Assembly (NCBI GenBank): GCA_914767715.1
Contig: OU612072.1
Location: 5,332,001-5,396,000, forward strand
Direction of reading: 5' to 3'
Length of the DNA stretch: 64,000 nucleotides
Source: Membranipora membranacea
Lineage: Eukaryota > Bryozoa > Gymnolaemata > Cheilostomatida > Membraniporidae
This document shows positions 1-64,000 of this stretch, piece by piece. The translations under genes and the position numbers were made by a program. Under the pieces are notes generated by a model. The model was given only the letters and a program-made list of their open reading frames with translations, did no database searches and was not told the DNA's origin. Each line of letters starts with the position of its first letter. The stretch's first letter is position 1.

Positions 1-525
1 GATAATGCTAAGTTGTTCACATCTGGAGGGATTTCTAAAGTCTAATGGATTAGTTCATAAATATTCCCCTCCATATCATGCTGCATCTATTGGTCAAGCA
101 GAGCGTTGTGGGCAGACAGCTAAGAGCTTTCTCAAGAAAGTGAAAGGTAGTGCTAGGGATAGGAATTTAGCAATGTCGAGGTTTCTATTAGGATATAACA
201 CAACCAATCATGCTACCACAGGTCGTGCTCCATGTGAACTGTTAATGGGAGACGCACTTTATTTAGTCTCATGAAGCCCATTATGCAAGCAGATGTTGAT
301 AAGTCTCAGGATCCTAGTTCTGTCGATGGTGTAATTCCAAGTCTTGTGAGTTTAATATCGGAGATTCTGTCAAAGTCAGGAACATGATTGGCCGAGACAA
401 GTGGTTATTTGGTACTGTAGTAAAACGCATAGGTCCGCTCAGGAATCTAGTCAGGATTGGTTCTACAGTTCGGTATTGTCACTTGAATCATTTAGTTTCT
501 GCTGGTGCAGTCTGCACAAACTGAT
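1..525 (+). pseudogene. Ty3/gypsy pol remnant, integrase core and C-terminal end
   Basis: Integrase-like peptide with the motifs YSPPYHAASIGQAER and LLGYNTTNHATTGRAPCELL is typical of the DDE integrase C-terminal half of gypsy-type pol. After a frameshift near 270 the reading continues around 355-520 as an integrase C-terminal module (GDSVKVRN, GRDKWLFGTVVKRIGP, LVRIGSTVRYCHLNHLVSAG). At least two frame breaks show it is dead. The element enters from the left edge, so its 5' part is outside the window, and I could not identify a 3' LTR after 525. It lies upstream of the receptor gene on the same strand. Confidence 0.8.
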
Positions 526-2080
526 GATTGTGATGTGAAGTGGTGGACATTTTTTGTTCATCAATTGATGTCCAGTAATGCAAGTAAAATATATGTTGAG
601 CACTGGCAAAGGTAAAAGGCGCAAGGACCTTGATAATTCGCTAGTTGGTACCAGGTGATTAGGGATTTATTGTATAATTACATATCAACATGAAGGCTCT
701 CTTCTGGAGTAAAAATAAGTCCTTTAGTATATAGTTTGGTGATAGGTTGTAGTAAATATGCATACCGCTTATGATGTGGCAAACATTAAAATGATGGTAA
801 AATATAATAGCTGTTTTGTTGTCAAGAAAAGACCTACAAAGTTGTAGTAGTGTAACTGCCTTTGCAACCTTTTTATTGATGTAGGAAACATGGTCATGCC
901 ATGCCTGCCATGTTAGCCTGTCATTAATAATTAATAATGAAACCTAACAGCTTTGTTTCATGTTTACGCGACAACCCCCTTCCACCACATGACAAGGAGA
1001 ACAACCCACCGACATCATCGTGAATGTTATGCAGCAGAAAGTGCGACTTATTAATGTCAATTACCATAAATGATTATTAAAGCACCAATCATTGATCTTT
1101 GGTCTTCGTTACACTAGGAATTTACTTTTGTTTAATCTTTTTGGCATGGGATTTAAAATTCAAATTTTTATCTATTTGTCTATTATGATTACCATATGCA
1201 GTGGCTATTTCTTTTTTATGTCAACCATGCTACATGCTAAATGCCATAAACATCACCAACAAAGATACCTAATACTTATTAAGCCACAGTAGAATTCAAA
1301 TGAGTTCTAACACAACCTTTTTCAGAACAACTTCGCTCTCAAGCTTGAACATCAGGAAGATTTAAAATGATGTGTAGGTAGCTAGTTAGCCAAACAAAAA
1401 CATGCAACTGCAGATCATGATCAATTCTAACAATTTGTTGCTATTGTTCCCTCCTTAATATTAATTATCAATTTTTTGGCTTCATGGTGAAAGCATTGTT
1501 GTAGCTTTGCGATAGTCGCTGTGTCGATTGTGTCATAGCGTCTCTTTCTTGTGAGCCCTGCGCATATGGTAGTTAATTGTTAGTTAAATGTGCGCCAACT
1601 GAAAACTTTATCAACTCAATCAATTTGCCTTGGTCTTCAGTCGAGATGATGTTATTCAGCAGTTGGTCACTGTTCCTGATTGTACAGCTATTGTAAGAAT
1701 TTTATATTTGTGTTTGTATACAATATAATATGTTTATGTATATATATGTATACTCATATCTCTGTTTGGAAGGCCTACATGGCTGCCACTAATCAATGAT
1801 CACTCTGTAGGCACTTTCAGCATTGACTTTAGTATCACCCAATATTCAGGGCCTGAATATATATATTATAATATATATTATACTAGATATAATTCTCCGA
1901 GTAGCAAAATCCTTGCGGACTCGAAGTAACACCAGGTGCAATTGCAACTGACGATGCATTGATGATTACCATGTTGCTAACAAACTGATAATCCAATATG
2001 ATGATCAGCGAAAAGCCTCTTGCTTTCAACAAAAACGGTTCCTATCAATCACATCTCGTCTAACACGCAAATGATGAAGA
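526..2080. other. AT-rich stretch with no recognised gene, upstream of the receptor
   Basis: I see no supported coding region here. It holds short TA-rich runs near 1725-1750 and 1855-1890. An open frame at 1092-1292 has no recognisable domain. A short upstream ORF (ATGATGAAGAAT..., starting 2071) overlaps the proposed receptor start in another frame. The promoter of the receptor should lie in this interval or in an unseen upstream exon, but I cannot point to a convincing core promoter. Confidence 0.5.
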
Positions 2081-2144
2081 ATGGTCTCCAGTCATTTATA
2101 TAAAAAGAAATTATGTGCTATTGCTTTAATTCTGGTAACTCTAA
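2081..2144 (+). CDS. Exon 1 (proposed): start codon and signal peptide
   Basis: ATG at 2081 has a good context (A at -3, G at +4). It opens a peptide with a basic n-region (YKKK), a hydrophobic core (LCAIALILVTL) and a small-residue c-region, a classic signal peptide lying directly before the first extracellular domain. The frame is offset from that domain, so a splice is required. A phase-1 donor at 2145 gives a 37-nt intron, and one at 2151 a 31-nt intron, both ending at the TAG at 2179-2181. A shift of acceptor to 2190 would give 46 nt. These introns are unusually short, so a frameshift or a distal upstream first exon remains possible. Confidence 0.5.
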
Positions 2145-5100
2145 GTTCAAGTTCTACCAAAGCTTATCATTTTCTTTGTAGCACCCATAGTTTCAAGTGG
2201 AAGCTGTTATTCATGCAGTTTTGACGATCCTTTTAGTCCATATGATGGAACCTGCTCCCCCGGCACGGAAACATCTTGTGACTTTGACAGCGGCAAGGTG
2301 AGTTGAATATATCACCCTATTGCAATTGCAATGTTAACATGAAGTCATGCAGAGGTTGGTGCCCGCAATTAGGTATAAAAAAAGTGAAAAGAAATGTTTG
2401 CTTCATAGAAAGAAGACCACATGGAAAAAGAGTAATCAAATATTGTGAGATACACAGAAAGTTCCCAGCAAATAGTGGCTGCCTTGCTGTGACAGCATTG
2501 TGCGTACATTGGGGAATATTTGCTGATTTTTCATCGTTTTTCATCACAATATTATACAGGTTCTAACAAACTTGAACGGAATTGTCTGATATTTTAATGA
2601 ATTGTTTGATACTCATTATAATGAGCGATAGCTCCATGCCATTGTGGACAGGCCATGTATGAAGTGCATTTGCATTTCAAATTAGCATGTTATAAATGAG
2701 CCTGAATGCACTCTTGGAGGGCAACGCCATTTTTAGAGGGTGGTCGGTTTCATTTTATATGGTTAGGTTAGTTTTTTTAGTGTGCAATTTCTGGGAAGGA
2801 AAATACTGATAAATCATGTTCATAATATGTTTTTAGGTTTTGCAAAAATGGCTTTGCCCAAAATGTGTTGCGAATTGAACACAAATTGAAAGTTTGTTCA
2901 TAAAGACCATTTAGAATCAAGACATACCTAGCCGAATAACATTTGCGTGCCAACCTCACTAAAGATTTAAAGTTGTCCTCCCTTCCTTAATGGCAATGGT
3001 AATGCTGTTCAGCTCGCAGCCATTAACATTTGTATGTCATTATTAGGTAGCATTTCTATACACTGATTCACAAAGGTATGCCAATCTTGCTTGGTTTCAG
3101 AAAATTCTTATACATTGCCTTTATCACAGCCTCTATGACAGCCTCTATGACAGCCAATGTACATTTCGCCAAAGATGCTTCGCAAACTTCATTTTGCCAA
3201 TCTTATTTAGCCAATCCCAATTTGGCAAAGACATTTTGCCAATCACATTTTGCCAAAGACGCTTTGCAAATTTCATTTTACTAATCCTAATTTCGCAAAG
3301 ATGTTTTGCCAATCTCAAATTTGTCAAAATAATGTCTGCCAATCTCAATTTGCCAATCACAGTTTGCCAATGACGTTTTGCCAATCTAGTTTTGCCAATC
3401 CAAATTTGTCAAATATGTCTGCCAATCTCAATTTGCCAATCGCAGTTTGCCAATGACCTTTTACCGATCTTATTTAGCCAATCCCAATTTGGCAAAGACA
3501 TTTTGCCAATCACATTTTGCCAAAGACGCTTTGCAAATTTCATTTTACTAATCCTAATTTTGCAAAGATGTTTTGCCAATCTCATTTTGCCAATAACCTT
3601 TTGCCAAAGACATTTTGCCAATCCAAATTTGTCAAATATGTCTGCCAATCTCAATTTTCCAATCGCAGTTTGCCAATGACCTTTTACCGATCTTATTTTG
3701 CCAATCCAAATTTGTCAAAATAATGTCTGCCAATCTCAATTTGCCAATCGCAGTTTGCCAATGACCTTTTACCGATCTTATTTTGCCAATCCAAATTTGT
3801 CAAAATATGTCTGCCAATCTCAATTTGCCAATCACAGTTTGCCAATGACGTTTTGCCAATCACATTTTGCCAATCCAAATTTGCCAAATATGTCTGCCAA
3901 TCACAATTTTGCCAATCACATTTTGCCAGTGACGTTTTGCCAATCTCATTTTGCCAATCATATTTTGCCAACACCAATGGCGTACAAAAATTTGTCCCAA
4001 AAAGGCTACATGATGATTGTAAGTAATGGTTTTCCAGTCAACGGTAGGGATGGGACGATTCCAACTGGTTTTAGCAAGCGCAAATGGCAGTTTTCCATTG
4101 TTACCATTATCATGGTGCTGGTTTCTCTATCTTCATCCCTTTTTGCTGTGACTATCGCCATTATAGTGTATTGTACTCACCAGTTCAGTGGTCCTTTGGG
4201 CTCTTAGGTCTTTCTTCCTCTCTACTGCAGGTAGTCCCTATCTATAGCTCCTTAACCTTGGTTCCTATATTTTGGACTACACTATTCTTTCCTTCCATTT
4301 CCACTATCGTTTCATTTCTTAAACTCCTTCTCTATCTCTATCATATTCTCCTTCCCTATCGATCTCTTATTCTTCTTCACTATCCTCTACTTAATACTCA
4401 AATGTATTCCTCCGTGAGTAGACATTTCTTCTGATGTCTGCGCACCTCATTCGGTGTTCCTCCTCTCTATCTCTCGTCCCACTCTGTCCTTCCTCTCTTT
4501 CCGCGGCTCGTCTTCCCTCTCTCTCCAATCTCGTTCCTTACGGTTCATCTGTTGCCCTTCCTGTCTTTCTGCATCCCTTCGCTGTTCTCTCACTCGGCCC
4601 TCCTGAGCGTCCCTCTCTCCCCTGATCCCATCCAGCTGTCTTCTGTAGATATCCTCTTTCTCTCTCAACCATCCTATTTTCCTCTCTCTCTATTCTTTCC
4701 ATTGCATCCTCATAACTCTCATTCGCATTCTCCCGGTTGTCTCCTGCTAGCACTCTCCTATCCTCCCGGTCTACTATAATCTCCAGCGCCTCATCTTGTC
4801 TGACCTCCTTCTCTCTCTCTTGTACCGGCCTCCTTCCTGTCCTATCTCTCAAATCAATCCTTCTCCTTCTATTTTCTAGCCAATCCATTATCACTCTGTC
4901 ATCTGCACACCGTTCCTAGCTCTCCCTATCACTTACTTTGTGATGGCCGGCGTCCCATCTACCTTGTTTGCATTCAGGCGGCAGCTGATTAAATGGTTGA
5001 TTCGTAAAATAATTCTCCATGGTCTTTGTACCATCGACTTAACCAGGTACATGGGGCACGAGCCCACCCCCCCCCCCCACCCCGACACCGCCGACACATA

Positions 5101-8100
5101 TTCCAGGTTACTCTCATAATTGCTATGAGCCATCGAACTGCCCCTCTCAAAAATATCAGGGATTCCCACCACTATTGTTTTACTCCCTCCTTCTCCTCTT
5201 TTTCTCCCTTTAACCTGTGTAACGTCGCTCCTTCTCTACACCTGCACCTGCACCTGCACTTGCACTTGCACCTGCACCTGCCCCTGCCACTCCCCCTGCT
5301 CCTGACCCTGACCCTGCCCCTGACCCTGCCCCTGCCCCTGACCCTGACCCTGACCCTGCCCCTGCCCCTGCCCCTGCCCCTGCCCTTGCCCCTGCCCCTG
5401 CCTCTACCCCTACCTCTATCTTATCACTCTTTCTTATCACTCTATCCTATCACTCTATCTCTCTACAATAAGAAACAGCCATTAATAACACATAATATAG
5501 TCCGGGTCTTGTTTGCCGTTGTCTTGCCTATTCTCCCCGGCTGAGGGCTCAGCCAATTTGTTCTTTGCATCACTAGCTCCATCTTACCCTCAGTCCTCTG
5601 TCTACTCCCCGGTAGCTCTGCCTCTCTTGTTTTTTTCTTAGGTGTGCCCTTGACCTTCTCAGTAATTCGCCATGTACTTCCACCCAATAGCCAACTGGCT
5701 CCTCTGCTTTATATCGAATTGTCCCGGCCTACCGGTTTCTTTGTGGTATCTTTGAACCCATATCCTATCACCGTCTGCCAGGTCCTCCATTACTTTGGCT
5801 CGGTGGCTGCTGTCATAGTCTCTTTTTGCCTTCCCTTCAGCTCCCTATACTTCCCCACGAAGTTACTCTTGTTCATTCCATCCATGTCTACATACCGTCT
5901 TTATCATCTCTATGCCTCTTTCTGCCATACCATTACTCTGGCGATAGTATGGCCTGCTGGTCTGGTGCTCAATTGAAAATTCCTCCATCAGTCCCTTCTA
6001 TTCATGAGATATATAGCAGGGACCGTTATCTGACCTGATCACCTTCGGAGCCCAATAGCGAGCAATTAATGGACGGAACTTTCGCATCAGATGATCTCCA
6101 GTCTGGCTTCTCAACTCTGCCACTTCTATCTATGTAGCAGCACCCCGGGTATCGTTGCTGCTTTTAAGCCCTGCTCCTATGACCGCATCTCAAACCGTCT
6201 AATAAATCTATTCCAACTTTCCAACTCTGCCCCATGTTCCACTATAAACTTAGGTGTGGTTACAGAATTTCCAAATTTAATATAAATTTTCCAGATAGTC
6301 ACTCACTGCAAAACCAATCGATCACTACACTGTTGTGACGTCACAATCTTCTCTCTCTCTTTCTAAACTAGTCAACAACCACCATAACTTACTAAACAAG
6401 CACCTGTCTATCTCCCTTTTACTTCTGACACCATAATATAGTGTATTGTACTCACCAGTTCTATCAGTGGTCCTTTGGGTCTCGCTGCCTCTATTAAGTT
6501 TCTCCCTGTCTTGTCTTGAACTCCTCGTGGTTCTTGCGCATCTCCCTTGCGCAGCCCAGAACTCTCCCTTCCTCCCCACTGCAGGTAGTCCCTATCTATA
6601 GCTCCTTAACCTTGGTTCCTATATTTCGGACTACACTTCAATTATTACCGATATCAGCACCTGTATCTTACCCAAAACATCAGATTTCAGCCATGTTTTA
6701 GATCGTCAACAAGGAATCTGGATTTGTAATGAGATTGTGTCAGGAGTTATCCCTCATTATAGGATTCTGCTATGCGACCTGGATGTTCAGCAAACCAGCT
6801 GAGCAGACAGCAGGCCCCAAGCCCGGGTAAACAAAGAGGGTGGACGTCAGGAAGAGCATCCTGTCCTTAATAAAGCATGCCACAAAAATAATCATGCCGG
6901 AGACAATCAGAATGACAGATAATGCTAGGGCATATATGCCTTGATGCTGTGGAACGAAAACGAGAGAGGCAAACAAAATTGAGAGTGGCATCCCTTAACA
7001 TCGGGACACTCACAGGGAAAAGCAGAGAAGTAGCAGACATGATGAAAAAGAGAAAGGTACAGATACTATGCTTGCAAGAGACGCGATGGACTGGTGGCAA
7101 ATCAGAAGGAAAAGCGAGAACAATTGGGGATGGGTACAAGTTATATTATAGTGGAGGCGGACGACCGAGAAATGGAGTGGCGATATGCCTTAGTGAAGAG
7201 TGGCAGGAGAGAACGCCGGAGAGAATCATGACAATGAAACTGGTAACACCTGAAAAGACCTATAACATTGTGCCAGCATATGCGCCCCAACAAGGATGTA
7301 AAGAAGACTCTGCTCATTAAATGTATTGGCTGAACTTGGTGATTATCTCCTCCTGACCAAACTTTGAACTTCACTCTAGGGATTTGTATTTATCATTGGA
7401 GAATTAAACCCACATATAATTATGTATTATACCAATATAAACCCAATGAGCCACAATGATATTAAAAAAATATCATTTCTCAAAGAAATCTAAAAAAACG
7501 GCCGTTACCAACAGAGTAATATATCACAAACCTACTTCCAGTAGTTCGATTTCTTTCAATTTTTTTTGCTTAATTAAAATAGGACTGTCCAAATGTACCG
7601 ATTTTTGCACCAATGTAAGTTGCATACAAGCAAAATGTAACATGTAAATCTATTTTTAAAAGTATGCCTGATGTATGCTTACGATTGCGCTATACACCAG
7701 AGACCTTAGCCTTTGATACACTTTCTTTGTTTAAACAAAGCCCCTTCTATAACAAGCTTTCAATGGGGTTGTGTCAGGAGTTGTCCCTTATTATAGGGGG
7801 CGCTGAACTGATGAGACCATAAATTGGCACTTTTTTATATAAGCTATCATTGGAGCAGATCACACTTTTTGGTCTGACAGCCAGGAAAATTTAGGTGGAA
7901 ACAAAACGAGGGTAATTTCATAGGCAGGTTATGCTGACCGACTTTATGGGACAAAAAATTGACTTCGAATATAATTTGATATTTATTATGTTATATAATA
8001 TAATAAATATATCATTAAAATAAAGAGAAATAATAATATTCCAGCTTTGAGTTTTGAATATTATATAAATCCAACCTGAAAATATTGATTGCCGAAAAAA

Positions 8101-11100
8101 ACTTCAGAATAGCATAATATGTGCATTTTATGTTATTGTAATACAAAACAATTCTATATTTAATGCAATAACTTAATATATATATGGAATTTTTTTGCAA
8201 AACAAATTTAGCTGTATATATCATGACACCTTCCTTCCTGACACTGAATTTCATTGTGATTGATCAGGTTTTTATAATTTAATGTATTGTTATTTAATTT
8301 TAATTGGATTAAAAATTTAATCTTTCCGATCCTTTTTTATTTCAGCATATAGGTCAGATTTTTGGATAACTGGAAAAAAAATCAATTGTAGTTTGCAGAA
8401 ATCATAGGTTTTTACAGCAAAAGGTCTCATCTGTTTCCTTTATGGCTTATATAAAACTTTGCAAAAGTATGGTCTCATCTGTAAATAATCAAAGGAGATT
8501 ATTCCGAAAAACACAACCCCATTCAATCAATATACGAGGCACAATAATCATGTCCCAAGTGCAATTATAATCCGCTACAGGTAGCTTAATACTGTTAATA
8601 CCAAAGTTGATACTACATTTTACAAAATATTCTGATCATGAAATAAATTATCTATGGTGCTGATTTGGATTCAGTAATTTAGCAGAAAAGCTCATCATTC
8701 AGCAGCAAATGAGGAAATAAGTCTTAGGCACAATTGGTCTTGATTAGTTTCCCATTTCATTTCAATGTTTAATATCTCAACAAGATTTTTTATTCATGTG
8801 TAGTTTAGTTGTAATTTCCAGTATATAATAGATTTTTTCACCTTTGCCAAACATCTGATTGTCAGGAAAGTGCATGAGTTTTATACTATTCAATTCGACG
8901 ACCAGTAGATTTTCCTGAGCCAAGCTACTACTAAGTACATAGCAAGCTAGTGTAACCATGACGTGAATGGTTATTATTATTATTATAATATCATATGACA
9001 CGCGCCTCCACATTTTACTGACTCTGTGGGTCCGGAAAGATCATCCTTGTAATTTTGTGATGGCTTATTTAGTCAACACAAACTGGGATGCATCTTTCAA
9101 CTTAGCAATTGTGGCTAAAACAGATTAGATTTTATTATTGCTTTGATTAGTTAATGCGGAAAGCATGCTAACAAGAATGAGATGGATTTAAGATTTGGTG
9201 GCCTACGTTAAGAGTGTCAGTCGCTCAGCGCGCATGCGTTGGAGGTCACGGGTTTGGTTAGCCCCAAGGGCTCGTCAATAGGCAGGCATGGGTTACTCCT
9301 TGATTACAGATTTTTGCAAGAAACTGATCTACGAATACTGAATTGCAATCTACCTATCATGATAAAGGGAAAGTTTCCAGAACAATATGTGCATATCTTG
9401 GTACTGAGCATAGGGATTAATAAGTTGAAATTGAGATAGGAGCTGGACAATGTTTAACACAGCGTAATTTATTATGCTAGCAATTTTAATTGTAAGCAGA
9501 GGCTGTACACACAGCATTCTTCTCATAGTGTCATCATGTGTTGCCTTTCATAATATAATGTGTAATTGTGTGACTAATTAAGATTGTTTTTAAAAACAAG
9601 CACTTGAGCTATTGTTTGGTGACAAGATTAAGTCAACATAATATCATAATTGTGTTGGTTTGGGTTGGTTTGTGTTGTCGCAGTGTCTCTCTGTTTTGTC
9701 CTACAATAAAATGATTTACTATGTAGTGCTCTCATATCTACAGGTAGGCATACTAGAAGTGATTGATGGCATTAGGCTTACCAACAATGGCTAATAATTT
9801 AGGCTAGCTAATTTTGAATATTATCATGTGCTAAGGCCCCTGTAACTCAGTGCTCTCTGTATGGCATCACAGCCATCAACACAGTGAATAAATTCCTCAT
9901 GACAGTAGATACCATAGAGAATACCTTTCATACTGCGATTTATATGGATATCCAACTAACCATATTGACTTCAAGCTGGCATATGGACAAGGAGCTATTG
10001 GTGACTGCATTTGGAAAATTTCTAGCTCAACTAAGCTGCAAAACAAAATCCCTTATGCGTTCTCTGGTGTTTACCTGATCATAATCAAATAGTAACTAGA
10101 AACTCAAAGTATTTTATATCTGATATAATATGACTTTGTAATAACAATACTATTACTATTATGGCTTCTTTGAGGGAAGGATTTCGGATTTGAACGTGAC
10201 ACTTATTTTTGCTCAAATCAGAAGCACTGCCCAATCTATTCTTAAGTATTTTGCTTGCAAGACAGTAATTCATTTGTGAAACAACCGTAATAAGCTTCAA
10301 TAATATTTGAATTGACATTGTTTCCTCAATTAGTCCTTGTTTGAAATGTGATAGTGTCAGGTCTTCTTGTGTATTTCTTAGAATTAAAATATTTTATAAT
10401 TGTTTGATGGGTATCCCTGATTCAAATTTTGTTCATATCACTGGATAAGGTGGGTTGATTCAAGTACCAGTAGATGAATTATGCAACCTCATTTAATCCA
10501 CCCACTAAAAAACTTTGACCCAGTCCAGCAAAAATTGAAACCAGTGGTATTGAATTTGGATTGGATATAGTAAATCAAATATCTATCGCTATCTATTCTA
10601 ATGCTATCTTGCAAGTATAAGGGTTTTGGAGGGTTATTTAACCAGATTGACAGGATTGATTGTTCTGCTTGGTGCTTGGAGTTCGAAATAATACATGTAT
10701 ACAGGAAGAACTTGTATTTTCGGAGTTTTGGAGACACTCAATTTTTTTCCTAGATTCTTCTTCTGTAAAGAATTTTCTCATTTAAGTTTGTATGTTTTGC
10801 CGGATACAAGCACCGGATATGATAAGTTGGGCAAAGTGGGATAACTTCTAATTCATAATATGTACAAGATTGTATGAAAATGAGAAGAAAACTCTATAGC
10901 AACTTGGAGCCAAAATAGTTTTAATGAACAGAGGAGGAAAAACAAAGATTCTGGAACCAACTGGAAGGAGTTACTACGAGGATTTCGGCCTCAGAACAAC
11001 TGGTATTAGTAGGTGATTTAAATGGACATGTAGGAGCAGATAGATTGGAGGGCTTTGAGAGATGGCATGGAGGAAAGTCAGCAGGTAGGAGGAATGACGA

Positions 11101-14100
11101 GGGAGAAAAGATTATGGATTATGCAAGAAGTAGAGATTTGGTGCTGGCAAATACTTTCTTTGCCAAAACAGATGAGAAGACCTACACATACAAAAGCGGC
11201 CTTAACCAGACAGTGATTGATTACATCATGATACTTCGAGAAGACTTTGGCAATGTGAAAGACTGTATAGTGATCCCAGGTGAACCAATAGCACCACAGC
11301 TCAGGCTCTTAGTGATGGAATTCAGGATCAGAAAGAGGAGAAAGATAGTGACAGAGACCGATGAAAATCAACTGGTGGAAAATCGAAGAGGAAGAGGGAG
11401 ATGAGCTGGATTGCAAGGTTACAGAGATGTTGGCAGAACAAAGTGAAGTGAGAGATTTGATATGGAATGAGATATACCCGAAAATAATTGAAGCAGCAAA
11501 GGAGTCACTTGGAGTTAGTAAAGGAGGAAGGTACATAGAGAAGAAATCATGGTGGTAGAACAAAGAAGTCAAAGAGGCTGTGAAAAATAAGAAAGAAGCT
11601 TTCAAAGACTGGAAAAGAACAAGATCAAAGGACATAGATAGGATAGTATTCATCAAAGATGAACAAGGAACGATCATGAGTGAAGATAAGGACATCAAAG
11701 AAAGATGGAAGGAGTATTTCAACAAACTACTGAACACCAAAAACAGAATGCCAGAAATAGGAGCAATGGAGAAAGTACAGGGGCCAGTCGAGGACATCAC
11801 GGAGGAAGGAGGAAATCAGACAGGAAGGATTAAATTGAATAAATCGAAGGGACCTGATGAGCTCCCCATAGAAATGATTAAGAAACTAAAGGACACAGGA
11901 ACAACATGGATAACTTCATGTTTCTGGTAAGCTATGAGACGAGGGATTCCAAATGGGTGGCGGGAAAGCAACATTGTCCCACTTTACAGGCAGAAGGGTG
12001 ACCCTCTTAGTTGTGGTAATTACAAGGGTATAAAGCTCCTCAGCCACTCCCTCAAACTTTATGAGAGAGTTATTGAGTCGAGAGAGAGAGAGAGAGTCAG
12101 TCAAGATTTAAGACAATCAATATGGTTTTCAGAGAGGCAAATCAACCACAGAGCCCATGTTTTGCCTACGTGCTACAGGAGAAGTATAGGGAATTCAAAA
12201 AGGAGCTGCATATGGTATTGTTGACCTGGAAAAGGCATATGATACCATCCCAAGAGAGCTAATTTGGCATTGTCTGAGGAAGCGTCATGTGCCTGAAGTA
12301 TACAATGACATCATCAAGGATATGTAGGACTCAACAACAAGAGTGGTAACAAATGTAGGAGAGACAGAAGAAGTAAGAGTGGAAGTTGGACTACACCAAA
12401 GATCAGCCTTTAGCCCATTACTTTTTATAATTATTATGGATGTTATCTCGGATGACAATGGAGAAGACACACAGATGATATGGTTTATGTGATGAGAGTC
12501 GAGACAGTAAGGAAGAGAGATTAGAGGTCTGGAGAAGAAGATTAGAGGATGTGGGCATAAAAGTCAGCAGGTCTAAAACTGAGTACCTACCCCCAAAAGA
12601 CAGTAGTGACAACATCAGATTAAAGGATTTGATGGCCCTGCACATGCCACTTTGCCTCAAAGAACCACATTCATATACCTGGAGACTACAATTCACCAGG
12701 AGGGAGGATGCAAGGCAGAGGTACAAGTTCGCATTGGTAGAGCCTGGGATAAGTGGAGAGGGTTGACGGGAGCATTGTGCGACAGGAAAGTCCCTCAGAA
12801 GTTGAAGGTGGTCATGTATAAGACAGTGATACGCCCGGTGTTATTGTATGGAGCTGAAACATGGCCATTGACAGATTATCTTGCTGAAAGATTCAGTGTA
12901 CGTGAGATGAGAATGTTGCGATACTGTCTTGGAATTAGTCTTGAGGAGCACAAAACCAGCAAAAGGATAAGGCAAGAAGCGAATGTCATGAGTGTGTTAG
13001 ACCTGATGAGAAGAAGAAGGTTGCAATTGGGCACGTGTGCAGAAGAGAGGAAGATGATAACATCAGAAGAGTACATGAGATGAGAGTGGATGGAAGGAGA
13101 AATCAGGGACGCCCAAAGCATAGATGGAAGGATACAATCAGGAAGGATCTCAAATCCTGTTCCCTCAATGAAGAGGATGCTCAGGGCAGAATTAGATGGA
13201 GAAGTTTGATAGAGCTAGGCCTCCGACAGGCACCCGCTACCTGAACAAGACAGAGCGCAGATAGGTGAGGATAGGATTCTGCTATGCGTATGAGACCATG
13301 AATTTGCAATTTTTTATATTTGCTATCATTGGAGCTGATCACACTTTTTGGTATGACAGCCAGGGGAAGTATTATAGAAACCTAATACACATATGTTCTT
13401 GTCTAACGCTTACGTATGGTTAGGGGAACAGATTTGACAAAAATATTCAGTACGATATTTATTATATTATAATTATGATGACTCAGGTTTGATTTTCAGA
13501 TATTACACAAATCTCCCCTAAAAAGATTGGTAACAGTGAAAAACATTTGAATTGCAAATAAATATACATTCAATTTAAAAATTTTAAAACAGAACATTTC
13601 AATATTTAGTTCAATAACTTAATATGTGTATGGAATATTTTTGCAAAATGAATTTAACTGCTCAGTCAATAAAACTTTTCATCCTGACCTGAATTTCATT
13701 GTACTTGATAAGACTCTTATATTTTATAAAATAATTAATAATATGTTATAATTATGTCAAATAATGATCTTAATCTTTTAATATTTTTGAATCAGGAAAA
13801 ACAACAAAATTTTACCTTAACATTTTTACTTCCATCTTGACGTTTCTTTCCTTATATTATTATTGATATCCTCTTTGCCTTGCACCAAGGAATAAGAGAT
13901 GAAAATCAAAAGAACATCAGATCATGAAATCAATAAAAACAAATAAAAACATAAAAAACATATGAGAACAGATTAAAATCATAAAAAAAATAATTAAAAC
14001 AATAAAAAGTCACAAGAAATTTATCTTTATTTTCCAATTTTTCTAATACTTCACCAAATTACCACCACAAATTATTGATACAATTTCCAAAATTTGCAAG

Positions 14101-17100
14101 AGCCGCATTGCATAAGCTTATAAAATCAATACCCATCGGCAAAAGCACTGGTCCTGACCAGATTTGAGTTCGGATGCTGAACAAAACATTTCCCTATGTA
14201 GGTCAAGTGTTCACAGATATTTCCAATAGAATATTTGACAAAAAGGTATTTCCAAAAGTCTGGAAAACTGCTCGAATATCCCCGATCTTTAAGTCAGGGT
14301 CACAAGATGACCCAGGAAGTTATAGACCTAAATTCGTTTTACACGTTCTTTCTATGATATTCGAAAAGCAATTGAATATTAATATTCAGATATTATGAAA
14401 TTAAAACCACCTAATATCTTCGTAGCAGTGAGGTTTTCGCACTGCACATTCATGCAGCGATTCCATACACACAATTAAACTCAAACAAAAGAAGAGTATT
14501 TTTTTGTTTATTGACTTCTGGAAGGCATTTGATTGTGTTGATCACCAAGTATTAAAAAATAAATCTCGAAACTTGAATTTGTGTGAACCAGGCATTATTG
14601 TTGATATCATCCTTTCTACAAGACAGGTCTAAGTATGTTCACTATAAATAGTGCAGCCCAATCAATACAGACTTTATACGGCAGTTTTGCCAGTTTTTCC
14701 TCAAACAGCTGCGACATTGTCAAAGCTATTGCATTTAGGTAGGCCGAATCAACACTTCACTCTAATATTTTTTATTTTCTTAATATTAAGTTGTTCAACG
14801 CAATAGGAAAAAACATTAATTAAACTCCCAGTGGGGGAAGCTTTATAGATTGCTTGTTCAAACCACCATTTTGGTTGGTCTAGTCCCCAGCATCCTTGGA
14901 GGTGTATGTTATTGATAATAATATGAGAAAACAAATTAAAATTAATTTGATATTTATCCATTTTCATGACTAGTATTAGTTATTTTTCATAGGATAAATC
15001 CTATATGGTTGTCTTCTCTCCCGACAGGGGCTCCAACTCTCGTTCAAGCAAATGTGCATGCCGAAAATAGTGTTTTCATAACAAATAATTTTTTCGTGAA
15101 CTGACTGCTGAAGAATGTTGAATGCAATAGTCTTCACTGGTACTACACTTGACCTTGCCTAGTCATGTACAGAAGATGAGAGCATTTTGTTCTAGTCTGT
15201 CTTACAACCTGTTTAACCCCACCTACATCTATCTACGCTCAACCCTTGAACATCTTATTGCCAGATTCAAAACGGGTAGTATAAATATCAACACCATCAA
15301 GACAGGTTCTCGGCCTATTGGCTAAAATCAAAGTGTCACTGCCAATGGCTGATTAGTGCCTGTTTCGGTTTCTGGCAGCTTGCTGCACACTTACGATTAG
15401 GAGGTCCACCATAGCCTCACCTCTAGGATGCATTCTAGTTATCTAGGATGTATCACACCCCAGTACGAGGACAACTTGCGTCCCTCTTTAGGCGCAGCCC
15501 ACCCTCTGTTTTGTCATAAACAGGGTTCTGCTAACAGGTGGCGAAGCGTTAAGACGAGATCCGAACAAAAGGACAAACATACCATCCAATTTTTTTTTCT
15601 AGAAGGAGGGCTTTGTTCTCCACAGCGGTCGGTTGACACTCTACAGTACACACTATACAGTACAATCTCAAAATGACTTTCCTCAACCACCCAGTACTGA
15701 CATCACCAAGATCTCAATTTGCCAAATAAAGCATATACTAAAAACTATTGACACATCAAAAGCATAGCAAGGACTACCCTGCGTGGATTAGCAATTAATG
15801 TAGTGAAGACTATGCCTTCCAGTAGCACAGATGGCAAACCTGGGATATCCATCATTCCACAAGACCGCAAAAAATAACACCCTTCGCCAAAATTCCATCA
15901 CAAGCTGCACCTAAGGATTACCGGCCCATCATGCTACTAAGGCTCATAGACAAAGTCAGAGAGACTTTGATAAAAAGACGACTCCAGAAACAAATATCAC
16001 CAATTCTAGATCCTAACAATAAGGTGTTGGCTGTCCTGATGGCCTTGTGTGCTTACTTGATGTGACAATAGCCCTGGATGACACTACCAGTGTCAGGGCT
16101 CAGCTCATTCTGAATTATTTCAGGAAAAGCATCTGATAAATCATCAACTTCTCCTGTCAGCACTTGCTGACCTCAAAATCCCAACCCCACGTATTTCTCT
16201 GGTGGCAGACTACCTCCACAATCAATCGCAATCCGTTATTCTGAGAAGCAAAAATGTCAAGTCCTCATATCATGTAGTCCGAGGGTGTAGTGATAAAATA
16301 AGCTGATGATACCAAAGTTTTCCAATCACTCTCAAAATCGTCCACAGCTATCTCCAATTGTATCAAAATTGTGGTACAATTTGAACCTTCTGCAGTTGGA
16401 CAGAGATTCATCGATGAATGTATATTTAGTAAAAATACTTGTTTTTTTATTATTATTCTTATTACTGTTTGCCACATTCAAGGGGTTTTTAGTTTTAGAA
16501 GCTTGCACCTCTTTTTATCTGTAAACATTACTGGAGAGAGAGAACTAATTTAAACAAACAAAAAGAAACAAACTATAACTGTTGCACATGTTGAAGTTTC
16601 AAAGTGATCAATGATATCCAACTGTATGGAGTAGTAATATTCTTAGCTACACATGAACACACAGTCGACTCGACAAATTTATATAAATTATTAGCAAAGA
16701 TGTGGCTAGACTCATTTTTCAAGAAGTTGACATTGATTCCAAGAACTTGCGGTTAAACTCATTCCTAGCTACACTACTCTCTAAGACATCTCATTCCGTT
16801 TCCTAGTAAGTGAGACCCTTAAAATCTTTATCACATTTTTGTTAACTTTATGATAAGCATACTGAAGTCTCAATTTGACCATCATCTTCAAACATAAACA
16901 TTCACATAAATGCACTCGCTTTAGCTTCCAACTTTAAATCTTTAATGACAGAGAGGCTGGAAAAGGCAAAGTTGTTGACAAATACTCACCTTTCCAGGAA
17001 ATGGATTAAATTGTGTCAGTGTGAGTGAACTTAAAATACCAGCACAATATTGAACACCATTGCAATTTAAGTTTGCTATGACTTCATTGAAGGGAAGTGA

Positions 17101-20100
17101 ACCCAAATTGAGAGCCGGATTTTTTGTGTGTTATCTGTCCTGTTGCTTGGCGTACAACAAAAGACGCCCAAATAAAAAGAAGAATGCTAAGAACATGATT
17201 AAAGTTTATGAACTTAAAGATTTTCCTATTCAAATATTTTTACGTATTTATTATGAATCTGACATAAAGTACAGATATATATATATATATTATATGATAG
17301 TTTTATTGTCAGCAACGATTCATTCTTTTTAATGCTTTTCATGATGTGAAATAAATGGCAAAAAAAGAAGAATAATACTAAAAAAAGATTCAACAAAAAG
17401 TTGTCTAATGGAAGTTTAGGTAAGTGTGTGTCTCTTCTTGGAAATCGGTGTGTAACAAAAAATCTGAGATATATGGAGGGGATGAATTATTAACAGCCTT
17501 AAATCCTATAATGCAAGTAAAATAGTTGCCTAGCAGTGGTAGGGGTAAATTATTTTAGTGATGTACATGGGTCATTAGTAGGTGACAAAGAAAAGGTGTG
17601 TTGAACATTGGTCACAATTCTCAAGGCTTATTTTTGATTATTGGGTTAGTGATATTGGATGAGCATAAGTTGATATAGATATATATACCATAAATAAGTT
17701 AACAGTGAATGAATTGAAAATAATATTGTTTAGCAGAATGTGTGGTCAAGTAGGGTCTGCATAAGTTAGTTTGTATTTTATCCAAAACACTCTCTAAATC
17801 ACAACTCAATGAAAGAAATCAGATATCTTAGTAGGAGATAGCTCAGTTGGTTAGAGCGCCGTCTTCAACACGTAAGTGATGAAGGTCGTGGGTTCAAACC
17901 CAACTGCAGTCGATCTTCTACTCTTTGGTGTGCTCCGACCTGCCTGCAAACTGAGAGCAAAACTGGCCCAGATATTGCGGCCTTGCCATTAAGGCAAAAT
18001 AATATTTCGCCGCCGATGCTTCGGGATGTGGCGTGTGATATGACATCCGATTTTAATCAAAACCAAGAAGTTCCGTTCCATGTCTTTGAATTATTGACTT
18101 ATTGCCCATTTTTAAATTGGCTGATGAATGCTCTCCAAAAGAACTTAGAGCGTGTGATTTTTTATAGTTCATTCTTATATGATTATCTTTACAACATTTG
18201 TTGATTGAAACCAAATCTTTGTTGCAAATTTGAACTAATGCAGAAGAAACAGAAATGCTTGCTACAAAACAGTGTCATCCGCATGTGAATAATAGTTTGA
18301 GGAGAGAGGTAGATTTTGTAGGTCATTATTATATAAACCTGAAATAAAGTCGGTGCCAGTATCGAACTCCAACATTCATGTCATGTATTCATGGGACTGC
18401 ACCATTATAGTGAACATCCTAAGACCTGTCTTGTAGAAATGATAATATCATCAAAAATGCATGGTTCTCAAAATCGAAGTTTTAAGGTTTATTTTTTAAT
18501 ACTATAGGTGATTAACACAATCAAATGCAACAACTAAAAAACCCGTATTTTGTTTTAAGTTGCTCCAAAGAATGGTCAGAAATAATTTTGTGTATGGAAT
18601 CGCTGCATGAATGTGCAATGCGAAAATGTGACTGCTACGAAGATATTAGGTGGTTTTAATTTTAAAATATTTGAATACTAATACTCAATTGCTTCTCGAA
18701 TTCGAATACACGGGTAAAACAAATAAAGGTCTTAAATTTCCTGGGTCATCTTGTGACCCTGACTTAAAATTCTGAGATAAGCGAGCGGTTTTCTAGACTT
18801 TTAGAATTACACCTTTGTCAAATATTCTATTGACAATAACTGTGAGCACTGGACCCACACAGGGAAATGTTTTGTTCCGCATCCAAACTCAAATCTGGTC
18901 AGGACCAGTGATTTTGCCCATGGGTATTGATTTTGATAGCTTATACAATGCGGCCGTTGTAAATTTTGGAAATTGCATCAATCCTTTGTGATAAGAATTT
19001 GGTAAAGTATTAGAAAAATCGGAAAACAAAGAAACATTTCCCGTAACATTTTGTTGATTTAATGATCTTTTTGTATTAATTATTTTTTGTTTTTATGATT
19101 TTAATTTGTTTTTACGCATTTTATGTTTTTATTAGTTTTTTGTTTTCATGATTTGATGTTGATTTTATTTCTTATGTCATTTCTTGGTGGAAGGAGAAGA
19201 TGATATCAATAATAATATAAGCAAAGAAATGTCAAGATGGAAGTGAAAATGTTAAGGTATATTTTTGTTGTTTTTCTTGATACAAAAATATCAAAAGATT
19301 ATTATTATTATTTGACATAATTATATTATATAATCATTATGTTTATTAAATATAAGAGTATTCTCAAGTACAATAAACTCAGGTCAGGATGATAGGTGTT
19401 ATTGAATAGGCAGTTAAGATTATTTGCAAAAAATATTCCATACACATATTAAGTTATTGAATGAAATATAGAATTATTCTGTAATACAGTTTAAAAATTA
19501 AATATATATATATATATGTGCAATTCAAATGTTTTTCACTGTAAACAATCTTTTAAGGGAAGATTTATGTGATATCTGAAAATCAAAGCTGAGTCATCAT
19601 CATTATAATATAATAAAAATTGTACTGAATTTTTTTGTCAAATCTGATCTCCTAAACGTAGGTCAGCGTAAGACAAGAATAAATATGTGTTTTAGGTTTC
19701 TATAATATTTTCCCTGGCTGTCAACCCAAAAAATGACCCTGCTAGCCCAACTGTGAGATCGCACCCTGGCCCGTCCAAACTCCCAAAAGGTACTTGTTGA
19801 ATAAGGCTATGCAAGGACTTTTTCACTTGTTGTTGGTCCTAATAATTTTAGTTTGTCGGATCTAGTGTTTTACTCATGGTTTGTTCACATATTCAAAGTA
19901 TCTTGAATAATGAATTGAATATGATTTTAATTTAAGTTTTAAAGTTCTGTATTCGAAAAGCATTTGCCCTGGCATGATTTTAAGTTTTTCAATATGACTA
20001 GAAATGTGACCTCCCTGTTCCAATTCCCTTAATGACACGCAAAGCATCTTTTTGTAGAGTCTGTATTGGTCGTAGTTGGCTATCACTTGCGTGGTCGCAT

Positions 20101-23100
20101 AACTCTAATCTGTATATCAATTGAGGATAGAAAAAGCTGTAATATATCTCAACCATTGACTTTGGTCAAAGGCTGGACGGAGTGCTCGCATTATCATCAG
20201 GATTAATTTTTTTTAGGCTTTTAAAATGCTCATGGAAAGTTATGTTGGAGTCTAACTCAAGACCTAAACATTTGGTGGTTCCTTGTTATTTTGAAATAGA
20301 GTTCCCGAATTTAAGCATGTAATCTTCAGGGTTAAAAAGTTGTCTGGGGCTTTAAAAATGATTTGAAATGTTTTCTCATACTCAGTTCATTAAAAGTATT
20401 TTGGCTTCAAGTTGCTGTAGAGTTATCTTCTCATTTTCATACAATTTTGTTCTTATAATGAACTAGAAGTTATCCCACTTTGCCCAATTTCTCATATCCC
20501 GTCCTTGTATCCGACTAAACATAGAGAATTCTTTACAGAAGAAGAATCTAGGATCAAAAATTGAATGTCTCCAAACATTAGAAATTTTATCAGCATACAT
20601 GTTCTTCCTGTATACAGGTATTATTTCAAACTCAAAGCACCAAGCAGAACAATCAATTGTATTAATGTCGTTAAAAACTCTCCATTAACCCTTGCAAGAT
20701 AATAATAGAATAGATAGCGATAGAAATTTGATTTACAATTTCCAATCCAAATTCAATACTACCGCTTTTAATTTTTGCTGGACTGGGTAATAGTTTTTGA
20801 GCGGTTGGATTAAATGAGGTCGCATAATTCATCTACTGGTACTTGAATCAACCCACCTCAACAAGTGATATGAACAAAGTTAGGGCCAGGGATACCCATC
20901 AAACAATTATAAAATATTTTAATCCTACGAAATACACAAGAAGGCCTGACACTATTACATTTCGAACAAGGATATGAATCGTATCGTGACAGCACTAGTT
21001 ACAGGGGTCTTAGCCCATGATTATATTCAAAATTATATTGCGCTAGCCTAAATTATTAGCCATTGTTTTGTAAGCCTAATGCCAGCAACGACTCCTGGTA
21101 TGCCTACCTGTAAATATGAGAGCACTACATAGCAGATCATTTGATTGTAGGACTAAACAGAGAGACATTGCGACAACGCAAACCAACACAATTATGAGAT
21201 TATGTCCACTTAATCTTGTCACCAAACAATAGCTCAAGCGCCTGTTTTTAAAACAATTTTAATTGGCCACACAATTACACATCATTATGAAAATCAGCAC
21301 ATGATAACCCTGAGAATATGAGAAGAATGCTGTGTACAGCCTTTGCTTACAATTGAAATTGCTAGAAAAATAAATTATGCTGTGTTAAACATTGTCCAGC
21401 TCCTATCTCAATTTTGACTTATGAATCCCTATGCTCAATACTAAGACATGCACATATTTTGGTAACCTTCCCTTTATCATAATAGATATATTGCAATTCA
21501 GTATTCATTTTTTGCAGAAATCTTTAATCCAAGAGTTACCCATGCCTGCCTATTGTCAAGCCCTGGGGACTAACCAAACCCATGACCTCCAATACATGCG
21601 TGCTTAGCGACTGACACTCTTAGCGTATACCACCAACTCTTAAATCAATTTCACTCTTCTTAGCACGCTTTCTGCATTAATAAATAATCGAAGCAACTAA
21701 AATATAATCTATTTTAGCCACAATTTCTAAATTTAAAGTTGCATTGCCGTTTGACTAAATAAGCCATCACAAAAGTACAAGGAAAATATTTTCGGACTGA
21801 CAGAGTTAGTATATTGTGGAGGCATGTGTCATATGAGATTATAATAATATTAATTACCATTCACGTCATGGTATCACTGGCTTGCTATGCTTGGCTCAGG
21901 GAGGCTCTACTGGTCGTGGAGCAAGTCAATTGAATAGTATAAAACTCATGCATTTTCCCGACAATCTGTTGTTAGACAAAGGTGAGCTAACCTATATATA
22001 CATGGAAATTACAACTTGACTACACATGAATAAAAAATCTTGTTGAGATTAATCATTGAAATAAGATGGGAAACCAAACAAGACCAATTGTGACCATGAA
22101 TCATTTCCACATTTGATGTTGAATGATGAGATTTTCTGCTAAATTACTCGATTCGAATCAGCACCATCAATAATTTATTTTATAATCAAAATATTTTGTA
22201 AGATGTAGTATTAACAATTTATAATCTTTGGTATTAACAGCAAAGATTGTTAACAGTATTAGGCAAACTGTAGTGGATTATAATTGTACTTGTGGCATTT
22301 GGGACAATGGATTATTGTGCCTCATACATTGATTGAATTGAAAGCTCGTTATAGATGGGGCTTTGTTTAGACAAATGGAGTATATCAAAGGCTAAGGTCT
22401 CTGGCGTATTGCGCAATCGTTAGTATACATCAGGTATACTTTTAAAAAATAGATATACATCTTACATTTTGCTTGTATGCAATTTACAATGATGCAAAAA
22501 TGGTCATTTTTGGACAGCCCTATTCCAAACGACCAAAAAAAAATTGGAAGAAATCGGACTATTGATAGTAGGTTTGCGATACATTACCTTGTTAGTAAAG
22601 GCTGTTTTTTGTAGATTTCTTTGAGAAATAATATTTTTTTTAATATTATTGTTGCTCATTGGGTTTATATTGGTATAATGCATAATTACATGTGGGTCTA
22701 ATTCACCTATGATAAATACACTTCCCTAGAGTGAAGTTCAAAGTTTGGTCAGGAGGAGATAATCACTAAATTCAGCCAATACTTTTAATGAACTGAGTAG
22801 TTTATAACAAGACGGTTGGTGATGCACCATTCATTTATCAAAGGTAAATTTCTTCTCATAATTTCAGGTTCAGTACTAAAAATATTTGTATCATCAGCAA
22901 AAAGTATATAATTTAGATCCGGTGCTGCATTTAAAAGGTCATTAATATAAATCAAAAAATAAAAGTGGCCGATAACCAAACTGCGAGGAACACTAATCTG
23001 TTCTGGCAATAAACCTGACTTAACATCATTTACCAAGACAAACTGTTTTCTATTTAAAAGACAATTTTCTAATAGTCGACAAGAGGGGAAAGAAAATCCG

Positions 23101-26100
23101 GAAATTTTCAATTTACCTATAAGAATGCCGTGATATATTGTATCAAAAGCTTGTGAAAAATATAAAAACGCTCCCCTGGGTGATGCCTCTATCATTAAAT
23201 TATTGTTGTAAAGTTGTTCCATTATAATATTGATTGCGTCAGTTGTACTGCGCTTTGATCTAAAGCCAAATTGGTAATTTGTGAGTAAATTTTTGCACTC
23301 CAGATACTCTCTGATTTGCATTGAGAGGGTTTTTTCTAAAACTTTTGATGTGGAATTTAACATTGAGATGGGTCTGTAACTATTACATCTAGTTTTATCT
23401 CCGTTTTTGAAGTGGCTTCACACGAGCAATTTTAAGCAGTCTGGGAAAATCAAGGTTTTATCGCCAGGTTGGCTAAGTAGGTAATAAGGGGTTAGTTTAT
23501 TATCTTTTAAAGCTTGCATTGGTAGTCTATCAGGTCCTGTAGCCTTCTTATTGGAGAAGCTATCAATTATTTTATGAGTAACAGCGGTCTCAATTTCAGT
23601 AAAAGTGAATTCAGCTGCAAAAGCATTATCAATTTTAGGAAAATATTTTGAAAATTTGATTGCAGTGTCTGGAAGATTTTCTGCCAGATTGGTACCAACA
23701 TTGATGAAGATATCATTTGATTTATCAGCTACGGGAATGCTCTGATCACCATCATGTGTGAGATGAATTTTCTCATCTGAACCATTGGTATCTTTTTTTA
23801 ATAAAACTCATGACAAATCTCCAATTTTCATTGGTATTCCCACAACACTTATCATACTGAGCTTTGCTTGTAATGTTCTTTCCTTGCAATGTTTAAGCAG
23901 TTTGTTACGTGATTTCTGGATTTCCTATACCGCTTTTGTAATTCACCATTGAATGGTTGTAATTTGCTCATTTTGTGAAACTTAGTCTGTTCTTTTGTTA
24001 GTGTAAATAATTGCTTAGTGATCCAAGGTTTCTTGAAAGTAGAACGCTGATGCTTTTTGGCACTAATTTTGTTGCTTGCATCAAAGTATTATTTAATCAC
24101 ACAGCCAAAAACTGTGAAACTCTAACTGTTAAATTTTGTCCACACTTGCTACCACGTGAATTTACATCATTTATCTATATATCATGCTACACTCCACGCA
24201 CAGGAAAATCTCGACTAAAACAAGACGCTACCAATACAGCTAAATCTCTTCTCATGTTAAGCAGGTGGAAACCAAATATCCTAACTCATGCATTCTAGTC
24301 ATGGGTGACTTCAATCAACTACCGCTTCATCTAAGTGGATATTATAAAACTGTAACTAAACCAACCCGTGGATTAAAAACACTTGATAAATGCTACACCA
24401 GAATCAAAGGTGCATATAGTCACTGCAACCAGCTAGCTCAACTTGGAGACTCAGACCATCATGTAATGCACCTGATACCTTCATATAAACCACTGTCAAA
24501 ATCTAAACCAACTTATATCAACAGAAGAATATACTCAGATGAAAACTGTGACAATTTAAAAGCATGATTTGATACTACTGAATGGGACAATTTAATAACT
24601 GCTGTTGATAATATGGATATTCAAGCGGATGTAATCACGGATTATATTAAATTCTGTGCCTTCCTGTTAAAACTGTCAAAAAGTATGCAAACCATGAGCC
24701 ATGGATGACGAGAGAACTCTTAGATTTAATTGATGCAAAGCAACAAGCCCATGAAGACGGAAAGAAGAAACTCTATCACAAACTTAAAAAGAAACTATCC
24801 AAATGAATGAAAAGATTTCGAGCCAAATACACCCATAAAATCCAAGAACACCTGGCGGACAACCCGGCCAAGGCCTGGAATGACATAAAAAAGCTCACTG
24901 GATAACCACCAAAAAACTCTAACCAGCCTACTGACACTAGCTTTAGCCCAGATGAACTAAATTCTTTCTTTGCCAGATTTGAAAAGCCAGATATTACCTC
25001 TCCTCCTCCAGCTGAACCAAACCCAAGTGCACCCACATTGAATATAACTGAAGATGCTGTCGTCAAACAATTGAAACGGCTTAATTCACGAAAAGGTGCC
25101 GGCCCTGATGGACTTATCCCTAAGGTTATCAAGCTATGCGCCGATCAACTAACCGTCGTAATTACCAGATTATTCAACAAATCCCTAGGTTCAGACACAA
25201 CACCTAAAATATGGAAAACTGCAACCATCAAACCTCCACCTAAAATCACCAAACCTTATCAACTGAAGCACTTTAGACCTATAGCACTGACAAGCTGCTT
25301 ATGTAAAACCATGGACCATGCCTACTTAAAACATACATAACTGAGAATACACCATTAGATAAACACCAGATTGCCTACAGAGCACCACCCAGGATGCCGA
25401 ATTATGCCTCACGCCTACTGTCACTAACTTCATAGACCAACACTCATCATATTATGCAACCTGCCTCTTCTTAGACTTTTCATCGGCATTTAACACCATA
25501 GATATCAGGCATCTACTACCAGAGCTGCAACATCTTGATTCACATGTAACAAACTGGGTAGCAAGCTTCTCGACCTGCAGAACGCAAAGAACGATAGTCA
25601 ATAATATCATGTCACAATCTATCACAACGTATTCAGGAACACCACAAGGCTCAGTACTCAGTCCTCTAATGTTTTCCATCTATACTAATCGGCTAGTCTC
25701 TGAGTGCAGTTCAATGAAAATCTTAAAGGCTATGTTGGTGTCAGAGATTTCTGTAATGGGGACCAATTTTGTCGCTGTATAATTTCTTGTAATAACACAT
25801 AGTTTGCTTTAGTTTTGTTCATTGGTGAGGGATTTTTGTTAAAATTATGGCTGTGCTTTTTGTAAACAAAGGAGTGCACGACTTTATGTGCCATTTTGAA
25901 TTTTTAACGATAATGTGATCTAAAATACTTATTGTGGTTTCGCCAATTCTTGTTGGGGATTGAATAAGATTATAAAAACATTGGCTTTGGCATTGGCGTT
26001 ATAGTCTATATTAAAATGTGGGATTGGCAAAATTCGATTGGCAAAACGTCTTTGGCAAAAGGTGACTAGCAAGATGAAATCGGTAAAATGTCTTTGGCAA

Positions 26101-29100
26101 AAGGTGATGGCAAAATGAGATTGGCAAAGCATCTTTGGCAAAATGAGATTGGCAAAATGTCTTTGACAAAAGGTTATTAGCAAATTGTGATTGGCAAAAC
26201 ATAGCATTGGCAACATGTACATGGGCGAAATGTAGCGGGTTCATATCTCCTACCCGAAACATGAATATTTCCGGTGTTTGTGCTGTCCTTGATTTTGTTT
26301 ATTAATATGACAAACTTTGTAATGCAGTGAAATTGAGCTCAGACCATTAATCATCTGACCTATTTTCTTATGAAGTTTGGTTAATTTAACGATTTTTCCT
26401 CATATTTATGTAGGTGTGTGTAACCGATATAAAAAAGGGGAACATGCGCAATACAGTAATTGAGAAAGGCTGTGGCATTCCTGTTTTCTGTGACCAAGGT
26501 TATCCGGACACATCAGGGGATGATCCTTTAGCTAATGCATGTCACGCAAATACATCTATAGCTACTCATTGCATTTACTGTTGCGCAGAAGATTTGTGCA
26601 ACTATGACCCGGAAGCTGACACTCCAATTTATTATGGTGAGTTATTACTCAGAAAGCTGATATAGCCTTTCGTAGTTAACAGCCAGACTGACTGTCTATT
26701 CTCGCTGAATGTGAGTGTCTCTATTTATATTGAGGTCTGGAATCAAGACACTGTGAGTAATGGAGACAATAAAAAGAACAGAGCTTAAAAATATACCAGA
26801 CCAGAGATATGCCACATACCTGCCATTTTGACTGCCATTAGTACTTCAAAATTATTGATGATTTCAGTTTTATTATGATGAAAGAATATCCACAGTATAT
26901 ACAACAATTAATCGTTATAGACCCTACTTGTCGTGTTGGAGAAAAGCAGTTTGGTGATAAGTGTGTCTTTCTGGGACGTGTTAATCCCAATAAAACAAAA
27001 GAATGGGCAGATGCCTGGTGCTCGACAAATGAGAAAGATTTTGAGGGTGAAGTGTATGCACCGCTGACCAATGAAGACAATGTAAAACTTAAGAACTGGA
27101 TATCTACTTGGAGTAAGTATCAACATTTCAGACGCGTTTAGAAGTGAGTGATATTTAGCACCGATGATGGATCTGCACCAAAAAATAGAAGCTCGTCATA
27201 AATTAATAATTGTTTATTTGCATGTAATGATGTTTGCTTTTTCAAGAAGAATGTCTTATCACCCTACATTGCACTAGCAGCAAATTCAATAGTTGACGGC
27301 TAAATTTAGACTGTTCTATTGTATATCGTTCACTGCTAGAGAGCATGTTCACAAGTTTGGATTCAAACTCCCTGATTATGCTCTGACACTTTATTCCATC
27401 AGTGTCTTCACTAGGAACCTCTTGAAATATTAGCTTGATTTTTACTGTTGCTTATAGTACATGAGTGTTTTCTTGCATTAAATTTCAGGGCGCTGTGGGT
27501 GATATAGTTTATAGTTATATTTCAAATACAAAAATAGACACTTTCTTGAACTTGTGTTTTGTGCAACTATGAACATGGTTGCAGCAGTTTATACTGTATA
27601 CTGAATCATTGTCCATTGGTTTCACAAGTTGATAATTCCTAGGTCAAACCCAGCCCATTATAATTTAAGTCACTGAGTTTCCAATAAAAAAATTGTTTGC
27701 AGTATCCTTCAATTTTCGATTATCATAAGACTTAAGTATAGGATCAAGTTATGTTACATGCAAGCATTACTGCTGCCTTTTGCTCAAAGTGATCTAACAA
27801 ATGAGATAATATTTAAAACAAAGAGTCTTTGTATCTTTTCCTTTGTCCAGCTGTGGAGCGCTTTCCATTGTGAAGCTCAGAGTACATTATTTGCTTCGGT
27901 AGGCTGTCAGAGGGCATGGGAACAGCATTCCCTGACCACCAAAATTGGCTCTTAATAACCATTTCTTCAATACTGATAGTTTTGGCCTGTTTAAATACGA
28001 TGTTTGTGGTTTCTCGATCCTGCACCTTGACACTTAGAATTCTTCTGACACTGGACTTTCTCCAGTGCCTTCAGATTATGACAGTGAATCAACCATGCTT
28101 CTGGGCCATACGTAGGTAGTATGATTGCCTTATTGAATTTAATATTTGCTTGTCTGTAGCTGTCATTATTATTGAGAACAAGTGTCTGTAGTTTTCAAAT
28201 CGCCCAACCTGCAGCCTGGATAAGCTTTTGCTGTTAGACTGCCTAAAGCTAGTTGAATGTATCATATTTTCCAGTTGTAGGCCGTATGCTGTGATTATTA
28301 TCCAATGCTGTTCTTTGTGTTGAATCAATGCTAATAATCCTAATTGTCTCATATTTTTCCCGACTTAAGGGTACTATGCCCCTAAATTGGAGCACTTCAC
28401 ACATCCTTATATCCTATAGAGCTATAAATAGTGGACATATTTAGTGGTTGAGAGAATTTGAGAATAATTTTCAACTTTGTCTGCATGTTTTTTTAATAGC
28501 TGTCTCAGTGCTCTTAAAGGCAAAAGTGCGGGGTGGAAAGAAAATGGTTTGTTAATAATCAATGGAAAATCCACTACACAGTTGAGCTACTGTGAATGGA
28601 ATCTACATTGATTATAAATCATGAGTTTTCTTTCTGTGGAACAAGACGGAGCGTCTACCTCATGAGACATAGCCCTCCAATATGGTACTATATATGAGGC
28701 AACACTACTAAGCCAGGCAGGCAGTATATGAAGCAAACATACAAGGAAAGTTCCTATCGAATATTTCATTTTCATTTGATTATTGAGTCATACAGCTGTA
28801 GAAATCTGATCTTGATCAACATTCGAATAAGAAACAACAATAATATGAGGGCAAAGTTATGATAGAACTAAAACAGAAATGATAATTTATAGGTATCATG
28901 TCAGCAATTCATTCTCTGAAGATAAAGGACTGGTTATCAATAGACAGTGTTAAATGGGTTTCCGAGTTGGTGGTGTGTGGTGATCAAGTTAACATATTTT
29001 AACTTTATTTCTATGAGGTATGGTGTGGTCAACTAGTTTATCAGAAAATTAATTGCAAATCTGATCGAAACACCTCAAACCAATTTTGACATTAGGGTAA

Positions 29101-32100
29101 GATTTTGAAAGTTGAATACATCATACCAATATACCTTCAGCTAATAGGTTGGTATTAAACCACCATCGGTCGAACAATGGTACAAGATCAAGATCGTATG
29201 ACTGCTAGAAGACACAGTTCCTAACAAATTAGCCAGCAAGCGGTTAGCCACACAACTGGCAACAGGTTAAAAATACTAAACTGAGCCTAATTACACTGTC
29301 TTCGAAGTGGAGTTTCAAAAATGGACTTATGAAATAATAAAAAACGAGAGTGGTATTAATAGTAGTTTGCCTAAATATCCTTAATACCAGGCTCTGCAGT
29401 AATGATCTTTGGATGAAGGCTCTCTCTTTTCAGCTTCACTTAGCAAAATCAGGTCTTTTCACAGTAATTTGTATGAAAACAAACAGTCTGCTCGCAGAGG
29501 CAAATGTTATCTCTCACAAATTTAATACATTGAAGTTAAAGTAAAAGATGTCATCTAAACAAACATTCAAATCTGTGAAAGGAAATAAGTTATGTAATTG
29601 ATGTTGGCCGAGATAAGCAGTGTGAATATTATATTTTATTATAGAGTAGCTATGTAACCAGTTTGAGGGCATGTTCGCTCTGAAAAGATAAGCAATAAAC
29701 TCTAAAAGATAATCTTAGACCCTGATACACGTAGCAAAAGTGGATATCAGGGTTAATACGGCATTTCAGAGTTTGATTTTAGAGTTGTGTGATAATGGTG
29801 TACTGCATAATTTGGGCAAATTTCATGCACATCGAATCTGCGACAACTTGGCCCGAGCCAAACTTGGCCCCGTATATAAAATTTGGCCCCATGTAATAAA
29901 ACTTGGCCCAAAATAGTTAAACTTGGCTCAAAATATAAATCTTGGCCCAAAGTCTGTGACTGGAACCTTCTCGGTAGGTTACAAGCAGAAGTCATGCGTG
30001 TTAGGAGCTATGTTGCACACTCCAGCTCTGTACTTGATAAGATGAATCCAACGTCTTAATGCCATATGTGCCATCAGTGCCTATAATTTGCTTGGTGGTT
30101 GTAGCTCTTGTCCTGTGTATATACGTGTATTGCGTATAGGTTGGAACTAAAGGTACGGCACGCTGTTCTGAGTGGTTTCTTTCTTGTTTCCTGAAGAGTA
30201 ATTTTTTGAAGGCAACTCTATTATCCATTATTCGATTCCAGGTCGGCTAGGGTGAATGGCCCGCGACAGCTAAGTCAGTGCACCCGGTGGGGTTTGAACC
30301 TGGGACCTTACGATCCCAAGTCTGCCGCCCCTAACACTGAGCTATCTCTGGTCCTGCTCAGGGGTGTCAGTTTCTATGACTCATATGGCCGTAGAAGCAC
30401 TTAACTTCAATTGCACAACAACCATGTTTACTTATGCACCAATTTTCAACAGGGTACTCGATAATAAAAGGTACTACTCAGTATCATAATTTTTGATCGT
30501 CGCCTATTATGCTGAAGTTGTGATGTCAGTCATTCCAATACAGATTACTATTAAGGTAGAATTCCTTTGCTTTTGAATTGCAATGTACAGAATGGTTTAA
30601 CTTTCTTCCATTACTTTTTATTCATAAGTGGGAAGTAGAAAATCTGGTTATGAGTCATCCAATTTGACTTTGTGAGGGAACAACTTCCACTAAAATGAAA
30701 ATTTATAAAGAAGTTTCCTTATCCGAGCATCATCGATCATTACAATGTAACAGCTCAAGCCTCCATGGTACATGTGACAAAACAACATATGAGATTTATC
30801 AGGGTGTTATTGTCTTCTATGGTCTCAGTTAATTTTGTTACTTGTCAAGTATTCTGAAAGAGGATTTTATAAGGGTGAGCAGGTGAGCATTTTAAAATGC
30901 TTATCAACCAACTATTTGGCTTACCTTACAGATGGTCGATGAGTTTTCACCAAAAACAGATTGGAGATGCTAACGAAAAAACTTTACAAGGGTAAAGGCT
31001 GTGGGGCAATAAAGATACATCAAAAGTTAACCAGATTTGCCGGAGGATCTGAGGGTTACATCCATTAAAATCTCAATCGGGTGCTATAAACTACCATTTA
31101 CCCCAATCGCTGCAGAACAAGTTATATGAAGGATTACAATTGATTCAATTGATAAATCGTCTGATTCGTTTCTGGCCAAGGATGGCAAAGAGTATCGCTA
31201 TATCCTGTCAGTTCTTGATAACATAAGCCAATTTTGTTCGGCAAGACCTCTTCTGCGTAAAAGTTTGTTGGTGGCTGCAGCCCTGTTGGATATCTTTGAC
31301 ACTTATAGATAGGTTTCTGAGCGTTTTTTGAGCCTTTATTTGGAGGTTTCCTATCTCCAGTTTTGCATTTTTAACCCACGCCGCATGGGAAAAAGGAGCT
31401 GAAAGTCTTAATGAAATTATTTGGAAAATAATTTTGGTATTTGGATAGTCATTTATATCAATTTGTGCCTGCAGGCAAATTTCATGGAACTTTTGTGAAT
31501 TTCGTCTCTAAAATTGAGACTTATCAGCCTGGACGGATTGAAAGACAATACTAAATTGGTGAGTGATCGACGTAAACATGTTTTAGGGAATCAGTCTCCA
31601 TTTTAGGTGTCCTTTGGCAGATCAAAGCGTTTTCTCATCTTAAATGAACTTCAACAGAAAGCGAGGCAGGTTACTTGCCTTTGCATCAAACAAACAAAGG
31701 CACAAGAAAGGACATTGAAAAAACCTGTTTATTAGATATATGGTATAGATTTGGTGAGGGTACCTTTTAAAAAGTCCAGCATGACCTCAAAAAAAAAGGA
31801 GCCATTGTGATCGAAAGCAAGCTTGAACTCTACAAGTACAAAATATAGTACAAGGATGAGGCAGGTAATCATAAGAGATCTTGGTCTTCAGTGAAAAAAA
31901 TCACATCATACACCCAAAGAAGCAGCAATAAAGTGAAATTTCAAGTGAGCTAATGAAACCGCTGAATATCAATGACCGCTGAATCACCATGAGCATGATC
32001 TAAATCTTTTATTTGACCCTATAAGTGATGGAAAATGCCTCTTCCTTGCAGCTGCTATCCAAGTTGGTTCAAATGGGTCAAACCATAAATCACTGTTGTT

Positions 32101-35100
32101 CTGATGAGTCACTATTTACTTTTTCATCCATTCTTGGCTCAACAATAACATTGATTGTCACCATCATTTGCCCAGCATATCCCCAGCAGTATTTTTTGTT
32201 TCCATGGGTAGAGATGAGACATATGGTGACTGAATCGTGAGTATCCAGTTACTCATTTTATCGTCAACAGCATAGTCAAGTATTCTGATTCGACCTGATG
32301 GCCAAATCGTATCTGACCAAAGTGAGCTATATATTGCCCTCGGTCATTTACTCAAAAACAATGAAGAGCACTATGTAGCACTTGGACAAGACTTGACCAC
32401 TATTGTTACTGTCATAAAAAGCTCACCGCAGACAAGGCTTCAGACGGTGACATGTGACTCATCTAACAACGGTGCGACAAACACAAACACTATGAAAACT
32501 CTTGCCAGCTAGGGTTGTATCATCTGTACAGGCCTCAGAGGACATGAAAGAAAACTTGCTAGACCTTCCTGTGGTAATTTTAACAATTTTTATTATGGTT
32601 GTGACAATATCTATTATGATATATCAGATGTTCCTGGACATGCACGAATTTGATGAGTTTGTGACATCGTATATAACAAGACCTATCCCATCCTTACTAT
32701 TAATGTCAAATCATATCGACAACATAATCTTTTTCTGAAGATATCCTAACATTTTGTAAACATGCACAAATATCTCCCGTACCAAAGGTAGCCCAACCCA
32801 AGATTTATAAAGATTATCGACTTTGCTCTTTCATTTAGGTAAGCTATGTGAGCAGGTTTCAGTAATTAAATTAAAAGGCTATGTGCAAGAATTTATCTCT
32901 CACGAATTTATCTCTGTTTGTGCTTAAAGGCCGAATACTGGTACCACAGACGCTATTAAAATTGATAGATGAGCAGACCTAGATTATTTTGGTAATGACC
33001 ATGTACAAATGGTTGGTGTAGATTTTTCCAAGGCCTTTGACAAAGAGCAGCCTCAGATTATTTTGGACAAAATACTCTGCTATGGTATCAATGAGAATGT
33101 TTTAGACATACTTGATGATCTTCTAAAAGGTCCTAAACAATGTGTGAAGCTTAATGACAGCATCTCTGATTATATAGATGTTTCTGTAGGAGCCCCCCTG
33201 GGAACGAATTTAGGTCCTCATTTATTTATTTAATGTTCATGACCTAGAAACTGCATATTTTAATGTAATTAGGTATGCTGATGATACTAGCATTTACCAA
33301 TCATTTGCCAACAGCGGTGGCTTGTTGCCAAAGCTATCAATAATACACAAGAATGGGCACATGACAACCTAATGCTTTTAAATCCTGAGGAAACAACTAT
33401 CATTGATTTTTTGTTTAACTACAAACACACATATGATCAGCCTGCTATCTTAGAGAATAATTTAAATATTGTGCCATCATCATCAGTGAAGTTTCTACGT
33501 GTCACACTAGATGATCTTCTTACTTTTAGTCCCCGTGTTGACAACATTGTATCATCGGGCATTTCAAAATTATTTTTACTCCCGCAGCTAAACAAATTGG
33601 GAACAAACTCTGATGGTCTAATATGTTTTTACACAGCAAATATTTGATCTGTGATATGCCGCACCGGCTTGGTTTTCAATTTTATCCGACACTCATAAGA
33701 CCAGACTAGAAAAAATTCAAGGGAAAGTAACCAGAACGATTTTACCTGATCTTAGTGATGATGAGCGCTTACAATTATCAAATCTTATAAAAGTAGCCAG
33801 TGATCCGATGCATCCTCTTTCTAACTGTATAAAACGAAATACTGCCAGAATACCCTTTCGTAAGCCTACAAATTCTAGACCAAACCTGTGTAGAACTGCT
33901 AAATGTGTCAAGGACTTTTTTCAATTTTTTATGAAGTTTTTTAATAACCTCTAATCTTGTTTTTTCTATGCTACCCTATAGGAGCTTAGTTTTCGCGGCA
34001 TTTAGGATTTAGTGTATCTTAAATTAAACTCACTCACCATAGTTTCATTAACAATGTACAATTATACAGGGATACACCCCACCCTACCATGCAAGCTAGT
34101 GTGGTGTAGTGGTCTAAGTGCATGCCTTGCAATCAGTTGGAGATTTATGCCCTGGGTTCAAATCCCACCTTGGACATTTTTTTAAAATTTCAACTAGTAA
34201 GCCTACTAGCGAAATTTAGTACTAGTGAAATTTAGTACCAGGTCCAGATAGCGAAATTAAACTCTAGCTAAATTATTATTATTATTATAATGTTTTTATT
34301 GAGGTTTTCATATGCATAAGTATGTCATAAACAAAGGAAAATAACAACTTTTTGACCTCATAAACAAAACAAAAAAGAAAGAAAAATATTTATAGATATG
34401 GACAGAAATGATAATCAGTTGGGAGAAAATTTTTTACAGTATGTGATTGATTGATATATATTATTACGATTTACTAAATGAAATGAATTGGTTTAAAAAT
34501 CTTGTTTTACCATATTTAGTCCTATATTTTGGTTTAATTATTCTACGTCCTGACCGCAAAACTCTATTGTGCATTTTGCAGGAATTGATTAGTTTAAGGA
34601 TGAAAAATGATGTGTTCTTGCCTAGAGTGGCATTATTGACAAACCTATCAAAAGTTGCCCTCCTCCTGTCACTCAGAGTGGAAAGATTCAAAATCTCACG
34701 ACCAGTTGAGATAGAAAAAAATGAGTTGGTACCAAGAATTATCCTGATGGCTCTGTTTTGACAAAGTTCTAACAAGTTAGAGTTGTAATCAGAAGTATTT
34801 AATAACAGAGAAGAACAATACTCCAAGATGGGACGAACATAGGATTTATAAGCTTGAAGCAGATGTGAAGGATTGACAAATTTTCGAATTTTAGAGAGAC
34901 AGAATAAAACTCTGTTAGATTTTAATACCAGGGACTCAACATAGGTCTTCAATGACAGATGCTGGTCCAAGATCACGCCTAAGAGTTTAATTGAAGTTGC
35001 TGATTTGATTTGTACATTATTTGAAACAAGATTAGGTATTGTTTCAACCTTTCTGTTTGAAAATACACAAAACTGGGTTTTGTCTAAATTTAGATTAAAA

Positions 35101-38100
35101 CCATTGACAGAATACCAATTTGTTACCATTGTAACAAGAGATTCTGATTTTGATATTGCTTCATTTAGAGAATCGGATATCTCAAAAATCAAAGTATCAT
35201 CAGCAAAGGCAAATGAATTTGAAAATTTTCCTAATAAATCATTTATGGCAATATTGAAAAGCAATGGCCCCAAAATTGAACCTTGAGGAACACCACTTTT
35301 AATATTTAGAACTCCAGATGTGGCATTGCCTACTTTAAAACACTGTAATCTATTATTCAAATATGACGATAGCATTGATTGAGCAGATTCTGCTATATAG
35401 AGATATTTTAATTTGGTGAGCAAAAGTTGATGATTTACTGAATCAAATGCCTTTCTAACGTCCAATGATAATGCTGAAATATAGCAAGGTGAAGAAGAAT
35501 CAAGTTTTGATTTCCAGACATCTAGAAGACTGAGTAAAAGCTGCTCACACGAATGGCTCTTACGGAATCCAAATTGTCTAATATTCAGTAATTTATGACT
35601 TGTAAGGAATGTAGACAGTTGGTCATTCAAAAATGCTTCAAAGATTTTAGACATAATTGGCAGTGAAGAAATTGGTCTGTAATTAGAGGGATTTGTATGG
35701 TCACCTTTCTTAAAGATAGGTGTAACCAATGCCATTTTTAAAGAACTAGGAAAACTTTTTGTGAGAAAGCTTTCATTGATGAGAATTGTTATAGGTAAAG
35801 CAATAATGTTTGATAAGATTTGATATATAAAAGTTGGAATTTTTTCAACACCTCCTCTCTTTTTGGGCGACATTGAAAGAAGTTTGCGACGTACTTGTTC
35901 AGTTGAAATTTTAGTAAATTCAAACTTGGTTAGAGGAGTTTTATACGTCATATGTTGACATGCCTCCTTGACATCCAGTTTCTGTTGAGAGCAAATTGAC
36001 GTGAAGAAGGTGTTAAATGTATTAGCGATCTCTTTTTCATCTGTTACTAAAGTGTTATTGAACACTAAAGAGTCAATTTCACTTTTCTTGTCCGCTTTTC
36101 CCAAAAGAGTTCCACATGTTTGGTAGAAGGATGATTTAGAATCATTTAGTTTATCAATGTAATAATACTTTTTGGCTTTTCTAATCTGATTTAGTGTATA
36201 GCTTTTAAGTTTTCTAAAGTCATCTAATGTTGAAGGTTGAATATTTTGGTTTTTGGGAGATTTGAAAATGGATTTGTATGTCTGATTTTTGAAACGTATC
36301 AATCGAAGCAGTGAGCTATTCATCCATGGATTTTTGTGGTGACGTATTCTCCTAGTCATGATAGGTGCATGATTGTTCAATAGATTTGAGATGAGTGAAT
36401 CAAATAAATCAATTCTCTCATCAAGGCTCCTAGATGTATCAGAACAAAGTTGTAAAAAAGGCAATGACTTAGCATGATTAAAGAAAGCAATGTTATCAAT
36501 AGATTTAAAGTTGCGGAAATGTATGAGTTTTCGTCTAGGCCTTATTATTTTACTAACTTTTAATATTACAAAGGTAGCGTAATGATCAGAAACAGTTCTA
36601 TCACAAGTCAAAATCCCAGATTTTTCAACTTCTAAGTTTTTGCTTGCATAAATATGATCCAATAGACTCTCATTGCCTTTAAAACTGCAAAAGGTAACAC
36701 CTGTAACTTTCTGTTCCAAGTTAAAAACATCTAGTCCTAATCTGATTGAAATTTTTTCCCTAGTATTTTGATTCCAATTGATATTAAAATCGCCTAGAAG
36801 AACAACTTGCTTTCCTTTTAATTCTCTCATATTTAAAACTTCTATCAGACACTCTATGAAATCAGACTTTTTTACATCAGGAGGTATGTAAATAGAAGAA
36901 ACTATTGTGGGTTTATGTGAGAAATTGATTTCAATCCACACTGAGTCACAAAAATCAGACAAGCGGTCTTTAGGCTTATCAAGAACGCTGAAACTAAACT
37001 TAGAACTAACAAAAATGGCTGCACCCCCTGCTCTTGATTTTAAGGTTGAATTACGGTCAGAACGAACAATACCAAAACCAGGCAAAGTTACAAGTGAATC
37101 TGGTATTTCAGGCCGCAACCATGTTTCATTGACTGAAAAAATGTCAACACTCTCATTGAGGTTCAGGGATTCGAAAAATGAAAAACGTTTCAACAATGAT
37201 CTGACATTGTGATGTAAAATGCGGATTCTTTGATTACTTTCATTAAAATAGTTTGGCCTGAAATTTTGATCAGCAAGACAATCAATATCATTCCATAACT
37301 TCCTATGATAAAATAGATTTGTGTCAAAAACATTATTGCCTGAAACATTTGTGTTAATCATTTGAAGATTTTTTGTGACGTAATTCTTCTACATTAAGTA
37401 AAATATTATATTGAGAACGAAATACTACTCCATTTTGAATGGCTCTATCTTTTTCGATATCGTTTAAAAATTGCAATTTTACCGCACGAAGTGGCTTTCC
37501 ATCAGTTGTAGTAATTCGGTAGGCTGTTGTGCATCTGTAATCTGCGTTGACGTCCATAACAATATCTTCAGGTGTCATATGAAGTGGAACTCCTTTAACA
37601 ACAGCAACATGAGGGACAGGTTGAATGGTAAACCTTGCTTTGGAACCGCCAAAAGTCGATTCATCCCATTCTTCAACAATCTTCTTTAGGTCTGATTGGT
37701 TAGAGAGTTGAATTAAAAATTTGCATTTAGATAGGTTGTTTTGATCAAATTTATATCTATTGATAAAATCAACTTTAGTAGAACCGTGACGTTGGCAAAT
37801 TGCCATCCGTATTTTGTCTATGTTGATGTTTGGTATTTCTGTAGGTTGTAAGTCATATATGACGAATGACCTCTTCGGTTCAAACGGTATTTTGTTCCTT
37901 TGTTCTGCATTCTTAGGAATTCTGCGAAGAATTTCATTTTTCTTGGGTTTCACTGCTGCTTTGTCAGCATACGTAGTTATTTTGTCAGAAAGTCCAACAG
38001 TTGATTCATTGAGTTTTAGGAATTCCTCTTTTATCAAGGAAGAATTCCTTTCTACTATTTGCTCTTTGTTGGCTTCCATCTCCGTATTGAGAGATGATAT

Positions 38101-41100
38101 AATACCATTCTGTTTCACAATAATGTTTTCAAGGGCATCTACCCTGGTGATTAGTTTAGTAATCTGATCTAAAATTTGTGGACATAGATGACAACTAGTA
38201 ACAACTTGCCCATGTCCTGTTGTGCTTTGCTGTGCAGATGTTGAAGCTTCTATTACGTTATCCAATGACATTGTACTAAAGGAATCGATGCTTTTTGTAT
38301 CTTCCTCGAAGTTTGGCTTGAGAAAGTCACTTTCAGTGCAGCTTATGTATTTTACTGCAGTACCACTTTCTTTGAGGTACTGCTTAGCTGATTCAAGATC
38401 GTTGAATCCTTTATATGCGGATGATTTAATACCAATTACGGAATGGCTGCAGGAGAGCCAGTTCTTAAATAATCCCGTTATTTTTCCTTTAGATACTGCA
38501 TACAATAGATAGTTACCATTTTGTTCTTTATTTTTCCGCTTCCGCTTCTTTGCACGAGTGTTTTGATCCATAAAATTAACAAAATTTATAACAAAATTAT
38601 CGAGTTGAGTTTTTTGCTTCTTGACAACTCGATGTCACGCACAACATAAACTCCTATAGGGTATATTTTTATTAGAGGTTTCTACATAGTTGTAACAATG
38701 TGCACATTCGTTTTTAATAATATTTGATACTGTATGCTTCAATAAACTAAACCAACCTAAACTATTGTACATATTTTCAGAGACCTTTCCTATCTACAAA
38801 TTTCACTAACCTATCATAACAGCAATATTAAAATTAATATTTTTGTGTCACACGCATACTTACGCAGAACTCAGCTATACTTACTATACTGTCTGTTTAC
38901 ATTTTTACTTCCGCATAGCACAGTCAAATGAAATTTATTTCACTACGCAGCCAAAAATATGAATTGTAGTGTCACAACCTTCCAAATAAATTGTTGCCAA
39001 ATAATGTGATCTCAAGGGTAATGGCAGAAATATGAAAAAAACTTTGCCAAGCCTAATTTCTAGTAAATGTTGATGCTTGTATGCGAGGAAAGCCATACAA
39101 TTGGCAGTTAGTGGGTAGATGAGTACATACCATGGAGCAATACTGTGGAATTTCGACACACACTTACGACATTTAGTGGGTTTGCAGATTTGCGACCTTT
39201 AAAAGTTGCAATGTTTGCGGGTTTTCAACATTAAAAACATTCTTTATTGCAATTTTTTTGGGATTGCGATGTCAGTGGAACGCTAGATTGCGACGTTTTG
39301 ACGATTGCTATGTTTGTGGTTTCAACAGGGTTTTCCAATTAAATACAGCCAAAGTCACAATTAACTCGCTTTTGCGGGGAGTGTAGATCATAGCTATTCA
39401 CGTGGGAGGTTGGCTAGTTAAATTTCTATGTTGATTTGTCTCAGCTGTTTTGGGCACTGTATGTTTTCCTGCCTAATTAGCTGAATTGTGACATCGTTTG
39501 TGTTGATAAGAACCTCAATTGCTTGAGGAGCTTAAGGAGTTCTGTATAATTCAAATGGGTAAATTGCCTTTCTATCTACCTAAGCTGAGCAGCTATTTTG
39601 CAGCAGCGGTATTCCATTGAATTGGACAGGTAAGTAGTAATAGTGAGAAAACATTTTATCATCGTAGTAATAAGATTCACTACAGGCTTTTTCAAAGGTA
39701 GAGACACAAGGGTCAAAAAATATCAAATATCATACACTGCTGGAAAGCTGATGAACTAGTGAAGGTTGACAGCTCAATAAAAAATTGATTTGATGATAGT
39801 TCCTCCTCCTTTCATAGAGACAGAAAAATTCTGCTTAGTTCACAGCAGAGTCAAATAAATACAAGCGCTTATAATAAATTTTTGCTTTAAACGAAATAAC
39901 CATTAAGGTGTCTAATTTTCATAAATGCCAATGCCATGATAATTATAATCACTGTATTTCCATATTTATTGATTTGACACCAGTCTTAGGCTTGATTGAT
40001 ATAAGGAAATAGCATTTAAGTCAACTTCCGCATTAACCAATAGACATTATTTTTTGATGCGAAAGCAGATACCTTTTTGAACTGAACTAATCCATCAAGG
40101 CAGCTGAATGGTTAGCGCGCTTGCAATCAATGACTTCAAATGACATTGACGTGGGAGGCCCGGGTTCAAACAGATGTTTTTCTCATCACGGAAATCATTC
40201 GAAATGGGAGTGGACCACTCATTTGAGGCATGGAACCATAATGAATGAAATTTTAAGCGATGATTGGAACAGAGCAAGATGTTATGATGTGGTATTAATT
40301 GATTAAAGAGCTTCGATAGCATAAATGATCAAATCCTTGGATTCCAGGTTCATTTCCCAGTTCTTGTCTCGAGAAAATTACCATGGCTCCTTCCTACCCA
40401 CAAACTATAAACTTCAGAACATATTTAACTAACAACTCTCAAAAATCACCCATATCTCAAACTCAGGCAATTCACAAAATCACAACAATGACAGATGGAA
40501 CAAACTCGTCCTTCTAACAGTAATAATCAAAATTATCCAGAGGGCTTTGAGATCTATAGGTGTCAAATAACCTGTGCTCTTGAGAGTACAGTCTAATGCA
40601 ACTACCGTCCCCCAACATGAGGCAAGACAACAAGACAGTGATATCATGAGCCTCATTTCAATGATGGAATGATGCAACATCATTTAATCCCTGAAAAAGT
40701 TTTCCAACGATATCCACCGAAGTAAATATTTTTTAATTCATCAATCAATCATGTTTGTGAGGTTTATATTTAACATTTGCTTATTGGATTAAGTATCACC
40801 AAAGCACACTAATGACTGACTCAAAGTCATTACATTCCGTTTTGCTATAGAATAGCTTTCTTGAGAAAATATTTGGTTTCACAATGAGGCGTTATCAATC
40901 CATGCTAGATTACGCCTCAACCAAAATAACAGAGGTACACAAAATCTTCTTTTTGAGATAGTACAGGTATGAAAACAGTAATTAGGTGTCAATAACCTTG
41001 CAAACAATAGCAATATTTACAATCTCTATTTTGAGATTACACAATTTACCAATTGGCGATGGTAATTTAGCAATCTACATTTTGATTAAGTATTAACAAT

Positions 41101-44100
41101 TCTCCACAATGAGAATTATACCATTTCATAATCGGGATTTGTTGATAGTTTATCAATGTTTATCAAATCTGAGGACGTGACAAAATTGTTGTGTCCTCTG
41201 TTTTTCGCCACAATTAAGATATACAACAGGAGCCCAGCGAGCAAACAATTTCACCAAATAAGGCTGCCTACAGGCCCTGGGAGTTCACGTACATTTGGTT
41301 AGGATCCACATCTCATGGAAACCTTATTTGAAGGTGTTTACAATCATTTTTGTCCTTTTTTCGTTTTGCACCTTTAGTGAAAATCTTAATTATACAAGGT
41401 AATACCTTTTTTTCTTACATGTCTTCACATCTCACATGCGTCACACTTCACATGTCAAAAGTGAACCAAATTGAAACAATACTAGGTATTCTTTCTCTGC
41501 ATGATCACGACTTAAAAGCAAAATAAAGGAGATTCAACATCCAATTATTACACACATGCTAATGTTAAATAATTATTGATGAAAATTATAACCGCCTCAA
41601 CCAATGAGATCATAGTTATTTTGACGAGGCGCCTTGAAGCGAGCATAACCAAATATTACACTTACAACAATCGTCTCTTAGAAGACTACCTTTGCTTCAA
41701 TATGTATGATGCCATCAGTGTAGAAACAATACTAGAGGTAAGCAGCTGCTTCCAGTATTCATCTTACAAATTGTTACAGCATGAGCGTACCTCAATCAAG
41801 CTATATAATTGTCAACTAGACCCAATATTAATTAGCTGCCGGAGTGGATCTTAACAAGCAAGTCTTGCTGCTCTCCTGATAATTCTATCAATCTAAGCCG
41901 AGGTATGCCTGGCAATCTGCCAGTCAAGGGCAGCACCTTATCATGGTTGAAATAAATTATTCAGCCAAGTTAACATGGCGCAATAAACTATTACAACATG
42001 AAAGCAGGGTTGTTGAAATCTGAATGATAAAGAGGCTAGTTCAGGATTCTACCTAAATTTGTCAATTGCCAGGAATGTTACAATTGTTGGTCACTCATAC
42101 CGTAAACCTCCCATGGTTGTGCTGTAAGTCGTCTATACAGTGAGCATGCGTATACAGAACATATTCAAAGAAACAAAATTAGTCATCATAACAATTAATC
42201 ACAATTTATATGCTTGGTAGATAGCAATGTCATTGAGATACTTTGTTGCTAAACAAGTGAAGAGAGAGAGAAAATGAAAGTGCCATAACAATGATTGGTT
42301 CATATGGCAAAGATTGGGATAAGTGGAACAAGACTGACATCCTTATATCCTTATATATTTTTTGCAGCAAATTCTTTGTCATAATCTGCATCTTGTTTTT
42401 TTATTACTGGTGTGCTCTGGGAAGTAATGAGGAAATGATCAAAATAATGGTTGATGATGAGAGGAAGGACTGCAAATCAGTTAAATCCAAGACTAGTCTG
42501 TGTTGTGCATTGCTACTTGTAAAGAAGCTATCTAGTCAAGTTTAACATTTGGCTCATACTCTGTAGTGTAGGATTATGAGGTCATTACATTACATTTATC
42601 TATTCAATTCACTCATAGTTGAGGTCAGTTCAAACAATCTCAACATAGGTTTGAAAATCACCACTTAGCAACTTACCAATGTAAAAGAAGTCCTGTCTAC
42701 CAAGTGATCTAAGGCAGCTGCAGAGGTAGCAGAGATACAGTAGTTCTCAGATTCAGGGCAATCAATCAACGGACTGGTAGTTTTAGAATTCCCACAACTC
42801 AATAGACAGTGGTCACATGATTATTTGTGGCAACAAACGTAGTAAATTAGTCGGAGTTGTGATATCCTCGTAGAAGGCTAGACAACCCTGGAAATTGGAA
42901 ATGCGATTGGATACTTGATACTTTGTTTTGAATTGATTTCAGTGTAAAAGATAACTTTAGAAAAATTTGATTTTCCTGACCCTTTCAGATAATGCATATA
43001 ATATGCCAGATGCGCTTATATGGTTGAACTATATCACTGATGGTACGACCACCGAGACAAAATCAGGAGAAGTGCTTGCATTCAATGATTTTCTTGGAAC
43101 ACCTACTGGTACTCCAGGAGGATGCGTTACACTGAATGAAAATGGATGGACGAAAAGGCAATGCACTCAAATGGGCAATGTGGCGCCGGTTTGCTCCACG
43201 CCACTGAGAACAGGTGATACTCTCTCTTATTACTATATACTTAATAACAAATTACTGCTAAATCTCATTGAATAATCCTGATCAAATTATTGATGTTGAT
43301 GACTATTCCAGTGAATGGCTGGGGAGCTTGGACGATTTGGTCAGGATGCTCGTCTACCTGCGGCGTGACTGGGACAAAAACTAGAAGACGAATATGTGAG
43401 ACACCTCCGAAATTTGCAGGAAGTCCTTGCTCAGGAGACGCACTCCTATCAGAAGATTGTAACAGAATCCCTTGTCAAGGTTACTACCACATACTATAAT
43501 TGTCAAAAAATGTTTCATGGTAGTGACTATAACTGACACTTTGAACATTTGTGGTAAGCAAACAGCAGAAAACAAAAACAGTAATTCATTTTAATGATGT
43601 TCGAAGCTAGTTTTGAATGTTCAGGTTCACATAATGGGAGTTCGGTGCAGAGGAAACATGTCGGAAGGGTTATAATTAAATTTGGCTGCATTTAAACCCC
43701 ATTCAAGCTTCAAGCTCACAGGCCATCACACAAACACAGTATGGATGAGGACACTCATACCTAATAGATGAGCAGAGGGGTGGATCAATTTTCAACAATA
43801 TTACATACAATTTTTTCCAGCATAGAAACATTGCATAACTACTGCAGAGCTAGATGCCATGTTAAACATTGCATCAGTGTTTGGTCTTCAAACCCCCTGG
43901 TCAATCCATGACTGTTTATAGTTTGTCATTAATTAATGTACATGTTAGTGTGGGTTAAATACAAGGTCAAATTGATGTTTGGAACACATCAGGAAAGTTT
44001 ACTCTATAAGGTGTTATTGCGGAGAGCAAAATCTGTGGATAGCAACACCATTCACAATTGGTAATGCATCATTTGACAATGTATATATTCAAATTTCAAA

Positions 44101-47100
44101 CCATTTATATTGATTATAACGTTATTGTTATCGCTATGCTCAATTATGCACCACATTATAAGTGTTAATAAAAATCAAAAACTTTGACCAATGTTAATAA
44201 TAGTGTGTCTGCTCAACACGGGTGTGCTTCGATCTTTTTGTAAAAATAAAAACTTAACTCCTCCTCATCTTTCCCTCATAGTTCGCTGTGGAGAGTACAA
44301 TGACTCTATTGGAGGAGTGATCACCTCTCCGGATTATCCCAACAACTACCCAAATGATTATCAATGCATGTGGTTCATCAATTTGCCTAGAGCCTACCGC
44401 GTGAATATATCTGTGATTGATTCAGGCATACAGTACTGTGAAAATTGTGAATGTGATGCTCTCGAGGTCAGTATCAATTTTTTGTTTACAATCAGGTTAA
44501 TTATCCAAGATTTGAGCATAAAACTGCATCAACATAATTATGTTCTAAGACATAATTATTATAGCCATCACGCACAGTATATGTTTGCATTTTGGCGGAC
44601 AATTAGTTATTAATAGCAAACGACAAATTGACACCGTGCTATATCAAATAACCACGACATAGCAGAGGTACAGTGCATCAAGCTGTATGCAAGCACACAG
44701 CTACAAAGAAATTGTGTCAATCTCTTCTAGCAGTATGACTATCACGATAACAGCAAATCGGTAAAAAACAAAATGTTAAGACCTGCTATATCATAGAAGT
44801 GCCATTCACAGAACCATTAAAGTGTATGTATCCTACATGCCTTCTCTGGTATGTACTTGATACCTTATATCTAAAGAACCTATCACTTGTTTCTATTGTT
44901 TGTTTTATACAGATTTATGACAACACAACAGCTGATGAAGCTCTACTCAAATACTGTGGTAGTAACCAGACAGAATGGATAGTTGAATCTAACTCAATCA
45001 TAATTAGATTTGCCAGTGGTGAGGAAGTAAATGGTACCGGATGGAAGGTTGAGTGGTATGGCATAGGTAAATTATCAGACCGACATCAAAACTAGCTACC
45101 TTTGTTGGCAAATGTATTCACTAAAATTTACCATGGGTATAAATGAGCGCTGTAAATCTGCTTACCTGTAATTTTCTTGAGCCCTTATATATTTCTACTG
45201 TTTTCTCCAGCACCACAGATATTATACAATATTTTTGCGAATAACTGTAGTGCTGGAGAAAATACCTGGGTTATATTCAACCATCATCAATGGCCACCAC
45301 CTTATATTCAACGTGAGAGTATTCAATATTCACATATTATAATGGATGTACCCAGGGTGAATAGTACAGATCATGAGTAATATGAAATTGCCTTCCCCGG
45401 GTCAACTCTCATGCTAGTATAAGTGGTTTATTTCAGTTTGCATATTTTTCTGTAGCTGATGGTGTTTGGAGTGACTGGTTAGATTGGACACCCTGCAGTG
45501 CTGAATGTGGTGAGGGACATAAAAACCGAACAAGGTCCTGCGATAATCCACCTCCTGACAACGGCCTCAACTGTAATGGAACTAGTGTAACTCAGGAGAG
45601 TTGTTATGATCGTCCGTGTCCCATCAATGGTAACTGGACAGACTGGGCGAATGATGGTTCCTGTGATGTCTCATGTGGTGAAGGTATACAGCGTAGGATA
45701 AGAAACTGTACAAACCCCCGAACGCAGTATAACGGAACTGAATGCGATGGAAGTGACAAAGATCAAATGCCTTGCAAAGTAATCTCATGTCCTATTGACG
45801 GCAACTGGACATTGTGGTCAGACTGGAATCTGTGCACTAGTACTTGTGGAGGAGGCTCATACAACAGAAATAGAACCTGTACAGAGCCCTTACCAATACA
45901 TGGAGGAGAGAATTGTACTGGTGATGACTGGGAAGAACAGACCTGCAACTCTCAGCCCTGTCCTATAGACGGTAACTGGACAGTCTGGACTGTTTGGGAG
46001 AACTGTAGTTCTTCTTGTGGTGGCGGCAACCAGTCACGATACAGAGAATGTAGTGATCCCATACCTGAATACGAAGGACTGAATTGTACTGGAGCGAATA
46101 AGCAGCAGCAGACATGTAATAATGATCTGTGCCCTATTGATGGGAATTGGACTACATGGTCGACTTGGGGCGCTTGCGATGCTTCATGCAATGGAGGATC
46201 AATGACAAAGATTAGATCTTGCACAGAACCTTCACCTTTATATGGGGGGGTTGAATGCAAAGGGGACGTATCAGAAACTAGTGAATGTAGCACTAATAGA
46301 TGTCCGATCGATGGCAAATGGTCGACATGGACAACTTGGGGCCCTTGCGATGCTTCATGCAATGGAGGATCAATGACAAAGAATAGATCTTGCACAGAAC
46401 CTTCGCCTTTATATGGAGGGGTTGAATGCAAAGGGAACAAATCAGAAACCAGTGAATGTAGCGCTAATAAATGTCCGGTCGATGGTGGATGGTCAATGTG
46501 GTTGGGCTGGAAACCATGCTCAGTAACGTGTGGCTCAGGTTGGACACTACACTATCCATATAGGAAAGCATGAACTGTAATAATATTCCATGTTCTGTAT
46601 TGATTGTATTCATTGTATCATCTCTTTCTCATTACAACCTTAGCTTCTATTTGTGCGCTCACAGCGGAATTTGAGTCCAGGTGGTAAAATTGATGTGCCC
46701 TATTTAGAATGTACCACCACCTACCTATTGTAATTCATAGTTTGGCTGAGATGGTCAATATTTCCGGCTTCTATCACTCTACACTTTTATTATGCAGGTT
46801 TGATGCAAAGATCACGTGACTGTGACAATCCTTTTCCAACTAATGGAGGAAGTCCCTGTTCTGGAGAGGATGAAGAAATACTGAAATGTGAAGAGGAAGA
46901 ATGTGCTAAAGGTGAGAGTACTACTGATATATCAAATGGATGTTAATTACCTGATACGTCTTCTTTCCATCAACCAGTATAGGACAGACTATGCAACAGC
47001 TTGATAAACTAGATTCACACAATTCATTCACCACATGGCCTCTAGTTTTGCTGGTTCTTACTGCTAGTCATTCAAGGTTGTTTCAAAATTTTAATGTCAC

Positions 47101-50100
47101 TGCTTTCTGGCACTATTTTGGTTGCTGCATAATCACAACACGGACTTTAGCTTATTGTCATTATTGTTATTAATGTAACGAGGACCCATAATTTCTGTGA
47201 TTTTTTTTTTTATTCACCTAAAATTCATGGTGTTCATCCCAACGGCACATAGGTCTATGATCTGAATTATCGAACTGAATGATGTGCCGTTATGAATCCT
47301 GTAATAATTCAGCTTCTGATTTTTGAACGAATTGTCAAAATTCATAGTATAATTGGACTGATCCAATAACTGAATCTTCTATACACTCAAGGCCATGCAT
47401 ACCCTGATAACAAACAAATCGGAAAAGGTTTTGCTGCCATCTATGGTAATAGGCAGCTTCCGCATTATCAGTCATCAATATTTTTGCAACTGGAATTAGG
47501 AAATAATGACCTTCTTGGAAGGTTTGAGCCTGATTAAATTAAATACCCAACAGACAGCATCAAAGTTATTTTGCCATACTTTTCAATCTCAACATTATCA
47601 GGCAATACAGATCTTAAAATGAGAAGAGGTACTTTCGTTCATTTCAATTTCAATGTCTGTAATTTCCGTTTTGTAGTCTGATTCCTTGAATCCTGGAACA
47701 AGTTGTTGTTTTGCCCTTGCCTCTTTTTCCAACACCATCTAAGATACTGCACATGAACAAAAAATTGAAAGGGTTTAAAAAGGCACTCTTCTTTTTTTGT
47801 TCTGTTCGGTTGTTACTCAGCATTAGCTACCGATGCCAAATAATCACACCTCCCTTGAAGAGCTGCGTTACAGAAATTCCTGGAACCTTTTGTCTTTGTT
47901 CACAATAAGTTTATCATTGTTTCATCAATGATAATATAGTCATAAATGGGACTCTACTCTTTTGACCTTACAGAGTTAAAATAACTCCCACAGAGTTTAT
48001 TGAACTCTGTTAGCCTAGATAATTGGGAAACACATCATTATGTAAATATACATAAGCCCATGAGACTCATATGATGAAATATAGCTATGAGTGCTCGAGA
48101 CAAGTCAGGGGCAGTCATACCTGATTTTGAGGCCAGCTTTGTCACTTTCACATATACTGGTATAGTTTAAGTTGCCATGAAGTCATTTATCTAACCTAAT
48201 ATAACTATGGCCATTAACTTAACTTATTGATCATGTCAGTTTTCCCCACATGCAGAAAGTGTACATCACTTACCATATTACACACTTAAGGCAATCACTT
48301 ACAAGATTAAATTACAATTACATTGCATGTTTTAAAAGAATGTGATCTTAGATTTCGGTTCGTTGGATTCCAATCAGTGAGAGTCATCAATATGAATTCT
48401 GTATCAACGTCATAATCTCAGCAATAATAGAAGTTAAGGCACTAGGCACTAAGGCTCTAGCATCAAGCTTATCGAGTATCAGCTTTTGCAGCGATTTTGG
48501 AAAATTGCTGTATGAGTTTGTGGTCGGGGTTTTCAATTATGATAGTCTTGCTGTTGCTCCTTCAGGGTCAGCTATAGTACATCCATCCGACGTAATGGGA
48601 GGATATTTTTTGTCAGAGCATTTATATATCTAACCCATCTAATCGAACCCAGCCATACATGTGCCGAGTTAGGAGTATCGTATTGATTAATACATTTCTT
48701 GATATAAACGTTAACAAGGAAATTTTGATGGCATCGTTTTCGAATAGACTTTGCAAAGATGTGTCATGAGTGTAATATATTATCCTTCATAAGAAAACGG
48801 CTTTGCTTTTGTGGGTAGAGAGCGATGGTAATGAAACACTCCAACGAGCAATAGTGAAAAACAGAGCACCTCACTTTGAGAAACATGAGTACACGGTGGA
48901 GTTATACGAGGAGCAGTCTCCAGGAAATAGTGTTGTTAATTTAACAGCATCTGATGAAGATGTAGGACCAAATGGTGGGTAATTGAAGTAATCCCTGGAT
49001 CTATGGCAAATAGACCACTAGCTATAGTACCTTACTTTGAGGTCTAGTTATGGGCAATTTGCCTTGTGGTCTATTTGTTTTGTGGTCCATCTGCCTTGTG
49101 ATCAGATTGTCTGGTGTTCCATTATGTGTGAGGTCCATAATCACTTAACTGTGTAAGTTAAAAGGCAGGTAAGGTATGTCTGTATGTCTGTCTAAATCAA
49201 ATGTTACGTACTGTTTTTATTTATAGGTTTGTTAACAATGTCTCTGGCTGGTGGGTTCGCTAAAGGTTTTAGTCTTAATGCAGTTACCGGTGAACTGACC
49301 ACATCTGCTGTATTAGACAGAGAGGATACTGAGTTTTACAATCTCACAGTATATGTAACAGATAAAGCTGACTCTCCACTCACAGGTCAGAGGTCACCAC
49401 AGAAAATAACAAGGCTAAATGCCCACCCGGCTGCGAAGTTTGGTGGTTGAGGAAGCAGAAGCTTTATCATATTGTTCTGCTTTTATCAAGCTTTCCCACA
49501 CTACATACAATGCTTTCACTACATAAAGTGCCTATCATAAACAGTCAGTCCTTAGTACAGTCAATGCATACAATGTTGGCACTATTCACACATGTTATTC
49601 AATCAGGGGCGTAGTGAGTACCCATGACACCCAGGCCTATCTGGGGTTAAATTCATAACCCAAGATTTTGGGGGTTGATGAGATCTGGGGTTGGGAGAGA
49701 AAGTCTGGGGTTGAGAAATAAAACAGACTAAAAATAAACCCAAACCCACCATTCGCTTATGACCTTGAATGGGCCTATGGGCGCGGCCATCTTGATATTA
49801 CTAGGTACCAGACTACAAACATATTTCAATACCTATTATAACAGGTTTTTGATTTCTGGAATGTAATACAGTTTTGAGGTCAAATAAAGTTCATGAAGCA
49901 TGAGGATCTGATGGATACTGTGACAGCTTCTCTGCAAATGCACATCATGCAGAACCGAGTTAATCCCTGAATGGCCTCGGCATGCCTTCCCCCTATTCCA
50001 AGTATTTATGAACTCTTTGATTCCACTCAACTCTAATCACATCTCAGTGAGTTATGTTTGCAAGCCCAATCAAAATAGAATCATGTTGAGTGCAATACCC

Positions 50101-53100
50101 ATAGTCGATCCAAATTATTTACTGAGTAGATTTCACTACACATTACTAGTTGGCCCTTGACTGCCTCGAGGGCACATGCTACCTTATTATACAGGTTTTT
50201 TTGGGGGGGGGGGTCTTCAGGTGGGGAAGAAGAGGAAACATATAGTTTTATTTCACTAATTTTGAATTCAACACCAGTCAGGGAGCTCAACCCAGAGGTT
50301 TTCTTGCCAACCAAAGATCAAAAATTCTTTTTGCGCTTTGTGCATATTTTGGGTTAATTAATAAACTCAAAAAGCCTCTGATTCAATTGACTCCTTGTTC
50401 AGAGACCAGTAGACAGTGTTTACGCTTGTAGGGCATGGTATACAATGCGTACACTACTCTGATATAGGAAATAATGTAAACACTGTTTAGGCTATATATT
50501 TAAATCACACAGGTTACTTTGGTGACAATGAAACATTTGTGGTCCAGTGCTCATCATTTATGTCCTGAATTCTTTTTAGATACTGTGAGAATTCTATTTG
50601 TTTACTGTACTTATACAGGTAGTACGTTGGTAATTATTCATGTCCTAGACATAAATGATAATGAACCTCAGCTAATGGATGAACCTTATTCTGCTGCCAT
50701 ATTGGAGAGTGAGCAACCTGGTACACAGATACTGACTATACATGCAAAAGATGCAGATCTCGATAAAAATGCCGCACTGACATACTCCATTCTAAACAGC
50801 AGTGCCAAGAATAAGTTCACAATCGATCATTACACAGGTTTGCATATTAACTCAATCAGCAAATCGGTCGGGTTAAAACCATAGAGTGATTAAATACTCT
50901 AGAGTGGATAAAGTGTACAAAAATAGCATCGTTGGTTTCCCTACATAATTGTTGCGCAATTTCATGAAGCAACAAAATCTGGATGTGCATGGATAGTGTA
51001 TGCATCATTGACTTTATCATTGAAAATAGTAGAAACGTTTACAGCGATGTTATTCAGATAATTTTGCATGTCACACGATGTAGGCCGTTTAAAGGTGTTT
51101 TCTCTAGAAGTCTGTGCAAACAATTTTCGTCTTCTCTAATCAGAAAACAGCCAAAATCTCAACTGCAAACACATCAGCATAACTTGCAATTACAGGGCTA
51201 GCTCATAGTACTTGCCAATCAGATTTAAGTATGTCATTTCCTCATACTAATATTATACACACCAAGTCAGCTAATTTTATCTCTTCAGTACCAGCCATTG
51301 TCTAAGAATTTCCATTTTGAAAATCAAAATAAGTCACACAGAACAGCAAGTGAACACGTCAAACAATATCACGTCATACATTTATACATCATACACCCAA
51401 AAACATGAACGATAGATTTTTTTTGCCAATTATCCCAAGGTCCAGCAGTAATTTATCTTCTGGCCTAGCGGTCAGCAATATAAGTCTGTAGTGAAAATTT
51501 CACTGCACAAATTAATGTTACTGGTAAGCGCTGCCAGTGTTCTCTTTTTATAATGTCAAACGATTGTTCCTTCTTTTGTAGAAATACATGTTAACCATTT
51601 GTCATGTTCTTTTTTTTCCATACATTACTAAATTTAAATATTACCCTTCCCCCCTCAAATCATCATGCATGCACTTTTCTCGAATATATATTATTGCAAC
51701 ATGATGTTGAAATTGGGATCAAATAAGGTTCCATCATAATCAAGTTCCTGATTTTCGTATCTGAAACAAATTGTATTCATAACCCCCCCCCCCCTCCATT
51801 CCTTTGAATAGAGTGACCTCTTATTTTGAGTATAATAAGAAATCAGAAGAATTGTAGTCTCAAAGCTGTATTTTCTCTTAATTGAAATTGTAGTTCCTTC
51901 CACGGCGTTATAATCATATGCATTCGTAGAGCATCCCTTCGCTGCAACACTACTTTTTGACCTAAACTACATGTAGGTCCCAAAAATGAGCCAAATCCTT
52001 TTTCCCTCTTTTTATGTCTCAGTTCAATAATCTCCGCTCTGAGTCATTTTTTCACTACATTGCAAGCATTCATGTTTATCAACACCATGATACCTTATGC
52101 TACAATAAACTTAAACTAGACTTAATTATAAGGCTCTAGCCATAAACTAAATATTAGTTTTAGGAGTAGGCGGAAGGTGGTTGTGATTACTATAACTTTA
52201 AACAATGATTTAACCCATAAGTTAGACAATTTTGATAACCATTATATAAAACAACACGCAACTGAATTTAAATTAATAAATACCTATGTACCCCTCTCAA
52301 TCGCGAATTGGGGTTTCGAAGTCCGGCTTGTTGAGGGAGGCTTCTTCAATCGTGTGCTGCACAACTAAAATTGCTTAATCAGATTGACCACCCTTGACAT
52401 ATAGATAACAAATAATTTCAAAAATCATACAATTTACCAGACCTCGGAAGTCTTTTTTTGCAAATTTATTAGTCAGTCTGGTAATTTTTTTTAATTTACT
52501 GTGAATTTCCGACATGTTTGCTCAATATTCAGCGACTCTGCAAAAAAGTTTATTACAAATCAAATGGATTTTAGCTGTGCATGTATGGCTAATTACTGCA
52601 ATTCAAACACCTGTTGCCTTCACCTGGGTAGCCCTGAGATTGATATTTTAAAATCTCATAGCAAAACCAAATTTTACACTCTCAGCAGTTATTGTTATCC
52701 GGACAATAACGACGCAAACCTGAAAATTGTTACTGCTAATTAAGGGTACGATTGCTAAATGTTTCATCTCCAACAATCAGCCTATTCAAAGGTAGAATTA
52801 TTGTAAGTAGCTGGTATCGGGCAGATAAAATAAACCCACCAGGTTGTGGAACATATACTATGTGACAGGATAGGCCTATTATGGCTGACAAGAACTAAGT
52901 ATGAGGAACCATCCACCTATCATCCATGTTTTTGTGTGCATCATTAGTGTATAAATGTAGGTCATGTGATATTGTTTGACGTGTACACTGGCTGCTCTGT
53001 GTGACTTTATTTTGATTTTCAAAATGGAAATTCTTAGACAATGGCTGGCACTGAAGAGATCAAATTAGCTGACTTGGTGTGTATCACATAAGTATCAAGA

Positions 53101-56100
53101 ACATGACATACTTAAATTTGATTGGCAAGAACTATGAGCTTAGCCCTGTAATTATAATTTAAGCTGATGTGTTTGCAGTTAAGATTTTTACTGTTTTAAA
53201 TTTCTGCACTGAATGCTAGAGAAAATATATGTAAACGGTCTACATGATGTTATATAATTTTCTGAATAAAATGGCTCTAAATGCTCTCTAAAATAAATTT
53301 CCTTGCCAAATTCTACTATTCTCAATGATAAAGTCAATCATGCATACACCAGCCATGCACCACCATATTTTGGTTGCATCATGAGATTGCGCAATAATTA
53401 AGTAGGATGTTTTGAGCACTGCATTGTCCATAGTACGATATTGGCATGGAATTCAACAGCACAACATCAACAGTGTAGATCAAATAGTAAATAATATATT
53501 TGGTATCAGCTTTAACCGTGTCATCATTGTGATGTCATGAGGCAGCAGAAGATGCCCAGATATGCCTCATTGTGATTATAATATAAACTAAATCAAAGTG
53601 TAGATAGGTTTAGAAGTCGCTACATGCTTTGATAGCTTAGAGTTACCCTTCCCGATTATTAGATTTTTTTATAAGATTACACATACGGTATTTTAAATTT
53701 CCACAAAGCTATGCAATGAAAACTTGCTTTAGCAATCCTAAATTTTATACAGTAGATTTCATGGCAACAGACAGATTGATCTGCTAACTGTAAACGTCTG
53801 GTTGCGTATCTGTGCAGATTGCTTATGTAACAGACTGCACAGATGCGTCATTTTCAGAATGGATATTTTCAGAATGTTTGTCTATAGCAAACGGAGAAAA
53901 AGAATCTTGCTTGCTTGCTTGGCAGCCTTCGTTCTAAAATGGTTGTCAAATGCCTTTGGCATAGGCTTCCAAGTGTAAATTCCAGTAGTCATATCAAATA
54001 ACCAGGTAACTCCACATAGTGACCTAACTAGACTCGATCTGAAAAACCGAGGTAATCAATGCATACTGCATTACCAATGACATTTCGTTGGTGATCTTAT
54101 GAGCTTCAGTACATCTTGAAATGAATGTCACATATAATCCATGAAAATATAATGATAAGAAGTGTGTCAATTTCTTTCCGATGAGGACCCTGGTAAATGA
54201 TTACAGGTGTACTGTCATCAGCGGCTGAGCTAGATTACGAGAGACATCAATCATATAATATACTGATAGATGTGTCAGACATGGGATCGCCTTCACTATC
54301 ATCAACAACAACTGCCACTGTAGATGTTCTTGACTGCAATGATAACAGACCTCTGTTCAAGCAGAAACATTATACATTTGAGGTAAATATGTCTCAACTT
54401 GGATATTGGAATCAAGGCCAAAGCAATATAGTCTGGCAGCTAGTTCTGCAGTAGACATGAATAGTTTTACATTATGATAAACCATAGCACGTCTGGGTGA
54501 AAATTATGTATAGTGTTAGCACTTGTCTCTCCCCTCTGCTTGTCTATGAGAAATTATCTATTATTGTTCAATGACTCTTGACAATGAAATAATATTCATA
54601 TATGGACAAAATCAGTTATAAAAAGTATACGAAATTGGCCTTAATATCCCTGAAACGATTGTAGATTGCTTCGATCTTTTGGTGGTTTTCAAAGTATCAG
54701 GCTTCTTTTCAGATCAGATACCATTTTCTCATAGGATAGGACCTTTGATTATAGGTTTGAGTTCATCATGGGTTATAGACTATTGATAATCAAGTTTATG
54801 ATGCCAGAGAATTGCAGACCTCATTGGTTATTCATGAAATTGAAGGCACCCATAAAGGCTTATCACCGATTTCATCAAAATTGGGCTGATTAATATTCCA
54901 GATAGCTGATAATGAGCGAGTTGGATCAGTAGTTGGATTCGTTAAAGCTTACGATGTGGACTCTGGAGCATATGGTCAAGTTGGATATCGCATCACCAAT
55001 GTTTTCAAAGGAGCCTCTCACTTCTCAGTTCGTCCTAGCGGGGCTATAGTTCTCAGGTTCCCTGTAAACAGGCAGCGCATAGCTTTGCATATGTTTTCTG
55101 TTGCGGCATCAGACACTGGAATTGATGGGAACTTCTCTTCCTCAGTAAACGTCACAGTCCTCATCATAGACAGCAAACCAAAATTTCAGAAGAGCACTTA
55201 TGAGGCCACAGTGGATGAGAATACACCTGTTGGTACTGAGGTGATGAACGTTGTAGCCGATGTCTCTGCAGCTGTAAAAGGAGCAAAACTTACTTATCAT
55301 TTAGTCAGTAACCTGCCTCGGATCAGTAGCCAGCCTGTAATTAATAAATATCTCAATATCCATCCACTGACTGGTGTCATCTCAATCAAAGGTAAATATT
55401 ATATGCCATGGCGGCGTGTTTAGGTCTGAGAGAAGAACCAGATCAATAAAATATTAAATATGAATCAAACTATCAGCCATCCTTGTTGCCATGGTTTAGT
55501 TTCAGTTGTTTTGTAAAGGTTAGAGCGCATCTCAAACCGGGTACTGAATTTTATTTTAGAGTCAGCTGATAGAGAGATGTTCACTGAGCTGCTATTCAAA
55601 GTTATGGTGATTAACGGTTTACTGGCTAAATCACACACTGTTCCTGCTAGAATCGAAATAAATGATATGAATGACAATACACCAGTCTTATCCCCATTAT
55701 TCTACAACACCGAGATCATGCTATCCACAACATCAGGTAGCCGGTCCACTGACTTAGAGAGACATTCTGAGTTTCAACCATTCTGAGTTTCGGCCATTAC
55801 GGGTTTCAGCCACCCTGTTTGGTTTGTGGGCAGTGGTCACTTGTTGCATAAAACTTAAGATTGGGACAGCTGTTCTCAAATTTCATAATAAATTCAAAAT
55901 ACTAAAATATCCAAAATACGCGTCCACAGCTTTCATTGAAGATCTTTGTCCCTCATTCATGATGTGACTGGTTAGGCTTTCTCTATTTCTCGGTACAATT
56001 GTAGGTAAGCGTGTTGTCATTGTACATGCTGTTGATCCCGACTATGGAGACAATGGAACTGTTTCATACAGTCTAGTAACTCCCAGCAATCACTTCAGTA

Positions 56101-59100
56101 TAGATCAGACGACTGGCCAGATTACTACAGGGACAAACCACCAGCTCAGAGCTGGGCAAAAGTTCATACTTCTAGTTAAAGCATCAGACAACGGCGACCC
56201 CAAGAGAGACAGTATTGAGAAAGCAATAGTTAGGGTGAGCAATAGATTACTTAATACATGATCAGAAAAACAAATTTAACAATAATATTGCGCAATCCTG
56301 GCCTCTGATGCGGAATGAAAAAGATAAAATCATTGAAACAATCAGGAGAATCAAAGTCCACATAGAGACTTTTGTGATTGACCAAAATTATCAAAAGCAT
56401 CTTAATACTTTTTAAAAAGAAGATATTTCATTCTAAGAGCATGTATTGTGTATCACGTGTAAGCCTCAGTCAGTAGATACAACAAGTAGCTTTATCTCTC
56501 TTTTATGTTGTCTATTTATAGGTAGATGTTTTTGACCAAGTCAAGTATATGTTATACATTGATATCACCTCATCCAAGCCTGCAGACAACTTTAATGTAA
56601 CCTTGTTCGCTAAGACCCTTCAAGGAGATTTGAAAACTCTCTCCATCCCGATTTCTGTTGTTGTTCATTCAAGTGAGCAAAGAATCAAAGACACACCAGC
56701 GCGTACAACAAGGTGTACATTTAAATTCAATATTTTTTCACATTCTATACTTTAGTTTTCTTATTTTATTCAATACTGAAGAGAGAAACCACGAATCAGA
56801 TTATAGATCGATTTGTTCAATCTTTAATGCTGCAAACCATCGACAGAATGTTTCTTGTTATAGCACGAGAGTTTGGTTATATGGGTATTATTATGGTACA
56901 GATGATGTAACAGCCTTATCTAAGCCTAAGAAGTTTGTATCTGCAGCAGAATTAAAAGTGTTTGGCCTGCAGACTACAGGTTTGTGTGGTGTCACGCTGT
57001 TTATACTCATCATTTCAATTATATATACATTGAAAAAGATGAGCATTTTTATTGGAAGCAAATCAGACATACATGATATATCGTGAACTCTTTTGCAAAC
57101 TTCTTCTTTGCTAACAACATATGAAACAATGCACAGTTTCACAAGTTTTCTTGAATATCACAAGGTAATTTTTAGCAATTACATGCATGAAGATAACTTA
57201 AAGGCTACCCATAGACCGAGAAGTTATCTTCATGCATGTAATCGCTCAAACTTTCCTTGAATATCGCAAGGTAATCTTGAGCAATTACAAGCATGAAGCT
57301 AACTTAAAGGCTATCCACAGACCAAAGCATGTTGTAGTCAGGCAGTTACTTATGAAAAGGTTGTGTCAGATTTGCATGGTAAAGAAATTCAATGCTCTAC
57401 TTGACATGGATTATTGATGGTGGAAAGAGTACCTTCCATAAGGGAAGGTAACTCTCATTCTCTGCACTATCATGTCACAGTCTCACGGATGTACAATACA
57501 AGACATAGGCAAATCCGGGAGACTGTGATATCATAATACAGAGAATGAGAGTTACTTTCCCTTAAGGAAGGCACTCTTTCATCCATCTATAATTGATGCC
57601 ATGTAGAGCATTGAAACTTTGTTTGTACCATGCAAATCTGACACAATTGTATCATAAGTAACTGCCTGAGTATATCACCATTTGATCTTTGTTTAGGCTT
57701 CAAAAATGAGTTCAAAATTTTCTCATGGATAATCGATTGTATTTTACCCTGATTTTAGTGTTTAGACAATGGAGAGTTGAGGATGTTGGTGTCGCTAATA
57801 GCGATATTGAACCCATGACACCAGAAGCTTTGGAAAGTAGCGACACTGTTCAATCTAGTCAAAACAAAGGTAGAGTTCCTCGTTATTGTCAACGGTTTTC
57901 TTTGGTTCATCATTTTAGACACAACTAAGCTCTCTAGCTCTAATGTTATTTAGACTGCACTGCACTCTTTAGCTTTTGTATTACTAGTGAAAATTCCTGG
58001 AATTCTAAGTACCACTTCCTTGTTTCCGGTTTCTTACCACTTAATTTAAATTTTTAGTCAAGTTTTTCAGTAGATCTTCTAGTTTAAGAAAAATGTATTA
58101 GGTTGACTCTCTTGTAGAAAATTTCATGAAGATAATGCAATGTTAGCTGGTAAAATCAAATCGTATAACTCAAAACTCCTGTGAATTCAGACAAGAAAAT
58201 TTGGTCTCTTCAGCCAGATCTCAATGCATTCTAATGTGACTTACTATTCTTAATAAGAACAAATTTTTGTGGTCCCCAGAGGTTTCAATTAAGTAAACTG
58301 CACTGCAGCTAGCTTGTAGACCAGTAATGTACATCTCTCAATGTTGAATTGAAAGGAATTCCACAGATGCATCATATAACATTCAATCCACCACTATTCT
58401 ACACCCTTGCAATCATGTAAAATAAGGGTTACCATGAATACAGTGATTCAGTTCCAATTCTCCAAGCATGTTGAGAGTTGATTTAAATTCAAGCCTTTTT
58501 TGACTACCCTGGCAATTATAATATATAGCAACTTAAAAGGTTGATTATTCTTGCAACAATCAGTGCCGTAGTTTAGGAGAAAACGATAGGGAAAGCGATA
58601 GTCTTGGGGATTTGAAGTAGAGTAACACTTGATTTGGTATTGTAAGATCCTCCCGAGTCCCCAGTCCCCAGCCTCCAATTTGTTTCAACGATATAAATTA
58701 CAAATGAAAGTCCCAAATGAGCTGATTCTGACATGGAATTATCAATTGTAGCACTTTATGCAGCATTCTAGGGCCTGATATTACCAGACAGTATGAATTA
58801 TCCATTCAAATTATGCACTTTTTAAATTTGAGAGAAGGTTACATAAATAGTATTCTGAGTACAGCATTCATAACCAGGTCTGAACTTGTTCAGTGTAAAT
58901 TGCAGATTTATGATGGATATTTTTTCAGAAAGGTTGTGAGATAAATGATCAAATAGCTAAAATTTGCAGATGAACCTAGGGGGTCTTTCAATTAGAAACA
59001 ACCAAAATTTCAATCTAATTGCTCAATCAGTTAAAGAGCGATATCTGCTAGACTCTCGCTTTCAAACTGCTTGAGTGAGTGGCAATTTTAGTGATGTGAT

Positions 59101-59359
59101 AGTAATTACTTGATAACTTATTGGAGACCCCCCCCCCCCTAGTAAGCAGCTCGGCATCATATTGATAGTACTTGATTCGAGTACTCTTGTTCCAGGATAG
59201 CATATTCCTAATCTTGAACGTATATCTGATCATTCAGGGACGATCTATGTACTGCTGATCCTGGGAGTGATCTGTGGATGTTTGCTGACTGCTGAGATAT
59301 ACATAATCGCAACGGCTAGACAGCTAAGAGGCATCAACTCTGTCGTCCCTAGAAGATAG
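2081..59359 (+). CDS. Chimeric adhesion receptor: SP-Ly6/uPAR-CTLD-TSP1-CUB-TSP1x7-cadherin x5-TM (22 exons)
   Basis: Proposed exons: 2081-2144, 2182-2297, 26414-26636, 26921-27112, 42989-43213, 43312-43479, 44282-44466, 44913-45066, 45211-45312, 45456-46538, 46798-46911, 48819-48974, 49227-49385, 50619-50837, 54207-54382, 54902-55391, 55560-55736, 56005-56234, 56522-56672, 56782-56979, 57759-57869 and 59238-59359. Every exon is bounded by AG/GT, and all phases are compatible, giving one open frame of about 4.8 kb (about 1,605 residues) ending at TAG 57357-style codon 59357-59359. Domains in half (Ly6, CTLD, CUB) rejoin correctly across introns, which is strong evidence for one gene. It should be a type I plasma-membrane receptor or adhesion protein with a very large modular ectodomain and almost no cytoplasmic tail. 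Ligand and function are unknown. The first exon is the least certain, and extra small exons could have been missed. Confidence 0.82.
2182..2297 (+). CDS. Exon 2: N-terminal half of Ly6/uPAR three-finger domain
   Basis: Acceptor TTTCTTTGTAG, donor AAG|GTGAGT. Incoming phase 1, outgoing phase 0. It encodes SGSCYSCSFDDPFSPYDGTC and a following SC pair, the CxxC opening and the first finger of a Ly6/uPAR (LU) domain. The missing half, with the diagnostic CC...LCN ending, is on the next exon 24 kb downstream and joins in frame. LU domains are disulfide-rich extracellular folds often used for ligand or partner binding. This one heads a long transmembrane receptor instead of being GPI-anchored. Confidence 0.82.
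2298..3152. other. Start of the 24-kb intron, no recognised feature
   Basis: No domain, transposon protein or RNA gene recognised. Overlapping open frames near 2303-2566 on both strands have no family resemblance and are probably chance. Confidence 0.4.
3153..3980. repeat. Minisatellite of ~14-bp TTTTGCCAATCNCA units
   Basis: About 830 bp of imperfect tandem units built on TTTGCCAATC followed by 3-5 variable bases. Many units carry a CCAAT pentamer. Higher-order blocks recur (for example the stretch at 3205-3300 resembles 3475-3570, and 3390-3470 resembles 3630-3710 and 3785-3860). Several overlapping pseudo-ORFs on both strands (peptides rich in ANPNL, CQSHFA) are products of the repeat, not genes. 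A shorter array of the same unit in the opposite orientation lies at 26018-26230, near the other end of this intron. Confidence 0.9.
4162..4281 (-). repeat. 3' LTR of the minus-strand Ty3/gypsy relic
   Basis: About 120 bp sharing TATAGTGTATTGTACTCACC, the block CTGCAGGTAGTCCCTATC and the end GGACTACA with 6437-6635. It lacks about 80 bp present in the other copy. On the minus strand it begins TGTAGTCC, and just upstream of it (plus 4282-4304) lies a purine-rich tract (GGAAGGAAAG) that fits a polypurine primer site. Confidence 0.75.
4447..4900 (-). pseudogene. Arg/Glu-rich ORF near the 3' end of the LTR relic
   Basis: Overlapping minus-strand frames of 73 and 118 residues are very rich in Arg and Glu (REREKEVRQDEALEIIVDRE). 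The opposite strand is a long pyrimidine run. It may be the post-integrase tail of pol or a low-complexity product. I recognise no domain. Confidence 0.3.
5236..5405. repeat. Hexanucleotide microsatellite (CTGCCC/CTGACC)n
   Basis: About 28 units of CCTGCC, CCTGAC and CCTGCA variants in tandem. The plus frame reads alternating LP/LT/LH dipeptides and the minus frame GA/GS dipeptides, both artefacts. The minus strand has many spaced GGG or GGGG runs. Confidence 0.92.
5640..6110 (-). pseudogene. Ty3/gypsy integrase fragment
   Basis: The reverse strand reads RYWAPKVIRSDNGPCYISHE, a stop, then GLMEEFSIEHQTSRPYYRQ and SNGMAERGIEMIKTV. These are the second Asp (SDNG) and third catalytic region (HQTSRPYYRQSNGMAER) of a retroviral-type DDE integrase. 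Downstream frames resemble the post-core region (ELKGRQKETMTAATEPK; VNRYHKETG-like) but are shifted. The in-frame stop and missing N-terminal zinc-binding domain show it is non-functional. Confidence 0.75.
6437..6635 (-). repeat. 5' LTR of the minus-strand Ty3/gypsy relic
   Basis: About 200 bp, the longer copy of the LTR. On the minus strand it runs from TGTAGTCCG to TACACTATA and is followed at once by the TGGTGTCAGAAGT primer-binding-like motif, which identifies it as the 5' LTR. Confidence 0.72.
6731..6776 (+). mobile_element. Family M TIR element, copy B, left end (split by an RTE LINE)
   Basis: GAGATTGTGTCAGGAGTTAT and the following CCCTCATTATAG match the left end of the intact copy at 7765 (GGGGTTGTGTCAGGAGTT...). 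An AT dinucleotide precedes it, as at the intact copy. The element resumes at 13271 after the LINE insertion. Confidence 0.75.
6759..6776. repeat. Left target-site duplication of the RTE LINE
   Basis: ATAGGATTCTGCTATGCG (18 bp) is repeated exactly at 13271-13288. The first copy interrupts family M sequence that continues after the second copy. Confidence 0.92.
6922..7307 (+). pseudogene. LINE endonuclease N-terminal half
   Basis: Reads LRVASLNIGTLTGKSREVAD, LCLQETRWTGG, GDGYKLYYSGGG, NGVAICLS and YNIVPAYAPQQGCKE: the first motifs of the EEP endonuclease fold (N, ETRW, YAPQ). The frame is cut exactly at the X1 insertion and resumes at 10934 with EKQRFWNQLE, so both halves make one domain. Confidence 0.85.
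7308..10933 (+). mobile_element. TIR element X, copy 1 (X1), non-autonomous
   Basis: Begins CTCTGCTCATTAAATGTATT and ends as the reverse complement of CTCTGTTCATTAAAACTATT, giving about 24-bp terminal inverted repeats. It splits the LINE endonuclease frame, and removing it with one copy of the flanking GA restores it, so the target duplication is 2 bp. A second copy in the opposite orientation is at 20381-22797. Without the nested family M element at 7765-8520 it is about 2.87 kb. I see no transposase frame. A tRNA-like box (GTCAGTCGCTCAGCGCGC, near 9217) with a downstream GGTCACGGGTTTGGTT occurs in both copies. Confidence 0.82.
7765..8520 (+). mobile_element. Family M TIR element, copy A, 756 bp
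   Basis: Starts GGGGTTGTGT and ends ACACAACCCC. The flanking AT on each side is a 2-bp target duplication, because copy X2 retains the uninterrupted site (…CTTTCAATTCAATC… on its reverse strand). Subterminal inverted blocks include GATGAGACCATA and TTTATATAAGC. No coding capacity. It is nested inside X1, and copy B of the same family surrounds the LINE that contains X1. Confidence 0.85.
10934..13260 (+). pseudogene. LINE endonuclease C-terminal half and reverse transcriptase
   Basis: Continues the endonuclease (LVLVGDLNGHVGAD, TYTYKSGLNQTVIDYIM), then a linker (WWKIEEEEGDEL; KNKKEAFKDWKRTRS) and reverse transcriptase pieces: LNKSKGPDELPIEMIKKLKD, IPNGWRESNIVPLYRQKGD, NYKGIKLLSHSLKLYERVIE, VDLEKAYDTIPRELIWHCLR, and a C-terminal PQKLKVVMYKTVIRPVLLYG with ETW. 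The final part reads QGRPKHRWKDTIRKDLK. The frames are broken by stops and shifts near 11405, 11555, 11930, 12090 and 12330, and the FADD box region (about 12470) is damaged. Confidence 0.85.
13271..13288. repeat. Right target-site duplication of the RTE LINE
   Basis: Exact 18-bp copy of 6759-6776, followed by the continuation of family M sequence (TATGAGACCATGAATTTG). Confidence 0.92.
13289..14670 (+). mobile_element. Family M copy B (right part) joined to a LINE fragment
   Basis: 13289-13740 aligns with the interior of copy A (for example GCTATCATTGGAGCTGATCA and CACTTTTTGGTATGACAGCC). 13740-14100 is A-rich and not in copy A. 14110-14660 is a degraded reverse transcriptase fragment. The same composite occurs inverted at 18405-19735, so the join predates the duplication of the pair. 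Confidence 0.65.
14110..14660 (+). pseudogene. LINE reverse transcriptase fragment
   Basis: Reads GKSTGPDQI, then KVFPKVWKTARISPIFKSGS and QDDPGSYRP, SMIFEKQLN, and after a frame break FIDFWKAFDCVDHQVL: the N-terminal motifs of a CR1/L2-like LINE reverse transcriptase ending shortly after the first catalytic Asp block. No FADD box remains. Confidence 0.75.
14671..15169. other. No recognised feature
   Basis: AT-rich spacer without a recognised domain. Small frames (for example 14749-14967 on the minus strand) look like chance. Confidence 0.35.
15170..16370 (+). pseudogene. Heavily degraded LINE (jockey/Rex-like) fragment
   Basis: The clearest part is 15890-16010, reading APKDYRPIMLLRLIDKVRET and LIKRRLQKQISPILDP in one frame, the RT finger motif PxxYRPI. 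Around 16300 a peptide ADDTKVFQS fits the (Y/F)ADD catalytic box. The segment before 15690 is only weakly LINE-like. Many stops and shifts in all frames. Confidence 0.55.
16371..17831. other. No recognised feature; short TA microsatellite
   Basis: AT-rich intronic DNA. A TA run lies at 17275-17296. I recognise no gene or transposon motif. Confidence 0.35.
17832..17925 (+). repeat. tRNA-like / tRNA-derived SINE head with an extended terminal stem
   Basis: GATAGCTCAGTTGGTTAGAGC is a good A-box/D-arm and GGGTTCAAACCC a good B-box/T-arm. The ends AGTAGGAGAT and ATCTTCTACT pair over about 10 bp, longer than the 7-bp acceptor stem of a tRNA. The anticodon region (CGTCTTCAACACG, then a long variable stretch) does not make a normal tRNA. 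I therefore call it a SINE or tRNA pseudogene. A related head occurs at 30243-30358 on the other strand. Confidence 0.55.
17926..18404. other. No recognised feature
   Basis: A 73-residue frame at 17983-18204 has no family resemblance. No other signal seen. Confidence 0.3.
18405..19735 (-). mobile_element. Inverted copy C of the family M plus LINE-fragment composite
   Basis: Reverse complement matches 13340-14670 along most of its length: the family M interior (TTGACAGCCAGGGAAAATAT), the A-rich middle, the RT fragment (18720-18960, with the GPDQ and KS-G motifs) and the end CTACAAGACAGGTCTTAGGA. Its family M end is truncated at about 19735, where the 3' end of the minus-strand LINE begins. 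Confidence 0.72.
19860..20380 (-). pseudogene. LINE RT C-terminal region (after X2)
   Basis: Continues the split RT: NYEKTFQIIFKAPDNFL in frame after X2 is removed, then broken frames with the thumb-like pieces YYSFFYPQLIYRLEL and LRPIQTLQKDALRVIKG-like sequence. The 70-residue frame at 19874-20086 is one part. It parallels DLYYTIFYPHLICGLEF in the copy at 63 kb. Confidence 0.68.
20381..22797 (-). mobile_element. TIR element X, copy 2 (X2), 2,417 bp
   Basis: Left end CTCAGTTCATTAAAAGTATT, right end its exact reverse complement, followed by TTGGCTGAA-type and TTTTGGCTTCA-type subterminal sequence that tells the two ends apart. TA flanks both sides (20379-20380 and 22798-22799) as a 2-bp target duplication. 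It is the reverse-oriented partner of X1 and lacks the family M insertion, so it shows the empty site. It breaks the LINE RT frame. No transposase recognised. Confidence 0.87.
22785..23600 (-). pseudogene. LINE reverse transcriptase N-terminal and palm region
   Basis: Reads KKATGPDRLPMQALKDN, a stop, SYRPISMLNSTSKVLEKTLS, NYQFGFRSKRSTTDAI, YFSQAFDTIYHGILIGKLK, SVPRSLVIGHFYFLIYINDL and ILFADDTNIFSTEPE: RT motifs through the FADD catalytic box. The GVPQGS motif is altered to SVPRSL, and an upstream stop interrupts the frame, so it is dead. The open frame ends two codons into X2. Confidence 0.85.
24060..25735 (+). mobile_element. Jockey/Rex-like LINE fragment, plus strand
   Basis: Endonuclease tail (FTSFIYISCYTPRTG, LVMGDFNQLPLHL, CYTRIKGAYSHCNQLAQLGD with SDHH), then RT: LNSRKGAGPDGLIPKVIKLC, PKIWKTATIKPPPKITKPYQ, LKHFRPIALTSCLCKTMDH, FLDFSSAFNTIDIRHLLPEL and TYSGTPQGSVLSPLMFSIYT. 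Frames are broken near 24568 and 25340. It stops before the YADD box and is truncated at both ends. It appears inserted into the minus-strand LINE. Confidence 0.85.
26018..26230. repeat. Second CCAAT minisatellite array, inverted orientation
   Basis: Units of GATTGGCAAAA(T/C)G and variants, the reverse complement of the array at 3153-3980. About 210 bp. Open frames on the minus strand (CQRHFA, CQSHFA) come from the repeat. Confidence 0.9.
26414..26636 (+). CDS. Exon 3: C-terminal half of the Ly6/uPAR domain
   Basis: Acceptor TTTATGTAG, donor ATG|GTGAGT, phases 0 in and 1 out. Encodes VCVTDIKKGN, GCGIPVFCDQG, NACHA and ends HCIYCCAEDLCNYD. The CC...DLCN end is the hallmark of the Ly6/uPAR fold. 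Joined to exon 2 it gives ten cysteines in the expected order. The 284-nt intron that follows is the shortest between large modules in this part. Confidence 0.9.
26921..27112 (+). CDS. Exon 4: N-terminal half of a C-type-lectin-like domain
   Basis: Phase 1/1, 192 nt. Reads DPTCRVGEKQFGDKCVFLG, EWADAWCS and GEVYAPLTNEDNVKLKNWI. The CxxG...FGDKC opening, the second cysteine helix (EWADAWC) and the A-x-L-x-N-x-E segment fit the first half of a CTLD. The second half is on the next exon, 15.9 kb away. Confidence 0.85.
27113..27799. other. Start of the 15.9-kb intron, no recognised feature
   Basis: No domain or repeat recognised. Confidence 0.35.
27800..28390 (-). pseudogene. C-terminal fragment of a LINE polyprotein
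   Basis: Minus-strand frames read FWWSGNAVPMPSDSLPKQIM followed by YSELHNGKRSTAGQRKRYKD, a pattern common at the very end of RTE/endonuclease-RT type ORFs (W-G-H-V-x-R-M ... G-K-R-x-x-G-x-x-x-x-Y-K-D). Upstream (28350-28030) a frame-shifted peptide RQLGLLALIQHKEQHWI would be the preceding part. The 5' truncation is typical of LINE insertions. Confidence 0.65.
28391..29835. other. No recognised feature
   Basis: AT-rich intron DNA without recognised coding or repeat structure. Confidence 0.3.
29836..29960. repeat. Short minisatellite of ~20-bp (A)AACTTGGCCC units
   Basis: Six or so imperfect units built on AACTTGGCCC followed by 7-12 AT-rich bases (GTATATAAAAT, ATGTAATAA, AAAATAGTTA). GC/AT blocks alternate. 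Confidence 0.75.
30243..30358 (-). repeat. tRNA-derived SINE
   Basis: On the minus strand it reads AGAGATAGCTCAGTGTTAGG (A box), then GGTTCAAACCCCACCGGG (B box) and a non-tRNA tail GTGCACTGACTTAGCTGTCG. The A-box start is shared with 17832. The pieces between the boxes do not fold as a functional anticodon arm. Confidence 0.7.
30360..31130. other. No recognised feature
   Basis: No supported gene or repeat. Confidence 0.3.
31140..31830 (+). pseudogene. Integrase-like transposon fragment
   Basis: Reads AKDGKEYRYILSVLDNISQF and SARPLLRKS, the D-x-x-S...R-x-L pattern at the start of a retroviral-type or Ginger-type integrase core, then LDIFDTY. Further pieces about 31640-31750 suggest the later part (KTKKGTRKDIEKT). 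Frames are interrupted repeatedly, and no complete DDE triad can be read. Confidence 0.5.
32025..32738 (+). other. Unassigned open segments
   Basis: Frames of 71 and 78 residues and an intervening peptide (IRPDGQIVSDQSELYIALGH) look somewhat coding but show no family I recognise. They may belong to the same dead transposon as 31140-31830. Confidence 0.2.
32740..33993 (+). mobile_element. CR1/L2-like LINE fragment with its 3' end
   Basis: RT motifs in order: QISPVPKVAQPKIYKDYR, VGVDFSKAFDKEQPQIILDK, DVSVGAPLGTNLGPHLFI, VIRYADDTSIYQSFAN, then MLLNPEETTIIDFLFNYKH and a C-terminal piece IKRNTARIPFRKPTNSRP ending in a stop at 33953. GVPQGS is changed to GAPLGT. The 3' UTR-like end ACCTCTAAT...ACCCTATAGGAG (33948-33989) recurs inverted at 38645-38680. 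The 5' end is missing. Confidence 0.78.
34090..34185 (+). repeat. tRNA-derived SINE or tRNA pseudogene with a T-run terminator
   Basis: TGTAGTGGTCTAAGTGC (A box) and GGGTTCAAATCCC (B box) are good, followed by CCTTGGACATTTTTTT, a run of T that would end Pol III transcription. The region after TTGCAATC is too long for a standard variable loop, and the acceptor ends pair poorly, so a true tRNA is unlikely. The same TTGCAATC occurs in the element at 40098. Confidence 0.6.
34464..37361 (-). CDS. LINE ORF2: endonuclease-reverse transcriptase, 965 aa
   Basis: N-terminal EEP (APE-like) endonuclease with IRILHHNVRSLL (about residue 50), NETWLRPE, VLLGDFNINW (about 190), LLDHIY and SDHYA (about 265). 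Linker to about residue 480, then reverse transcriptase with LVTPIFKKGDHTNPSNYRPI (about 545), FGFRKSHSCEQ, SLDVRKAFDSVNH (about 645), GVPQGSILGPLLF and the catalytic FADDTLIF (about 720). The C-terminal part has VKLLGVILDQ-like, YVRPILEYCS and RRRATFDRF. No RNase H domain is evident. It would nick the genome and carry out target-primed reverse transcription in the nucleus. Its start codon overlaps the ORF1 stop (ATGATTAA). Confidence 0.95.
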   Translation of the reverse strand: MINTNVSGNNVFDTNLFYHRKLWNDIDCLADQNFRPNYFNESNQRIRILHHNVRSLLKRFSFFESLNLNESVDIFSVNETWLRPEIPDSLVTLPGFGIVRSDRNSTLKSRAGGAAIFVSSKFSFSVLDKPKDRLSDFCDSVWIEINFSHKPTIVSSIYIPPDVKKSDFIECLIEVLNMRELKGKQVVLLGDFNINWNQNTREKISIRLGLDVFNLEQKVTGVTFCSFKGNESLLDHIYASKNLEVEKSGILTCDRTVSDHYATFVILKVSKIIRPRRKLIHFRNFKSIDNIAFFNHAKSLPFLQLCSDTSRSLDERIDLFDSLISNLLNNHAPIMTRRIRHHKNPWMNSSLLRLIRFKNQTYKSIFKSPKNQNIQPSTLDDFRKLKSYTLNQIRKAKKYYYIDKLNDSKSSFYQTCGTLLGKADKKSEIDSLVFNNTLVTDEKEIANTFNTFFTSICSQQKLDVKEACQHMTYKTPLTKFEFTKISTEQVRRKLLSMSPKKRGGVEKIPTFIYQILSNIIALPITILINESFLTKSFPSSLKMALVTPIFKKGDHTNPSNYRPISSLPIMSKIFEAFLNDQLSTFLTSHKLLNIRQFGFRKSHSCEQLLLSLLDVWKSKLDSSSPCYISALSLDVRKAFDSVNHQLLLTKLKYLYIAESAQSMLSSYLNNRLQCFKVGNATSGVLNIKSGVPQGSILGPLLFNIAINDLLGKFSNSFAFADDTLIFEISDSLNEAISKSESLVTMVTNWYSVNGFNLNLDKTQFCVFSNRKVETIPNLVSNNVQIKSATSIKLLGVILDQHLSLKTYVESLVLKSNRVLFCLSKIRKFVNPSHLLQAYKSYVRPILEYCSSLLLNTSDYNSNLLELCQNRAIRIILGTNSFFSISTGREILNLSTLSDRRRATFDRFVNNATLGKNTSFFILKLINSCKMHNRVLRSGRRIIKPKYRTKYGKTRFLNQFISFSKS
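37354..38571 (-). CDS. LINE ORF1 protein with N-terminal RNase H1-like hybrid-binding domain, 405 aa
   Basis: After a basic start (RAKKRKRKNKEQ, a likely nuclear or RNA-binding patch) residues about 20-68 read NYLLYAVSKGKITGLFKNW, SCSHSVIGI and YKGFNDLESAKQYL. This matches the RNase H1 N-terminal hybrid-binding / caulimovirus viroplasmin fold: YAV..G...G.(Y/F)..W..C...V.G....Y..F.....A...L. A heptad-like region (LDQITKLITRVDALENIIV, about 130-200) suggests a coiled coil. The C-terminal third has RRM / pre-C2HC-like pieces (RSFVIYDLQPTE; HVAVVKGVPLHMTPEDIVMD). No CCHC knuckles. It should bind LINE RNA, and perhaps RNA-DNA hybrids, in the ribonucleoprotein. Confidence 0.9.
   Translation of the reverse strand: MDQNTRAKKRKRKNKEQNGNYLLYAVSKGKITGLFKNWLSCSHSVIGIKSSAYKGFNDLESAKQYLKESGTAVKYISCTESDFLKPNFEEDTKSIDSFSTMSLDNVIEASTSAQQSTTGHGQVVTSCHLCPQILDQITKLITRVDALENIIVKQNGIISSLNTEMEANKEQIVERNSSLIKEEFLKLNESTVGLSDKITTYADKAAVKPKKNEILRRIPKNAEQRNKIPFEPKRSFVIYDLQPTEIPNINIDKIRMAICQRHGSTKVDFINRYKFDQNNLSKCKFLIQLSNQSDLKKIVEEWDESTFGGSKARFTIQPVPHVAVVKGVPLHMTPEDIVMDVNADYRCTTAYRITTTDGKPLRAVKLQFLNDIEKDRAIQNGVVFRSQYNILLNVEELRHKKSSND
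38599..38633 (-). promoter_or_regulatory. Hairpin in the LINE 5' UTR
   Basis: ATCGAGTTG (38599-38607) and CAACTCGAT (38625-38633) are perfect 9-bp inverted repeats with a 17-nt loop, at the extreme 5' end of the element, 28 nt before the ORF1 start. It could structure the transcript end. Function is inferred only. Confidence 0.55.
38645..38680 (-). repeat. Fragment of a LINE 3' end, inverted copy
   Basis: On the minus strand ACCTCTAATAAAAATATACC followed by CTATAGGAGTTTA resembles the 3' end at 33948-33993 (ACCTCTAAT...ACCCTATAGGAGCTTA). It touches the 5' end of the intact LINE. Confidence 0.55.
38681..40097. other. No recognised feature
   Basis: AT-rich intron DNA; no domain, RNA gene or repeat recognised. 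Confidence 0.3.
40098..40180 (+). repeat. tRNA-derived SINE-like element
   Basis: GCAGCTGAATGGTTAGCGCG (A box) and CCCGGGTTCAAACAG (B box) separated by a long spacer containing CTTGCAATCAATGAC. TTGCAATC is shared with 34090-34185. Not a foldable tRNA. Confidence 0.55.
40181..42988. other. End of the 15.9-kb intron, no recognised feature
   Basis: Several small frames (for example 41576-41854 and 42291-42545) have no recognised domain. No transposon motif seen. Confidence 0.3.
42989..43213 (+). CDS. Exon 5: C-terminal half of the C-type-lectin-like domain
   Basis: Acceptor CCTTTCAG, phases 1/1, 225 nt. Reads PDALIWLNYITDGTTTET, FNDFLGTPTGTPGGCVTLNE, NGWTKRQC and APVCST. These are the IWLN strand, the GGCV cysteine, the W..xxC and the final VC of the fold. 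The EPN/QPD and WND calcium and sugar motifs are absent (GTPTG; GWTKRQC), so classical Ca-dependent sugar binding is unlikely. Confidence 0.87.
43312..43479 (+). CDS. Exon 6: TSP1 repeat 1
   Basis: Phases 1/1, 168 nt. Reads NGWGAWTIWSGCSSTCGVTG then RRRICETPPKFAGSPCSG and ends EDCNRIPCQ. WxxW (AWTIW), CSSTCG and six cysteines define a thrombospondin type 1 repeat. WxxW is a C-mannosylation motif and CxxTCG an O-fucose motif in this family. Confidence 0.92.
43480..44281. other. Intron, no recognised feature
   Basis: No gene or repeat recognised in this 800-bp intron. Confidence 0.4.
44282..44466 (+). CDS. Exon 7: N-terminal half of a CUB domain
   Basis: Phases 1 in, 0 out. Reads RCGEYNDSIGGVITSPDYPN, NYPNDYQCMWFINLP, VNISVIDSGIQYCENCECDA with LE at the end. 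The G-x-I-x-S-P-x-Y-P-x-x-Y-P signature, the C..C pair and the CDALE strand are diagnostic of CUB. Confidence 0.93.
44913..45066 (+). CDS. Exon 8: C-terminal half of the CUB domain
   Basis: Phases 0 in, 1 out. Reads IYDNTTADEALLKYCGSNQ, SNSIIIRFASGEEVNGTGWK and VEWYG: the IYDG-like strand, YCG cysteine, the S-x-x-x-x-x-F-x-S-D-like turn and final G-x-x-x-x-Y of a CUB fold. Joins exon 7 in frame (CDALE|IYD). Confidence 0.93.
45211..45312 (+). CDS. Exon 9: linker between CUB and the TSP1 array
   Basis: 102 nt, phases 1/1, acceptor TTTTCTCCAG, donor CAAC|GTGAGA. Encodes APQILYNIFANNCSAGENTW and VIFNHHQWPPPYIQ. Phase symmetry and splice sites support it, but no domain is recognised and a single cysteine is present. 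It could be skipped without breaking the frame. Confidence 0.6.
45456..46538 (+). CDS. Exon 10: six and a half tandem TSP1 repeats in one exon
   Basis: 1,083 nt (361 codons), phases 1/1. Repeats start near 45456, 45620, 45791, 45961, 46132, 46303 and 46474, with a period of about 57 codons and a CPIDGNW spacer. Each has a W-x-x-W strand and C-x-x-(S/T/E)-C-(G/N) core, for example CTSTCGGGS, CSSSCGGGN, CDASCNGGS, CSVTCGSG. The units at 46132 and 46303 are almost identical in DNA, with a 171-bp offset. NWT sequons occur at the tryptophan strand of several repeats. Ectodomain stalk or ligand-binding array; TSP1 arrays often bind glycosaminoglycans or matrix. Confidence 0.95.
46798..46911 (+). 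CDS. Exon 11: end of TSP1 repeat 8
   Basis: 114 nt, phases 1/1. Reads LMQRSRDCDNPFPTNGGSPC then SGEDEEILKCEEEECA. It completes the repeat begun by CSVTCGSG at the end of exon 10. Confidence 0.9.
46912..48818. other. 1.9-kb intron, no recognised feature
   Basis: Small frames at 46991-47173 and 47711-47908 are without recognised domains. An undetected small phase-1 exon is possible here, because the module type changes from TSP1 to cadherin across it. Confidence 0.4.
48819..48974 (+). CDS. Exon 12: cadherin repeat 1, first half
   Basis: 156 nt, phases 1/1. Reads KNRAPHFEKHEYTVELYEEQ and SPGNSVVNLTASDEDVGPNG: the A-P-x-F start, the E-x-Q-S-P-G helix and the D-x-D-x-G-x-N-G calcium motif of a classical cadherin repeat. 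The acceptor (TTTTGTGGGTAG) is somewhat weak. Confidence 0.88.
49227..49385 (+). CDS. Exon 13: cadherin repeat 1, second half
   Basis: 159 nt, phases 1/1. Reads GFSLNAVTGELTTSAVLDRE then DTEFYNLTVYVTDKADSPLT. The F-x-x-x-x-x-T-G-x-x-x-x-x-x-L-D-R-E and L-x-V-x-V-x-D motifs fit exactly. Confidence 0.95.
49386..50618. other. Intron with a homopolymer tract
   Basis: 1.2-kb intron. Contains a G-rich tract at about 50202-50213. No gene recognised. Confidence 0.4.
50619..50837 (+). CDS. Exon 14: end of cadherin repeat 1 and first half of repeat 2
   Basis: 219 nt, phases 1/1. Reads TLVIIHVLDINDNEPQLMDE then PYSAAILESEQPGTQILTIH, AKDADLDKNAALTYSI and FTIDHYTG. DINDNEP is the canonical calcium linker, and DADLDKNA the next repeat's D-x-D motif. 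Confidence 0.95.
50838..54206. other. 3.4-kb intron carrying a foldback element
   Basis: Contains the inverted-repeat element described at 50935-53412. Poly-C at 51782-51794. Otherwise no recognised feature. Confidence 0.45.
50935..53412. mobile_element. Foldback-type inverted-repeat element
   Basis: Left arm 50935-51415 and right arm 52915-53412 are diverged inverted copies: for example GTGCATGGATAGTGTATGCA on the left against TGCATACACCAGCCATGCAC on the right, and CCATTTTGAAAATCAAAATA against TATTTTGATTTTCAAAATGG. The outer ends (CCTACATAATTGTTGCGCAA and TTGCGCAATAATTAAGTAGG) also pair. The loop of about 1.5 kb has no transposase that I can see. Confidence 0.75.
54207..54382 (+). CDS. Exon 15: cadherin repeat 2, second half
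   Basis: 176 nt, phases 1 in, 0 out. Reads GVLSSAAELDYERHQSYNIL then IDVSDMGSPSLSSTTTATVD and VLDCNDNRPLF. L-D-Y-E-x-x-x-x-Y and D-x-G-S-P-x-L are classical; the linker is DCNDNRP instead of DINDN. Confidence 0.94.
54902..55391 (+). CDS. Exon 16: cadherin repeat 3 and most of repeat 4
   Basis: 490 nt, phases 0 in, 1 out, the largest cadherin exon. Repeat 3 reads ADNERVGSVVGFVKAYDVD, GASHFSVRPSGAIVLRF and TVLIIDSKPKFQ, where the usual D-x-N-D-N is reduced to DSKP, so calcium binding at that linker is probably lost. Repeat 4 opens ATVDENTPVGTEVMNVVAD and goes on to YLNIHPLTGVISIK. Confidence 0.92.
55560..55736 (+). CDS. Exon 17: end of cadherin repeat 4 and start of repeat 5
   Basis: 177 nt, phases 1/1. 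Reads ADREMFTELLFKVMVINGLL, then TVPARIEINDMNDNTPVLSP and FYNTEIMLS. NDMNDNTP restores the calcium linker. Confidence 0.92.
56005..56234 (+). CDS. Exon 18: cadherin repeat 5
   Basis: 230 nt, phases 1 in, 0 out. Reads VVIVHAVDPDYGDNGTVSYS, then NHFSIDQTTGQITTG and FILLVKASDNGDPKRDS. D-P-D-Y-G-D-N-G and A-S-D-N-G-D-P are textbook cadherin motifs. Confidence 0.95.
56522..56672 (+). CDS. Exon 19: membrane-proximal region after the last cadherin repeat
   Basis: 151 nt, phases 0 in, 1 out. Reads VDVFDQVKYMLYIDITSS, NFNVTLFAKTL and IPISVVVHS. It begins with the last strand of cadherin repeat 5 (VRVDVFDQ), then a segment without a recognised family, one N-glycosylation sequon. Confidence 0.85.
56782..56979 (+). 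CDS. Exon 20: cysteine-containing juxtamembrane region
   Basis: 198 nt, phases 1/1, acceptor ATACTGAAG is weak but the upstream tract is T-rich. Reads RNHESDYRSICSIFNAANHR, QNVSCYSTRVWLYGYYYG and KKFVSAAELKVFGLQTT. No domain recognised. The frame stays open past the donor at 56980 to a stop at 57084-57086, and the read-through peptide is itself a membrane segment. Confidence 0.7.
56980..57086 (+). CDS. Possible alternative 3' end: retained-intron transmembrane segment
   Basis: If the donor at 56980 is not used, the frame continues GLCGVTLFILIISIIYTLKK and MSIFIGSKSDIHDIS before TGA. That is a hydrophobic helix followed by a stop-transfer KK. This would give a shorter receptor lacking exons 21-22 with a different membrane anchor and tail. 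No nearby AATAAA was noticed, so the evidence is coding potential only. Confidence 0.4.
57148..57325. repeat. Small direct and inverted repeat cluster
   Basis: The block TTGAATATC(A/G)CAAGGTAA with ATTACATGCATGAAG and AAGGCTA(C/T)CCA is present at 57150-57218 and again at 57250-57322. Between them an inverted piece AGTTATCTTCATGCATGTAA (57221-57240) pairs with TTACATGCATGAAGATAACT (57178-57199). Confidence 0.75.
57339..57671. mobile_element. Long-hairpin MITE, ~333 bp palindrome
   Basis: Ends CAGGCAGTTACTTATGA and TCATAAGTAACTGCCTG are perfect inverted repeats, and pairing continues almost to the centre (GTGTCAGATTTGCATGGTA with TACCATGCAAATCTGACAC; AGGTAACTCTCATTCTCTG with CAGAGAATGAGAGTTACTTT). 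The centre is near 57505. AGT on both sides may be a 3-bp target duplication. No coding capacity. Confidence 0.85.
57759..57869 (+). CDS. Exon 21: acidic juxtamembrane region
   Basis: 111 nt, phases 1/1. Acceptor TTTTACCCTGATTTTAG is strong, donor AAAG|GTAGAG. Reads FRQWRVEDVGVANSDIEPMT, then PEALESSDTVQSSQNK. No domain; acidic and Ser-rich, consistent with an extracellular stem before the membrane helix on exon 22. Confidence 0.75.
57870..59237. other. Last intron, no recognised feature
   Basis: 1.4-kb intron. Poly-C at about 59129-59139. Nothing else recognised. Confidence 0.4.
59238..59359 (+). CDS. Exon 22: transmembrane helix, short tail and stop
   Basis: 122 nt, phase 1 in. Reads TIYVLLILGVICGCLLTAEI then YIIATARQLRGINSVVPRR and TAG. 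A hydrophobic helix of about 23 residues precedes about 15 residues with Arg near the membrane. The tail has no catenin-binding sequence or recognised signalling motif. Confidence 0.85.
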
Positions 59360-60055
59360 CTATATCGAGGAATAATTCAATCTTTTAATCACTCCCTAAA
59401 GGATGTATGTTAAAGTAATTTGGACACTCCCTTTAAGATAGTTAGTTAAAAACTGCAACTAGTCAAGCTATCAGTCACATACTAGAATGTAGTGTAATTC
59501 AGACTGTCTGTCAATCACTATTGCACTGATGCATCTACAAATAATAATAATAATAATAATATTTAATAATAATAAGGCTCTCACACGCTGTCATGAAGAT
59601 AGCTCGAAACGTAAATTATTCAGGGTTTCACGGACTAGCTAGAATATATATCGACAATGCAGGCTTCCGGACATTTGCCTGAAGAAATTAGAATATATAA
59701 ATTATTAACGCTCTTAGGCAGCAACTAGAATACAGTTGACATTATCATTAGTCACTCAAACTGATTATCCGTTGCATATTCAGAATAGACTCATACAATC
59801 AATGAAAAGTTAAGGTCAAGTTTACTTAAAGTGACTGACAGGTGACTAATAACTAGTTACAATCTTGCATTGACCTAGACAAAATCTATGTTGCTACACC
59901 AAAAAAAACCATTTTTTCATGTTTATTTTCTTTATTTCCACTTTTTATTTTCAACGTATGTGTATTTACTATGCAATATTTCATCGATGTTATTTTCTCT
60001 TCATTTCTTTATCTTTACAATTATCATCAATTAATAAAGTTTTATTTCTTTTAAA
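59360..60055 (+). other. 3' UTR with polyadenylation signal
   Basis: Follows the receptor stop codon. It contains an (AAT)n microsatellite at 59541-59575 and an AATAAA at 60033-60038 followed by T-rich sequence. Transcript end inferred. Confidence 0.55.
60033..60038 (+). terminator. Candidate polyadenylation signal of the receptor
   Basis: AATAAA about 670 nt after the stop, with T-rich downstream sequence. It is the first clear canonical hexamer I noticed after the stop. Confidence 0.45.
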
Positions 60056-62690
60056 GATGTGTTGTAGTTGTAGATCAGAAGACTGATACAGTAAAGCACA
60101 GAATTAAAATGTGATTATTTATGTAAAGTGTTTAAGTTCGCAATCAGTTATAATCTTACACTACATTTACTGCATTAGTTGGATACTGGATGGCAAATCA
60201 CAGCAACTTGACTTATCTTTGGTCCCTTGCATGTTTGTTGCTGTCAATGCATTTGTAATGGAAAAAGCGAAAACCTTGTTGCACATGACCATATGTTTCA
60301 ATTTATTATTTCATATTTGTCTCACATCAAATTTGCAATCAAGTATATGCAATGTCTAACCTCCCCACCAGCATATCTCACTATTTATAAGCAATTAGAT
60401 AAATACATTCCATTTCAATGGTTCTCTCCATCTGCTATATCCTATACCAGGCAGGATCAGAAAAACCTCTGGTGCTGACATAATATTGAGAAAGGTATGA
60501 GGAGCCATTAAACATGGGACGGTGAGTTGTATGCTCAACCCATAATGTGATAATGCATCTTACAAGCCGTTATCATATAATGTAGTAAACGGTGATTTTG
60601 TAAGTTTAGAAGGATTCTACTCCCTTCAGTTTTCAACATTTTCATAAATTATTTTCTTATTCAATGAAGGGTGGCTGGTTTTATTTTCCATCCCATTATG
60701 ACAATAAAAAAAGTATTTGTAAATTTGGTAAACAAGCGACAACGCCCAGCCTTGGATCAGTATCAATTGACCAGCTTGCCACAATCTCAATTGTTAGTTT
60801 GATTGTTAATGATGTAGGTTTGTTGTTGTATCAGTTTCTATGCTTGTTTGCACTTCAATCCTTTAAGAGTGAGAGTTCAGGACAAAATTTGTCCAAAACA
60901 CCCAGTGGTTTGCTCCAAAATCCCTGCCGTGACCTTGGCATTGCAACGGAAACTTTCAAAATGTAGTTGTCTTCCCCTCATAAAGTAGAAGACAAATCCA
61001 AAGACAAGATATCAAATTGCATACAATTTTCTTTAATTCTTAAGGTGATGTGGATCTCAATGCTTTATTGACCTTCCTCTAGCTTTCCTCTATGCTTCCT
61101 CTAGCCCTTCAAGTACACCCAAATAACCTGCACAGACTTTATGCAATTTAGGTTAACTTTAACAACAAGGGTTTGATATTTGGTTTCACGTCTCAAGGCA
61201 AGTTCTAAAACGCAGGTTTTGAAGTTGCTCTCTCAATAATTATTGAGGTAACATTTTTTGCCTTCAGATACCAAGGTGGCATTCCTTTACTTTTACAAAT
61301 ACCTAGTCTGTTGGAAATTATTTATTGCAAATAAGTATAATAAGTTCATGAACAAAAGTACTGCTCCGTTATCAAACATTATTTTGACAGGCATAAACTG
61401 GGCTGCCCACTCTACTCTTTCAACAGTAGATCTTGTCTTTCTCAAATTCTTTCTCTTTTCTTTCTTTCAAGAATATGGTCTTCTACACAATTTTATATAA
61501 ATTTGAACTTATGCCTTTTATTTGTAATCACGATTCCTATTCACTACCTTTTCATATTCAAGGTTCATTGCTATGATTAAAATCAAACATTACTACCTTA
61601 TAAGTTTATGGTTTCAGGCATATCCCAGATCCCAAGACCAATCCTGCAGCAAAATTCTCTAGCGCCTCTACCACACGCTCCATATGTGCCACAGGCTTGC
61701 TGCCCTTTGATAACTGCCAAGCCGTCTATAACCCCAGCAAAATGTACTATTCCTCAACAAAATTAGTTGGGAGACGTTGGCATGAATGCTACATATCAAG
61801 CCCATGACACCATAATCATCTAAAACCAAAGAGTCATTTCTCTTCTCCCCTTTTACTTGCATTCTGTTGTTGAGCTTAGTTCACTCATCCTACATTTCAA
61901 CGTCACATGAATATATTTTCCGTCACTTGAGCAACTCAAAACTAAAATGTGATATAGCGGGGATTGAGAGCTTGAAGATGGTAGCAATGAACATTATTTC
62001 ATTGGCTGTAGCTTCATTGACTGCTTGGAAAAGAAATAAGCAAAACACAAAATCAGAACTTGTTTTGGTAAGACACAGCAGGTAAAAAGGAGTTTCCAAT
62101 TTAACAAAACCTAATACCTCATAGGGGGATATCACTCTATTTCAACCAAATTGTTTACTCTGAAGAGTTTGAATATTTTCCGTTTCAAGAACTGTATAGG
62201 TACAAGCTATCGACCACCAAATTGTACAATGCAATTCTCTAGTCTTTGGGTTGAATCTGTGGCTGGGCATGCAAGGTTGTATTGAGGTGCTACCATATCA
62301 TAGTCTTACCTCTTTCCATACTTAACCTTAAAAAGATTAATTGCCTTCTACCTAACATCAATAGAATTTTTATTTGTCTTATAAACCTAGAAGTTGGCAA
62401 CTGGCCACAGGTATTAAATCAATTAGCGCTTTGTCCGTTTTTTGTTACGATAGCAAGCAGATGTACACACCTTGATCCATACGTTGTAGCCCAAGTCATC
62501 ACATGCACAGTAGCAGTGAAAGTGTGCTAGCACCAATAGCGCCCCTGTCAACATTATTCACCTGCCATAGAGACAGACCTGAAGAAAGTATCTTTACTCA
62601 TACGAGGAAGAGGAGACAACTAATTATTGTCATATTCTTTTTTTTTCTCGGTTTTTGCTTTATTTTGTTAATAATAAGATATATGCATTA
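60056..62690. other. Unassigned downstream region
   Basis: Several frames of 60-100 residues (60111-60359, 60664-60966, 61258-61500, 61867-62085) have no family resemblance and no splice logic that I could confirm. Probably intergenic. Confidence 0.3.
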
Positions 62691-62694
62691 AATA

Positions 62695-64000
62695 TAGAAC
62701 ATGCAGCGGTGCAGTCAGGTAGTCTGTGACCAAGCAGCCACAGACCAGAGAGGTGACCGCCCAATTGGAAGGGACCTTAGCTAACCCGCACACGCACTGA
62801 AGCCAAGCACGACTCCCTCCTACACCAACCCTACATCCCCACGCCACAGAGCGTCAGCCAACCATTCTCTCAGGACCGGGAGGCTGCACCCCTCGCTCCC
62901 CAGAAGGTACCTGTTGAACAGGGTTACACCTGTTTTCAATAGGGAGTGTTCCCCACTGCAGTTGTTGGCCCTTCAAGGTAAATATTTAAAGTTTGACCTT
63001 GTATTATTGTAGTGGGGCAAATTCGGGATTATCTCTTCTGAATTAATAGAATTCAATAATAAAAGGTAAAACGATAACGAAACAGCATTTGGATAGATAT
63101 AATTTTTAATGTTAGAAATTATGTGGAAACATACCCTCATGGGCGGATTTTTAGTATTATGCGCAAAGCAGATTTTTGTAAAATTAAAATTTGATTCAGA
63201 TGACACTCAGCTGAGCGTCCCTAAAACTCCAAACCACAAATCAAATGTGGATAGAAAATTGTGTAGTATAGATCGGACATTGTTTTAATATCAACATAGG
63301 CTCTCACACTTCTCATGATCAGTAGAACAAAATTTAGTTTTTTGCATAATTGCAGTATATGTTGATATAAAATGATGTTGCTGTCAATTTCGATTCCTAA
63401 GAATTTGGTGAAATCTTTCATCAATAGTTTATTGTTGTGTAGATTTAGGATGCAATTTTGCGGTGAATTGGTAGGTTAATTTGGTGCCTTGAAAACAACC
63501 CGAAACGTTTTTGCTGGTATCTAAAATTAATCTATTGGAATGACACCATTTCTCAATGAGAGGTAGATTTGTTTGCAGTAGCAACGGGTCAGCACTGAAA
63601 ATATTCTTGTCATCGACAAAGAGGACAAAATCTAACATGGGGGCAGTTTTGATGAGGTCATTGATAAAAATAAAAAATAAAATAAGACCTAAAACAGAAC
63701 CTTGGGGCACGCCCATATTAATTTGTTGTAGAGGGGAAGAAACATCACTAGTTTCAACCAATTGTTTTCTATTTGAAAGATTAAAAGTTGACAGGTGCCA
63801 TCATTTATATTGTGAAAAAGGCAAATTTTGAATAAAAATTTCATGATCAATAGTATCAAAAGCCTTGCTAAAATCAAGGAAGATACCTTGTGTAATTTCA
63901 CTTGTATGAAAATTGCTGTACAGATTTTCGATTAGGCGGGAAATGGCAAGTGTAGTGTTTCTTTTTTCTCTAAATCCAAATTGACTATCACAGAAAAGCT
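62695..64000 (-). mobile_element. Second copy of the minus-strand CR1/L2-like LINE, 3' part
   Basis: Minus-strand RT fragments enter from the right edge and end in a 3' UTR of unusually high GC at about 62990-62700. The RT and 3' UTR match the copy at 19745-23600 (NLPLIEKWC against NLPLINEWC; CCCAGAAGGTACCTGTTGAA against CCCAAAAGGTACTTGTTGAA). An AATAAA on the minus strand (near 62660) and an A-rich run follow. Confidence 0.8.
63221..63985 (-). pseudogene. LINE RT palm and thumb fragments
   Basis: Reads, in shifted frames, FLDFSKAFDTIDHEIF (about 63885-63838), INMGVPQGSVLGLILFFIFI, LDFVLFVDDKNIFSADP, NLPLIEKWCHSNRLIL, then DFTKFLGIEIDSN and LYYTIFYPHLICGLEF. The catalytic box is FVDD in place of FADD. 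Frame breaks near 63420 and 63765. Confidence 0.85.

Follow-up and report, generated by a model that had tools for sequence, protein, structure and literature searches.

A candidate adhesion receptor joining TSP1 and CUB modules to a cadherin stalk in Membranipora membranacea

Cadherin domains within a protein of the thrombospondin superfamily have been described for the mega-thrombospondins, in which leucine-rich repeats at the N-terminus precede a centre containing the cadherin domains and a thrombospondin C-terminal region (PMC6526912). In a window of 64 kb from M. membranacea (the whole stretch of DNA analysed; GC 36.7%, zero N) we have assembled a plus-strand model of 20 exons, spanning positions 2081-59359 and encoding 1504 amino acids, in which a consistent series of exons joins modules of both the TSP1 and the cadherin type in a fixed order. 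A homologue search with the whole protein scored a capped set of 7977 candidates, 1715 of which passed an E-value of 0.001, and the best 120 of these 1715 were TSP1 proteins or, in two cases (P0086 and P0089), cadherins, covering at most 42% of the query. With the cadherin part alone, a likewise capped set of 7991 candidates was scored and 435 passed, and the best 120 of the 435 were all cadherin-repeat proteins with 25-32% identity. TSP1 and cadherin modules occurred together in 0 of the best 120 of 1715 and in 0 of the best 120 of 435, and TSP1 with the DxNDN motif in 0 of the 240 proteins of both sets. The claim of an unprecedented combination, made in an earlier sequence-only reading of this DNA, was thus borne out for the TSP1-cadherin fusion in the 240 best-listed homologues, and a literature search covering titles and abstract openings returned no description of this domain combination. 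A homologue search with the head alone, insensitive to distant relatives, yielded 0 hits among 387 candidates (827-2632 aa) at an E-value of 10.

The coordinates named in that reading (2081, 2297-26414, 27112-42989, 46911-48819 and 59359) belong to plus-strand exons that assemble in frame, although it had counted 22 exons where we count 20. All 19 junctions (19/19) are in frame; as the reading frame had already guided the choice of splice sites, this agreement alone is weak evidence. Its claim of sound splice sites and phases stands for the phases, which are consistent, and for 18 of 18 donors other than the first, which lie at or above the 85.6th percentile of every GT in the window, but fails at the first donor (7th percentile). 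The 19 acceptors range from the 67.2nd to the 99.2nd percentile of every AG in the window; the splice-site weights were generic and, like the hydropathy scale used below, not species-trained. A plus-strand scan for acceptor-ORF-donor combinations, with a codon model trained on the same exons that it recovers, placed 17 of the 18 internal exons within its top 46 non-overlapping candidates, and the exon at 56522 came up only with a different donor. When each of exons 2-20 was dropped from training in turn, 17 of these 19 obtained a positive coding score, the two exceptions being 56522-56672 (-5.2) and 59238-59359 (-2.6). Equally high-scoring scan candidates besides the model exons, at 7016-7242, 10932-11279 and 12663-12901, all lie within the 24-kb intron, and an ORF overlapping the first of them has a sub-threshold endonuclease match of LINE type. 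Apart from the first, the exons of the model are genuine. Pfam matched 12 families in the joined protein, and the domain order proposed earlier is correct, with TSP1, CUB and cadherin called by Pfam, but the Ly6 and lectin-fold assignments are weaker than had been claimed.

At the N-terminus, the signal-peptide-like exon 1 (2081-2144) is doubtful because its donor is poor and the resulting intron would measure 37 bp. Position 2134 offers a stronger donor, but in the wrong phase, and the preceding 2.2 kb contained no superior candidate for a signal-peptide exon; as modelled, the first exon is not credible. Exons 2 (2182-2297) and 3 (26414-26636), for both of which there is model, splice, coding and profile evidence, encode the two halves of a Ly6-like domain with 12 cysteines, a CYSC start and a CCAEDLCN end. 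A PDB sequence search with this domain gave a best E-value of 0.33, and matches to the Ly6/uPAR profiles stayed below every Pfam cut-off (QVR, E 0.06, the best; UPAR_LY6, E 0.34), so that of the Ly6/uPAR domain previously announced the cysteine pattern and the sub-threshold matches persist, and a significant profile match does not. The join 2297-26414, across a 24-kb intron, falls inside this domain, and the sub-threshold Ly6-type matches span the intron. Near both ends of the same intron, at 3190-3971 and 26022-26199, lies a tandem repeat with a period of 14 bp, its two arrays being reverse complements of each other.

The following module, encoded by exons 4 (26921-27112, first half; model, coding score and CTLD alignment) and 5 (42989-43213, second half; model, coding score and join test), resembles a C-type lectin domain, as its six cysteines and its tryptophan and glycine landmarks adopt a layout common to known CTLDs. 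Against Pfam it produced zero matches up to an E-value of 10, and a PDB sequence search returned a single chance match (E 1.2). The assignment is based on a single oyster protein, P0108, with two CTLDs; the domain was aligned pairwise with each of these, and both alignments beat 1000 of 1000 shuffles. The join 27112-42989, across a 15.9-kb intron, lies inside the domain and rebuilds it as one, and in a join test with 1210 other open 70-residue windows, drawn from six frames, no window equalled the exon at 42989 in completing a CTLD. The first template for this test overran into a TSP1 repeat, and with it 11 of 1049 alternatives reached or exceeded the observed score, the six displayed being TSP1 windows of the same gene, and the second CTLD gave 3 of 1000 shuffles; with later templates, trimmed at the CTLD end, these numbers became 0 of 1210 and 0 of 1000. 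Both long joins, 2297-26414 and 27112-42989, are supported because each interrupts a domain, in agreement with the exon assembly originally proposed. A further inhabitant of the 15.9-kb intron is a LINE on the minus strand (34467-38634) with two long open frames, one of 974 aa (34467-37388, minus strand) containing endonuclease and reverse transcriptase, and one of 426 aa with a match to an RNase H1 N-terminal domain.

Lectins that bind sugars in a Ca2+-dependent manner are marked by the motifs EPN or QPD and WND. EPN and WND are absent from the lectin-like domain (in the alignment with P0108, GEPNN and GWND face unlike residues; the PROSITE-type lectin pattern used was not species-trained), and their absence makes classical Ca2+-dependent sugar binding unlikely on sequence grounds. 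We have accordingly dropped the lectin-like head as a sugar binder. The lectin fold itself aligns with two oyster CTLDs beyond shuffles, with the Pfam match and the motifs missing. The suggestion of two possible ligand-binding heads was overstated, as one of them lacks the EPN and WND of P0108 and the other is a sub-threshold Ly6 call.

The modules that follow are of the TSP1 and CUB types. TSP1 repeat 1 resides on exon 6 (43312-43479; Pfam, repeat alignment), the first and second parts of the CUB domain on exons 7 (44282-44466) and 8 (44913-45066; Pfam for both), TSP1 repeats 2-7 and the start of repeat 8 on exon 9 (45456-46538; Pfam, coding score, repeat alignment), and the remainder of repeat 8 on exon 10 (46798-46911). 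Pfam TSP_1 matches eight stretches (249.6 bits, E 1.5e-75) and CUB one (70.4 bits against a cut-off of 21.4, E 1.9e-19). The eight TSP1 units align well and show the tryptophan ladder and six cysteines; WxxW occurs 15 times among them and C..[ST]CG, a site of the O-fucose type, five times. Repeats 6 and 7 arose by tandem duplication in recent times (46139-46485, period 171 bp, 90% matches). A possible additional exon between CUB and TSP1 repeat 2, 45211-45312, has a strong acceptor, yet was rejected with a coding score of -1.2 and, upon further codon-model scoring, -11.3 and -3.8.

The cadherin part begins with exon 11 (48819-48974), which contains the start of repeat 1 and opens in phase 1, and continues through exons 12 (49227-49385, repeat 1), 13 (50619-50837, repeats 1-2), 14 (54207-54382, repeats 2-3), 15 (54902-55391, repeats 3-4), 16 (55560-55736, repeats 4-5) and 17 (56005-56234, repeat 5), the latter six carried by model, Pfam and coding score. 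Pfam Cadherin matches five consecutive stretches (E 8e-75) and, at 247.8 bits, far exceeds its cut-off of 28.8, and the part matches 169 distinct sequences of solved structures, the best being CELSR1, followed by protocadherins. The Ca2+ sites at the linkers between cadherin repeats are marked by the motifs LDRE, DxD and DxNDN. In the repeat alignment DxNDN is present in repeats 1, 2 and 4 and lost from repeats 3 and 5, and judged by this alignment and the rules for cadherin Ca2+ sites, linkers 1-2, 2-3 and 4-5 appear to retain their Ca2+-binding residues, while linker 3-4 seems to have lost them.

Three exons complete the model. Exon 18 (56522-56672), a membrane-proximal segment, has no Pfam match, and its score rises to +2.2 with a codon model from the cadherin exons; exon 19 (57759-57869; model, coding score) encodes a stalk; and exon 20 (59238-59359), identified by hydropathy and scored at +5.2 with the cadherin-exon model, contains the transmembrane helix, a tail of about 15 residues and the stop. 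Cadherin_C is not among the 12 Pfam families matched, and the catenin-binding cytoplasmic domain that defines classical cadherins is lacking. A second in-phase transmembrane exon with a short tail, 56950-57083, was not adopted for the model; its coding score is worse than that of 59238, and it is a possible alternative C-terminus.

The claim of a single protein depends on the join 46911-48819, the sole questioned join to link whole domains. Its donor stands at the 99.8 percentile and its acceptor at the 94.5 percentile, it connects phase 1 to phase 1, and the exon scan found no better phase-compatible internal exon between the two sites. Also in favour of the join are third-position GC values of 0.367 for one half and 0.360 for the other. 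Against it, the codon models of the halves predict each other poorly (-115.3 bits for 813 codons, -28.5 bits for 530), which may be explained by their amino-acid make-up. Judged from the DNA, all exons quite probably belong to one transcript. In the reading that competes with this most directly there would be two tandem genes, the first for a secreted or lipid-anchored Ly6-CTLD-TSP1-CUB-TSP1 protein and the second for a short-tailed cadherin with five repeats, an arrangement that we consider unlikely, and it would be equally improbable that the first gene ends inside 46912-48818 and the second takes its signal-peptide exon from 48512-48566. The latter ORF, MSLWSGFSIMIVLLLLLQ, is strongly hydrophobic and signal-peptide-like, ends at a phase-1 donor ahead of the acceptor at 48819, and with a hydropathy of 3.79 is unique on the plus strand at a value of at least 3.5 and matched in 0 of 300 shuffles of the interval. 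However, it has no basic residue ahead of its core, its codon scores are -9.4 and -10.1, and its leucine run coincides with the pyrimidine tract of the strong acceptor at 48566. AATAAA is not found in 46912-48818, which counts against a gene end there, and ATTAAA, which counts for one, occurs twice (47533 and 48306). The absence of TSP1 from the best 120 of 435 cadherin relatives fits two genes, but these would have to lie less than 2 kb apart and share a phase-1 boundary by chance.

An end for a first gene would be available in the candidate in-phase terminal exons at 48566-48630, where the strong acceptor (6.4) leads into an ORF of 21 residues up to a stop, and at 47068, with a hydrophobic tail; of terminal-exon options with such tails there are three in the interval versus 20 in 63 kb. 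The exon at 48566-48630 is likewise a possible alternative 3' end of a single gene, yielding a secreted TSP1-only product, and a gene of this kind might in addition produce two membrane-anchored forms ending in 56950-57083 or 59238-59359. The acceptor of the second transmembrane exon, 1.8 versus 0.2 at 59238, is in line with such alternative ends, but with the cadherin codon model 56950-57080 scores -7.5 versus +5.2 for 59238, and we hold this version to be highly improbable. The reading that we prefer, and consider likely, is one gene for a type I single-pass adhesion or recognition receptor with a short tail.

In such a receptor the ectodomain would comprise, from its tip, the Ly6-like and C-type-lectin-like domains, one TSP1 repeat, CUB, seven TSP1 repeats, five cadherin repeats and, next to the membrane, a short segment of no known class, followed by the transmembrane helix and the tail of about 15 residues. 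The TSP1 rod, together with cadherin repeats made rigid by Ca2+, would keep the small N-terminal modules and CUB far from the membrane, and the modules so presented might bind to matrix, to another cell or to a microbe. As linker 3-4 seems to lack Ca2+ residues, a bend in the cadherin stalk is predicted there. The tail is too short for a catenin-binding domain, and without this classical link the protein could serve as a tether or depend on a partner for signalling. A role in adhesion or recognition is suggested by the sequence of the modules, and binding partners, adhesion and signalling are what we infer from this layout. Chances are about even that a three-finger domain, a lectin fold with its sugar site lost, a rod of TSP1 and CUB modules and a base of cadherin repeats in one chain represent an undescribed, lineage-specific receptor class, and, as part of the same reading, it is a similarly balanced proposition that phase-1 exon shuffling provided a TSP1-type recognition protein with a cadherin stalk and a membrane anchor.

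If the exons form one mRNA, the locus would mean that TSP1-array proteins and non-classical cadherins, two large families of surface proteins, can fuse into an adhesion receptor with candidate roles in tissue adhesion and in immune or gamete recognition, and it would be a concrete example of phase-1 domain shuffling; two genes would be ordinary. Among described proteins, cadherin-23, protocadherin-15, Fat and CELSR share the five consecutive cadherin repeats, with 25-32% identity among the matches listed. The long non-classical cadherins are without TSP1 in the best 120 of 435, the tail of the present protein measures about 15 residues, and, unlike in those cadherins, the segment after repeat 5 matches no Pfam family. 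Proteins annotated as SCO-spondin-like, hemicentin-like or coadhesin share the tandem array and the type of TSP1 repeat, with 33-46% identity among the matches listed; the Nematostella protein P0074 combines a TSP1 array with CUB, and the oyster protein P0108 a TSP1 array with a C-type lectin domain. All these TSP1-array proteins differ from the present one in that cadherin repeats are absent in the best 120 of 1715. The protein would be an unusual mosaic, in which every module is already known and the combination is a new variation, absent from the 240 homologues listed. Mega-thrombospondins differ by their leucine-rich repeats and thrombospondin C-terminal region, both absent among the 12 Pfam families of our protein, and with this different layout they are the nearest precedent found.
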